DNA from: Undaria pinnatifida
Lineage: Eukaryota; Sar; Phaeophyceae; Laminariales; Alariaceae
Length of the DNA stretch: 64,000 nucleotides
Reading direction: 5' to 3'
Assembly (NCBI GenBank): GCA_012845835.1
Contig: JABAKD010000004.1
Span: 12,277,022-12,341,021 of the forward strand
In this document: positions 1-64,000 of the stretch, piece by piece
Numbering within the stretch: the stretch's first letter is position 1
How the letters are laid out: each line of letters starts with the position of its first letter
Translations under genes and position numbers: made by a program
Notes under the pieces: model-generated
What the model was told of the DNA's origin: nothing
Databases searched by the model: none
Seen by the model: the letters and a program-made list of their open reading frames with translations, nothing else

Positions 1-1218
1 ACACACCGACAGGATAAACATCTGACGGTTTTCAAAAGGACAAATAATAAAACACTATAACCGCCGGCTTTAACACGACAAAACACGATCATTCTCGCCG
101 GTTTCCAAAACCACAAAAAAAAAATCGGAAGGTTTTCAGAAGGGACAAGAACCGATCATCATTGCCGGTTTCACAGCGAAAAAACAACAACAAAACCTTT
201 CAACGAGGTGCCAAAAAACGAGGGCCGATCGAAACAAAAACGTGTGTGCACTTGTAACGCCAAGCGTGTCTACCCTTCTATGCACCTTCCTAAAGGAAAA
301 GCGTGTGCGCGCTTCCTATGCAAAAAATGCGCGCAATTCCAACGGAAAACATGTGTGCACTTGTGACGAGATTGAGAGACAGCGTGTAACAGCAGCGGCT
401 ACGGGTAGCTCAAAGGATAAAGCGGGGTCAATTCTAGACGGATACAAGGAAGCACTTTTTTTTTTTGTCTTAAATCCTCCAGCGGATGGGGAAGCAGCAC
501 GCCACGCCACGTTACAGCAACGATAAGGGTAGCGGAGAGTTGTGAGCCAACACTAACGCGTGCGCAATTCGAAAGTAGATTAAAAAAAGAAACAGCACGC
601 AACAGCAGCAATTCGGGCAGTGTGCAGCTCCAAGGAACAACTGTGTGCGCAATTCTAACGACATCTAAGAGACAGCACGCAACAGCAACAATGAGGGTAG
701 AGCACGTTCTAAACCAAAACCTGTGTGCAAATCAAAGCAGACCAAGAGACAACACGTGACAACAGCGACAAGGCAAGAGGCCCGCGGGCCTGACCTTGCG
801 GCTGCGGGAGTTGTAAAGAGACCAATATATGCTATACGAGGCGCTGCCCAACAGCAACGATAAGGGGGAGGGGGAGGCGTGTGCGCAGTTGAAAAAAACA
901 ACGAAAAAAATAAAAACGAGTACCAGGAACGCAGTTCACGAGAGGTGAAGAGGCATCACGCAACGGCACATGTTGAGGGAGAAAAAAAGCACGTGTGGGA
1001 AATTTTAAAGAGGTTGAGAGAGAGCACGCCGCGGCAACTAAGAAAGGGGAGGAAACGCCAGGGCAATTCGATAGAGGTCGTAAGACAGGACGCAACAGCA
1101 AGGATGGGGGCATCATGGGGTGGCATCCAAACTAACAACGCGTGCACAGATCGAAATGAAGCAAGCGACAGCACGCAAGACCAACGGTGAGGGTACAAGG
1201 GTAGCCCGCTTGCCTCAC
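1..1218. repeat. Degenerate minisatellite in the eIF4A3 intron after exon 6
   Basis: The stretch carries loosely repeated phrases such as 'cagcacgcaacagcagca' and 'gtgtgcgcaattc' roughly every 55-75 bases from about 240 to 1200. The repeats are too decayed to give an exact unit. No eIF4A3 motif II (DEAD) or later motif is visible on the minus strand, so the next exon must lie left of the window. The short open frames here have no recognisable protein features. Confidence 0.55.
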
Positions 1219-4200
1219 CTTGAGGTTACGGGTGCGTAGGTTGCGGCGCCTGATCATGTCGAACACGCGCCCCGGGGTCCCCGACACAACCTGATATGTC
1301 CGCAAAAACAACACGGCACCGAACAACACTTCAGCCCACGATTAATATCGGCACGGCACATAATGGGAGGGTGTTCGCTGATTTTACCGATCGCAGCTGA
1401 CATCCGACATAATCCAAACGGAAGTGATCCATCCGGGGTGGGTCCGATCGGTCAACGTAGCAATGAAAACAGCAACAAAAAACGTTGGACCATACACTGG
1501 GCAGATCATTGACAGATCATAGATCCCTGTTGATATTGACAATCTATTTTTCCCTGGGCAGATACTGTATATCCCTGTCAATATGTTCTGCATGATCTAG
1601 GTAATGTTTCCTGGGTTGGATCTGTACTACACAGATCCTGCACAACACACCATAACCACAGATATACGATCAATATGATAAACATGGTATATGTGATATA
1701 TAATCTAATGTATCTATATGATCTATATGATCTGTATTCTTACATGATTTATATGATCCGTAGATGATCTTTATGATCTGTGGATGATTTATATCGTGAT
1801 CTGCCCGATGTGTGCAATTTATAAATACCCTGGAACTTCCGCACGTTTCTGCGGCAATCCAGTGTTTCGACCAAATCGTCCCCCGATACAAAAACACAGT
1901 CAAACAAGATAGCATGGTTGTCGTTACGAATGCGGGCATCAGGATACTTGATACAGTACTTGATACTGTGGTCGGCGGTACCAACAGCCATCTCGAAACG
2001 GGTCCCTATTTTTTGTGTCGTCAAAATGAGAAACTTCCTCCGCGCGTAAAAAAATAACAAATAACCAAGTTCCAATGGGTCTATGCATGAAAAACAATCC
2101 CCTTCCTAACGGCCTAACTCTCTGTAGTAAACCCAACGTTTCGACAAATTTCCGATGAAAGGTTCCCCCCAATGACGCGTGGTGCGATATAGAGGTGACA
2201 CGTTTTGGGCTGAATATTTTCTAATGTTTTGTGTGTTGTGTGTTGTGTTTGGTGTGTTGTGTGTTGTGTGTTGTGTGTTGTGTGTTGTGTGTTGTGTTTT
2301 GTGTTTTGTGTCTTGCGTTTTGTGTGTTGTGTGTTGTGTGTTGTGTGTTGTGTTTTGTGTTTTGTGCCTTGTGTCTTGTGTCTTGTGTTTTTGTGTGTTG
2401 TTTGTTGTGTTTTGTGTGATGTGTGTTGTGTGCTGTGTGTTGCGTGTTGTGTGTTGCGTGTTGTGTGTTGTGTGTTGTGTGTTGTGTGTTGTGTGTTGTG
2501 TTTTGTGTGTTGTGTTTTGTGTGATGTGTGTTGTGTGCTGTGTGTTGCGTGTTGTGTGTTGTGTGTTGTGAACGATGGCGCTCCTTAACCCCCAAAAACG
2601 TTTTTGTTCGTTCGTTCATTTTTGGCAAAACGTTTCGTTTCTTGCTTAGGCCACGGGATTTTTCCAATCGGTATCCGGGAGCACCTTTTCAATTTTCTCC
2701 CAAATCCGTCTTTGGGTTGAGAAAGGTATCGAGATAACTCCTTCATGCTCCTTCATCTTAACAGCCTCAGAAAACAAGAATGGTGCAGCTATACCGTAGC
2801 ATGCCCCCTGTCCTGTACTATGTAGTCGGATATACTCAAGTTCCGAAAAAGAGGGCTAATTAAACGAAGCCTTCGTCTCACCTAATACTTTATGCTGTCG
2901 ACCCGTTTGTCTCCAACACAATACTTCCCCAATACATATCCAAGTAGTACATTAAGCTGCCCTCAACTTGCGAGCGCTGTTTGTCGTCGTTGGCGGCGGC
3001 GACGGTCGCATAAACCGGTTTCATAAGCGATTTCTTTGTAAGCGATTTCTTTGTAAGCGATTTCTTTGTAAGCGATTTCTTCGTAAGCGATTTCTTTGTA
3101 AGCGATTTCTTTGTAAGCGATTTCTTTGTGAGCGATTTCTTTGTAAGCGATTTCTTCGTAAGCGATTTCTTTGTAAGCGATTTCTTTGTAAGCGATTTCT
3201 TTGTAAGCGATTTCTTTGTAAGCGATTTCTTTGTAAGCGATTTCTTTGTAAGCGATTTCTTTGTAAGCGATTTCTTTGTAAGCGATTTCTTTGTAAGCGA
3301 TTTCTTTGTAAGCGATTTCTTTGTAAGCGATTTCTTTGTAAGCGATTTCTTTGTAAGCGATTTCTTTGTAAGCGATTTCTTTGTAAGCGATTTCTTTGTA
3401 AGCGATTTCTTTGTAAGCGATTTCTTTGTAAGCGATTTCTTTGTAAGCGATTTCTTCGTAAGCGATTTCTTCGTAAGCGATTTCTTTGTAAGCGATTTCT
3501 TTGTAAGCGATTTCTTTGTAAGCGATTTCTTTGTAAGCGATTTCTTTGTAAGCGATTTCTTCGTAAGCGATTTCTTTGTAAGCGATTACTTTGTAAGCGA
3601 TTTCTTTGTAAGCGATTTCTTCGTAAGCGATTTCTTTGTAAGCCATTACTTTGTAAGCGATTTCTTTGTAAGCGGTTTCTTTGTAAGCGGTTTCGAAACG
3701 GGTCCCTATTGTCAGGCCTGGTTAGTGTCAAAGACTCGACTCGCATGAACCAATTTCCAAGACAGGGTTGACGAAAAACGGCCCAGTCCTCAGTCCTCCC
3801 ACCTGCACGCCGTAGTCTAGGCGGCGGATGTCCTCCCCGATGCTCTTGCCTCCAATGCAAGCGTGGCACTGCACATTCATGAAGTCACCCAGGGCAAGGA
3901 TCACCTGCTCACACGTCGTGGCGGTTGGCAGTGCGAGCACGGGGATCGGGTTCACAGACGTGCAACGATAGCAAAGAAACAGTTTCCACAACGAAGTCGC
4001 GGTTGGCGTTTTAAACACGCGCGATGCCTTCAGTGCATGCGTGACGCTGCACTTTCATTAAGTTACCCAGGGCAAGAATCGTCTGCTCACACGCCCCCCC
4101 CCTCGAGAAAAAAAAACGGGGTTTCAAGAAACAAAGTCTCGGTTGGCGTTTCGAGCACAGGGACAGGGCGTCATAAGGATGAGGTCTCTCCATCTACCTC

Positions 4201-7200
4201 CCCCTTCTCCAGAAACGAAACCCGTTCCGACTTTAACGTCGCCGGCTTAAAATGTTGTCGGTACACTCCAGAACCATAAAAAAATACAGCATATACACGT
4301 ATAACCATTAACTTCATCACCAAAAAAATGGCCTGTAGAAGATTGCACGAAAGGGGTGAACACGGTCAGCACATACGTTACATCAACAACGCCACCAAGG
4401 CAAAAAAAAACGCAACACTCAGTCCACACACAACAACGAACACAGCACAACGACGAACACAGCACCACATATAGCAGGTACACAAAAATTGACTCAGTCC
4501 AAACAGCAATATATAGACTTACTTAATTTTGTCTTTCTCAGGGATTGCCCATCCCTGGCCTCTCAGACCTCCAACTTCCACATCACTTGCGGAACCTTTC
4601 CAGCTTTTCTTTGCTTTCCAGCTTCGTTCGATATACGAAACGCCAATATAATACTAGTAGTACATACCGGTACTACTACACTTGCGTTGTCGAATGCATT
4701 ACGATGCATTATCTCTGTGTCGTAGCTTGTGACCACAGAGCTGATCTTTCTAGGGTGAAGAATCAGTACGGACACTGGGTGTGCTGGATGTCGACGAGTA
4801 GAAGAACGGTTTAATGTGAAGAACACACACACACACCAGGTTTGTACGTACCATCAGATACTACGCTGTTGGATCACATGCACGCCCAGCTCAGATCAAT
4901 CCGGCTATATATGGCCCAGCAGCGCAGCGTAGCGCCGTGCGGAGCCGTGCGGAGCCATGCGGTGCGGTGCCGTGCCCTTCGCTGCGGTGCTGTGTCGCTG
5001 CGCTGTGTGCTTTCTTTCGAACATAGAGCAGTACCGGGTATAATGCGTGTGTTGTTGTGTACGGAGTACTTCTTTTCCTCTTTTTTCTCTTTCTATAGAC
5101 TATGTATTTGATCTTTCACGGCCCCCTGTTTTTTCCCCCACGCAAATTACCCCCGTACTGCCGATCAGAACGTAACACCGGTAACAAAAGCACACAGCAC
5201 AGCTGAGCACAACAGGGCAATTTGCTCTGCACATGCAGCTCTTGGCATTATCAAATCGCTGTTCGCACCAAATCGTGGGCCTCTTCTTTCTGCCCCATTT
5301 ACATAGTCTATGTTTTTAGTTGCATTCTTCCTTGCCTTGCGCGAGCGTAGCGGGCGGCGTCAGCCGCCCGCGGAGCGGAGCCCTTGTATATAAATAAAAA
5401 AATCCCTAACCTCCTTTGCCTGTTCCGCCAACTCGAGTGTGGGGGATAGCACCAAGGGAGTTCATATTTAATGTACTCAGTTCATATGATACACGCACAA
5501 CAAAAACGCCACCACACATACAAAACCGCCCTCCACCGTACACTCAGTGCAACCAGACACAACGAAAACGCCGCCATACGAAGTAATCACTCTTATCTTC
5601 TGTGTCTCCTCCGAAAAACTCGAATGTGTACGACAGCATCCAAGGCTAAAGAAAAAACTGACAAATACATAGCAAAAACTGTCAGCCACCAAGCACATTG
5701 AAAAATAATAACAAAAAATGCCACCACACACAGTAGTGAAAAGTGCAGCGACAACAAAAATGCACCATACAAAGTAATCACCCTTATCTTCTGTCTGCCC
5801 CGAAAAACTCGCATATGTACGACATCCGAGGCTAACGAAAAAATCGACATATGCATAGCAAAAACTGCCAGCCACCACGCACATTGAAAAAATTACTATA
5901 ATAAAAACGCCACCACACAAAGTGAAAACCGGCAGCAACCGTGTCATACCTTCTGGGTCTGCTCCGCCAGCTCGCGTGTGGGTGACAACACTAGCGCCTG
6001 TGTGTCAGAAGAAGAGGTGTCGAGCATCTGCAGGATACCCATGGAGAACACCGCCGTCTTACCCGTACCAGACTGTCGCAAACAAATAATGCAGTTCAGG
6101 TTGCAGCAAGGAGCAAGAAACAGCGCCAAGCGGAAGAACAATCACTACAAACAGCAACAGCAAGCAAGTGATGGCAGCGGCAAAAACAGCAGGAGGTAGC
6201 AGCAACCTAGCAGAAGCAAAAGCAACAGCAGGTAGCAGCAAACTAGCAAAAACAAAAGCAGCATGAGCTAAAGCGGCGGCAAAACCAGTAAATCAACAAC
6301 AAGCAAGCAGCAGCAGCAGCAAAAGCAGCGGCAGCTAGCAGCGAAAAATCACAAATGTAAAAGCAGCAGCACATCAAAGTGCAAGCAACAACAGCCAGCA
6401 AGCAGCAGGGAACAAATTACAAGTACAAGTCGAGTACGCGAGTATTGCAAAGCAGTACTTGTAAGCAACGCCAGCAAGCGAGCAGCAGCAAACATCATAC
6501 ACGTCGAGTACGCGAATATTGCGTTCCATGGCAACACCATAAGGTACATTCAGATGCTCGTATCAGGGGGAAATCGGTCCACCCCCTTTCCCACCCAATG
6601 TCAGCCTGGTCGATGGAAACCCGACGTGCGCCGCCACGGCATTGAAGGGACGCGAGGGTCCATGGTCCTAACACTTCGGTTTATTCACTATAATGAGTAC
6701 ATCTTCCCCCCCCCCATGCTCGCTGCCAATACAACCCAGCCGGATATAACTCCCCACCACTACGCCCGGCGCATCGTCCCTAAATCCAACAACCCTAACG
6801 CATTAATTTGTGGAACTCCCCTGAGGGAAACATTTTCCGAAGCGACATGGCGATAAAATCACAGTAAAGGAGAAGTGATTACAGCATCGGCTCCACGAAG
6901 CAGGTCTAGCTGTTTTCGCATAGCATTCACGTTTAAGGGTCCGCAAGGGTGGACAAACCTTGACAAGATATTCACGCGGATCTTAACCTCTTTCAGAATA
7001 TCATTCGCGTTTTTTTTTGGGGGGGAACCACCTGGATGATCACCTCGCCATTTAGGGGCTTCGAAGGGAAATGTTGACCAAGAAAACACGCGATTGCAGC
7101 ATCTTTCACACGAAGCAACCCCATCAATGCTAGATTAAACTGAGGACGGTTTTCCAGTCCATCTCCAATGCAGGTACCTGTGAGACATGCGCACAGCTTG

Positions 7201-7992
7201 CACCGCGGTGTGCTGCATGCTCGCACCATGATGACAACTCAGGTATACTGTGTTTTATCGCTGTACATGGACCCCAATAGCGTGGGATGATTTTTTCGTT
7301 GATTGCATGGGGATCCCCTCAAGGGTTAATCCTTTGAAAGCGAACCTTCATTAATAAGATAGAAAATGACAAGGATGGCCAAACTCTCAATGCGAACCTT
7401 GCGCAACAACCTCAAACGTCAGCCTTGCCAAGGAATCCCAATGTGAAGCTTGCCTCATATTCTCAACGCGAAACTTGGGTAACGAATTGTTAATGCGAAT
7501 CTTAATCTTGAGTAACAATCTTATGTGCGAATCTTAATGTTGCGTAATATCATTGAGTGCGAATCTTGCCTGACTTTGGGCGATGACGTCCCGACCGCTG
7601 GTGATGGGCTTGACGGCCCTCTGCTGCACCGCCGACGGCCTCTCGAACCCGTACGCGTACACCCCACGCAGAAGCTCGTCCTTCAGCCCCATCGAGTCGA
7701 AATTCTCCACTACCTGTCCGATCACCATCGCCATCAATCATCGTCAACATCAATCAACATCAGCATCGTCATCGTCAATATAGTAATAACTATACGAGTA
7801 TCATCATTTCAGCACCATCATCACGATCAGCATTTCGCGACCACGACACTTGTACGGTCAGCAGCTTGTCCTTCGGCCCATCGAGTCGAAATCCTCCCCC
7901 ACCTGTCCCATCCATCACCATCGAGCAGTTATCATCGTCGTCATCATCATAACCATCGCCGACATCATATCATAAGCACCAACGAGAGCATC

Positions 7993-8060
<68 letters not shown>

Positions 8061-8064
8061 CATC

Positions 8065-8095
<31 letters not shown>

Positions 8096-8374
8096 CCACC
8101 ATCACCATCCTATCATATCCCAACGACGATCACGATTAGCTCCAGCACCAGCATAAGCACCATGATGCAAGTACCTAGATACCAGATATCACACAAAATC
8201 TACGTCAGGGGATACTCTTGGGGGGAATGGTACTATCATATCACCTATCATATCACCTATCATATCACCTATCATATCACCTATCATATCACGGGCAATT
8301 TGCGTACGGAATCTCGATGCTCACCTCAACCTCGCCCTCGATGGTGAACTCGATGTTCTCATCCTCGTCAAAAT
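1219..8374 (-). CDS. EIF4A3: Eukaryotic initiation factor 4A-III (exon junction complex DEAD-box helicase), partial, five exons
   Basis: ATP-dependent RNA helicase that clamps spliced mRNA as the core of the nuclear exon junction complex. Five minus-strand exons join in frame: 8325-8374 (acidic DEDENIEF segment), 7570-7713 (FDSMGLK, Q motif [10 protein letters not shown], start of motif I), 5950-6072 (SGTGKT, motif Ia PTRELAEQ), 3803-3904 ([25 protein letters not shown]) and 1219-1290 ([16 protein letters not shown], motif Ib). Together they encode about 164 of the family's usual ~400 residues, roughly residues 30-190. The FDMIRRR..LRTR wording points to eIF4A3 rather than eIF4A1/2. All junctions are GT-AG except the one inside motif I, which is GC-AG. 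The first exon (before an AT-phase acceptor at 8375) was not located, and the DEAD box and C-terminal RecA domain are beyond position 1. Introns are 0.8-2.5 kb and full of satellites and decayed exon copies. Confidence 0.93.
1291..2224. other. eIF4A3 intron 5-6, A/T-rich dispersed repeat
   Basis: No coding exon is visible. A segment near 1600-1660 (cctgggttggatctgta.tacacagatc) and the following 'gatgatct' phrases recur at 12470-12570, so a dispersed element is probably present. A short string 'cgaaacgggtccctatt' at 1995-2011 recurs at 3694-3710, flanking the two satellites that lie between. Confidence 0.4.
2225..2569 (+). repeat. 7-bp satellite (TGTGTTG)n
   Basis: About 345 bases of near-perfect 'tgtgttg' heptamers, with occasional tttt, tgcg and tgat variants. 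It is open in several frames and would give Val/Cys-rich or His/Thr-rich peptides. There is no codon-level constraint, so I treat it as non-coding. It lies within an eIF4A3 intron. Confidence 0.95.
3024..3702 (+). repeat. 15-bp satellite (aagcgatttctttgt)n
   Basis: About 45 tandem 15-base units with few substitutions (Tttcgta and tttgtga variants). The unit length is a multiple of three and stop-free, so all three plus frames and the minus frames stay open (KEIAY, RNRLQ, FFVSD pentapeptides). Open frames in every phase mean this is a repeat and not a gene. It lies in the eIF4A3 intron between exons 5 and 6. Confidence 0.97.
4026..4093 (-). repeat. Decayed tandem copy of eIF4A3 exon 5 5' end
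   Basis: Bases 4026-4093 match 3848-3915 at most positions, about 178 bp away. They reproduce the exon 5 acceptor (tgtgagcag) and the peptide [15 protein letters not shown], against [15 protein letters not shown] in the true exon. Downstream of HAC the similarity ends and the frame leads to no conserved motif. Replacements at conserved residues (V to T, C to R, I to T) show it is not under selection as an exon. Confidence 0.85.
5341..5391 (+). repeat. Short GC-rich palindromic dispersed element, copy 1
   Basis: A 50-base element with the inverted core GCGGGCGGC/GCCGCCCGC followed by 'gagcccttgtatat'. A second copy lies at 16735-16785, in unrelated surroundings. The conserved core and tail suggest a mobile or terminal fragment of one. 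Confidence 0.6.
5404..5945 (-). repeat. Tandem array of three decayed eIF4A3 exon 4 3' ends
   Basis: Three units begin near 5409, 5593 and 5784 (spacing about 190) and lead into the true exon end at 5950. Each contains a version of the exon 4 tail plus donor. The copy at 5409-5460 still reads [12 protein letters not shown] on the minus strand; the two middle copies are more decayed but keep the 'cttctg.gtctgc.ccg....ctcg' spacing and share about 190 bp of intron with each other ('aagtaatcac.cttatcttctgt' at 5581 and 5772). The intron next to exon 4 is therefore built from duplicated exon-edge units. Confidence 0.8.
7568..7569 (-). promoter_or_regulatory. GC (non-GT) splice donor of eIF4A3 intron 3
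   Basis: On the minus strand the exon ends CAA AGT CAG and is followed by gcaagat, and the next exon opens after 'gcgacag' with TCT GGT ACG GGT AAG. This joins AQSQ to SGTGKT with no gap. No GT donor near 7570 keeps motif I intact. CAG|GCAAG is the strong consensus for GC-AG introns. Confidence 0.85.
7858..7917 (-). repeat. Decayed copy of eIF4A3 exon 3 5' end and acceptor
   Basis: The segment around 7864-7915 aligns with 7675-7725 at an offset of 189 bases ('cttgtccttc.gccc-atcgagtcgaaat.ctcc' then 'acctgtcc'). It carries the acceptor side of exon 3 and the first residues ahead of FDSM, then dissolves into ATC triplet repeat. Confidence 0.8.
7976..8112 (+). repeat. (ATC)n trinucleotide microsatellite
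   Basis: Long runs of 'catcatcat' with a few cac and gcc interruptions. It lies in the eIF4A3 intron between exons 2 and 3, next to the exon 3 copy. Confidence 0.97.
8232..8292 (+). repeat. 12-bp tandem repeat (tatcatatcacc)n
   Basis: Five near-perfect units of 12 bases end about 30 bases from the donor of eIF4A3 exon 2 (8323-8324 on the minus strand). Confidence 0.95.
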
Positions 8375-8754
8375 CTGCGAAAAAAAACAGGGGAAAAAAA
8401 AACGAGCCGACGAGACCATCACCATTCCACACTTGACCAGAAAGGAGCGATTGAACCACTACCACAACATACACAACAAAATCCAAACGACGACTATATG
8501 CAAAACGGAACCAATCCATCCACGACTATGAAGGAGCAAGCTGTTCATACGTCAGGTCTGTCGGCGTTTGCCTCCACCCTCAAGAGCTGCCATAGGCACC
8601 AGGTAAATACTACGAGGTACCGGTGTACAGCATGCACCTCGGTTAAAGAGCGCGAAAGACGAGAGTTTTCGGGACATTTCCCGGCTGTGCTAAAACCTGT
8701 ACCAGGTATACTTTATAAAACTGTTCCAAACAGGTCAGCTGTGATTTCAAAAAA

Positions 8755-8815
8755 ATCAAGGGTCGATACCTATCTTTGCAAGCTGCGCGATACTCCGGCC
8801 GCGCGGTTTTACAGA
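8755..8815 (+). repeat. Dispersed repeat family R1, fragment
   Basis: Contains 'gggtcgatac.tatctttgcaagctgcg' followed by 'gatactccg..cgcg'. The same string recurs at 19241-19310, 27700-27750 and 32650-32700, so it belongs to a multi-copy family. No coding content is seen. Confidence 0.75.
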
Positions 8816-9891
8816 CATAATACTCTTTCAAGATACGTGACCTCCCTAGATGTTGCCAGCGTGAAAGAGTGACAGGATGATTGTACCAACAAATGCGATT
8901 TCGGTCTGTAATCATTCTGCGCAGTGATACATCACCCGTAAGGAGCGGGGAAAAACTAAAACGAAAACTGGAACCATAAGACCAGTGTCTACTTCAGAGC
9001 GCTTGAGCTCGGCTTGCCGCGGGGTGCTCTCGAGTCGGGGTACCTAATATTGACATTAACATGAATATGAATACATCCAATGCGAGATAAGCATGGATGG
9101 GGTAGCGCTACGGCACGAATCATACCATATAAGCACGGCAGTGCGTGCATAGTCAGCGTAGTGGAGTGCAGCAGTGCCTTTTGAAACTATTGTAGTGGTG
9201 TGACCAACGGCACCGTAGCGGTGCACCAACCATTGTTTTCTGAGGCCCCTCACTCGCCAGAGGGCCTTTCCATTACCCTCAGCGACTTTCTGGACAGGTC
9301 GTGGTCACAGGTGTCTTCCTCCCCCCCCCCCCCGGTATGATACATGCCTTCATGTTATCGCGCAGAGGCTTTCGTATTCCCAATGCTCATCCAATTTCAA
9401 CGAACTTTGCAAGCTTCTGCTCTTCCGCGTGTCACCGTCACTACTGGGTACTGGGTACACACGGTTCGAGCATCGGCCGCGTCCGTCGGCACTGGGGAAA
9501 GAACGCTCAAGGTTCAGCACCCCAGCCCCTCCCAGGCATTCCAACATACTCTGAGGGGAAACCCACGTTTGTCTACAGCGTATCTAGGGAGGGGCTGGCA
9601 TTGACATGTATTTACATGTAACATGGGGGTCGGGAAGGCTGGGAGTTACTGTAGGTGACGATATTAAGAGTAAGTAACAGCAAGTCGCCGACTAGTTATT
9701 AATACTTACTCAGTATTATTAATAGTCAGGTACGCAACGCAATAAATAACAATAAATAACAATAATATACTGAAAATAGTTGCGAGCGAAAATTTGAGGA
9801 GTTCCGCGCGTTTTCATCTGTCTGACGCCGCGTGTTCCGGTAGAGGTATTACTTTTTGATTGAAACGCCCTCTGAACGACGGGACTCAAAA

Positions 9892-9893
<2 letters not shown>

Positions 9894-9934
<41 letters not shown>

Positions 9935-9962
9935 TTTGTTTGTTTGTTTGTTTGTTTGTTTG
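9894..9962 (+). repeat. (TCG)n then (TTTG)n microsatellites
   Basis: About 40 bases of tcg triplets run directly into seven 'tttg' tetramers. Confidence 0.97.
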
Positions 9963-10055
9963 GCAGTATGTTACGTTGTGCATGTACCTGGGTCATGGAA
10001 TTGGTCATCGGGAATATAGATTTTCAATTTTTCTCAAAAAGTCAGTTTTTGGGGA

Positions 10056-10073
10056 ATAGTGTTGTTGTTGTTG

Positions 10074-10128
<55 letters not shown>

Positions 10129-10130
10129 AT
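10056..10130 (+). repeat. (TTG)n microsatellite
   Basis: About 24 gtt/ttg triplets with one interruption near 10071. Confidence 0.97.
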
Positions 10131-11035
10131 TATCAAGAGTGTTTGTGGTTGGATTGGCGTGTGATCTTTATTAACCCCTTTGAGGCTTGAGAGGGAAACA
10201 ATGACCACGATAGTTGATGGTTACGGCACCGGTCACTGCCAGTCGATTATTATAAAAATTGGTGTCCAAACGACGACAAAGGCAAAAAGACTAGTGCGGG
10301 ACGGGTGCAGCATCATCCATCATCTACTGGTACTGCTGCGCGCTCGCGCTACTCGTAGACGGTTGGTAACATCGCACTTGTCGTGCTTTGGGTCAATATG
10401 TCAATGTCAATATGTCGATGTCCATATGTCAATATAAACGGACCCCCAAAGGGCCAATAAAGACTACGCCAGTTATCAACAGTCTCAGGAGATAAGTATC
10501 AACAGCTGTCAAATCCAGCCAACTCACAGCCATAGCAAACACGCGCATCACCACATTCATCACATTGATCAAACATTGGATGTTTCCACGCTTCCCACTT
10601 CGGGATGCGGTAGGCTTGGAAACCCGAACTCCCGGGAGTGACGCAAGCAGCAAAAAAAAAGGGCCCTTGAAAACTAAGAGAAAAAAGCCACCACTCCAAG
10701 CAACACCTGTAACACCTATGACACCGACTTAACAGCACATACGACCTCATAGCTTGGTCTATTTCATCACCCGGCGATCATAATAACAAGCCGTTATTCA
10801 GCCGACTCACAGCCTTGGCCATGTATTTTTGTAATCGTACAAAACGCATGGTCGTCACACCACCAGGTCTGCTCCTCGCTTCGCACCCTCATGCTTATGT
10901 ACATCATGCATTCGTGTTGGTTTAGTCCCAAGACAAAGACACTGAAGCCCTCGGTAGGACCTCGCACAGATGAATATTAGAATATTAGTAACTGTCGTCA
11001 AACAGTTCGTACTCAAGTGGGAAGCACGAAAGTCC

Positions 11036-11098
11036 CAACCCAACCCAACCCAACCCAACCCAACCCAACCCAACCCAACCCAACCCAACCCAACCCAA
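11036..11098 (+). repeat. 5-bp satellite (CCCAA)n
   Basis: About twelve perfect 'cccaa' pentamers followed by degenerate cccca phrases. The complementary strand is (TTGGG)n, one base away from telomere-like motifs. Confidence 0.95.
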
Positions 11099-14000
11099 AA
11101 CCCCAACCCCAAGCAAACCAACCCAAAAAAAAGCGCTTGCTGTCATTGGGCGTTGGTGCGTGTGCTTGCCAAAATGGTAAAAGCTGTTATCTTTGGGAGA
11201 CCGGGTCGCCGAATGGGACAAGCACCCAGGAATGAAAAACTGGGCATGCGAGGCCGGAAATGAGCCCCCCCTTATGTTCTTGGCGTCGTCGGAAAGTATC
11301 ATCTCGCTCGCTTCCACTACTAAAACCGCTGCATTAATTCAGCAACCCCGTAGGGACTTGCGATGAAAACCGTGTTGCAAAACACTAACCGTTACTTTTG
11401 AATAGGGCTGTGGGTTTACAAGTCGCCGACCACTTAGCCATTCGTTGGTTGTTGGCTAGGTACTGCTTGTACAGGTAGTTTAGTTGTGTGCGGTAACTGG
11501 TATTATACTTTGCGGAACTCTGCGTCAGTGCGTCTAGGGGCTTGACGTGTGGTGTTCTTCTAACAACTAAGCCAGTTAGTTTGTTGGCTTTTACTCCGCC
11601 ACCCCATGAGATACCACGGCTGTTCACGGGCCATGACCAGGCCCGCGGGTCGGGCCATAACATCTAACAAAACTCGCGGTTCGAATCGGGTCGGGTCAGG
11701 AGGTGTTCGAGACCTTACGCGTCGGAATGGGCCGGGTCAGGAAGTATTCAATCTCACGGGTCGGGTCAGGTCACCTTCCCCTGATCAATCCGGCCCGTGA
11801 ACATTAATCCGACGCGTGAAAAGCCCTGCCGTTAAAATATCTAGTGGCCGTCAAGTCCAACCCAATCACAGCCCGAGCGATTGCAGTATTGGCTAGGATA
11901 GGGGGTACGTCTGAATCGCAATGTAGGGAAAACTTCATGCGACACGCGCGCAACATGATGGTACTTTTACTGTTGTACGCTGATCCCGAACCGTTGATAG
12001 TACTGTACTTCTTACATGTGAGGTAAGGTTTGCTTTTACTGGATCCCAAAGGGTTAATAGGTAGTACGTTATCAATACTGCCAAGTACTGCTGCGGCGGT
12101 TATTAACTATTGCAGTTGCGCAAATACATGACGCCAGCGTGCGAGAGCTTCCTAGCATATACCAGGTACACCCTGGCAACACACAGAAAAGGACCACGGT
12201 ATGGAGGCTTTGCCGTACGTAACTCTGACCGACTTCGCTAGCAATACGCACTCGTTCGAGCAAGGACTTTGGTTGGACGACAGGGGGGCAGGAAAAAAGC
12301 CGCCAAGTATCATATTCATCTTGCACACATTGGACAGATAACATCCCCTTTCATGACAAGCTACTCGTACATGTCTTTCACGGCAGGCATATCTCCGCCA
12401 ACATACGATCTGCATGGCCAGTCAAATCATGTTACCGAACGGGAGCCGAATGATCTGAAAATTGTCTACCACATGTTGCCTGGGTTGGATCTGTGCTACA
12501 CAGATCTGAAAAACCTATCGCAACGAAGGCAGACAAAGGATTTACTGTAGATGATCTAGATCGTGACGTGTCCGATGTATGTCAAGTTGCATTCACAATG
12601 CCCCCCGCTAGCAGCGAGCGAGGATTCGGATTCAGATGGAAGGGGGGGCGGGGGCGCATCGGTTGTCCGTTTCACTCCGAGAATCGTCTTTAGTCTTTAC
12701 GAACTCCCGTACTGGTATGGTGCGGAAAACGCAAATGGTACACCGGGTACACAAAACAAAAATCTATACACCCTTGACTTTATGTTGGATGTGTACTTTT
12801 AATAGTGCTTTTCGGTAGGGTTGGGCGCTGGTAGCTCCGGACTGTATGGCCTGAACTCGGTGTGTCACCAGCCAGTACCCTGGACCCGAACAGTGCACTG
12901 GTCGTGGCGAAACCGCCTCCATCACCGCCGGACGCAGCCCGAAAAAGCCCCGGTCGAGGTGCGTGCCTTCTACTGTACACGATTTGGATTCACTGGATAA
13001 TCCCGCCCCCTGCTAGATTCGGATCGCGTGTCAAAGACGATTCCTATATACCATTCCTATATACCTGACCTGGTACCTGGTACCGGCAGGTTTTAGGGTG
13101 GTATTTTAATAGATCACCGCACGCATGAGAAACGGGGAACCAAGCGTATCACGTTTAACAAGTCCCTCTCCTCATTTGCGTACACTTCTCTCGGCGTCTT
13201 GGTGATGCTGCGAGGTCTTATCGTAGGACGTACGTAAGTCGGTCGTATCGTGATAGAAGGCACCACCGGCAGCTCTCTCAGCTAGTACCCCTCGTAGCAC
13301 CGGCAGTACATACAGGGCCACGGCCCCGTCCTACTTGTAGCCTTTCGCTGTTTGCTCGCTCGGTGGAGCCCTCGATTATGATGGATTAGGTCGGCGTTTG
13401 ATCAGTGTCCATGTTGGACCCTGTGGGGGCAAATTATGCACCAGGTACCTCCTACTGTAGGGCCGGTTTGGGATCAGACCCAGGCGGGGTCAACGTGCCA
13501 AGTCGGAACGAGGTGGAGGTGTGCAAAGCTTCAATGCTGTACATAAACGCATATCGTGCCCGCTTACAGTTAGGCTTCGAATTACAGCAGTAAGCAGTAA
13601 TTGGTTACGTCTTAAGTAGGTACCGGTATACTCCGTGCTCCAATCGAACGCAATACTGACGCATCACACGAGGGGCGAACTCGCGTCGATTTCTGGGCGC
13701 CCCCCTGGCTTATTTCTGGGTCTATGATGTAATATGACTGAGTCCTCGGTCATAAAGATGCTTCGGGGCGGTTCGTCAAGCTTATGTTGCAAACAGCATC
13801 GCCCCAGCCTCCCTACGATACAAGGACCTCATTATACCTGCCATCATACCTGGTACCGGCTGGTCTGTACATAAAACTATATACCTAGACCTCGCCCCCC
13901 TCGGACGTCTCGCTCGGCATATCCTCCCCCCTCTCAGCCCTTCTCAGCCCGTAATTGCCGAAAAGAAAATTAGTGGCTGGGAAAAAGAACCGTCCCGAAG

Positions 14001-14225
14001 TTCCTGGCCTTCCTTGCTTTCCCTAGTCTCATTCTTACTTACTTTTTAGCTCTCATTCTCTGATCTTTACTGCTTGCTCTCTGATATTTTTATTTTGCCT
14101 TTTCAGCAACTTCTTTTTTGTACTTTTACTTTTGAAGTTGGCCAATTGCTGGCTGTTGAGAGGGAATTGCCGTTGACGGCTGCAAACAATTTGAATTTGA
14201 AATTCGCCGGATCGGCAATAACAAT

Positions 14226-14618
14226 TTGAAGTTGAAATTTGCGAAGCGGACCAAGGCTAGTGCGGGAGGAGGCTCCGCCAACAGTGGGGGTGGTGGAGGT
14301 TCAGGATCAGGCGTGTGGAAGCTGGTCGGGCAAGAACGGGACTCAGCTTCTTCTGGCAATCCTGATTGGCCGTGCCCGAGCAAGGGTTGTGACGGCTTCC
14401 TCATCGCACGAAATAATAGGAAAAACAGGAGTTCCCAGTACGCTGTCTGCGACACCTGCAGTGCAGGAGTGACGAGCCTTCCACGTGCCAAGCTTTTCAT
14501 AACCTTGACAAGAAGCACTGGGGAAGCGGCGACAACCCTCGTGTGTGTGACTGGTGTGACGCGGACACCTGTGATTCACCTTCGATCGGCGTCCCTAACG
14601 AAGGAGCTGAGAGCTTGA
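14226..14618 (+). CDS. Hypothetical Gly-rich protein with zinc-ribbon-like cysteines, possibly frame-broken
   Basis: I do not recognise this protein. The open frame starts with a basic stretch, then a Gly/Ser-rich linker (residues about 14-30), then CPSKGC, a basic span RNNRKNR, and CDTC, i.e. C-x4-C...C-x2-C as in a zinc ribbon. From about 14465 the open frame loses character, while the neighbouring plus frame becomes Cys/His-rich (C.........FHNLDKKHW..., VCDWCDADTC) and ends at a good donor (acgaaac|gtgagt, 14628). Either an intron/frame change lies between, with a 'ctgcag' acceptor before 14463, or the gene carries a frameshift. The first residues are duplicated just upstream (14186-14225: 'caatttgaatttgaaatt'). 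It could be the start of the gene whose last exons are at 15664-16210; that link is a guess. Confidence 0.4.
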   Translation: MKLKFAKRTKASAGGGSANSGGGGGSGSGVWKLVGQERDSASSGNPDWPCPSKGCDGFLIARNNRKNRSSQYAVCDTCSAGVTSLPRAKLFITLTRSTGEAATTLVCVTGVTRTPVIHLRSASLTKELRA

Positions 14619-14639
14619 CGAAACGTGAGTTACATTTCT

Positions 14640-15235
14640 GTCGTTGTGCTGTGATTTCTTTTTCATGCGTACAAACACACTTTTGCATGTACTAGAACGT
14701 GAACGGGGCAGTCCCGTCATCGCGGTGTAAGCGGGAATTGTACAAGTACTCAGGTCTACGAGTAGACCTATGCAGTGACGCTGCTGTGTGATGCGATTTC
14801 TTTTTCATGCGTACAGCCAAACACACTTCATGTATGTACGACTACGAGTACGGGGCAGTCCCGTCATCGGGGTAAGCGGGGGTTGAACAAGTGGTCAATG
14901 CAGTGACGCTTTGTGCTGTGATATAAACACACGTTTTGGATGTACGACTACGACTACGTGGTATCTATACATGTAAGACGCAATGAAAACGGGCAAGTCT
15001 CATCACGGGGGTCAGCCAGGGTTGTAAAAATGGTCCATGCAGTGATAAATAACACAGCAGCATGATACCTCAGCACCAGTCGCAGTACACACTGGAGGTT
15101 GATATATAGCAGTAAACAGAAGCTGAAGTTAACCTGGGTGATGCTGGAGAGCAGTCCCGTGATTGGGGTTAGCGAGTTGTTCATGTAGTGACGCGGTGTA
15201 CTACTACTGTTACTCATTTTTCATACAACCACATG
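14640..15235 (+). repeat. Decayed tandem array, about 130-160 bp units
   Basis: Four to five units share phrases such as 'gggcagtcccgtcatcg', 'catgcagtgacgc' and 'ttttcatgcgtac' near 14645, 14790, 14905, 15000 and 15170. The array begins right after the donor at 14628, in the same position relative to an exon as the arrays next to the hydrolase exons. It has no coding content. Confidence 0.75.
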
Positions 15236-15663
15236 AACTCTTTGTATTAACGAGTACAAGTAGGGTGCGCAAACTCTTCAGGAATCGCAGTACACGTCGG
15301 TCGTAATAGTGTTGATAGCAGCAGTAATAGAGTAGTACCGAACAATATATACAGCAGGTACTGTCTCTTACCCTTGGTTGTCGGTATTCCGCCGGTAGGC
15401 CTTATATAGCAGTATACCGGGGTATACGCTTACCAGTTGCGACTGTGAATCCCGTTCGTTCCTGTCCCAGTGGTGGTTTCATAGGTGTTAGCAACGTTGT
15501 GGTACCAGGCAGGGCTTTGCCCATAAACGACCGCTTTCATTACAACAGTGTTAAATTGTACGACCTCCTTTCCATCTTTGGAAATCGACGACAGCTACGT
15601 GGCCTTACTATCTTGAACATTCACTGAACGCAAGGTATTCCCATCCGTTGTTGTCGTTTGCAG

Positions 15664-16210
15664 AAGCCCTGCGAAGCAGCCGCCGAGGGCCGCCAAGTCG
15701 GCGAGGACATAAACACGAAGTGCACCGGCGACATCAAGGTCGGTGACCTCCTGAAGAAGGCAGGCGACCACTTGCTCGATATACATCCCGCATTCCATTC
15801 CCACGGTGCCACGAGGGCGTTCGACATCGAGGTACGTTTTACTCTTATCTTGCGTCCTGTGTGTCACGAGTCGAGACATCCATGTCTCTTGCTCAAGACT
15901 AGGGGATGGCGTGCGGATATAGTCTATGAAGTGCGGCTCTTTTTCCGAGTACCAAGAGCAAGTACAACAATACCACAACAATTACTAACAGCGAAAGGAG
16001 CTCCAATAATTTGGATGGTTACGACGTCTGCTGGAGAGAAGTACGAATACTTTTTTACACATACTTATCGACGTTCTCCCGCCATGCTTCAACGTTTGTG
16101 GACAGATCCACAAGACCATCGACAAAAAACAAGAGTGCAAGGTGCTGGGTACCTCCGCTGAGGAGGAAGAGTCCAAGCAAGCCTGCATGCTCCTTCGGAA
16201 GCAATGTTGA
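15664..16210 (+). CDS. Unrecognised charged, Cys-containing protein, last two exons
   Basis: Two exons join in phase 0: 15664-15831 (56 codons, after acceptor gtcgtttgcag, before donor gag|gtacgt) and 16106-16210 (34 codons plus TGA, after acceptor ttgtggacag). The first reads KPCEAAAEGRQVGEDINTKC... and ends HGATRAFDIE; the second is IHKTIDKKQECKVL... and ends ACMLLRKQC. The clean splice sites, matching phase, terminal stop and non-repetitive amphipathic sequence support a real gene. Five cysteines and an acidic EEEE run are visible, with no membrane segment. I cannot assign a family. Upstream exons were not identified; the open frame at 14226 is the nearest candidate on this strand. Confidence 0.6.
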
Positions 16211-17691
16211 CAGCACGTTCTTTATAGAACGTTAAGTTGTGGTTTATTATACCAGCATCGTTTTTTGAGAACTATGCCTAAATGCGTGCTCTTCGTCTTT
16301 CAGGAATACAAATGTACTTAACATGTTTGCGGTGTGTGCGTTCAAGTTCCTGCTTCCAGCATGTTTTTTTTGGCACTGCGCTCCTTTACATCTTAAGTTG
16401 TAGTTTTCCTGTCTCTATCCTTGACAAGCGCGTGCCTGGTGCTTATGCACTGCGATAATTTATTATTGATGATCGACTTAGAGAAGCTATTAATAGGTGT
16501 ACAGGACCTAGGTGCTACCTGAGAGGTGGAAGGATATGCCAAGCAAGTCCTCCGACGCGCCCATCATGGACTGGGCGAATGGATGATAATAACAAACTCA
16601 TAATCATAATCGTCTCTATCCTGTACCGTTGTACTCCGTACTATGTATGGACCTCTTGGCATTTTCAAGTCGCCAGTTGCGCCATTTGTGCTTCTTTTCC
16701 GCCTTTCTACTACTGAATGCCTATTCCTCCTTCCGCAAGCGTAGCGGGCGGCGCCCAGCCGCCCGCGAGCGAAGCCCTTGTATATGGTATTTACTGTTTA
16801 ATACCAGGACAGCAGTGGAATGGGAAGAGGGGCGATATCTTGTTGGAAACACAACACCAGCTTCAAGCTTCCATGGCCACAAAGCTCACCTATCCTCGAC
16901 CCCTTAGCCTGAGCCATGGTGTCCTCCTCCCCCAAGCCTCTCGCTTATCAGTGTCTAAAAGGCGCGTGGCGCTATACCAGCGCACAAGCTCCAGCTTTCA
17001 GCGACAAGATGCCTCACAGCGTCTGCAAGCCACCCCCTCCCAAAGCTGATCCACAAAACCACAGTTAGTCCCCTCCTTTTGAACAAATTAAGCCGGGGCA
17101 ATACCAAGAGATGCCCGTGGGGTCTACTCGAGTGAGAGGTAGTGTAGTGTGCCTGCTTCTAAGGAGCGCTTGCTTAATGGTGCACAGGTGTGGTGCTTCT
17201 TGTGCGCGATTGGACGCCCGTACGTATCCCCTAAGCACCACTTGCGTGAGGCCTATCAAATGTGATGGAAATCCCTGAAGAGCCAAAACATGCTGCCAGA
17301 AGCAAAAAAGTACCCCTTGTGGTCCAGGACTTGTTTTCGAGCAAAGGCGGCCGCACTCGGCTCTTCCCCTCCTATATCTGTTATTTTCTGCCCCTACCAA
17401 GATCCTTCCCGACCATCGCCCAGGAATGTGCTCTGGGTATCGAGTATCCAGCATCTGCCGCAAGAAAAGTGACGGTCGATAATCGTATAATCGTGCCGCG
17501 TTTTACTGAGCTGGGGCCGTACGGCTTGTCTTGTGTACCATCGACCCTTCATCGAAGGCAGACCTTTGGGCACAATCAGCATCACCCACTTGCTCGGAAC
17601 ACTGCTCTCCCCCTTGACACCCGTAGCCACCTGCCAAGTTCACCCCCTTCTCGCCCCCTAGAACGAGCTGCTAGCTCGTAGGCGACACAAA
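16211..17691. other. Region between the unknown gene and the hydrolase
   Basis: No exon is recognised. It holds the second copy of the short GC palindromic element (16735-16785) and presumably the promoter of the hydrolase, but I see no TATA-type or other motif I would defend. Confidence 0.45.
16735..16785 (+). repeat. Short GC-rich palindromic dispersed element, copy 2
   Basis: Matches 5341-5391 through the inverted core GCGGGCGGC/GCCGCCCGC and the tail 'agcccttgtatat', with small indels in the loop. Confidence 0.6.
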
Positions 17692-20600
17692 ATGCGTCCG
17701 CATTCTACTGCTGGTTCGAATCCTGCTCCGCCTCACCGCCCCAGCAGCAGTTCAACCAGTCCAGCTGCCGCTGTGATCGGGCACAAGTCACAGGCTGGTT
17801 CGAACCCTTCGCCTCGGCGCATCAGCAGTTCAACTGTCTCAACTAGCCCAACAACTAGTTCAGCGAGTTCCGCTGCCGCTGAGATGAGGCACAGGGCACA
17901 GCTGGTCTTTAAGAGGGTGGCAGTCGTGTGCCTGTACGTGGTGGCTCTGCTGGTGCTGCTCGTGCTGGCGCTGCTTTACGGGGTCCTCGTGCTGCCCGCT
18001 CAGAGGTAAGGATGCGCTTGAATACTCGTACAGCAGTAGTAAGCGACACCGAACGAGAAACAGGGTGATATACGTATAAGAAAGCCAGCGTGTCGTTTGC
18101 AGGAAAATAAGAAAGTCGGGGGAGGCGTAATATTGTACTGTAGTTGGGTGCATCGCCCCCTCCCGCAATAATGTACAAGAAACAAGAAACCAATGGATTA
18201 CCCTGAGCCTGGGTCAACTCGTACCTGGTATTTCTGTGTCTTGCGAATCGGTCTCCTGTACTCTGTGCAACAATCTTTACATTCAACCGTTCTTTCTACC
18301 CAACTACATCAATCAGTGCACCCAGAGTCCGTGCTGATTCTTCATCCTAGAGATGCATACAAATTCTGCGGTCACAGACTGAAACAGAGTAAACCAAACC
18401 GTCGCAATTCATCAAGGTAAAGCAAGGGAAATGTCTGCGTACAAGGTACGAGAACACAGCAACAACAAGCCAGACCATTGGAAAAAAGAAGAAAAAAGAA
18501 AACCAAAAAGAAAACAAAAGCAAAACAAACCCAACGATAGGTGGTGTGGAGAATGTGATGCAAGACAGAAGATCGGAAAGGAAAGGCTGCAAGAAGAAGA
18601 ACATACGTGCTGAAGAGGAACAGATACGTACCTGTTGCGGACAAAACAACACGAAGACAACTGCTGTTGCACGGACAAAACAACACGAAGAGGATAACTG
18701 CTGTTTCACGGACAAAACAACACGAAGAAGAGGATCATACTGGTATAAGGCCGGTGGGGAGGGGAATATCGGAGCAATCAACAGTATCAGGTTTATTGTT
18801 GCTTCACGTATCACACCACATGACCATGCATGCAAAGTCAGATCTGGGTGTTGTTTACCAGAACACCACGAGCCTCGGTATGAACTTTCGAACGTTCAAC
18901 TCCTCTAGACTTGATGTACTGCTGCTATCCCTCTAAACTATATCGCCGGTATGTACCAGCCGGAAACACCGGCACTACTGCCGCGGTAACGGACGCTACT
19001 CTGCATACAGCCACGACTGCCACCTTTAATACTGATTGTTCCAGTATGTGCCAAGCGGGCAACCGGCACTACAGATGGGCCACTACTATTCATAATGCTG
19101 TACTACTACTGCCGCACCGCTTTGAGAATCCAGCGGGGAAAATATCGACCCTGGGTAGTTTTGTGAGTTCGAATCCCCCCGAGTGCATACTCACTCGTAT
19201 AAATTCGTGGGGGCTTTTTCTGTTAAATTACACTCCAGTTGTGAGATCGAAGATTTTGTCGAAACTCATCTTTGCAAGCTGTGTGTGATACTCCGATCGC
19301 GTGTATTACGGGTTGTGTGTCCTCATTAAGGGTATAGGTCGGCGACTCCCCTTGCAACTACAACAGTGTAGCTATCAGGGTCAACAGGGTGATGTTAGTC
19401 AGTCTGTACGCTGAAACTATAAAACCCGTTTTTGAGGGGGACAAAATCTGACAGCTGTGGAAGGAAACGCATCAGTTTATCAAGTGAATCCTGTAAGTCG
19501 AATAACCGGTGAGGGGAGGGCGGAGTTTTCAAGGACGTGGGGGCCTGGGTTTGATCAAGAGGGAGCGGGGGGGGGACGGGCGGGGCAGCTCAATCTGTGC
19601 GTGGAAACTATAAATCCTATCCTGTAAGTTGTACAACCAGTTAGGAGAGGGCGGAGCGTTCGAGGGGGTGGGGGGGGGGGGGGGGGGGTGAAGTTCTTTT
19701 TGAACAACACCTTCAGGCCGCATAGATGTAGGGGTTTGCTATACGCGTGGTGCTAGGTCTAGGCGATGGTGCGGGTGGTGGGGAAGGAGGGGGCGTTGGG
19801 GAGGGGTGGGGGGGGGTGCGTGAATTGCAGCCGAGTATATATGAGATATTCGTGTGTCCCACTTTTGGTTTGCTTTATTTTTTTCGCGGGATATTCTTCC
19901 TCTGGAGAGTGACTGGAGCCTGCCTGGCTGTCTCTCTTGTGACCACGGACTTGATTATGCGAGTTAATTTGAGAACGACAACAACGGCAACAATACCTGG
20001 GTTCTGGGTTCCAAAAAGGAACCCCGAGATAGCGACCAGAACACGATAGGTTGGTGCAGTTGGTGGCCTGTTATTGTGCCTCGGGGCGGCAGGGGCCTTT
20101 ATATGCCGACGCCCCTTAACAAATATGGCCCCTGTGACGGTTTCTAGCACTCTACGTGGCGTTTTTCAAGCGAGAGACAGCGGTGATGCCTTATAAAGGA
20201 CTTGCATACGGTCCCTCGCAAGGAACTGGGGTCCTTTATGGATTGTCGCGCACATGTTTAAGGGGTGCACCTTAAGGGACAAGGCCCCATAAAGTGTGAA
20301 GAAAACGATGCGGAGGAAATCGAGGTCCCATATTATACCATATACCTCTTTCCCTTATCGCGGGGTTTCTTAACAGGAGCTGCCTATTGTGTTGTGAACC
20401 GTCTACGAGGAGTGTCAGCGCCCGACATAACGCGAAATATCATGGTAACAATGTTATTGATGCTATTAATAGTGGTGATGCGTACGTGTCGTACGATTCC
20501 TTGCGTAGTATTAAAAAACCCGATGAAAATCGACGACGAACGTTGGGAATGCTGAACCCTCTGCGCGATAACAATGAAGGCACGTACCAGATGGGAGAAA

Positions 20601-23600
20601 GGACGACACCGCACCTGTGAGCACGGCTTGTCCAGATTCCGGAAGGTAAAAGTGAGATTAAAATAGGCAAAAACACCTAACGATGTCAACCCTTTCAACC
20701 CCCGATCACCCAGTGACGGACGCTGCAATCATCAATCATCAATCATCAATCATCAATCATCAATAATCACTCATCAATCATCACTTTCTACCGCCTGTTT
20801 TCTCCTCTGAAAGCCCCCAAGAGGGGGAATACTCACGCGAAGGCAAAATGTGCTCATGCGAATAAACAGAGTCACCAAGTGACCAATGCTGTAATCGTCA
20901 CCTGTTACCGTGAAGTCCGTGAATTTTCCTCCTCTAAACTCCCAGGGGGCCAACACTCACGCAACGGTAACTAGTTCGGGCGAAAAAATTGGTGACAAAG
21001 TAACAAATAATGCTAGAATCGTGACTTTTTACCGTCGTTTTTCTTGTTCTTGTCTTGAGTTTTGAAGGTTACTGTAGTGCTCGTCAACGGTGATGTGTTG
21101 GTGCGAACAGTCACAGAGCGACCAATGGTGCAATGTTCACTTTTTACCGGCTATTTCTCCCTTCTGAAAACCCAATAGGGAATAACACTCACGCAACGGC
21201 AGTGCGTGAATGCGAAAACTGAGGGTTGCAAAGCGACCAATGCTAAAATCGTAGCTTTTAACCATTTTGTTTCTCTCTGTCGTCTCACGAGGGTCAGTAC
21301 TCACGCCAAAAAAAAAAATGTGTAAACGCGATAAACGAAGGTCACAAGGTGACCAATGTGTAAGATTGAACGTAGGACATCTGGGGTGTTGTGGAGCGAG
21401 AATGGGTCTTGACATTTGCGGAAGGCATGGTCAACATTCAATCATAATTCCAGATTCATGAAGCTGAATAAAGCTGGAGTCGTCAGTTGTTTCCGCCCTT
21501 TCCCTCCTCTCTAGTGTCAAGAAGGTTTGTATACACGCAATGGCAATGTGTTCATGCGAACATATGAGAGAAAAAGGTCGGTTATTCAGACGCGCAGCGG
21601 TAACATGGTCACACGTGTTCCGTCCTCCCTGGTTCCCAATGCCGGACAACAAGCACCACGTTTGAATCCATTACCTGCCAATTGCTTCCACCATGCGAAA
21701 CGCTCGTTTTTGTGAAGAGTGTGAAGGCGTTTCGCTGGCAATACAGCGGCAGCAGGTTTCGACGAACGATTGGATGGGACTGCACGCCGTGTCAACGCGG
21801 GATGCCCAGCACCGCTTCCGACCCCGTCACCTATCAGTTGCTTTCGCCGTGCGAGACCTTCGTTTTTCGTTTTTTTTTCATCGTTTTTCTGTTTTATTTT
21901 TGTTTGGTAAATAGTTCGGAGGCATGTCTCTGACCCAAAAGACGATGGAGTTGTCATGACCTACCACTTGCTTCGTCCTGCGAAAACGTTCGTTTTTCGA
22001 TTTCGTTTTTCGTTTTTCGTTTTCGTTTTCGTTTTCGTTTTCTCTGTTTTTTTTTTTTCGGTTTTCGTTTGCTTTCCTTCTTTTGTTTTTCGTCGTTTTG
22101 TGCGAAGAGTTCGAAGGTGTTGCGCTCGCCTAAACGACGAAGACTTTGCGAACGACTGGTGGGGGCTGTGCGCCTGCAGTGATTTGATTAATATCTGGTG
22201 GACTTTGGCTTTCATCACGCAAAACGTTTGTTTTTCGTTTTTCTTTTTTGGTTTCGGTTTTCGCTATTTTTTTTTTGTGAAGAGCAGCGAACGCGTTTCG
22301 TTGGCGAACAAAGACGATTGGCAAACGACCGGTGGGGGCTTCACGCCAGCGGTGGCTTCATTGACAGACTTTTGGCTTCCATAATGCTAAACGTTCGTTT
22401 TTCGTTCTTTCGTTTTCGTCTTTCGCTTTCATACCTTCGTCATCTTTCGCTTGTGCTTTTGCTTTTGTTTTGGAAGAGTTCGAACGCGTTTCGCTGGCGA
22501 AACGGACGACGAAGTTTTGACGAACGACTGGTGGGGGCTGCACGCCGGCGACGACTCTTCGGCTCGGGAAAAGAGGCGGCCTAAGCAGGTCAACATGCGA
22601 AAGGGGGTAGACCTTCACACCTCCTATATCACTACAAGGGACGGAGTAAAGGTGGGCAATAGCACCATCAGATGTAAAGGTGTTCTCTTGTGGCTACCGT
22701 TGAGTGTGGGCGGTGATTTCCAGGGATTTTTACGGGTCCGGTCACTTCTATAGCGTCGAATCGGGTCAGGGTGACCCGATCCGACCCGACCCGACCCGAC
22801 CCGACCCGACCCGACCCGACCCGACCCGACCCGACCCGACCCGACCCGACCCGACCCGACCCCGACCCGACCCGACCCGACCCGACCCGACCCGACCCGA
22901 CCCGACCCGACCCGACCCGACCCGACCCGACCCGACCCGACCCGACCCGACCCGACCCGACCCGACCCGACCCGACCCGACCCGACCCGACCCGACCCGA
23001 CCCGACCCGACCCGACCCGACCCGACCCGACCCGACCCGACCCGACCCGACCCGACCCGACCCGACCCGACCCGACCCGACCCGACCCGACCCGACCCGA
23101 CCCGACCCGACCCGACCCGACCCGACCCGACCCGACCCGACCCGACCCGACCCGACCCGACCCGACCCGACCCGACCCGACCCGACCCGACCCGACCCGA
23201 CCCGACCCGACCCGACCCGACCCGACCCGACCCGACCCGACCCGACCCGACCCGACCCGACCCGACCCGACCCGACCCGACCCGACCCGACCCGACCCGA
23301 CCCGACCCGACCCGACCCGACCCGACCCGACCCGACCCGACCCGACCCGACCCGACCCGACCCGACCCGACCCGACCCGACCCGACCCGACCCGACCCGA
23401 CCCGACCCGACCCGACCCGACCCGACCCGACCCGACCCGACCGACCCGACCCGACCCGACCCGACCCGACCCGACCCGACCCGACCCGACCCGACCCGAC
23501 CCGACCCGACCCGACCCGACCCGACCCGACCCGACCCGACCCGACCCGACCCGACCCGGCCCGGCCCGGCCCGGCCCGGCCCGGCCCGACCCGACCCGAA

Positions 23601-26600
23601 CCGGGGGTTTAGGAACGCACGTCCTATGTCCCGCAAGGGACGGGGTGAAGGTGAAGGTGAAGGTGGAGTCTACCTAGGCAGTTCTATTGTCGTCGCCGTT
23701 ATGGCATTTGTAGGATGTCGCCTGTAATGACGGGGAATGGCTGTATTGCTGCTCTATTGCTCTATTGCTGCGGGTAAAGCTGTTTTGAGGAGGGCACACG
23801 TAAACTCAAAGCTGCTTACGGTTGCTATCGTCATCTGGGCTCTGGTAGACAATGCAGCCGTTTGCTATATATTACTATAGACTATAGGAGTACTATATAT
23901 TACTCCATGTTACTCTATATTACTATATATTACTATATATTACTATATATAGCTATATATTACTATATATTAGTGTAGACGTGTTTGGTCTGTGGACCAA
24001 GGTCGCAGCAGGGAGGGTTACTCCAGGCTTCATTGAGAGCAGCGTGACAAATAAGTGAAGGGAGTGATTTGCGAAGTTACTGAGCGCGAATGGTAGAAAT
24101 GGTCAACTCTTGCAAAGCAACAGGGAAGGCAGTGAGGCAGTCACGCGGGTGCCCCCCAACTGCTGAAAATGAGCAATATCCCTCAAACTGCTCCACCCCC
24201 CCTGCTGGGGTTGGCGTCGGTTGGCAGCGGCGCTGTAAACACGCCTCTACAGTAGCTACGTGGGCTGGAGCACCAGGGTACTGTCTTTTTTTCTTTCTTT
24301 CTCGCTTTTATGCTTGGCTGTAACGGAGATAGTGGATGAGGTAGATGATACCTGGTGTCGTGCGGAGTGGAAAACCTTAACTTCGCGCAAGGGGGGTGGT
24401 ATAACATACAGGAATGTGCATATGAAAACGCACCCACGAGGCAGTTGTGTGGTATCCCCATTGCTGTCTTTGGAAAATGCCACAGGAGAAAAGAAACAAA
24501 CTGATTCGAAGCTGTGATGCGATATGCAAGAACGTACGCACAAGGCGCGGAAATCCGCCTCGCGAGTGGTCCTTAGCAGGATGCAGCTCACCTTCATGTG
24601 ACTCGCCGAACCCCTCACGGGCGCTTTGCGCGATGTCTGCCTGGCCGGTGGGAACCCGACATGCTCTCTTCCGGCATTGTAGGGGTGCAAAGATCGAATA
24701 GGGTCTACACCGTATGGTCTTAAGACTAGGACTATGCATGAACTGACCCTAATCCTAACTCCCCAGGATATAAGATACTTGGTAAATGTTTTTTAATGTA
24801 ATCTATGGAGGAAACGCACTAAGCGCCTAAATGTTGGAGGTGTCTTTATAAGGAGTAGGAGCGGTGTTCCATCTTGAAAATGATGGGTGGTCAACGGTCA
24901 CATGACTAACTCAAGCAATAAATGAGTGCGACCCCCTTAACGCGCCCTCCCCATACCCTAACCCATTCCCTCACCCTAACCCTAAGGCAGTGTGTCCTTG
25001 TGGTTTCCAGCTGAGGCAGTAGAATTTTGGCTCGCTCGTGTTTTTCCGTGTGAACTTCCGAAGAGTTAGTCGTGAGGTTGAATATATATAGGGTTAGGGT
25101 TAGTTATATATATTCAGCAACGCTGTTCTTGACGTCATGGCGCTGTTCATTGCCAGCAAACGGCGGGAACCCGACGCGATCTTTTGCCGTTTGCGTCGAA
25201 CTTTATCATGCATCTGTAATAGCTGGCGATGGATATTTGGATACCTTCGAAGGCTTTAGCGGAGAGAGGCAGCCTTCCGGTAGTGTTCCACCAGGCCAGG
25301 TGAGCGTCGCGCCTCTCGTTGAATCCGGTGGTACGTTTTATGCTGATCCTGGTCCCTAACTATGCTGGTGTCGCGGGGGTGCTGTATCAGCAAAAATTTG
25401 CCACGCCGTAGGCTGCGGTGCCGAATTGTGATCGGCCTGCCACGTCATCGCTGGTAGTTCTGCATTCATCGGCGACGCTGTTGCCCGGGAAAGAGCGGCT
25501 GAAACGGCTCTTTGCTCCCTACCTTAGAACGGCTCCGCGTTTTTTCTATCCCGCTCTATTTTTCGTGTCTGGTGGCTCCTATCCTTGCCCTGCTGGTACA
25601 CCCCGGTCTTTGGTTCCACCCCCCCTCCCCCTAAACCGCCTATATATCTACGCCAACTCCCAAGGTACTACCGCTCAGCAACCCTTCGGTGGCAGTTCAA
25701 CCTAATCGTCAACAGAGGGAAGCCATTTTTGCACCCCGATCGTTCGTTTCACCCCCCCCTCCCCCTAACCCGGTCTGTTTTTATACCAACTCCCAACCCT
25801 AAGCCGCCTACATCTCTCTACCAGCTGCCAAGGTACATATTTCTGTGCCAAAACCCGAAGATAAACTGCTTTTGTTTCTATGCCCACTCCCGACCATTGC
25901 CTATCGGGTATGTTTCTATGCCAACTCCCAAAACCTAAACCGCCTATATATCTGCTAACTCCCAAGGTAAACCCGCTTAGCAACCCTTCGGTGATCATTC
26001 AACCTGATCGTAAACGGAGAGGACCCGCTATTTCACCAGTCTTTTAACCCCCCCAACCCCCCCCCCGCCTATTTTGCTATGCTAACTCCCAGCCAAAAAC
26101 CACCTAAATGTATCTCTACTCCAACTTCCAATGTACATATTCATATGCCAATTCCGAAATCTAAACCTCCTACTTCGAAATATACGTCTATTCCAACTCC
26201 CATGGTGCTTATTTCTACGCCTACTCCCAGCTCAAAACCGCCTGTATGTCTGTGCCAACTCCCAAGGTACTGCCGCTCGGCAGCCCTTCGGTGGCCGTTC
26301 AACCAGCCCCCACCCCTAAACCGCCTGTATATTTCAACTGAAACCGCCTGTATCTGTGCCAACCCCAAAGGTACTGCCGCTCGGCAGCCGTTCGATGGCC
26401 GCGCAACCAACTCCCACCCCTAAATCGCCTATATATCTATATACCAATTTCCAAGCTTTTACCGCTCACCTAAACATCCGTGGTAGGTTTCTATGCCAAC
26501 TCCAAACCTTTAGTCGCCTAGATCTCTATCCCAAATCCCAAGGCACTACAACTCTCAGCTAAATATATTATGGTATGTTTCTATGCCATTCTCTCAACCT

Positions 26601-29600
26601 TAAACGGCCTATCTGTATGCCACCTCCACCCCCCCCAACCCCAATAAACCGCCTACGCGTCAAACCCAACCCCCAACCCGACACCGCCTTTACCTCTATG
26701 CCAACTCCCCAAGGTACTACCGCTCAGCAACCCTTCGATGGCCGTTCAACCTGATCGTCAACGGAGGAAAGCCGATCAGCTTCATCAACGACCCTTTCTT
26801 CAAGAGCTTTCTGTCATACGACATGATTCTTGTTTCCGTTGACGTTCGCGGCACGGGGGCTTCTTTTGGGACGCACCCGGGGCCCTGGAGCCCCGAAGAG
26901 CAGCAGGTGTCGATTACAGTTACAGTGTTACAGTGGGTACCCCGATTTAACGCCTTTGCAACTGGAAACCCTCTTTTTTGTGCAAAATTGCTTGAAGTTG
27001 GTATAGGGAGGGATTTGGGGGCTCTTAAGGGGTTAAGAGCGCACCGTGACAAGCAAGCCCAAACATGCGCTCTTAATTGCAAAGCGCTCTCATCTGTAGT
27101 GGGCAATATATGGCCTTTAATGTGGCGGGTCATGCCGAGATGACCGCTCTTAACTCCGGAATGGTCTTAACTCGGGGTACCCGTTGTGCACAGCTTTACC
27201 TGTGATGTGTTGACGTTTTTCTTAAAGTGCTTGGTATGTGACAGTATGTGAAAGTATGTGACGGTATGTGATAGTATGTGACAATATGCGACAGTATGTG
27301 ACGGTATGTGACAGTATGTGATAGTATGTGATGGCGTGTGACAGTATGTGATAGTATGCGACAGTATGTGCCAGTATGTGCCAGTATGTGCCAGTATGTG
27401 CCAGTATGTGCCAGTATGTGACAGTATGTGACAGTACGTGATAGTATGTGACAGTATGCGACAGTATGTGACAGTATGTGACAGTATGTGCCAGTATGTG
27501 CCAGTATGTGACAGTATGTGACGTACGTGATAGTATGTGACAGTATGTGATGGTACGTGACAGTATATGACAGTATGCGACAGTATGTAACAGTGTGTGA
27601 CAGTATGCGACAGTATGCGACACACGTGCTATGGTAGAGGTGCGCCATGGTATTTTATAAGATTATTCTAACAACGCCAGCTTTGAGTTCGACGAATTCA
27701 GGGTCGATACTCATCTTTGCAAGCTGCGTATTACATCGATCGCCCGTTTTTAGTAAGTTTCATGAGGCAGGACCTAAAATAAGATGTAATACTTGGATAA
27801 GGTACACCACGATATTTTCTGAGGCTGCTTGTTACGTAAGGAGCTCTGCGCATAATATATATATATATCTTTATCTATATATCTATACGTTGGGTACCCC
27901 GATTCAAGAGCGCCCCGTGACAAGCAAGTCAAACAAGTTAACTACACTTTGCTCTTATCTTTAGTTGGAAATACATACCAGGTAGCTCTTTAGTTATAAG
28001 GCGTGACATGCCGATTTGACCGCTGTGTTGCGTTTCCAATGCTGTTATCGTGGGCACTGTTAAGATCGGTCAAATCGGGGTACCCACTGTATTACTGTAA
28101 TACTGTAATACTGTAATATACGTATTGCGAAGACAACGGACGGCAATCCATCGGTTTTGGGGTAAGGTGAGTAAGGGAGGGAGGGAGTCTCGTCACTCAG
28201 GAAAAAAAATGGCGAAAAAAATCGCAACCTCTATCGTAGGGCGCTTGATGTACCTTAACCACTAGTACCTACTAGTACCTACTAGTACTGCTAGTGCTGC
28301 TACTACTACATATGGCGATTTCGAGAAGCGGATGCAGTCGCCTTGTCTTGCAACGCGTTTCGCTTCTGACCTAGGGCGCGGTGGTGCGGGGTTGCGTCTT
28401 GCGAGCAGGACTCTATGGAGGTGCTGGATTGGATCGACCGTCAGTTGTGGAGCAACGGCAAGGTGGCCTTGTGGGGGGCGAGCTACGAGGGCACCAGCGC
28501 CTTCTTCACCTCCCTGCTGCGACATCCCACCGTGGTATGTATGTATCTGGTATGCTACATACTGCGGAAGTTTGATCGCTATTTTTGTCATCTTCGGTTG
28601 TTTTGTTGTTGTTTTATCGCCTGGTGGTTGTTGTTTGTGCTGTGCCCGAGAACCCTAGCCGTAGATGGGCCTTGTGGGGCGCGAGGTACAATGGCACCGG
28701 CGCATTTTTCACCGCGCGGCTGAGGCATTTCACCGTGCTGCTTCGGGTATCATACAGTTTTTTTTTCTGTTTCTGTTTCTGTTTCTGTTTCTGTTTCTGT
28801 TTCTGTTTCTGTTTCTGTTTCTGTTTCTGTTTCTGTGTCTGTTTTTGTGTTGGTAGCTATGTGTTCGGTTTTTCGCCTCATTCTCCTTTCGAGGTCTATA
28901 AAGCGGTTTCCATCTCCAGCGAGGGGTTTTTCGGGGATGACATCGTGTCATTCCCTTCAGGGGATTTTTTTGCGCACCCTGGCTCATCAATGGTTGTTTT
29001 CCCGACGCGATCTCTCGGACCCTTCAGGTATGCTGCTGCCCGATGTTTTTCTTCTGGGATGTGTTCGATGACGTCTCGCACCCAGGAGGGGTCCCGATGA
29101 AGCACTTCTCCAGTAACTGGCAGGTGCGTTTGCAGCAGACGGCAACGACCTGTCTTCGACAAACGAAAACGGTGCACGTCTTGGTAGCTCGGTCGGATTT
29201 GCCTAAAACGACGCCAGCCTGACTTTGAGAAACGTTTTCTACAGTAGCTAGGGCCGTGGCGGGAAACGGCCAGGACTGCAAACTTGATCATTTTATGGAT
29301 GATGTGTTTGATGGATGGCTATTTTATGGGTGCTTATTTATGATGGGCGATTGTTGGATGGATGGCTATTGAATGGGTGCTTGTTTGATGGATGGTTATT
29401 CGAGGGATGACTGTCTGCGGATTGGATCGTTAGGGGAGGGACACGCATGAAAAGGCGACCGTGACGGCTACAAGAAACCAAAGGAAACGTTACCCGAGGC
29501 GTTTTGGTCCCGATTAGTGTTGGGGCTCTGCGTGTTGAAGCGTTGAACGGTGGCAACTTTTTCCGCCGACGGTGCCGACTAAACCTGCAATTAAACAATG

Positions 29601-32600
29601 CCACTGTGGCCGATAATAGCAATGTATACCTGGTTATATATTTTTTCTTTATTCCATTTATTATCCTGGCACTACTCTCGCCCTCGCTCCCAGCAGTAAC
29701 TCAGATCCGGGGTCACATGGCGGGCCCTCCTCCCCCCTCCCCGCTACGGTAGTGCCTTCATTTTATTGCGAGAAGAATTCGGCATTTTCTTCCCTCGTCG
29801 ACTCGCATCGAATTGTACCTACCCACGCTGCTAGGCGCTCTCAGCAGTTGATCCTTTTTTGTGGTTGTTTTATTTTTACATATAAAGTCAAAGTCTCACC
29901 ACGGTAGGAATCGAACTAAAGGACCAACGCTAGTAGTTAGTATTCGAAGGTAGCCACTAGACCCCCGGGGCGACCGGCCAATATACATATATATGTATAT
30001 GTGTATGTATATATGTATACGTATGTATATGTGCTGTTTGATGTTGAGGCGTGCTACGATAGGCGAAGCACATGTCGGCCATCTCCTCGTCTGAGTAAGT
30101 AGGCAATATCATAGAATAGCATGTGATGTGATGGGCTATTTCAACGTTATGCGCCTACTAAATGTGAATGTATCATAATAGGTGTCATAACTAGTCGTTG
30201 AATCCTTCCGCATACGTAACAGGTGTCGCGACGGGTGTCGCCACGGGTGTCGCGACGCCTATGACCTAGTAATACTGGTACTAGATGCCGTAACGCATCG
30301 TTGAAGGCCTACGCAAACGTGGCAGATGCTACTGCACTTAGTTACAAACCGTTGGTACGTCACAGGTGTCATGACGAGTGTCGCGACGCTTAACACCTAG
30401 TGATATAGGTACCAGATGCCGCAACGCATCGTTGAAGGCCTAGACAAACGTGAAATATGCTACTGCACTTAGTTACATACCATTTTTACGTTACAGGGGT
30501 CATGGCGAATCGCTGAATCCCTGAGCAAACGGGGCAGGTGCTCCGACACTTGGCATTTAGCGATCGGGGAAAACAAATTGGATGTGAGCTGGCTGGCTAC
30601 GTACAAGTCGCCGATTAGCTATTAACTGGCTACTAATGTATAAGGTCGCCCCGGTGGCGTATCAGGTTATCCTCTAGCCTATATAGTGAGTTCGAATCCC
30701 CCCGAGTGCATACTTGTATAAATTCGTGGGGAATTTTTTCTTGTGCACAAATTGACATGCGGAAAACGCGACGACGAATCGCTGAATCCCTGAGCATACG
30801 GGACAGGTGCTCCGACGCTTAGCATTTAGCGATCGGGGAAAACAAATTGGGTGTGAGCTGGCTGGCTATAAGTCGCCGTTTAGCTGTTAATTGGCTACTA
30901 ATGTGTAAGGTCGCCCCGGTGGCGTATCAGGTTATCCTCGAGCCTGGTACAGGTCAGTTTCGTGGGTTTGAATCCCCCCGAGTGCATGCTCGTATAAATT
31001 CGTGGGGACTTTTTTTGTGCACAAATTGACTTGCGGAAAACGCGAGAGCGTGAGTTAGCAACACTCGATGAAAAATCGACGAGCAGTGGGATTGCTGAAC
31101 CCTATGCGCGATAAAGATTGAAGGCAAGAACCGGGGGGGAGAAGGGACGACACCTGTGACCACGGCTTGTCCAGAAGCTGGAAAGTAGAAGTGTGAATAT
31201 ATAATGACAGTATGCTCAGGGATTGAACGATTCGTTATGGCGCCTGTTTTGGCGTATGTGCAGGGGTTCAACGATGCGTTAGACTCTGGTTGGGTGCAAA
31301 GCACGGGGTGGATGGCCAGAATTTTCTTGGAAGGGGTTACTCCAGTCACGCCAGAAGACTCGTGGGGCTACCAGGCCAACCAAGCTATCATCGGGCACAA
31401 GTGAGATTGATCTACGCCTCGGACAAATAGGTCACCATCGAGATGGTCATTTTACCAGGTATAACTGAGTAATGCTCAAGGACGATTCTCATTTGTTGTA
31501 ATTTGCTCGTTTGGCTGCTGTCGACCGTCAGCTACCAGGTATGACTGGAACATCTTTTGGCACGATCGCGTTGGGTACATGTTGCTCTCTCCGCTGTTTT
31601 CAATCGTTATTTACCAGGGATAGCTGGGATACACTATACACTATGCTAACAAATTAGCTCAATATTTCTCTTTCCTCCGTTGTCGACCGTTTTTACCTGA
31701 GGTAACTGAAGCACCCTCGAGGACAATTACGTTTGCTATGTTTTTCTTTCTAGGCTATATCTTGCTCTCTCGGCTGTTGTTGACCGTTACTTTCCAGAGA
31801 TAACTGGAGCATCCTGAAGGACGATCACATTCGCTATATGGACGACACATCCAAGCACACGGGCAGGATGGTTAGCTCCGCTTGCGTTAACCAGGCGGTG
31901 CACGAGCTTCTAGTCGCACAAGGGATCTGTCACGGGTCACCTTCTCAAGGCAAACCCTCCGCAAAGGCTGCAAAGGTATGGTGAACTCGTGCTACAATAG
32001 GGATCGTGACGTGCATTGTTTGTTGCAGTTTTTCCTTCCCAGCGTCCGAACGGTCGATACCCCTCCCCCCCCCGCCTCCTCTCCCTCTTCCTTCCTCTAC
32101 AAGGGAGCGTAAGAGGGCATCGTTTTTACTGATGGTGTGATGAGAGCGGTGTGATGAGAGCGGTGTGATGAGAGCGGTGTGATGAGCGCGGTGTGATGAG
32201 AGCGGTCCAGAAAGGAGCCGCCTGAAACGCGTCACCGTGTCACCTGCACAGTGTTCCGCGATGTCAGGTCCTTTGTCCCAACTATTAATAGTGCGTCCCC
32301 GTTTAGCCCTGCACTCCCGTTTTTGGCGAAAACACACATGGAGTTTTCGACTCTTGCAAGGCTCCCCTTGGGGTGGTGGTTCGCTTCAAATCCCCGGGGG
32401 TGTCTTTGTTAGTAGCTGAAAAGGGAGGGAACACGAAACACTCTAGAGAACGAAATAACAAATATTAGCCACGGACCTGGCGAGTAACCCGGCAAGAACC
32501 ACAGAGTGTTCATAGCTGAAATCGAGTTTGTAGCTTAGTCTACGTATTATTTTGAACAATGGAAAAATAAACTTGAGGTGTGATGATGATGTGTGATGTG

Positions 32601-35600
32601 TGATGTGTGATGTGTGATGGTGAGATCGACCAGAAATGATTTTTTTAATAATACTCGGCTTTGCAAGCTGCGTGTGATCAGTGATACTTCGATCGCGCGT
32701 GTTACGGGGGGTGTATACCCTCGTGGAGGACTACAGGTCGGTGACAGACTCCCCTGCGAATCCAAGGGTCAACAAGACTAAGACGTTCAGCCTTGTTCTG
32801 CTCACGGACCTGTATATCCCGCATTGAGGGGGACAAAACCAGACTTCTGTGGAACTCAAGTATGCATGAAACACGAAGTGTTATAGTGTAAGTTAACTTT
32901 TGAAGTGGGCTACTTGGGTGTGTACCAGGTTTGTGCGCAAGTCCCTGTGTACTCCCTGTGTATGTGGCAGGCCAGCGGAGGTCCAGCTGGTGCTGTCGAG
33001 TCATCATGGAACATGCGGTGGACGCCGATCGCTACTGTTCCGAAGTGATCTCTCTTGTACTCTTGATGCAATGCAACGACTAGGTAGTAATATGTAGTAA
33101 TATGTAGTAATATGTAGTAATATTGACTAATGGTTCATTGTTAGGATGATTTAGGGATTTAGAAGAGGGTTAACACCCCGCCAATGCACAAGTAACACTA
33201 CCTCGCCCCTTCCCCTGCCCCCCTCCCTCCCCGCTCTGCCGCGATTGGGCATGCCCTCTAGGTGTTCAGGTCACCATCGCCAGACAAAGACACAGTCGAC
33301 AACTTGGAGAACAATACCGACCAGTCAGGCGTTGCGTTGATAGAGACAGTGCAGGAGCGAAAACACCCGAACACTCCCCGCGAACCAAAAAAAGCGGCTG
33401 TTTCGGCAGGCGCTCCATTGATAGAGCCAGCGCGGACAGGGGAGGGGGCCGTTGCCGAGAAAAATTTCTTGACGGGCGGCGCAAGCGATACTGGAAGCAC
33501 GGTAAAATCGAGCGTGCCACGTGGGGAGCGGGAACCAACAGGAGTCGAGGAGACCGTTGATGCGGGGGATGCCCAAGGCTGCGGCGGTGCGCCCACTAGA
33601 CGCGGAGAGAATGGTGTAGCTCTGGTGAGTGCTGCGATTTCTGATGGCGCTGTCCTCGGTGAAGGGGTTGGTGAGGGTGGGATGCTTGCTGAGGGGCAAC
33701 AGAGTGGCAGTCTCGACAGGGGACGTGAAAGGAACCATCTAGACAGAGGTCAGAGGCTGGAGGAGACACTGCCGTTTTATCTGCACGTTTCAGGCTGGCT
33801 TGATGCCTCGGCGCACGCGGCAGTGATGGCCTTCATGACGCTCCCGTGCAGGTGGAGTGTGTTTTTTGCTTTTTTTTTATTTGCACGTGCCCGGCTGGGT
33901 CAACCCTTTTACTAACATTGCAATTTTTCATGCACTAATTCCAAGTGGTTTCCCTCCAAAAACGTGGGTGCAATACTTCCAGAAGGAAAGAAGATACCCG
34001 GGCAAACGGACGGTTACAGCATCGACCATACACGAGCATCCCAGCTTTGGGGTATGGGGTGTGTCCGAGCCGTAGCGTAGGGACCTTTCATGATAAGACA
34101 CCGCTGCAGCATGGTGATACTACTATTAGTATTCTACACGTTCTTTCTAGTCGGAAAAACGTCGTTTCTGTCTCTATACTTGAATCAAGATATATTTGAT
34201 ATAATCAAGTCTGAAGGGGGTTAAGGCTTTGGCGTACGCGGCAGTGGTGGCCCTCATGGACCTCCCGTACCGGTAGAGTTTTCGGAATGAAGACAAAACG
34301 ACAGCCGCCCACGTAAAGCTGAACCAAACTGAAGTTTTTTCAGCCGATCGCCCGTAGTAACGCTTTAGACAACTGTGCCTACGTTGTTGAGATGTCGGGA
34401 GCTAATTGCTTGTAGTTGGTGAAAGAGGTGTTTCGCAAGTGGTATAAAAGGGTTAGGCGCTGCATTGCTTCATGTTGCAGCATCAGTCACTGTGCTTGTG
34501 ACGTTTTGTCGATGGTATGTTTTTTATTGGCAGAGGCGCTGAGCTTCTTGTGGGACCGTGGAATCATGGAGGGCACCAGCATGTTCGGCCTCACCACATC
34601 ACCACTATGTCGAAGTGAGTATCAATGGTTCCATACATTGGATAGATCGCGGTCGAGATTATCTACAACATATCCTGTATTTGCCGTTGCGAGATGTTGT
34701 GAAAAAACCGTATCATACAGGTTCACCTGACGTAGATGATCTAGATCGTGCAGATCAACTAGTTGTGGCCTCATCGCATCAGCACCAGATCCAAGCGATT
34801 ATCGTCTTGTCAATGGGGTATGGATGTTATTTGGTTTGCTATTATTAACGGTAAGGTATACCGCAGCCCGTGGCGCCGTTCCCTAGGCCAATTAATTACG
34901 GCGGTGAAACGCGGTGCATGCATTTTTTGTACGTGCTTTTTCTTCCATCGAGATGCTTTGTTAGCCTTTTTTTCGCCACGGCGTAGGTTTTCAGGGAAAC
35001 GAGCTACTACTAATGTGAGAACATCATGGTCACGACAAGGCAATGGTACCTTCCTCCCTTCCTTCCTTCCTTCCTTCGTTCATACATACATCGGACAGAT
35101 CACGATTTAGATCATCTAGATAATAATAGACCATCTCGATCATATACATCGTCTAGATCCTATCGCTGCCGTTATGAGGTGTTGTGCAAGAGCCGTGCCA
35201 GTATCGATCCCTCTTGGCGAACATTCGGGCAAGGGCCGTGTCGTACCGTTCCCACCTTGCTAACATGATGTACGTCGTACAGATCATGCAGTTAGGCCTC
35301 ATCACGTCGCCATCAGGTTCAAGGGAGTATCGCGTTGCTAATGGACGATACGCCAAGGGCTACGCTTTACTGTTGGACTGGCCGAGTTAGTCGTCCAAGT
35401 CGATTACGAGTGCGCTCCTCTCCAGTTGGCTCGGAAGGGGTCAAGGAATAGAAACGTGCGATATTTACAACACAGCTAGTATCTTAAAGCCCCAGCCGGC
35501 ACGGTACCCTCACATGTTGGCCTAAAACGTATTGCTTGTGTTGTAACGATCGCAAGTAGATCCTGAATTATTACGTGTTGTTGCCAACTATTCGGCAGGT

Positions 35601-38600
35601 TTGACTTCCGCACCGAGGTGTCTGGTTTCTTTGTCCGGTGTCTCTCCTCCGCGCCGGAGCACCTGTCGCGCGAAGGCGGATCGGATCCTGCTAAGGACAG
35701 TTCTCCGCCAGATCGAACGGATGGGGACAAGAAAAGCAAAGTGCGTTCGTATAGGGTGGTGTTAATATTGTCCTTGTTCTTGTTGTTTTCCTTGTTCTTG
35801 TTCTTGTTCTTAGTTTAACGTTTACTATTGCTATTGTTCCAGAGCACCAGCCCTCTCAGGTCGAAGTGCTCAGTCATTTCAGCTTCAAGTATTCCAGATA
35901 CTCGTGAGTACCCAGTCATTTCAGGTCGAAGTAATTGCAGGTACTGGCGAGTACCCAGTCATTTCAGGTCGAAGAACTCCAGGCGCTGGCGAGTACTCAG
36001 TCGTTTCAGCCCGAATTATTTCAGGTATTCGCGAGTACTTAGTCATTTCAGGCTTAAGTACTCCGGGTACTCGCGAGTACTCAGTCATTTCAGCTCGAAC
36101 TACTGCAGGTACTCGCGAGTACTCAGTCATTTCAGCGCGACGCACTCCAGGTACTCGCGAGTATTCATTTCAGTTCGAAATACTTCAGGTAGTGGCGAAT
36201 ACTCAGTCATTTCAGGTTGAAGTGATCCTTTTACTGGCGAGTACTCAATCATTTCAGGCTGAAGTACTCCATGCATTGGCGAAATCATTGCAGCTCGAAG
36301 TACTCCAGGCACTGAGTCATTCAAAATTTCTGGTAATCGGGGGTAACTGACTGAGTACCAACGGCTGGTACTGGTACTCTGACGACCTTTGGTATGCTTT
36401 ATGCACTGTTAATGTTGTGTAGAAGGGTGGTGAATTTTTGTTAGTTCCTACCTGGTACTTTTTCAAGATGTTCATTCGCATCTTTCGCGCTTCCGCCTCG
36501 AGTGAAAAGACCAGAAAGAAAACGCAGTTTGGATTTATCATGGCGATCGATGCTATTGGACGTGCCGCCAGTTGTTCCTCTACAGTACCGTTCACGGCTC
36601 CCCGCACGCCCTCGCCCGATGGAGCATTTGCACGGTGGATGTCTCGTGCTTTCTGTTTCACGATGGACATGTAAGCCATTGATGTATCATGCCCTTGGTT
36701 TCCTCATCGGTTGTATTGGGCGTGCGGCCAGGTGGCTACTGCCTGTCCCTCTTCCGGACCGTTAACGACTGCCCACATGCACTCGCCCGATGGAGTCGAC
36801 GCCGGCGGTGATTATGGTGGCGGGGGCAACAGGGAGGAGGGTTGTGGGAGACCAGGCAGCACCGGGTACATCTCTTTAAGCTCGTCGGACTGGAACAGCC
36901 CGCCTTCCCCTGGAGTAGGCGTCGTCGCCGAGGTTGATGAAGTGCCGGCATCAAACCCATCGGAGGAGCCCCGCAGCAACTCCCCCCTTCACCGAAAGGA
37001 CGGTGAGCATGTTGGCGCCGAAAACGAAACACACGGTGCCGACGTTACAGGAGAAACCGCAGACCGAACCGGTCCTTCGCGATCCCCGACTCAGGGTCCT
37101 AAGCCGAACCCAGATGCAACAGCAGCTGCAACCGCACCATTGCTCACCGGCGATGGTGCTAGAACGCAGGCCGCAGAAGAGGTTGGGGCGGTTGGAAGCA
37201 GGGAGGCGGAGGCGATGTGGAAGAAGGCAAGACCAAGGGTCAGGTTTTTCACGCACCAGGTGAGACTTGAGTTTCGGGAGGGAGCGCGAGCTATTTTCTA
37301 CATGGTAGCTGATAGTGCCCGATAGTACCTGATAGTGCCTGATAGTACCTGGTAGTACCTGATAGTACCCGATAGTACCTGATAGGTAGCTGATAGTACC
37401 CGATAGTACCTGATAGGTAGCTGATAGTAGCTGATAGTACCTGATAGTACCCGATAGTACCCGATAGTACCCGATAGTACTTGATAGTAGCCGATAATAC
37501 CCGATAGTGCCTGATAGTACCCGATAGTACCCGATAATACCTGATAGGTAGCTGATAGTACCCGATAGTACCCGATAGTACCTGATAGGTAGCTGATAGT
37601 ACCCGATAGTACCTGATAGTACCTGATAGTACCCGATAGTACCCGATAGTACCTGATAGTACCTGATAGTACCCGATACTACCTGGTAGTACCCGATAGT
37701 ACCCGATAGTACCTGATAGTACCTGGTAGTACCCGATAGTACCCGATAGTAGCTGATAGTACCTGATAGTACCTGATAGTACCTGATAGTACCTGATAGT
37801 ACCTGATAGTACCTGATAGTACCCGATAGTACCCGACAGTACCCGATAATACCTGATAGTAGCTGATAGTACCTGATAGTACCCGATAGTACCCGATAGT
37901 ACCTGATAGTACCCGATAGTACCCGATAGTACCTGATAGTACCCGATAGTACCTGATAGTACCCGATAGTACCTGATAGTAGCTGATAGTACCCGATAGT
38001 ACCCGATAGTACCTGATAGTACCCGATAGTACCCGATAATACCTGATAGGTAGCTGATAGTACCCGATAGTACCCGATAGTACCTGATAGGTAGCTGATA
38101 GTACCCGATAGTACCTGATAGTACCTGATAGTACCCGATAGTACCCGATAGTACCTGATAGTACCTGATAGTACCCGATACTACCTGGTAGTACCCGATA
38201 GTACCCGATAGTACCTGATAGTACCTGGTAGTACCCGATAGTAGCTGATAGTAGCTGATAGTAGCTGATAGTACCTGATAGTACCTGATAGTAGCTGATA
38301 GTACCCGATAGTACCCGACAGTACCCGATAATACCTGATAGTAGCTGATAGTACCCGATAGTACCCGATAGTACCCGATAGTACCTGATAGTACCCGATA
38401 GTACCCGATAGTACCTGATAGTACCCGATAGTACCCGATAGTACCCGATAGTACCTGATAGTAGCTGATAGTACCCGATAGTACCCGATAGTACCTGATA
38501 GTACCCGATAGTACCTGATAGTAGCTGATAGTACCCGATAGTACCCGATAGTACCTGATAGTACCCGATAGTACCTGATAGTACCCGATAATACCCGATA

Positions 38601-41600
38601 GTACCCGATAGTACCTGATAGTACCCGATAGTACCCGATAGTACCCGATAGTACCTGATAGTACCTGATAGTAGCTGATAGTACCTGATAGTACCCGACA
38701 GTACCCGATAATACCTGATAGTAGCTGATAGTACCCGATAGTACCCGATAGTACCCGATAGTACCTGATAGTACCCGATAGTACCCGATAGCACCCGATA
38801 GTACCTGATAGTACCTGATAGTACCTGATAGTACCTGATAGTAGCTGATAGTACCCGATAGTACCCGACAGTACCCGATAATACCTGATAGTACCCGATA
38901 GTACCTGATATTACCCGATAGTACCTGATAGTACGTGATAGTACCTGATAGTACCTGATAGTACCTGATAGTAGCTGATAGTACCCGATAGTACCCGACA
39001 GTACCCGATAGTACCTGATAGTACCCGATAGTACCTGATAGTACCTGATAGTACCCGATAGTACCCGATAGTACCCGATAGTACCCGATAGTACCCGATA
39101 ATACCCGATAGTACCCGACAGTACCCGATAGTACCTGATAGTACCCGATAGTACCTGATAGTACCTGATAGTACCCGATATTACCCGATAGTACCCGATA
39201 GTACCCGATAATACCCGATAGTACCCGATAGTACCTACTGTAGGCCATTGGACTGTTAGCAGTGTCTGGCCAAAACATCTCTGACCGACGGCCCTCCTCA
39301 ACCGATATTCAACTGATATTCAACTGATAATCAACTGATAGTCAACTGATAGTCCACCAATAGTCAACTGATCGTCATCTGATAGTAGTCTGATAGTCAA
39401 CTGAGGAACTATTCAATGCCGATGGAAAAATCGTTGCAAGGCATTTGTGTTAGATTTAGGTCACGCTTTTCTCGTCATTTTTTGAAGGGCTTCAATGAAA
39501 AGACCATCAACCATCCCCGGTGTTTTGCAGTAGTGCTTGTGTTACGCGTAGGCCACGAGGTTGTTCATCGGACTCGTTTTTTTTTTCGAAGTTAGGTTTT
39601 GGATAAGGTATGAGTTTCTCATTCATAGATCAATCCAAGAGCCTCAGAACAATTAGATGCACCGGCTACAATGGCGCCTGCGTGGGGTGCAATTACTCCG
39701 CTATTGGTGCGTTGGATGTCCTGTGATGTCTTCGGTCCGCTATTTTTGCGCGATGAAGTTCCCTGATGGTCTTGATCCGTAGCGATTGCTCGGGAACCGG
39801 CTTTTGTTCTCGCCAGGGTGCTTATCATCACCGTCTTGTCCAGCACCACCACCATACCGTTCATCCTTGTCACCACCTCGTCTATTCCTTGGTCCTGTCC
39901 TGTCCTGTCCTGTCTTATCCTGTCCTTCGCTGTTTGTTACCGTCCTAAATCTGGTCCGTGTTTGCGACCGCGATTGCGTTTTCTTGTTATCAGGAAGAGC
40001 ATTGGCACGAGGCCAACACGTTTCCCTCCGTCCCGCAAAACAAGGACGACTTCGTGCTTTTCCTGGGCAAGATACTTCCTCCGCACCCCCGGCCCTCCAC
40101 CTCCACCGGGACTACTCCCAGCCACCGTTGGACCTCCTCCTCTTCCTCCGCCGCCGTCATCGCCGCAACGAACAGCACCACTACTACCGGAGGCAGCACT
40201 CTGGAAACATACTTTACCGCGGATGCTCACTCTGGTGACGAAACTTGCTCTGCATTTAGCGGGGTGAACTGCGCCGTCCCCCGGGTGATGGAAACGAGCG
40301 CGGTCGTGGATCACCCGGACAATCGCCGGGGTGTGGAGGGGCGAACTGGCTCATCGGCGGGGCGACACGCCGCAGGTGGAGAGGAGTGGGATGGCGATGC
40401 GATCGACGAACATGTCGAAGATGAGTCCGATGTCGAGGAGGAATCGGACGGCTGCAGGGCTGGGGTACCGAGTTCTTCTTCGCCGGAGAGGGCGGAATCT
40501 GTGGCAGAGGGTTGTACGGAGGGCGGTACCGACCCCGCACGACCTCGAGGGGTAGGGATGAGGAAACGGCTATCGTCTCGGATAGCCAATTGGATGAAGC
40601 CCAAGGTGAGGGTTGGTGTTTGTTTGAGGGGGGAGAAATGTAAAGTTCCTTCCTCTGTCGGAGAGCTGGAATTCGAAGCACTGCATCGAGAATTCCTCGT
40701 ATTAATAGGACAGATTACGAGTATTAGTTTTTTACAGTCGAGGGGCAGCGGTATTTTTTCCCGCAATCATTGACACGAATACAAATAGCTTTTCACCCTT
40801 TTTTTTCCTGCAACGATCGTCCAACGCTGTTTGCAAGCCCCCTCGACCTTGAAGAAGTTCGTCCCCTACACACGAGTGCGGTGCTGAACGGGTTCACCTG
40901 GCTCTAAATCTACCTGGTATGTTGTTGAGGTGCCGGCACACGGGGCGGAACAGCTTGCGTCTGGAATAGGGTTAAGGTCCAAGGTTGCATCTCGACCGAG
41001 ACTACGCCAGGGGGTCATTTTTTGTCGCGCGAGTGTTTCCTTTCCTCGTTCGCGGTCTTAAGCCTGTTTTTTTTTGGTGCTGTTCGGATATAGCGATATT
41101 CACCGCCGCCGCCCTGGTTTTGTTTGTTACGCTGCACCAGCAAGGCATTCTTAAGCGCGTTGTTGAGAAAGGCACCGAGCTATTCTTGCGCGAGTGCTCC
41201 ATGCTACGCAACGAAAATGGAGGTCCCTTCCCCCACCGTAGGATTAGTTTGTGCCACTGCCAATGCCACTCCCACCGTCTTATATCCCTGCGCGATCCCG
41301 TGTTTCTCTGGCCCCGAAGCTGACGCTGTCCCAAGACTCACGAGGGGAAGAGGAGCTGCACGAGCTCGCCGTTGACCTAGAGAACGATCGAGACGGCGAG
41401 GGTGTCAGCCGATGGGCAGCCATGACCGAGTTCTTGAGCCTAATATCCTACCAGGTAAGAAGTAAAGCTCTCCCATAACACAGCTTAGGCCGAGGATAAG
41501 AAAGGACGGCGTTAGTATGGAAGCCACGCTTACGCTTTGGAGGTACGCTTAGACGTCCGGGTCAACACGTTGTGCTCAGCGGCGACCCGAGCACCAAATC

Positions 41601-44600
41601 CTAGCTATACAAGCTTCCCCGTCGGAATGTGGTTGGCTTCAAGTCCCGCAGGTGCCGCAAGTTGAAAAGGGGGGGGGTAAAACATTGAAAATCAAATGAA
41701 AAAAATTAGCCACTCGGCACGTAACCCGGCAAATAACACCGACCAGCGCAGACAAGTTTACATATAGCTTAGCCGACCTGGAACTGCGTCCCCGCTATCG
41801 GGGACAAATTATTCGAAAATAGTGTGGCCTATGTTTTGCTGTAGTGAAAGGGTGGGCGTTGCTCAGGGTTGGTGTGTTAATAAGGTTTCAAGCTGTTGCT
41901 CAGATCAGGCGATTCTTGTTGGCGAGGGTCCAGACGGTAGCGGCATTGTAGCGGCATCGTTTTGCTCAGCCTGTGGGGCATTGCTGGCACCTGAGGTTCG
42001 ACATGCAGCTCTCCTGTACCACCGGCATTGCTTTTTTTTTCAGCAACTGCGAGTTTCTAATCTGCAAGGCGCCGAATACCAGGGAGCATTTTCGAGACCA
42101 CTGAAGCCAGGTTGTACTACTGCCGCCGCCGCGGCCGGAAAACAACGCAAACATGTTGCCGACGTTTGCATAGATCCTGCTGGGCGAACTCTTAGCAATT
42201 GCTATGCCATATTTGAGCCTGGAGGCTTTGCTAGCAACTCCCGAGTGTTGGGTTTTAGGCCGGCGGGGCCCGCGATAACTGCCCGGGAAATTGGGATGCT
42301 TTTTTTATGCTGGGCGGTTGCATAGATGTAACCTGATGGTCGAGCGAACCACGAGACCAGCGTTAGCTCTCCGCAACTTTCTAGTGAACTGTGACTTTAG
42401 AGCTCTGTTACGGCAGATACTGAGCGTATAGGCTATTTTTTTTGTGACTGGATTGATTCATCGACCGAGGGTGTACCAACTATGGTTGGGTCCGACGTGT
42501 GTCGGGTATTCTTGGGTATCTTTCGTTAAATGATCCCAGCCCGTATTAGATCATGTCCAAGGCTTTGCATGCTTTTTCTTGTTTTGTCAATGTCGGTTAT
42601 TGGGGGGGGCTAGGAGTTCCCGAACTGCCCCAGAACATCTACAGTAGGTCCTATCCTACTCACACCGCCAAGTTGGAAAGCGTTAAGAGTTCGCGACGCT
42701 GCAGGTTAGTGGAAATGCTTTTGCAGCAGCGCTAGCCACGATATTTGTACACGCAATGTTGGTTAACCCTGTGGCCCCATTTCAGATCGATTCGCGTTAA
42801 CGTCCTTACATATGTGCACATTTGTGCCGTTCGAGGTGCTTGCCCTTTTTCCGCGCGTTGTATCGACGTTTTGTCTCCGTACATGGACACATCTCGCGGT
42901 GTTTGTGGCGGTGTTTGTAGACGACTCCTGCGTACACTTGACGTCAGAGTCAGAGCAATTGACCTATGCGGATGCGCCTTGTGTGGACACCTTTTGTCTG
43001 CTCGTTGTATAGGCGTTTTGCCTCCGCGTATCCGCATGTCGCTGTCTTTTGCGGCAGTATTTATCGATGACTGCGCGAACTTGACGCACGGCCAATGTTT
43101 AAACATGCTGGTGCATTTTGTGTGCCCACCCTTTTTCTGCTCGTTGTATCGGCGCTTTCCCCCCATCTGTCTGTATTTTTCGCCATCTTTGTGGCAGTGT
43201 TTGTAGGTGATGCCTGCGTCAACTTTACGCGCAACCAATGTTACACTTGCCGGTGCACTTTGTGTGCGCACGTTTTCGCAGATGGACGGGCTGCGATCGA
43301 ACCATCTGCGCTTCACCTCTCCTCCGCTTAAACAAGACATGGAGGTACGTCGATGCATACACCACAGGCTACCAATAGTATTACTGTAGTACTACTAATA
43401 GCTATGCCGTTAATATTATGGGGTTAGGGTGGTATTACTAGTACGATAGGGTTGCTGCTAACGCACGTGTCACTTGATGACTTGACAAACTACTGTACTG
43501 TACCGTACTGTATTGTAGTGTATACCCCACTCTGTACGATTCCATGGCGTAGGTGTGCAAGGACGTTTTTTGTAAAACACGCATGATACATTTTCCATAG
43601 ATGTTGGGTAGCTTGTTAATATACTTGTTCTAGTGAAGGAACCCCGCCCTTCATACATAGTGTACCACATAGTGTACCACATAGTGTACCACGGTGTGGT
43701 GTAAACGTGCTGCCTGCTCCTATCGTAGCACCCTCATAGCATACTCGCATGTCATATATGCCGGTACATTCTGGCATATGTTTGAATCGCACAACGCACG
43801 CTGCGTTTAGTCTGATGATACATGCACATTTGAATCACACCGCACGTTCAAGCTGATGTTACATGTAGACAACTGAATCACACAACACACGCTGGATTTA
43901 GCCTGCGCATTCTACTGTAGTTCCTGTTTTGAACGTCGAAACACACTGCGTTTAGGCTGATGCCAGGTCACCCCAAGCGTGATACTTATAGGCACCACCT
44001 TTCTTCAACACGGGCGTGGGCCTTCTCCGACAATTGTCCGCTCTGTTCTCCGCGATTAATCGCACTCGACCGCCTGTATGCCTTTATGGCTTGATGGGTT
44101 TGACAAGAGTGTTACCTTCCTCCGACAATTGTCCGCTCTGTTCTCCGCGATTAATCGCACTCGACCGCCTGTATGCCTTTATGGCTTAATGGGTTTGACA
44201 AGAGTGTTACGTTTCTCCGACAATTGTCCGCTCTGTTCTCCGCGATTAATCGCACTCGACCGCCTGTATGCCTTTATGGCTTAATGGGTTTGACAAGAGT
44301 GTTACCTTCGATGTATGGACAATAGTGTTACCTTAGATGTATGAATGTGTCCATGTAGCGATGTAGATGGCGTTGGCCGGAGTAAGGGTGTGGCTTCCGT
44401 GCTGCAGGACGGTCACAGAACGACGCCTGGTCTGCGAGTGTCCAGCTTGCTTTTCGGGCCCGATGCGCTCGTCGTTCCTTGGACGGTATGTTTTTTTTCG
44501 TTTATTTTATCCGGTGGTATGCTTTTTTGCGCGTGCACGCGCCAGCCAGGGATTGTCGAACTCCCCCCCCCCCACCCCCCCAACCTCAACTTGACCCGTT

Positions 44601-47600
44601 ACGAATTGCACCTATGCGTGTTATAGCGCGTTGTCGCGACAGGCGGCGATCGTCGCACATGATGGGTGTTTCTTCGTCTAATCCTAGCCTAACCCTGTCC
44701 CTGACCCTAACCCTACTCCTGATTGCCGACTTGGTCTCTTGCTACAGGTCACAGGCTATCCCGTCGTGTCTCTGTGGGTGAGTGCAGCAGACGACCTTGC
44801 CAACCTGGACGTGTTTGTATACCTCCAAGCCGTAAAGCCTCGGTAAGATATTCTCACACGTGATGCGATTTTGATGAGATTTTGATGATATATTGATGAC
44901 GTGTTGATGATATGCGGGTCGTGTTGATGACATGTTGATGAGATTTTTGACATGATGAGGTCTTGATGAGGCCTGGAGAAGATTTTCTGGCGCGATGAGA
45001 TGTTCTGAGATGATGAACTCTACTGACATGATGACATGTCTGACATACTGGGATAGCTGCTGCTTACTCCGCCAGTCGATCAGCCAACCAGCTACGCATA
45101 AGCGAGCTGAACGGTTTACCTATTGCTATTACAGAGACCCATTGTTAGCAGGATGATTTAAGAAATAAAAATGGTAGAAAAACACCCACACCCACGTTTG
45201 CTTAACGCCTTTGCAACTGGGCCCCCTTATTTTTTACAAATTTACGTGAAGTTGGTATAAAGAGGGATTTCGGGGCTCTAAAGGGGTTAAGAGCTTTGAC
45301 TCAAGCATATTTAATAGCCTGTTCTACGCACGATAGCTCAGTATCTCACCCGAACACAGTCGTCCGATAGGAGAGCTCGACTGAAAGTTGGAGATGCTTT
45401 CTGCTTTGTGTTTCATTTCGTCCTGTTTGGTCCTGTTAGCGATGGATCTTCGTAGTAGTAAATATCGTCGTCCATGAACAACTGGAACAACGGAATGAAC
45501 AACTGGAACAACTGAATTTGCTTATCGCTGAATCGACGAACCAGCAAGACGGTCACGTCGAACTACAATGCGTGGGACAGAACTTGAGAAATACGGAGTT
45601 GAGCGTTTTTGTCTCGGCGTTTACACCAAGCTTAAGAAACCGTTTTATTCTATATCGAAGTTGGCCGTAAAGCACCTTCCCTCACATAAGAACCAAGATA
45701 AGAGTCGCTCCAATGCTGGCTGGTGCTCTACTTGGGACACATAAAACGAACACTTCTCAGCCGCCTGTCTCCCCCTCCTTCTCGAATGAAACAACAACAA
45801 CGCAGTTTACGACCAAGGGACTACGTATGACACAATTGATCTTTGCCAATGCCCTTCTGATCGACAAATATCTGAACGCCTTCGTCTTGTCAATCTGATC
45901 CACATCTCCAACTGTAGCCCAACGTTGTGTCGGCCGTATTTTCGCAGCAGTCAGCCACACCAATCTACCAAGACGCCCAGCATAACGCCAAGGAAATTCT
46001 ATTTCGTTATAGCAACCGCTGCCGCCCCCGCCCCTCCGCCCCCCCTCCCTTGGGAGAGTGCGTTCCCTGGCACTATCTTAACGTGGCGCAGCAGTAAGCC
46101 ACCGATGTACACAAAAATACCAGCACAAGCACACGCTTTTTCTTCCGGCGTGATGGCCACCAAACGGCCTCTTCCCTCACCCAACCCTAACCCTAGCCCT
46201 AACCCTAACCCTAACCCTAACCCTAACCCCACAACCCTAACCCTAACCCTAACCCTAACCCTAACCCTGACCCCAACCCCAACCCAACAACAGTGAGATT
46301 ATGACTCCATTATTCGAACTGCATCGTCCTCTCCCTGACCCTGACCGATAGGACGGGTTTGTCCATTTATGTCACTGAGGGATGCTTTCGAGCGGAACAC
46401 CGCTATGAGGCAGACAGAAGGCAACCCATCGACGTCAGAGCCCTGCCTGGGGTACCCATTCATAGGTACGTTTGTAGCCATGTTACTAATAGCACGGCAG
46501 GGACGGCACCAACATCATGTGCTAGTTTTATGTTTCGAGCGAATCGTAAAGTGTACCACGTGAACCTGGTACTGGGTAGTTCTTCAGTGAATGGGACATA
46601 ATGTACTAGGTGCTTTGTTAGTCGAGGATTTCCGACAGCGAGAAAATATTTGGGCTCAAAAGCGCAACCTAGGTATATAATTGCACGGCTCTGATACACT
46701 GTTCTAACAATGTCATTGTGTTTTGCAATCGAATGCGAATTTTTTGTTTACACCTCGCCGAATAATAGGGAGCTCTTTCAAGATGGCTCGAGCCGGATCT
46801 GCGACCGAGGTTCCATTGCCGCGGACCGATGTTCGCATTTTATAGTAATAATAGACTATACGATTATCCATTTCCACCATATCAGCCCACCCACACAAGT
46901 TGACGATTGCTGTATGAAGTATACAATGCCGAGTATCAAATGTCCACTGTCAAACGTCCAAAATCAAACACCAAATAGACTTAATCAAGCATCTAATATC
47001 ATGTACAAATATCAAGTATCCTGCTACGCGAGTTGTTAATTCGTCATATACCATGGTAGTACCTTTTTCATGGTAGTACCAGGTACCTTTTTCAATGCTT
47101 GTGACGATTGCGCGATTGCAAAAATCAGGTGGTGAGTGCTGGCTAGTGTTTCGCGAGTCGACCCTGATGCCGACTGACTGATGATAAAGCTGTCATTACG
47201 ATAAAACCGTGAATTAAAATAAACATGTCATCACGATAAAATTGCCATTGCGATAAACCTGCCATTTCGAGCGAATGCGGGTTTCTAATTTGCACGGCGC
47301 CAAGTGCTAGGGACCCGTTCGCGATCGCTGAAACCGGATTATATGTCCGCTAACGCCGACCAAAAAGAAGGCGCAGACAAGTTGACTAGCTATTCTCGTA
47401 CTGTCTTGTTCGAGCGCTTGTTTACTACCAACTCGACCCACGTTGGGCACCAAAGTAGTTGGAATGGATCAACAGTGAAGGTAATTGATGAAGGGAATTG
47501 ATGAAGGGAATTGATGAAGGGTCTTTTTGTTCGCGGTGGTAATGGCGTTAAGCGTTGCCCTGTATTGAACGTCGTTTTCGAGGAATTGTGGGTAAGCCAA

Positions 47601-48891
47601 CTAACTGACGTTTTATTACTCCTCGATAGAGAGCACATTGTGGGCCACACGCGCATCCGTCAGATTTTAACCTGCAGAACTCCTCAAGTTACCGCACACG
47701 AAACTGCTGTATTACCTAGCCAATTGTTGAATTGCAATTTACTATTGGTTTTAGTTTACCGGGTATCAAATTTGTATACATTATCATAATACTATCAGTG
47801 TGCTATTTGGATATTTAGCCAACTCACAGCCGTAATGTTTTTTGTTCTCAAGCTATCGACGGGTGGACGCGCAGCCTTTGGAGAAGGGCCGTCCTGTGGA
47901 GCTGAAGTTCAAACTCATGCCTACCTCCTTCAAGTTCTTGAAAGGACAGGTATGCATTAGGTATGCATTACATGTACCCAGAAGGACACCTTCTATGCAG
48001 AGCGATATCAGTCCATATCATAAAACAACGTGTTTTTTCAGAAACGATATGGGTCTATGCCGTAGGGCTTGTTCGGCGGCTTGTCGCGGAAAATAGATGG
48101 CTATGAGGCGTCTTGCCGAGAACAGGACCGAATATTTAGTCGAGAGGGCGTCGTTGGAGCTGCGCGAGAGTCGTATAGGTGAGGATAAAAGAGTCGTTGG
48201 ATGGCTACATTTCCCCCTTTCGACTCGATGTTTAGGTTTCACAACAACGCTCACCAACCTTCTCCTCCCCGCGTTGCCTCCGGCGATGGTACGCTCGCCG
48301 TCTCTACGAAACCCTTCAGCGAGTGCACGTGTCCATCAGTGTTGCGGTTATGACAAAGTCGCTGTATGGAGACGTTCTCCTGCTTTGAGGCCATATTACG
48401 ACCATCAACCTTGCCTCCCTCGCCCCTCCCTTTCCCCGCTGTGCATCCGGTGACTCCGTCCCCACCAAACCTTTCAGCGAGTGCGCCTGTCTATCGGAGG
48501 CGCCGACGCTCGCCACTTCCATCCAATCACCCGAGACCTTCCCGACGACCCTACCCCTAACCCTTGTTTGGAGGGACGGGACGGGGTTTCCACCGGCCCG
48601 GTTGTGGATTCGAGACAGACCGTGCCGTCCGTTGTGGGCACGAACGTTGCGGGAACAGGGCAGGGAACAGGCGTCACAAGACGACTTCTACGTGTCCATA
48701 CTGGCGGGGGCTACGCCTCTCGCGTCAGCCTGCCCGTGCCCCGTAGCGACGGAGAAAGTTCTGAACAGCCGGGCAGGGTGGTTGGAGAAGAAACCAGAGG
48801 AAGGAACCTAAACGGGAGAGCGGGGATCGATAGCGAGGGTCGTGAGGTGGACTGCCAGGGCGCGAGGAACAACGGTGCGTGTGTGTTTTAG
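17692..48891 (+). CDS. Membrane-anchored CocE/NonD (S15-type) alpha/beta hydrolase, 19 exons over 31 kb
   Basis: Serine hydrolase of the X-Pro dipeptidyl-peptidase/cocaine-esterase superfamily; the substrate is unknown. Exons: 17692-18005, ~22576-22651, 25223-25299, 26714-26906, 28409-28534, 29028-29123, 31264-31400, 31798-31975, 33262-33851, 34534-34614, 35599-35740, 36732-37259, 39994-40605, 41320-41454, 43282-43344, 44748-44842, 46352-46465, 47853-47949, 48478-48891. Phases agree throughout, giving about 1355 residues. Exon 1 encodes a Ser/Pro-rich tail and a membrane segment (about 76-101) behind basic residues, suggesting a type II anchor. Then come RDGVK, HQARYYRS, DVRGTGASFG, the nucleophile in WGASYEG (~S245), acid in GWLDA (~D580), GPWNHG (~H607), and the C-terminal jelly-roll (RFTSPPL, VTGYPVVSLWV, YVTEGCFRAEHR, LSIGGADARHF). 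Exons 9, 12 and 13 (176-204 codons) add Ser/Glu/Gly-rich insertions foreign to the family. Exon 2's start and any exon between 1 and 2 are uncertain. Confidence 0.9.
17710..17880 (+). repeat. In-frame 84-bp tandem duplication inside hydrolase exon 1
   Basis: 'gctggttcgaa' at 17710 recurs at 17794, exactly 84 bases (28 codons) later. The peptides AGSNPAPPHRPSSSSTS and AGSNPSPRRISSSTVSTS are clearly related, as are the Ala-rich ends. The duplication lies in the predicted cytosolic tail, ahead of the membrane segment. Confidence 0.8.
19150..19216 (+). repeat. tRNA-derived SINE (family S2), head fragment
   Basis: Contains the B-box-like 'gagttcgaatccccccgagtgcat' and 'cgtataaattcgtgggg', identical in wording to 30700-30740 and 30968-31010. 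The body is missing here; repeat R1 follows directly. Confidence 0.75.
19241..19500 (+). repeat. Dispersed repeat family R1, long copy
   Basis: Shares with 32640-32870 a series of collinear blocks: 'ctttgcaagctg.gtgtga', 'gatcgcg.gt.ttacggg', 'aggtcgg.gac..actcccct', 'gagggggacaaaa.c.ga' and 'ctgtgga'. It lies in the first hydrolase intron. No coding capacity is visible. Confidence 0.75.
19500..19860 (+). repeat. G-rich duplicated segment
   Basis: 'cctgtaagt.g..aacc.gt.aggggagggcgga' at 19490-19525 recurs at 19620-19650. It is followed by long poly-G tracts (19670-19690, 19800-19817) that could form G-quadruplexes on the plus strand. It is intronic. Confidence 0.6.
20510..20675 (+). repeat. 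SINE family S2, body fragment
   Basis: Shares 'atgctgaaccctctgcgcgataacaatgaaggcac' and 'cacggcttgtccag' with 31080-31190 and 63505-63610. The tRNA-like head is absent. Confidence 0.75.
20725..20790 (+). repeat. 7-bp tandem repeat (atcaatc)n
   Basis: Roughly eight 'atcatca/aatcatc' heptamers, slightly degenerate at the 3' end. Confidence 0.9.
20780..21480 (+). repeat. Decayed tandem array, units of about 120-150 bp
   Basis: Five units repeat the order 'gcgaccaatgct..aatcgt', 'ctttttaccg', 'tttctcc.tct', 'actcacgc.a.ggcaa' and 'gcgaa'. It lies within the first hydrolase intron, upstream of exon 2. Confidence 0.75.
21680..22575 (+). repeat. Tandem array abutting hydrolase exon 2
   Basis: About five units of 170-250 bp share 'gaagag.tcgaa.gcgtttcgctggcgaa', '.cgaacgactggtgggggctgcacgcc' (near 21765, 22150, 22325, 22520) and variable runs of 'tttttcgttttcg'. 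The last unit runs directly into exon 2. It is another case of an array ending at a splice acceptor, although here a copied exon segment is not clear. Confidence 0.7.
22771..23606 (+). repeat. 5-bp satellite (CCCGA)n, about 835 bp
   Basis: Around 165 perfect 'cccga' pentamers with two one-base register shifts (near 22860 and 23440) and a terminal 'cccgg' variant block. All frames are open on both strands (DPTRP / GRVGS) because the pentamer has no stop. It lies in the hydrolase intron between exons 2 and 3. Confidence 0.98.
23610..25222 (+). other. Remainder of hydrolase intron 2
   Basis: No exon is seen. It contains an A/T-rich 'tactatata' repeat (23870-23965), short telomere-like 'ccctaaccctaa' and 'gggttaggg' pieces (24960-24990, 25090-25105), and segments with weak similarity to 6580-6660 ('tgtc.gcctgg.cg.tgg.aacccgac'). 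Confidence 0.5.
25620..26713 (+). repeat. Array of decayed copies of hydrolase exon 4 5' end with acceptor
   Basis: The true exon opens after 'ccaactccccaag' at 26714 (GTACTACCGCTCAGC...). Copies with the same acceptor and exon start occur at 25665 (which matches about 60 bases of exon), 25967, 26267, 26371, 26456 and 26543, with weaker ones near 25834 and 26130. The basic unit is about 85-170 bp and includes 'aaaccgcctatatatctatgccaactcccaag'. Copies carry frame changes and stops, so they look like decayed exon edges and not alternative exons. Only the copy at 26714 continues into VDVRGTGASFG. Confidence 0.9.
26931..27186 (+). mobile_element. MITE-like element M1, copy 1
   Basis: About 255 bases bounded by inverted ends: 'cagtgggtaccccgattta' on the left and the complement of 'caacgggtaccccgagtta' on the right. 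It has no coding capacity. It lies in the hydrolase intron between exons 4 and 5; the related copy M1-2 is 700 bases downstream. Confidence 0.8.
27235..27625 (+). repeat. 10-bp satellite (acagtatgtg)n
   Basis: About 38 units of 10 bases with gcg, cca and tga variants. It is open in three minus frames (TYCHILSHTV) because 10-base units cycle through all frames. It is not a gene. Confidence 0.97.
27695..27755 (+). repeat. Dispersed repeat family R1, fragment
   Basis: Contains 'agggtcgatactcatctttgcaagctgcgt' followed by 'cgatcgcccgt', as at 8758 and 19255. Confidence 0.7.
27891..28087 (+). mobile_element. MITE-like element M1, copy 2
   Basis: Inverted ends 'tgggtaccccgatt.aa' and the complement of 'gtgggtaccccgatttga'. 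The interior shares 'ccgtgacaagcaag' and 'cat.ccga..tgaccgct' with M1-1. It is about 200 bases, shorter than copy 1 through internal loss. Confidence 0.8.
28655..28745 (+). repeat. Decayed copy of hydrolase exon 5 3' half
   Basis: About 200 bases downstream of the true exon, the plus strand reads WALWGARYNGTGAFFTARLRHFTV, against VALWGASYEGTSAFFTSLLRHPTV in exon 5. The nucleophile serine is replaced by arginine, so this copy could not be catalytic. It lies in the following intron, immediately before a (TTTCTG)n tract. Confidence 0.9.
28759..28842 (+). repeat. (TTTCTG)n hexamer microsatellite
   Basis: Thirteen to fourteen 'tttctg' hexamers. Confidence 0.97.
29650..29977 (-). mobile_element. 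tRNA-derived SINE, family S1, minus-strand copy
   Basis: On the minus strand it begins with GGTCGCCCC, an A-box-like GGTCTAGTGGCTACC and a B-box-like AGTTCGATTCC, then a body matching the plus-strand copy at 51730-52075 to its end ('ggatctgag..actactgggagcgagg'). It is inserted in the hydrolase intron after exon 6. The head does not close a proper acceptor stem, so it is a SINE and not a tRNA gene. Confidence 0.85.
30506..31030 (+). repeat. 262-bp tandem duplication containing a SINE S2 head
   Basis: The segment starting 'gcgaatcgctgaatccctgagca' near 30510 is repeated from near 30773, including 'gatcggggaaaacaaattgg' and the whole 'ggtcgccccggtggcgtatcaggttatcctc' SINE head (30648 and 30908). 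Similarity is high, so it is a fairly recent duplication. Confidence 0.85.
30904..31208 (+). mobile_element. tRNA-derived SINE, family S2, full-length copy
   Basis: The head has GGTCGCCCCGGTGGCG and a B-box-like GGTTTGAATCCCC. It is followed by 'cgtataaattcgtgggga' and a body with 'attgctgaaccctatgcgcgata...gaaggcaag' and 'cacggcttgtccag'. The body core is shared with S1 (aatgctgaa..ct..cgcgataaaaacgaaggcac), so the two families are related. It ends about 55 bases before the acceptor of hydrolase exon 7. Confidence 0.8.
31441..31797 (+). repeat. Array of decayed copies of hydrolase exon 8 5' end
   Basis: The true exon opens at 31798 after 'gttactttccag' with AGATAACTGGAGCATCC and later GACGATCACATTCGC. 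Copies of acceptor plus exon start occur at 31459, 31539, 31618 and 31702, spaced 79-96 bases, each followed by a version of 'ctcaaggacgat.ac.tt'. The whole intron between exons 7 and 8 is four such units. Confidence 0.9.
32340..32530 (+). repeat. Possible tRNA-derived SINE family S3, copy 1
   Basis: Shares with 41605-41775 'gt.gtggttcgcttcaaatccc..ggtg', 'agctgaaaaggg', 'aa.attagccac', 'cgtaacccggcaa.aacca.cga' and a final 'tatagcttag'-like string. The 'gcttcaaatcccc' phrase resembles a B box. It lies in the hydrolase intron after exon 8. Confidence 0.6.
32640..32870 (+). repeat. Dispersed repeat family R1, long copy
   Basis: Collinear with 19241-19500 as described there. It lies in the hydrolase intron between exons 8 and 9. 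Confidence 0.75.
33857..34280 (+). repeat. Decayed copies of hydrolase exon 9 3' end
   Basis: Downstream of the exon end (33851), the first copy, 100 bases along, reads FYLHVPGWVNPFTNIAIFHAL, against FYLHVSGWLDASAHAAVMAFM in the exon. A second copy, 421 bases along (34225-34278), reads AYAAVVALMDLPYR against AHAAVMAFMTLPCR. The catalytic Asp of GWLD is lost in the first copy. Both lie in the following intron. Confidence 0.85.
34759..35345 (+). repeat. Decayed copies of hydrolase exon 10 3' end and donor
   Basis: The exon end 'ggcctcaccacatcaccac...cgaagtgagtatc' (34587-34621) recurs as 'ggcctcatcgcatcagcaccagatccaagcgattatc' at 34767 and 'ggcctcatcacgtcgccatcaggttcaagggagtatc' at 35295. The offsets are 180 and 708 bases. 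Surrounding intron phrases ('gatgatctagatcgtgcagatca') are repeated too. Confidence 0.8.
35755..35815 (+). repeat. (CTTGTT)n hexamer microsatellite
   Basis: 'cttgttcttgttctt' repeats, degenerate at the edges; intronic, just after the exon 11 donor. Confidence 0.85.
35845..36335 (+). repeat. Minisatellite, about 43-45 bp unit
   Basis: About eleven units of 'ggtactcgcgagtactcagtcatttcagctcgaagtactcca'. The palindrome 'tactcgcgagta' is inside most units. It is open in several frames but has no protein character. It lies in the intron between exons 11 and 12. Confidence 0.95.
36548..36635 (+). repeat. Decayed copy of hydrolase exon 12 5' end
   Basis: 'ctattggacgtgccgccagttg' (36553-36574), 'cctctacagtaccgtt.acggctccccgcacgccctcgcccgatgga' (36578-36623) align with 36714-36735 and 36749-36794 around the exon 12 acceptor, at offsets of 160-171 bases. 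The Ser-Pro-Asp-Gly phrase of the exon is retained at DNA level in the copy. Confidence 0.8.
37307..39236 (+). repeat. 10-bp satellite (ctgatagtac/ccgatagtac)n, about 1.9 kb
   Basis: Close to 190 decamers, with c/t, acc/agc and one-base (taggtag) variants. A mosaic of variant types gives longer-range similarity blocks of several hundred bases (compare 37546-37760 with 38040-38240). Minus frames of 365-540 codons are open (GTIGYYQVLS), produced by a 30-base super-period. It fills most of hydrolase intron 12. Confidence 0.98.
39298..39405 (+). repeat. 11-bp tandem repeat (tcaactgatag)n
   Basis: About ten degenerate 11-base units adjoin the 10-bp satellite and share its 'ctgatagt' word, so the two arrays are probably related. 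Confidence 0.85.
41605..41775 (+). repeat. Possible tRNA-derived SINE family S3, copy 2
   Basis: Matches 32340-32530 in collinear blocks, including 'gtggttggcttcaagtccc', 'gttgaaaaggg', 'aaattagccac', 'cgtaacccggcaa' and 'atagcttag'. It lies in the hydrolase intron between exons 14 and 15. Confidence 0.6.
42045..42170 (+). repeat. Dispersed repeat shared with 47268-47390
   Basis: 'gcaactgcgagtttctaatctgcaaggcgccgaataccagg' resembles 'gcgaatgcgggtttctaatttgcacggcgccaagtgctagg' at 47272, with further scattered matches. The longer open frame here (41822-42325) shows no domain I can name. Confidence 0.5.
42812..43281 (+). repeat. Tandem array, 142-148 bp units, ending at the hydrolase exon 15 acceptor
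   Basis: Units starting near 42823, 42972 and 43120 each contain 'tgtgtg..cacctttt.tctgctcgttgtat.ggcg' followed by 'tttgtggcagtgtttgta.atgactgcg'. A fourth start at 43262 ('tgtgtgcgcacgttttcgcag') is the functional acceptor of exon 15. The polypyrimidine tract and AG were therefore multiplied upstream of the exon. Confidence 0.85.
44023..44312 (+). repeat. Three near-identical 95-bp tandem units
   Basis: 'caattgtccgctctgttctccgcgattaatcgcactcgaccgcctgtatg' starts at 44031, 44126 and 44221, with only one or two differences between units. It is probably recent. It lies in the intron before exon 16. Confidence 0.97.
45185..45300 (+). mobile_element. MITE M1-related internal fragment
   Basis: 'ttaacgcctttgcaactgg', 'gtgaagttggtat.gagggattt.ggggctct.aaggggttaagag' match the left part of M1-1 (26955-27040). 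The inverted ends are missing. Confidence 0.75.
46179..46290 (+). repeat. Interstitial telomeric repeat (CCCTAA)n
   Basis: About fifteen ccctaa hexamers, mostly perfect, with degenerate flanks (cccaac, cctgac). The other strand is (TTAGGG)n. It lies inside the hydrolase intron between exons 16 and 17, so this is internal DNA and not a chromosome end. Shorter pieces occur at 24960, 44690 and 25090. Confidence 0.95.
48246..48345 (+). repeat. Decayed copy of hydrolase exon 19 5' end
   Basis: 'acccttcagcgagtgcacgtgtccatcag' (48311-48339) matches 'acctttcagcgagtgcgcctgtctatcgg' at the exon 19 acceptor, 158 bases downstream. The upstream flanks ('ctcctccccgcgttgcctccgg') match as well. Confidence 0.85.
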
Positions 48892-49390
48892 TTCTTTTTA
48901 TCCACGTTATAGAACTGGAAACAATATCTTACACAAATTCGAAGTTGTTTGTTCTCATAAAACGCGGGTGCACTTCGTCTGTATACCCATCTATACATCG
49001 TCCGTGCCAATTGTCCATCTTCGCAGAGATATCCTTGGAAGTACGATCTTTGTGGGCACAAACTGCGTGCGGTGATGCAGGCTGCGCCGCACAGCTAGCA
49101 TTTTTCAGATCCACTCGCTTTGCCTGCTTAAGAGTTGACTTCGACTCAGTTTAACACGCCTTGTCTGCCTTGCAATGGTTGGCCTAACAATGGTTGGAGA
49201 AGGCTCTTGGAGTGGTGAAGCATCGCATGGCATTTACCTAGTTGGTATGTATTATTTTTCAGATTCGCGCGCGTTGCCTGCCTAATAATGGCTTGAGAAC
49301 GTTTTGATTGGCGCTTTTCACTCACCTTGTCCGCCTCAGCATAACTTCTGGGTGTAGTTAGAATGCCGAAGCGCTCCAAAGCGTCTCCAG
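48892..49390 (+). other. Downstream flank of the hydrolase, with a duplicated segment
   Basis: 'ttttcagat.c.c.cgc.ttgcctgc.taa...ttga' at 49105 and 49256 shows a tandem duplication of about 149 bases. I did not recognise a polyadenylation signal. Confidence 0.5.
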
Positions 49391-49998
49391 AACGCCGGTG
49401 AGGATGAACCCTCCGACGTTGAGATGGAAAGTGAAAGTCATCAATACCTGGTACCTGGTATGCTTCTTTGACTTTTTGCCTTTTTTTGCGTTGCGTTATT
49501 TTTTTTCCTGTGCACCAGATACTTGGTGAGGAGGGAGGAGACCTCGTTCCAATGGTGATTTGTTTTGTGGGGAATCGTGACTGTTTTAACCAGTCGCGAC
49601 TTTGTTTTAACGAGTCGTGATTTCTTTTTACAGTGACGCTTATTATTCGGGGTTTGTCTTTGTCCGGTTCCTCGGCCTTGCCCGGCGTCCAACAGTTGCA
49701 CCTCCGAGGAAGGAAAGCGTGGCGCAGATTCTCCGACAAAGGCGGCCATGCAGTCAGCCAAATTCGAACTTGGGATTGTTGGCGGTTGACGCTGCCGGGA
49801 ATGGACCTGACAGGGGGAATGGAGCACCGCAGCAGAGGACCTGGGCGGGTGTTGGTTGGCACGTTCGTCGTCGGAGTGAGGGGTGGTTGCCTCTCTCCGA
49901 GACCACCTCCGACAAGGAACACTCCCGATTGTTTGAAGACTGCTGATGAAGCCGCAGGGTTGAGCAATGGCAGCCTCAATGGTAGCCTCAATCAGTAG
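49391..49998 (+). CDS. Possible small two-exon gene, product unrecognised
   Basis: After 'gcgtctccag' (49390) an acidic stretch NAGEDEPSDVEMESESHQY is open to a donor at 49457 (cctg|gtatgc). An acceptor at 49633 (tttttacag) then opens a frame that runs to TAG at 49996-49998, ending with the repeat-like SNGSLNGSLNQ. The phases agree. However, a second plus frame in the same stretch is open to 49944, so the choice of frame is uncertain. No domain is recognised and no start codon has been fixed. Confidence 0.3.
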
Positions 49999-51725
49999 AC
50001 AGATATTGTACTGCCCTCGAGGGCGATCAGTATACTGGAGTGCAGCAAGATACTGGCCGTCCCGAAACGATTCTAAGAGTCAAGTACGTTTCCAAACCAG
50101 TTCAAAAAGTTTGACGTGATTCCATGCGGGGGAGAAATAAGCTGGACTCGATCAAAGCTCAATTTGCTTTGAAACTGCGTGCCTTGCGCACAATGGCTGT
50201 CGTTCAGGTACACAAGAGGCAAGAGGGGGTGCGTGCTACTCCCGGGTGATCCAATGTTAGTGTTAGTATTAGTATGGCAGCCACACGTTACGTCACGGGA
50301 TACGGTGCCTTACGGTCACGCCCCCCTCCCAACAAATTGGCAGACGATACAGGTACAAGCATTGTAACAGCATCAGTAGCAGTGGAAGCAGTGGCGGTAC
50401 AAGCTTTACAGCAACGAAAAAGTTTCGCTGTGTTGTCAGCAGCTTGCTTGTAGGCTGTATCATATTGTACAGAATCGGCTAATACTTGGGTTCTCCGATC
50501 GCTATGCTCCTATTCTATTGACATGTAGGCGCAGTACTACTGCTATATTGCTTCAGTTGCCCGTTTTCTGTGATCTGGGTCATCTTTTCAAATCATGGAA
50601 CCACACCCCTGGCGCAACAGGCTCAAAACCCACAGATTTTACGGACTATCACTAGAGTATCATGATTTAGTTGCTGAGAGGATGTTAACGGAATAGTCGG
50701 CAACCACTTATCCCCGACGGCTAGAACCGCTGTCCGCCACAAGCACTGATACCCACCTCCTGTTGTTTGTAAGGTTGCTGTAGGTTTCGTAAGGCCATCG
50801 TTTCTGCTAAGCAACCTGTGGTGCGATTGTTGGTTACTCAGCAGCGGCGGCGGTGTTCACGACCGCTGTTGTACTGCAGCACTAGCATTCAATTTGGCAT
50901 CTTCACCTCATCTTCTGCAAGGTATATCCTCACCACACACTACTGTACGTTTTCTACACGGCTGTCACTGCTGTCACTGCTGTTTAGACTGTGCTGTGTT
51001 GGACCGTCGAGCGAAGTGAGTTTAACAGTAGGAGTGCGACGCTATCCCGAGACGCTGCTGCATGAGCGCGATGGAGGCTACCCAACAACACACACACAAG
51101 ATGAAGACGGTGGGTGTGTGGTTGATTGGGCACGTGTTTGCGTTGTCCCGAGTCATCGTGCGTTCTGCATGCCACGCGTTATGTGCGGTAAGTACCGACC
51201 AGCAAAAGCATCAGCTATTAGTATGATACCAGGTGGCAACATTAACAGGTACAACATATTAGGGAAATAAGCAAAAACGGATAGTCTACACCCGGTCCAT
51301 TTTCTCTCAGAAGCGGGTACCCTACAGTTGAGAATCATGTCCAAACACATCCCACGAGGCAGACGATTTATTTGCAATCGAACAACCTTAATCTTTCGTT
51401 TCTTCTGTTCTAACCTTGTTTTTTCCGACAGCTACAGTAGGGCTAGACTAGACCTATAGCGAAAGGTATCTCGTGCCGCACGAACATCGATAACAAGAGC
51501 AGAAAAAGGCATAAGACAGTGCTCAATTCGACCAGCACCAATTCAGGCATTACTCGCCGGGATGATACCCTCCTCTCCTCTGCTATCCTATCCTATATGC
51601 TATTTTTGGGCCTGTAAGGTTAGGACGATCCTGCTCAACGATTCACCCGTGGGTTGTGATAGCAGAGGGGTCGGTGCAACACCATGGTGTGGACATGCCG
51701 TCAGAAGCTTGCAGTAGTGTATCTT
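49999..51725. other. No recognised gene
   Basis: Several short frames are open on both strands (longest at 50818-51270, plus), but none has a motif, clear splice context or even composition. I see no repeats of note except 'taccaggt' words. Confidence 0.45.
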
Positions 51726-51729
51726 AGCC

Positions 51730-52075
51730 GGTCGCCCCGGTGGTCTAGTTGTTACCTTTGAATACTGCTAGCGTTCTAGTCCTTGAGTTCGATTCCCATC
51801 GTGGTGAGATTTTTACTTCATTTGCGAAAAAGCAAGGAAAAAAGGATCAACTGCTGAGAGCGCCTAGCAGCGTGGGTAGGTACAATTCGACGCGAGTCGA
51901 CAAGGGAAGAGAATGCTGAATTCTTCTCGCGATAAAAACGAAGGCACGTACCGTAGTAGGGAGGAGGGAAAAGGGCCGCTAAATTGACACCGGATCTGAG
52001 GTACTACTGGGAGGGAGCACGGGAGTAGTGCGGGGATGTAATAAATGGGGTGAAGAAGGAACTATTCTTCTTTTC
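51730..52075 (+). mobile_element. tRNA-derived SINE, family S1, plus-strand copy
   Basis: The head GTCGCCCCGGTGGTCTAGTTGTTACC (A-box region) and GAGTTCGATTCCC (B box) are followed by an A-rich link and a body containing 'gctgagagcgcctagcagcgtgggtaggtac' and 'atgctgaattcttctcgcgataaaaacgaaggcac'. It matches 29650-29977 on the other strand along its full length, so the ends are well supported. It is non-autonomous and no RT is encoded nearby. Confidence 0.85.
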
Positions 52076-52455
52076 ATAAGAGAGCTGCTTGCGACTTGCG
52101 AGGGTAGTACTTTGGGGTCTTTGCTTTTTTCCGCACCTCTCATACTCTTCAACAGCCAACCTCCTCGGGTCTAACTTCGTCACAACTCACATGATGTTTT
52201 CATGATGACTTGCTGCATGTGTTCATGGCAACTCACACGATGTTCCAGAAACAATAAAAAAAGGAGACGTGCTCATGACAACTCGACGCGTGCAAGGATT
52301 GAGGTTGCGCTATTGTGCTGTTGACTCAAACTTTTTCTGAATGACGGGATTCTGTAATAGAGTGTCGGTATAGCTGGCAATAGATTCGGTAAGATAGTCC
52401 GCAGAGTCATGGTCTATTGGCCACTTAGAATATTCCGTTCATGAGAATCTTCTTA

Positions 52456-52620
52456 CCGGAAGGTGGGAGGCAAAGGACGCAGGGGTATCAGCTTCGCTTA
52501 GAGACAGCACCGGTTCTTCTTACTAGTTTCTCATTATTATTGGCATTGAGCTACGAGAAGAACCGGTGCTGCCTCCAAGCGAAGCTGATACCCCTGCGTC
52601 CTTTCCCTTCCACCTTCCGG
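52456..52620 (+). repeat. 64-bp inverted repeat with 37-nt loop (foldback/hairpin)
   Basis: The left arm 52456-52519 and right arm 52557-52620 are complementary at about 60 of 64 positions. The few changes are isolated substitutions, with no indel. Transcription from either strand would give a long, almost perfect hairpin. It contains no coding frame of interest and lies in a gene-poor stretch between the SINE and the FNIP pseudogene. Confidence 0.95.
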
Positions 52621-53429
52621 CATCACGACTCCTTCACAATTCCTTAACTTCTTTTTTCTTTTTTCTTTTATAATAATATTTTTCGTGGTACACCTATTAA
52701 TAGGCTATGGCATTGCTCATGGGGGAAAGTACGTATTCTTCGCCACATCAGGTTTTGCCTGAGAGGGGCATTATGGTATTAATAACAGCATAATAGTATA
52801 ATAGTATATAGACTAGTCATATAAGCAATAATATAGATCTCCTCAAGCGAAGAGCCTCATAAAACGCATCAGTAATGGTACACATCTACTGTAGCGTGCA
52901 TCACAATTCACGAGATGCGTTCATGCATGACAAGTCACAAGATGTCTTCATGACTCGTGGCAACGAACGGCATGTTTGCATGGGAACTCGTGATATGTCT
53001 TCTTGGCAATTGACAAGGTGCGTTTGTCGCGTACCTTCCGTAATCGATGCAATCCTGGACGTCGTGACGATCGCCTTGAATCAAGGGTGCGGGCATGGAG
53101 AGGAAGCCCGAAACGTCTCTACGAAACATCTCCAGCTTGCTTCACTCGGGGTCTGTAGAGCATGCCGCGCCTTCTCGACCTTGCACGTCCGACTGATATG
53201 GGCTTAGCACGGCACATGTTGCCCGTTAAAAACCTATTGGCGCACCCGGGTATCGACGATGCAACACCCTGTGCGCTGAGCCGCGTGCTGGCCGTAAAGA
53301 TGCTCAGCGCGTCGTGGGACGCGTTGACACTACCAAGGGGGTCTGCCAAGGAGAAGGGCATGAGATTCAGGATATACCTCTGTTCGAGAAGGTGGGGCTA
53401 CATCGGGGATGGCGTGGACTCCAACGTGT
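52621..53429. other. Gene-poor stretch before the FNIP pseudogene
   Basis: 52880-53030 repeats the phrase 'tcatgacaa.tca.aagatgt.ttcatg' several times in decayed form (also 52190-52280). The open frame from 53162 runs into the first FNIP-like unit but is itself unrecognised. Confidence 0.45.
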
Positions 53430-54740
53430 TGCCGGTTTCACTCCCAAAGCTCTCCTTCAGAGATCTGTTCATTGAACAAATTGACGACGTTCGGTGGCCG
53501 GCCTCGCTCTTGTCGTTGTTACTCGGGCAACACTCAAACCGCTCGATCGCTGGAGAAACCTGAGCGGTTTCCCTGAAGGAGGTGTAATCGAAGAGATTTT
53601 TCATCAACCGCATGATAAAGTGTGTTGGTCGACATCACTGACATGTGTAACGACGGGTGAAAGCTTTGATCAACCCATCCACGAAGTGGTGTGGTCGGCC
53701 TCACTGCAAGAGCTATATATGGGACTTGACTTTGATCGGGCCATCGACGAAGTAGTTTGGCTAGCTTTCTTGCAAGTGCTATCATTTGGGTATCGGTTTG
53801 ATCGACCATTCAATCAGGTCGCTTGGACGGCCTGCGTACAGGTGGTGCCGTTATGGTTAGGTTTGGTTAGCCCGTTGAACACGTGGAGGGACCTTGTTGC
53901 CTCCAAATACTATCGTTCGGGTATCGCTTCATAGAACATGTGGCTCACGTAGCGTGGCCACCCACCCTGCGAAAACTGTCTTCCAGAGAGTTTTTAAGCA
54001 TCCCGGATGTGGAGTGGAGTGGCCATCATAATTGCAGTCTCTGTTGTTTTGAGGTGTGCCCTCGTGGATGGAGAGATGATAACCAAGCGCTGGAGTGACG
54101 TGGTCGTCCCCCCTGCGACGAACGTGTGACATCTTCGACGAACCAACTGGTTCAGCGGGGTGGCCGACTCAACCAATCACCGAAGCGGCCTGGCAGGAGT
54201 GGTTTTTTGCAAGAGCTATCGTTCGGAAGAGCTAACCATCAGCCAACCGGCGAAGTGGTCTGGCCATCCTCCCTGCGATCGTTCGACGATCGTTACAATC
54301 GCCCTACCGCTGCATAGGCGTGGCTGGTCTTGCTCGAGGAGATCAGGTTTGGGTGTTTGTTTGATCAACCCATCACGGGACTAGCTGGGCCTGCTTCCCT
54401 GAATAAGCTGTCGGTCGAAAGCCGGTCAGCAACATTCTCCCGGTCAGGGTTTGACCAACCCATCGAGGGAGCGGTCCTACAGGCCTTCCTGGAAGAGGTT
54501 TTTTCGGGGGAGCCTTTTGTCAACCCATCGCTCGAGTGGAGCGGCCGGCCCGCTTGAAGAGATTGTCGCTCGGGAACTACTTCAATAAGCGAACCCATGA
54601 AACGGTGTGGCCCGCCAGTCTGCAAGAGCTATCGTTTGGCCGCAGTTTTTTTCCAACTGCTTTTGGGGGTGGAATGGCCTGCCTCGCTGCGAAAGCTCTC
54701 GTTCAGTTTACTTTGGATACATCTAGCCTCGAAACTAATC
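53430..54740 (+). pseudogene. Decayed FNIP/leucine-rich-type repeat gene
   Basis: The plus strand carries about 18-19 units of about 69 bases whose best-preserved form is F(D/N)QPI.EVVWPASLQELSFG, the wording of FNIP-type repeats (a 22-23 residue leucine-rich-like unit, probably a binding scaffold). Clear units include FDQPIHEVVWSASLQEL, FDRAIDEVVWLAFLQVLSFG and HETVWPASLQELSFGRSF. The array changes frame at several places and has in-frame stops (for example near 53932 and 54096), so no frame spans it. No start region or second domain is identified. It may be a whole decayed gene or a shed fragment of one. Confidence 0.8.
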
Positions 54741-54789
54741 TGCTAGAAAACCTTGAACTTCTGGTATGCCAAGGGGAACGAACAATCTG

Positions 54790-57500
54790 ATCGATTTTGT
54801 GTCGGACGATATTTCGGTCTCGTCGTTGCCGTTGATCGTGCGTCGGAGATTGATGCCACTACTGTATACAGCCGTATTCTACCGTAGCACGTTTGGGGCA
54901 ACCTATTACTGATGGGGCTGCGAGACTGATGGGGCTGAAGGACTGATGGGGTTGAAGTGCCCACTCTCGTTGGAATGCCTTTTTTGTCCTTCGGCGTCAT
55001 TGGTTGATTCATTCATTCATTTCTAGGCCATGGGATTGTGCATTCGGTTGCCTTCTCGTTTTAGCTCAGCGTCTTAATTTGGGTGGGATATACGCCTCCT
55101 TGGCTGGAAGGCCCTAGCAAACGTAGCTGAAAGCGTACCATATAGCAAACGTCCGCACTTGTTGTTCTTGCTTGGTGCTCCCCTTTCTGTAAGTGGGTCA
55201 CGAGCCGACATCCCCCTCAACCCGGGCGACCTTTCACGCAAAATACCGTAGGAAAGATGACCATTTGTTCGGGGCAGGTTGTCGACCTGAAACATGAACA
55301 CAGTACGTTATCGTTGTACAGTGCAGAGGTCTCTGTATAGTCTACCTCTATAGTGCCGGTTGAGTAGTGGCGGTTGCCCGCTATGGTGCTGTGAAGTCGT
55401 TTGCCACATGTGAAAAAACCAGTATTAATAGTGTGAGTATATATAGTGGTGTCGGTTGCCGCCATAGTGCCGGTGTTTCCGGCTGGCGCGTGCGGGCCTT
55501 AAACACTGTATGTGAAAACTAGCTTCGCTGAAGCAGCCACGCACACCACGAGGTGAAGAAGAGGTTGGGCTGGAACCGTGATTGTTGTATCGTTGGCAGT
55601 GGACGCCCTAGGTATGGCGTAGCTGTTCACGTCCTGCGTCCCTCACCGAGTCAGAGGAGACGTTTGCATATCCGTGATGTATGGCATTCTAACCCCTGGA
55701 TAGTGCATGTGCCACCCTTGCGAGGCAGCACAATTTTTCAATGTGTTACAAACGTGGTCCTCGGTGCGTTTCGATAACACCACTGCAGGCCTCTGCATCT
55801 GTTGCCTGGATAGACGTACGGGCAAGGGGCGGGGAGGGGGTAGGGAATTGTCGTCGGTGAGCTACAGTATGTTAGTCTCCCTCGAACGTAGATGTTCATG
55901 AACGTTTCGAACTCCAGCAGTATGAACAAATTTAATTTCATCACGCTCCACATACTATCGGTAACGCCTGTCAGAAGTGTCTTGACACATTTCACTACGG
56001 ACGACTTGACCTCCCCTATCCCCGGCGTCCATACTTCTCGGGAGGAACAGCATCAGTCCTATTTCCCTATCTACGCTCTATCGATACGTACAAAGGTGTT
56101 ATTTTAGGCGATATGATATGCATACACGTGTATAGGGTATGATCGTCGTCTTCTTCGATCGAGGAAGTTGATCAATTATGTAAAACCCACATCGTATGGT
56201 TATAGACTATACCAGATACATACTTGAGTGTCACGTTTGGAGGCTTCGCAGCCTCGAAGGGTGTTGCAGTACGAGCTGGGCCAGCCAAGAAACGAACCAT
56301 TTTCCCGATAGATACGACGTGGCTATACCACCACCGTTGTTACGAGTTAGGACTTGATAATTCAAACCGCTGACCCTGACACATTACACAAGCACACCAA
56401 GAATGATATGAACTCTAACCTTTTTTTTTTTCCGACTCGATCTCGACGAGAGATAATATGCTTAAGACACGCATGCTACGATAGAGGTGCACCATTGTTT
56501 TTTCTAATACTACTCCTCGATTTGGGAGCGTAAGACCTCTCCTTCTCCCAAAACCTTCTTGGGGAGAAAAACAAATCTGTTAACTAACTAACTAACTAAC
56601 TATCTAACTAACTAACTAAGGCATGAGACAATCCCATGGCCTAGACACGCAACGAGAACAATGCAAAATAATGCAAAAAAAAAGTACTCAGTATGTTTCT
56701 GCCGATTTAGGGTCTATCCAGACATGATGAGAGAGAGCCCTGTCACCCAGAAAACATTTCAGAAGAAAAAAAAGTGCTGCCTCTATCGTAGCAAGCATGC
56801 GCCGAATAAGATTATCAAACCGACAACTTTTCCGCACTAAAATCACAAAAAAAAATCGTCGTACCCGATCAAGATGAAATTTGGTGTATTAATAGACAAT
56901 CATGCAATGTAATGCTCAACACTCTTGAAGAACATCGACATAAATTTCACTGTCCAAATGGCCATTCATTAAGGTATATTAACAAGAATCGATTCCAGAT
57001 AATAAGTCAAGTGTTTTCGACAAAAATGAAGAAAACGGCATTTCTGCGATGCCCCGCTCAATACTACGGTTTTCGATCTGAAGTAGTAACCTCGTATTTG
57101 AACCACACGTACGTGCAAACAAACTGAAAGTCGCCCTTTTTTTCTTTCTCGTTGAAGACAATTTTTGGTCGCTTCTGAATTTATTTGGATCGTTATTTCG
57201 GTCAAATCTCTCAGACAATAAAAGTAAAAAGCTCAAAAAGGCCGGCTTTCAGTTTGTGCGTTGGCCCATGATCAACTTGGTGTTACAACATCACACTTAA
57301 ATCAGAAGAGCCCGAAACTAATCCTGCCGCAACACGGCCTTTTTCTTGCCACATATATTTTACATTTTTGGACAGGGGGAGGTATTAGACAACCACCCCC
57401 TCCCCAAACATCCACACTAAATCATGTACTTTTGGTAAACAATTTTTAGCTACGCTAATTCCAAGGTACACGAACTGGAGGCTTTCCTGGGCAAAATAAC
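54790..57500. other. No recognised gene
   Basis: Short frames only, with no family features. It contains a (TAAC)n microsatellite at 56577-56620 and scattered A-rich tracts. The frame at 55553-55777 and its antisense neighbour at 55738-55995 look like chance. Confidence 0.45.
56577..56620 (+). repeat. (TAAC)n tetranucleotide microsatellite
   Basis: Ten 'taac' units with one tatc variant. Confidence 0.95.
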
Positions 57501-57800
57501 GGGGCTGACTGATCCTACAATAGCCCCCCCCTAAACCGGCGACTTTCTTCAACGAACGTTTGATCATCATGGCTGCTCCACTCGAGAAATGATGCTATGA
57601 GGAAAAAGTCTTCATGTATTGCCTTGGTTGCAAAGGACTATCGAACGATAACATCGAGGTGGCAGGGGTCATCGTATTTCCGGAGATATGACCGGTATCA
57701 TAGGAGCTGGTTTCAAAACCGGCGATTTCGTTAAAGAAACGGGTGTTAGGGGGAGATATCATGCCGTAGGACGACTGGCTGCAACGGAAAAACGCGGCGA
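57500..57800 (+). repeat. Dispersed repeat D1, copy 1
   Basis: Collinear with 60955-61240: 'cctacaatagcccccc', 'aacgaacgttt.at', 'atggctgctc.ac.cgag.aatgatgct', 'cttcatgtatt.ccttgg.tgcaaagg.ctatcgaacgat.acatcgaggtgg' and 'gcgatttcgtta.agaaa'. A peptide FMY.LGCKGLSNDDIEV can be read in both copies, hinting at an old coding sequence, but frames break soon after. Confidence 0.75.
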
Positions 57801-58089
57801 GACTCTTCCTTCCACCCCTGCCGACGAGCACACCCCGGCGCATAAGCGCACACAACCGACTTATAAGCTCTGCGGAGAGTGCAGCAACACGTCTTTCAAT
57901 CGGCGGGCTTGGCTGGACAGCCACTGCTGCAGTATAAGAAGATCCAAGGCCGTGGTGAAGATCACGCGCGGATTAGCCGATGCGGACAAATTTTCGAGGA
58001 CAGCTCGGCTGTCAACCTCAGGCTGGCACCGGCGTCAGCAGCCGGCGGCCGCAGCCGAAGAGGAAGTGGTCGGAGGAATAATCAATTGA
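57688..58089 (+). CDS. Hypothetical open frame with CxxC..H.C-type residues, low confidence
   Basis: An open frame of 133 codons overlaps the end of repeat D1. It contains LCGECSNTSFNRRAWLDSHCCS (split here as CGEC and a later HCC), which resembles a small zinc-binding segment, and ends with an Ala/Glu-rich tail. A second plus frame is open over 57879-58202. The overlap with a dispersed repeat suggests a transposon remnant. No family is recognised. Confidence 0.25.
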   Translation: MTGIIGAGFKTGDFVKETGVRGRYHAVGRLAATEKRGETLPSTPADEHTPAHKRTQPTYKLCGECSNTSFNRRAWLDSHCCSIRRSKAVVKITRGLADADKFSRTARLSTSGWHRRQQPAAAAEEEVVGGIIN

Positions 58090-58209
58090 AATTAAGTGTA
58101 GTGGTTCATCCAGGTCCATCTCGGGTGGTCATTTCAAGCTTCATACCAGCAGCTGGTACTTTTCAGATCGTTCAGACTATTCTGTTTTACTTGGACAAAT
58201 AACAGTAAC

Positions 58210-59850
58210 TAGTTGGTGTGTTTTACACGGTCGGTTCTCTGTGAGTACAAACCGGTAAGTGCAACGTCGACGTAGCGCAAAGCTGCGTAAGGAGGTCAGA
58301 GGAGGTGATGTTTGTTTGCGTCCTGGTGTCGGCTATATATGGTTTTGGTTCTGCTTGCGTTAGGACTTCCGTTCAGGTACGTTCTTGCGGGTCAAAACCA
58401 GGCCATACATAGCAACAAGGGCAAATTCGGCATTGCATTGGCATCGACTTGCATTGTTGACTGGCATTGATGATTGAAGTGCACGAAGTTCGGCAACTCA
58501 CTGTCTGCGATTATTACAAACTAGTCAGCTGATATTTTCATGTAAGCTCCAGCTCCACCACTTTCAGCTCATATACCTGCAAAAAAGACCACAGCCTTAT
58601 CTACGGACGGGTTCCCGTTGGCGCTAGCTAGCTGGCATCGCATAAAAAGCACACAATTGCATCGCGCTGAGTCACACGCCAGGCTGCACGTGGTGTACAT
58701 CAAAAAGTATTCAGGCATATTCTTGACCACAAACGATGTGAAACCGATTCAAAACAACCACATCGTCTTAGCTGTACTATACGAAGACCACAAGCGCTCG
58801 TGCAAAGTAACGTTAAAAGCTTGCCAACGCCTGTCAAGAAAAGGGTTTTCAGCGAAAATATATCGAGCGCCCCCCCCCCCCCTCCCCCCCCGCCCCGGCC
58901 TCCCAGCGGGGGGAAGTGGTGTTCAGGGATTCTTTTTTGGGGCCCCCTCGCGCGTAAATACGTAACATGAGTGAGGCATGGCCAATGCACCTCTCTGGCA
59001 GTTACTTGGCTGGTCGAGCCTGTTGTGAAACAATACTTCCGATTCAGAACGCCACAGAGGGAAGCTGGAGTAAAGATGAGTCGTTGAGTGGATGGTGAAC
59101 GCCTGCCTACACACACGCTGGCGGTTGATACGACTTCGTTTGTCGCTTGTTGCCGATTGGCCGCGGCTCATGGTGCCCAGATCACGAATAATCTGCACCA
59201 CCTACCGCACGGGACGATCCGAACAACCCGAGGCTCGTGATCTGCGTTCGTCGTATCGCGGCCACAGGAGGAGAGATATGCGCCCCTCACAGTATCAAAG
59301 CCGCCAAATAGCAGGTATACCAGTGAGGGTCGCGGCTGACGGACGGGCTGTGTGGGGATACGGTCTGGCTGCAAGAGGAATGGTCCGTGCGTCACGCGGG
59401 GAATCTTACTTGATACTATTCCTCAACAGCAACTTCGTACTTGAGCTAAATTACAAGGTTCAATTGTATTGTTCTTGGAATATATCTAGACTAGTACTTT
59501 ACCAGATGAATCTTCGGGCCTCTCGTGTTTTCAACATCATTTTCTTGAAAAGGTATCTTTGTGAGTGTATACCTAGGCCGCGAGCGGAATGCCCCTTCGG
59601 ATCCTTACTACCATAGCGGTAGCGTGTATAGAGCGTGTAAACTACTTTTAAGCACAACAGGTTTTTGACTGCCAGGGGAACTACGCAACATGGTTGTAAT
59701 CTTGTTTACCAGCAATCGTGTACGAGGACACTACGGTATTAATGAGCGACTATTTGACAATTTTACATGACAATTTATTCGTCACTCGTCCCATGCTAGG
59801 GGTGAAGCAGATTCTAAGAATTTTCTGAGCTCCTAACAAGAGGAGTTCAA
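58210..59850. other. No recognised gene
   Basis: The longest frame (59092-59616, plus) has no recognisable motif. A poly-C tract lies at 58870-58890. I see nothing further. Confidence 0.45.
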
Positions 59851-59859
59851 TATACACCA

Positions 59860-59872
59860 TCCATCATCATCC

Positions 59873-59904
<32 letters not shown>

Positions 59905-59937
59905 CACCGTCCATCATCATCATCATCCATCATCATC
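59860..59937 (+). repeat. (ATC)n microsatellite
   Basis: 'catcatcat' with ccg and acc interruptions. Confidence 0.95.
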
Positions 59938-60151
59938 CGGAACGTGACTTCGAGGAAATTCGTGCGCGCACCCCGACGAACTATGCGCTACACTGTAGGA
60001 CTGTAGGACTGGAGGACTAGGACTCCAAAAGAAAAAACCGATAGTCCTCGTAAACTTATCATGCTAACCGATAGTCGTACAATGGTTGTGGAGCTCAACC
60101 GGTCTGAAACGTTCGGCCCAAAAAACGTCCAACCCCTACCGGGGTATGAGT

Positions 60152-60872
60152 CTCGTTCGATAAACTCTCGTTCGATATACTCTCGTTTGATATACTTTCG
60201 TTCGATATACTCGCTCGTTCGATACACTCTCGTTCGATATACTCTCGTTCGATATACTCTCGTTCGATATACTTTCGTTCGATATACTCGCTCGTTCGAT
60301 ATACTCGCTCGTTCGATACACTCTCGTTCGATATATATACTCTCGTTCGATATACTCTCGTTCGATATACTCTCGCTCGATATATATACTCTCGTTCGAT
60401 ATAATCTCGTTCGATATACTCTCGTTCGATATACTCTCGTTCGATATATATACTCTCGTTCGATATACTCTCGTTCGATATACTCTCGTTCGATATACTC
60501 TCGTTCGATATACTCTCGTTCGATATATATACTCTCGTTCGATATACTCTCGTTCGACATACTCTCGTTCGATATACTCTCGTTCGACATACTCTCGTTC
60601 GATATACTCTCGTTCGATATACTCTCGTTCGATATATATACTCTCGTTCGATATACTCTCGTTCGATATACTCTCGTTCGATATATATACTCTCGTTCGA
60701 TATACTCTCGTTCGATATACTCGTTCGTTCGATACACTCTTGTTCGATATATATACTCTCGTTCGATATACTCTCACGTTCGATATACTCGTTCGTTCGA
60801 TACACTCTCGCTCGATACACTCTCGTTCGATATACTCTCACGTTCGATATACTCTTGTTCGATATACTCTTG
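60152..60872 (+). repeat. 15-bp satellite (gatatactctcgttc)n
   Basis: About 46 units with tata insertions (gatatatatactctcgttc, 19-20 bases) and gctcgttc variants. Several frames on both strands are open (REYIE, SNESI, RYTLV) and none has protein character. Confidence 0.97.
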
Positions 60873-60954
60873 TAGTTCTAAATAGTATATACCTACCTAG
60901 GCCATGACCACTCATCGTTGTGCACTGGGCTTGAGAAGTACAGCACCTTAGCGA

Positions 60955-61240
60955 AGAGTGATTCTACGATAGCCCCCCCCCCCCACACACACACCAGAGT
61001 TCTTGTTTAACGAACGTTTCATGGCTGCTCGACACGAGGAATGATGCTGTGGACAACATATCTTCATGTATTTCCTTGGCTGCAAAGGGCTATCGAACGA
61101 TGACATCGAGGTGGTGGCGGTGGCAAGGTGCACCGTATTTCAGGGGATACGGCCTGAACCTGCTTTAGAAACAAACCTGCGATTTCGTTATAGAAAGTTG
61201 GGGCGGCTATCGTAAAATGATCCCGAAACTTCACATGGTG
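60955..61240 (+). repeat. Dispersed repeat D1, copy 2
   Basis: Second copy of the element described at 57500-57800, in the same orientation. A poly-C/(CA) stretch lies at its left end. Confidence 0.75.
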
Positions 61241-61299
61241 GCCAGCGTATCGGCCTGATTGGCAACGTTTCGCAGCGTCCGTGTTGCCGATGATATTCA

Positions 61300-62226
61300 A
61301 CATAATATCATTACACTTTCCAAGACTCCCTTCCTGACGTTCCCTTGAGTATACACCAGGTAACCGCCAATACTACAGCGTGTACCGTGGCTTCAGCAAT
61401 AATAGCAATCATCGCACCGACACGAGGATCTAAAGCACGGCCAAAAATACGACGACCAGCCCCATCTCGGTTTTGCTCGGTTTTGCTCGGTTCCCCAGAT
61501 TGATGCACGCCCGATAAGGGGGCCGTAGCCCGTGGCATGACCCGACGGGTCTGCCCGGCGGGGGTTGCCACGGTGCTGTGAGGCGCTTTCGCTTAGCGCG
61601 GTGAGATTTAGGAACCCCGTAAACAGGATTCACCCCCCAGCATGAATTACCCCACCCTCTTCGGAGGGGCCCTCATCGAGGCAATGCCGAGGCTGCGCCC
61701 CGTCGAGCTCCAATCTCGACGCTCTCCGGCAGTTCACCACTTCGCCCGGTGAAACGCGGTTGAGTAGCTCTAGCATCGGAGTCATCCCACGGAACTAACG
61801 GTAGGGGTTGAACGTTGCGGGTCATATGGCCTTTCTGACGTTGTTACGTTGCTACCTTGTTACGTTGTTGGGTTGTTTTCAAGTTGTCGTTACCGTCTGA
61901 GTTCCTCAATGGTTTAGCAGTATCGGTTAGTACACAGTATGATAATCTTAGTACTAATACATTTTTTTTTGGACTGGCGCAGAGAACTGTCGGTCGGGTT
62001 GCCCGACCGAATGTCTTCGAAGTGATATTTGTTTGGGGTGATGATGGCTGATGGTTGATTGATGATGGATGATGGATGATGATATTGAGCAACTCACGTT
62101 AGGAGCTCACAAAATTCTGATGCACCCCAAGCGGTGGAAGATTCATCGTCTAAGCTATCGTTCCTGTGCTAGGTGTGTGCAGTAGCCGCAACAGTGACAG
62201 GCACACCCCGCGCTAACCCCGTCGTG
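61300..62226. other. GC-rich then AT-rich stretch without a recognised gene
   Basis: The part at 61480-61640 is GC-rich with a duplicated 'ggttttgctc' word and overlapping minus frames, perhaps part of a retroelement tail; this is a guess. 61850-62080 is A/T-rich with no features. Confidence 0.4.
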
Positions 62227-63110
62227 CTATAGTCGTCCAACGGATGCCAGTTGCGGACGTTTGAGCATGCCGTTTTTAGTACGCACCGCGCAGTAAACTG
62301 GCGTCCTGACGCTCTCGATAATATAGCTCGCACGTATCATGCAGGAGTCATGCAAGAAGCGCTTACTGCACACGTTCATCATGCCGTCCTTAGCCTGTTT
62401 CCTGCTGTGCAACGGTGTTTTGCTGCCCTCGTTGTTAAAGATCGGGTGCATCATGCAGGAGTCATGTGCGAATAGCGGTTGTGGCGGATATCCACGATGA
62501 ATTCCAAGGCATGCTGCTTGCAGTACGCCATGGTTGTTTTCTACCCGGAAATTTTTGTACGCATGTCGAATGCAGAAGTCGTGTGAGCAACATTCGATGT
62601 GGTGGACGTTCATCATCCCTTCTTCGGCATGATACCGGCTGTGAACCTGCGTCTTGAAACCCTTAAAGTTGTAGGTCGGTCGCCTGGAGCAGTCAGTCGT
62701 CATGGCCCGGGAGAAACGCTTGGTGCGGACGTTTAGCATGCCGTCCTCAGCATGTTGCTTGCAGTACGCCGCTTTCTTGCTGCCGTCGAGATTTCTACTG
62801 CTTGAAGTACTTCGCCGCCTTGCTACCCTCGGTTTTTTGTTTTCCGACGGCTAGTTCGAGAAGGCGTCATGTGAGCAATTCGCGTTGCGGATGTTGACCA
62901 TTCTTTCCTCAGCATGTTGCTTGCAGTATACCGGGGTCTTGTTGCTCTCGATATTAAAACGCAGGGGTCAACCAGTCGCGATGCGAGCAACGTTTGCCGT
63001 ACACGTACACCATACCGCCCTCGGTATCTTGCTTGCAGAATGCCACCGTCTTGCTGCCTTTCAGGCTAAGCTCGGGGTGACTTGGCACTGTTGGTAGCGG
63101 CAGCGCCTCG
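62227..63110 (-). pseudogene. Degenerate EsV-1-7 repeat (Cys/His) gene
   Basis: On the minus strand seven to eight units recur about every 114-120 bases (seen as the plus-strand word 'ttgcttgcagtacgcc' and variants at 62392, 62518, 62757, 62920 and 63033). This agrees with the 38-residue EsV-1-7 unit C-x4-C-x16-C-x2-H-x12. Recognisable pieces are YCKQHAEERMVNIR, KRCSHRD, CSHDFC, HDSCM..P.FN.EGSKT and GMMNV. Many cysteines are replaced, one unit has a one-base frame change near 62957, and a stop follows near 62850, so it is a pseudogene or an assembly of broken exons. The family is known from brown algae and their large DNA viruses and acts in development in at least one case (IMM of Ectocarpus); no function can be claimed here. 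Confidence 0.75.
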
Positions 63111-63399
63111 TTTTGGGTACGAGATGACGAGGTAGGAAAACGAAGTACCCCAAGCGGCCAACGAAGGAAAACGAGTGCAGCTCGAACTCTCTGGGCCGGC
63201 GCACGCACAACTACCAGCCGTTGGCCAGGAACCGGCATTGACAACGAAAATATTGGTTTCACAAAGTGAATTGTCGTCATACTGAGTCTCGTAGTTTCTT
63301 GTCCTACGCCTCAGCGTCGCCGATGGATGGTCTCGGCGGTGATCTCGTAGTGAGCCGTAACTTATTTATTTCAAAGGTCCATTTCGCTGTTTCGAGCAC

Positions 63400-63640
63400 A
63401 CCCGAGTTTTTACTCGTACTCGTAAAGACTTTTCTTCTGACATTGACTCAAACGGAAAGCTCGAGAGCGCGAGTTAGCAAAATTTCATGAGAATTCGACG
63501 AGCGTTAGAAATGCTGAACCCTTTGCGCGACGATAACGAAGGCACACCGGGGAGTGGACACGGAACGACCCGTTTGATCACGGCTTATCCAGGACCTGGG
63601 AAGTAAAAGTGATTGAAGAAATAAAATAACGACAGTGCCT
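63400..63640 (+). mobile_element. SINE family S2, body copy
   Basis: 'gagagcgcgagttagcaaaatttcatga.aattcgacgag' and 'aatgctgaaccctttgcgcgacgataacgaaggcac' followed by 'cacggcttatccag' correspond to 31040-31200. The tRNA-like head is not recognisable. It lies next to the EsV-1-7 pseudogene. Confidence 0.75.
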
Positions 63641-64000
63641 ACTGTAGGGGGGTCATTTCTAGGGCTAGGCTTAGGGTTGACCCTATTTTCAGTGGCTTGG
63701 TCACTCGCGCGAGTGTCCCCCCTATTATTTTGCCGTCTTACGCTTTCGTGCTGTTTTGCCGTTGGGGTAGATACGCCGCGCCAACAAAATACCTAGAACG
63801 TCTTGTCTTCATTGAGGTACAGAGTCACTCGGGCGAGTGGCTCAAACTCAGTAGTGAAAGAGGGGCTATCACCGCTTTGCTCCTGTGCTTGGTAGACTTC
63901 ATCCTTCGCAAGGACGCGCGGAATACGGTGTGTCCCGAGGTGTGCTTGGAGAATGTTTGGCAGCAAGATAGACGCTACGTAAATATTGGAATCTTTTTGG
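63641..64000. other. Right edge, no recognised gene
   Basis: It contains two 'gtcactcg.gcgagtg' palindromic phrases (63700 and 63823) and a 'tagggctaggcttagggt' telomere-like fragment. No exon is seen before the window ends. Confidence 0.4.

Follow-up and report, generated by a model that had tools for sequence, protein, structure and literature searches.

Decayed local copies of exon edges in the introns of two genes of the brown alga Undaria pinnatifida

Introduction

In human and rice, short tandem duplications are one of the main kinds of insertion mutation, and internal gene duplication in eukaryotes is reportedly treated by Gao and Lynch in 2009. Those duplications and the ones described here are alike in lying on the same strand, close to their source and at a scale of tens to hundreds of bp. 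The difference is that ours come from a brown alga and are recognised by the decayed exon edges they contain.

Splice junctions have been caught up in such events in potato and in Drosophila. In potato, a tandem duplication spans an intron–exon boundary, and the same gene carries an intron-only tandem duplication of 83 bp (PMC4974935). In Drosophila, exon duplication has been described together with intron gain (PMC2891723). As far as the available part of the potato account goes, the seaweed locus resembles it in that the duplication unit crosses an intron–exon boundary and an intron-only duplication occurs in the same gene. The potato duplication, however, created a new spliced intron, whereas the seaweed copies are decayed, lie within existing introns and show no sign of use; unlike the potato case, they also form serial arrays and affect several exons per gene. 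With the Drosophila cases, as outlined in that source, they share local tandem duplication near splice motifs, but the seaweed intron ends that were tested match a duplicated exon segment no better than the null maximum. At the level of titles and the opening lines of abstracts, we found no description of serial decayed exon-edge arrays in the literature, which is no proof of their absence.

Results

The locus and its two genes

The window analysed is a stretch of 64,000 nt from Undaria pinnatifida, positions 12,277,022–12,341,021 of the forward strand of contig JABAKD010000004.1. Whole-genome searches covered 511,146,479 bases in 68 contigs. The window holds an eIF4A3 gene on the minus strand and a gene for a CocE/NonD-type hydrolase on the plus strand. 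Four joined eIF4A3 exons align with eIF4A-III chains in the PDB over 145 residues in a single stretch. Pieces of the hydrolase match PF02129 and PF08530, and the hydrolase draft has its best protein relative, 71% identical across half of the draft, in Ectocarpus fasciculatus. The exon edges of both genes were placed by homologues. The hydrolase exon list is incomplete, with a gap at 34.6–39.9 kb, and earlier exon numbers map onto the present ones only partly.

Several other repeats lie between the hydrolase exons. There is a minisatellite of a GACCC unit at 22773–23603 (0.8 kb), another of a 10-bp unit at 37311–39235 (1.9 kb), and a telomere-like interstitial (CCCTAA)n array at 46174–46285. 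By eye, a similar translated segment appears in hydrolase introns at about 26930–27080 and 45206–45340, 18 kb apart, and is possibly a dispersed repeat. A scan of viral contigs with the query P0003 found no relative.

Copies of exon edges in the introns

Twenty exons, each with 25 bp on either side, were compared by Smith–Waterman alignment to the flanking 2.5 kb in both directions, with simple repeats masked. Comparisons with flanks of the window's other exons supplied the null (n = 536), whose top score was 18.5. Ten of the 20 exons scored above that maximum, each on one side only. Hydrolase exon H1 was set aside from the ten because its acceptor is not known and its match lies away from the splice edge. 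Nine of the remaining 19 exons then beat all 536 null comparisons, again on one side each: H2, H4, H5, H8, H9 and H10 of the hydrolase and X2, X3 and X4 of eIF4A3. In the inverted control, 1 of 40 comparisons exceeded 18.5 (H7, score 20). Two further exons, eIF4A3 X5 and the last hydrolase exon, scored above 18.5 with wider queries of ±60 bp; the null maximum comes from the ±25 bp queries and was not recomputed for these.

In eIF4A3, all features are on the minus strand. Exon X2 (7570..7713; placed by homologues, Smith–Waterman and the PDB match) is copied on its acceptor side, its 5′ end and acceptor recurring in decayed form at 7859..7923 (89% identity, lag 193). This exon has a GC donor (CAG/GCAAGA) instead of GT. 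The 3′ end and donor of X3 (5950..6072; homologues and Smith–Waterman) recur at 5409..5452 (77% identity, lag 539), with a further weak copy at 5549..5638 (score 19, 72% identity, lag 352). For X4 (3803..3904; homologues and Smith–Waterman) it is the 5′ end and acceptor that are found again, at 4025..4093 (84% identity, lag 178). X5 (1219..1290; homologues) has a decayed copy of its 3′ end and donor at 743..808 (74% identity, lag 424), which scores 24 with the ±60 bp query and 17.5 with ±25 bp.

The hydrolase, on the plus strand, has the serial arrays. Upstream of H2 (DEVLTNDWWGLH; 22477..22651, homologues and Smith–Waterman), four decayed copies of the 5′ end and acceptor make up an array at 21708..22351, with units at 21708–21789, 21878–21964, 22095–22177 and 22252–22351 and lags of 193–760. 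The array before H4 (YYRSATLRWPFN; 26714..26906, homologues and Smith–Waterman) extends over 25618..26559, with at least seven decayed copies of the 5′ end and acceptor plus one intron-only unit, at lags of 170–1046. A third array, of four decayed copies of the 5′ end and acceptor of H8 (31798..31975, the 3′ edge taken from consensus), occupies 31446..31737 with lags of 97–340. The remaining copies are not serial to this degree. The 3′ end of H5 (28409..28534; homologues and Smith–Waterman) is copied at 28668..28737 (80% identity, lag 203), and that copy stops at the donor. H9 (33757..33851; homologues and Smith–Waterman, the 5′ edge not fixed) has a decayed copy of its 3′ end and donor at 34218..34279 (77% identity, lag 421). 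H10 (34534..34614; homologues and Smith–Waterman) has two of its 3′ end and donor, a weak one at 34745..34803 (score 19.5, 69% identity, lag 182) and a second at 35288..35331 (score 21.5, 77% identity, lag 709). The last exon, starting at 48478, has a decayed copy of its acceptor and 5′ end at 48250..48337 (score 29.5).

For comparison, the hydrolase introns also contain tandem duplications of intron sequence only. Those at 30243..31045 have lags of 131 and 269 bp and 85–87% identity, and a young triplication of a 95-bp unit at 44008..44309 has 94–99%.

The copies overlap or abut the splice site. The exon-edge copies in the introns of both genes are thus real, and the first-pass annotation, which had reported them from the letters of the sequence, is confirmed on this point. 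Its period of 80–200 bp holds for most successive acceptor copies. Donor-side lags run from 182 to 709, and there is no sharp period in the 9-mer lag spectrum described below.

Local repeats as a general background

The copies were set against a sample of 324,400 bases (308,000 + 16,400), made up of the window and 31 further loci with DEAD-box, helicase-C or kinesin exons. Of 252 listed exon matches (52 + 70 + 130), the 75 that fell inside sampled loci were used. Exon edges outside the window were picked by script from consensus, not from transcripts.

At lags of 30–2500 and scores of at least 20, local direct repeats make up 12.6% of the unmasked sequence in these 324 kb and inverted repeats 3.4%. 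At scores of at least 25 there are 251 merged direct pairs against 14 inverted pairs, the latter unmerged. The lags of the 251 direct pairs are commonest at 60–210 bp and peak at 150–180. When shared 9-mers are counted without a threshold, their number declines gradually between lags of 20 bp and about 1–2 kb, with at most a small rise at 160–180, and the direct-to-inverted ratio is 4.7–8.3 at lags of 20–200 bp and 0.9 at 2–3 kb. Of 263 random non-exonic segments of 200 bp, 24% are accompanied by a direct copy less than 2.5 kb away and 7% by an inverted one.

Within the window, local direct repeats account for 14.2% of eIF4A3, 25.6% of the hydrolase and 11.8% of the sequence outside both genes, so that the hydrolase introns are about twice as rich in them as the rest of the window. 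Since the repeats occur outside both genes and throughout the sample as well, the process is a general one. Locus L035 (5 kb), with 51% local direct repeats, ranks highest of the 32 stretches and has acceptor-side copies of a helicase exon; at locus L026, some matches may represent a duplicated exon and not an edge copy.

As a gauge of head-to-tail adjacency along the full unit, the ratio of repeat length to lag is at least 0.8 in 72 of the 251 pairs and below 0.5 in 136, where the intron halves may be too decayed for alignment. Among the pairs listed, nine adjacent ones have at least 85% identity.

Paralogous exons spoiled a cross-locus null for the whole sample, and therefore the top inverted score, 20.5, served as threshold. 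Twelve of 49 exon cores exceed it; that 0 of 98 inverted comparisons do so is true by construction.

Are splice junctions special?

The most serious competing idea is that duplication across splice sites is a specific process and a main route of intron growth and birth, either because junctions are preferred or because duplicates formed there are preferentially kept. The serial arrays at 22477, 26714 and 31798 are striking and speak for it. The first-pass annotation inferred such a main route of intron growth, and perhaps of intron birth, and proposed comparing exon-edge similarity with that at other intron positions. In a BLAST-based version of that comparison there is no excess: local direct repeats enclose the junction at 15 of 135 edges, as against 72 of 571 intron points (17/121, 16/123, 13/113, 12/109 and 14/105 at 150, 300, 500, 800 and 1200 bp).

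A more sensitive test used Smith–Waterman alignment of 120-bp windows with the threshold of 20.5. It dropped 19 of the 135 edges, which lacked a 2-kb flank, and excluded control points that touched known exons, were too masked or lacked flank. Scores above threshold were obtained at 21 of 116 edges (inverted, 1), 110 of 852 intron controls (inverted, 14) and 3 of 68 exon interiors. The edges are ahead of the controls at thresholds of 16.5–30 (for example, 24/116 vs 122/852 above 18.5), but above 40 they fall behind (5/116 vs 47/852). Leaving out the H1 donor gives 21/115 against 108/842, a ratio of 1.42 (Fisher P = 0.11). Outside the window, edges exceed controls by a factor of 1.59 (bootstrap interval over loci, 0.64–3.52) in a small sample of 31 loci and three protein families. 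Neither test on the 324-kb sample, BLAST-based or Smith–Waterman, gives a clear junction hot spot.

These point estimates of 1.4–1.6 do lean towards the junctions. However, a crude neutral simulation, with uniform ages and the exon half conserved, already gives 1.2–1.4; its prediction is 1.23–1.36 where 1.42 is observed, and the simulated excess arises because decay affects just one side of the exon half. The junction excess is not clearly beyond what conservation of the exon predicts. A moderate excess at junctions is possible, and the bootstrap interval leaves room for a threefold one, but the data do not need a junction-specific mechanism.

The amounts involved are also modest. Exon-edge copies make up about 6% of the roughly 29 kb of unmasked non-coding DNA in both genes (1,759 of 28,989 bp, a total that includes a little exon, the hydrolase exon list being incomplete). 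The 1,759 bp are 1,797 less 60 for H1 and 66 for 743–808, which is outside the counted interval, plus 88 for 48250–48337. It would thus overstate the case to describe the introns as built from exon-edge copies, and the claim that duplication across splice sites is a main route of their growth is not supported. That local duplication contributes visibly to the growth of non-coding DNA is a reasonable statement.

The birth of introns by duplication of an AGGT-containing segment was tested on 15 introns with both neighbouring exons known (30 comparisons, null n = 420). No intron end resembled the opposite exon above the null maximum of 16.5 in any of the 30 comparisons, and 2 of 30 exceeded the null 95% level of 11, where 1.5 are expected. 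The single comparison that equals the maximum belongs to the 397-bp intron beside the array at exon 31798. AGGT duplication is accordingly rejected as the origin of the tested introns, and the suggestion that tandem duplication is perhaps also a route of intron birth finds no support in them. On all these grounds we regard a dedicated junction route as improbable.

Fate of the copies and splice use

Decay was followed in 51 copies at 26 edges from the window and the sample. In the 35 copies whose alignment takes in 10 or more exon columns, 81.7% of 1753 exon columns and 78.1% of 916 intron columns are identical. The larger number of exon columns fits a conserved exon half, though weakly, because the query held up to 80 bp of exon against 60 bp of intron and because of selection on the exon columns.

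The copies might instead be functional, as alternative acceptors or donors, as decoys, or as recursive-splicing points for the stepwise removal of long introns. Several units do have AG followed by GT, and AAG followed by GT is kept in 5 of the 7 H4 copies. AG is retained in 17 of 22 aligned acceptor copies, but this is close to the 14 of 22 that identity of about 80% predicts, and the 10 donor copies (GT in 6, GC in 2) are likewise near the prediction from that identity. Among the 20 copies in the window with an aligned junction, none would give an in-frame, stop-free extended exon, the extension lengths being approximate and cassette-exon use lying outside this test; productive exon extension to the copied splice sites is therefore rejected for them. 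Furthermore, 94 of 115 edges have no copy above threshold. A function of this kind is very unlikely.

Locality of the arrays

About 5% of the species searched have documented introners (PMC9860276), and one might suspect that such copies derive from an introner-like or other mobile element, from retrocopies or from paralogous exons that have decayed. The whole-genome search, which skips very common words and scores seeded candidates only, answers otherwise. The H4 edge, as a 151-base query, found itself and three places, all within 25629–26790 of the window, and the H2 edge, as a 117-base query, found itself and three places, all in its own locus. Many dispersed copies in different genes, the hallmark of introners and transposable elements, were not found for the H2 and H4 arrays anywhere in the genome, and a mobile element is rejected as their source. 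The X4 edge matched no place but its own; the decayed copy of this edge did not seed. Each exon is copied for itself, with no shared element, and the copies contain intron sequence, which a retrocopy would not. This family of explanations has very little probability left. Chance similarity or assembly error is less credible still, the cross-locus and inverted controls ruling out chance for the strong cases (nine exons score higher than any of the 536 null comparisons, against 1 of 40 in the inverted control) and the window copies that align over 10 or more exon columns being, at 64–92% identity to the exon part, too diverged for duplicated haplotigs.

Discussion

The copies are on the same strand as their source, nearby and decayed, and two of the arrays are confined to their locus; an origin by local tandem duplication, which the first-pass annotation had also put forward, is therefore supported. 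Neutral local tandem duplication, with the exon edges conspicuous since the exon is conserved, is probably the explanation of the whole pattern. The non-coding DNA of this alga would keep gaining short direct copies of the sequence next to them, from tens to hundreds of bp long, and these would afterwards decay neutrally. By chance, some of the duplication units would cross a splice junction. Provided that the functional splice site stayed proximal to the exon, the extra copy would land in the intron, where it would be cheap and free to drift, and further slippage or unequal exchange would turn some copies into arrays. The physical cause may be end joining of staggered breaks or replication slippage. 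Selection would hold the exon constant, and its copy would stay recognisable for longer than copies that are intron throughout; therefore exon edges would seem a favoured source.

There is a caution in this for other work, as exon edges can appear to be special sources of intron sequence merely by being the conserved reference. The same property makes decayed edge copies a rare handle on intron growth: because selection fixes one member of each pair, the age of a duplication can be read from the unconstrained partner. The copies also suggest tolerance of junction-spanning duplications, provided that the splice site proximal to the exon is retained.

For the brown algae, the mean intron is 1,057 bp in Saccharina against 703 bp in Ectocarpus (PMC4421812). 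Local duplication could contribute to the longer introns of Saccharina, a kelp, an attribution that the available part of that paper does not itself make. We put forward, tentatively and as something we consider rather doubtful, that short local duplications arise at an unusually high rate in brown algae, or in kelps in particular, that they are a leading source of non-coding growth there, the longer kelp introns included, and that the edge copies are built-in clocks. If that is true, then with one partner held constant, the rates of both duplication and decay would be readable from the exon-edge copies.
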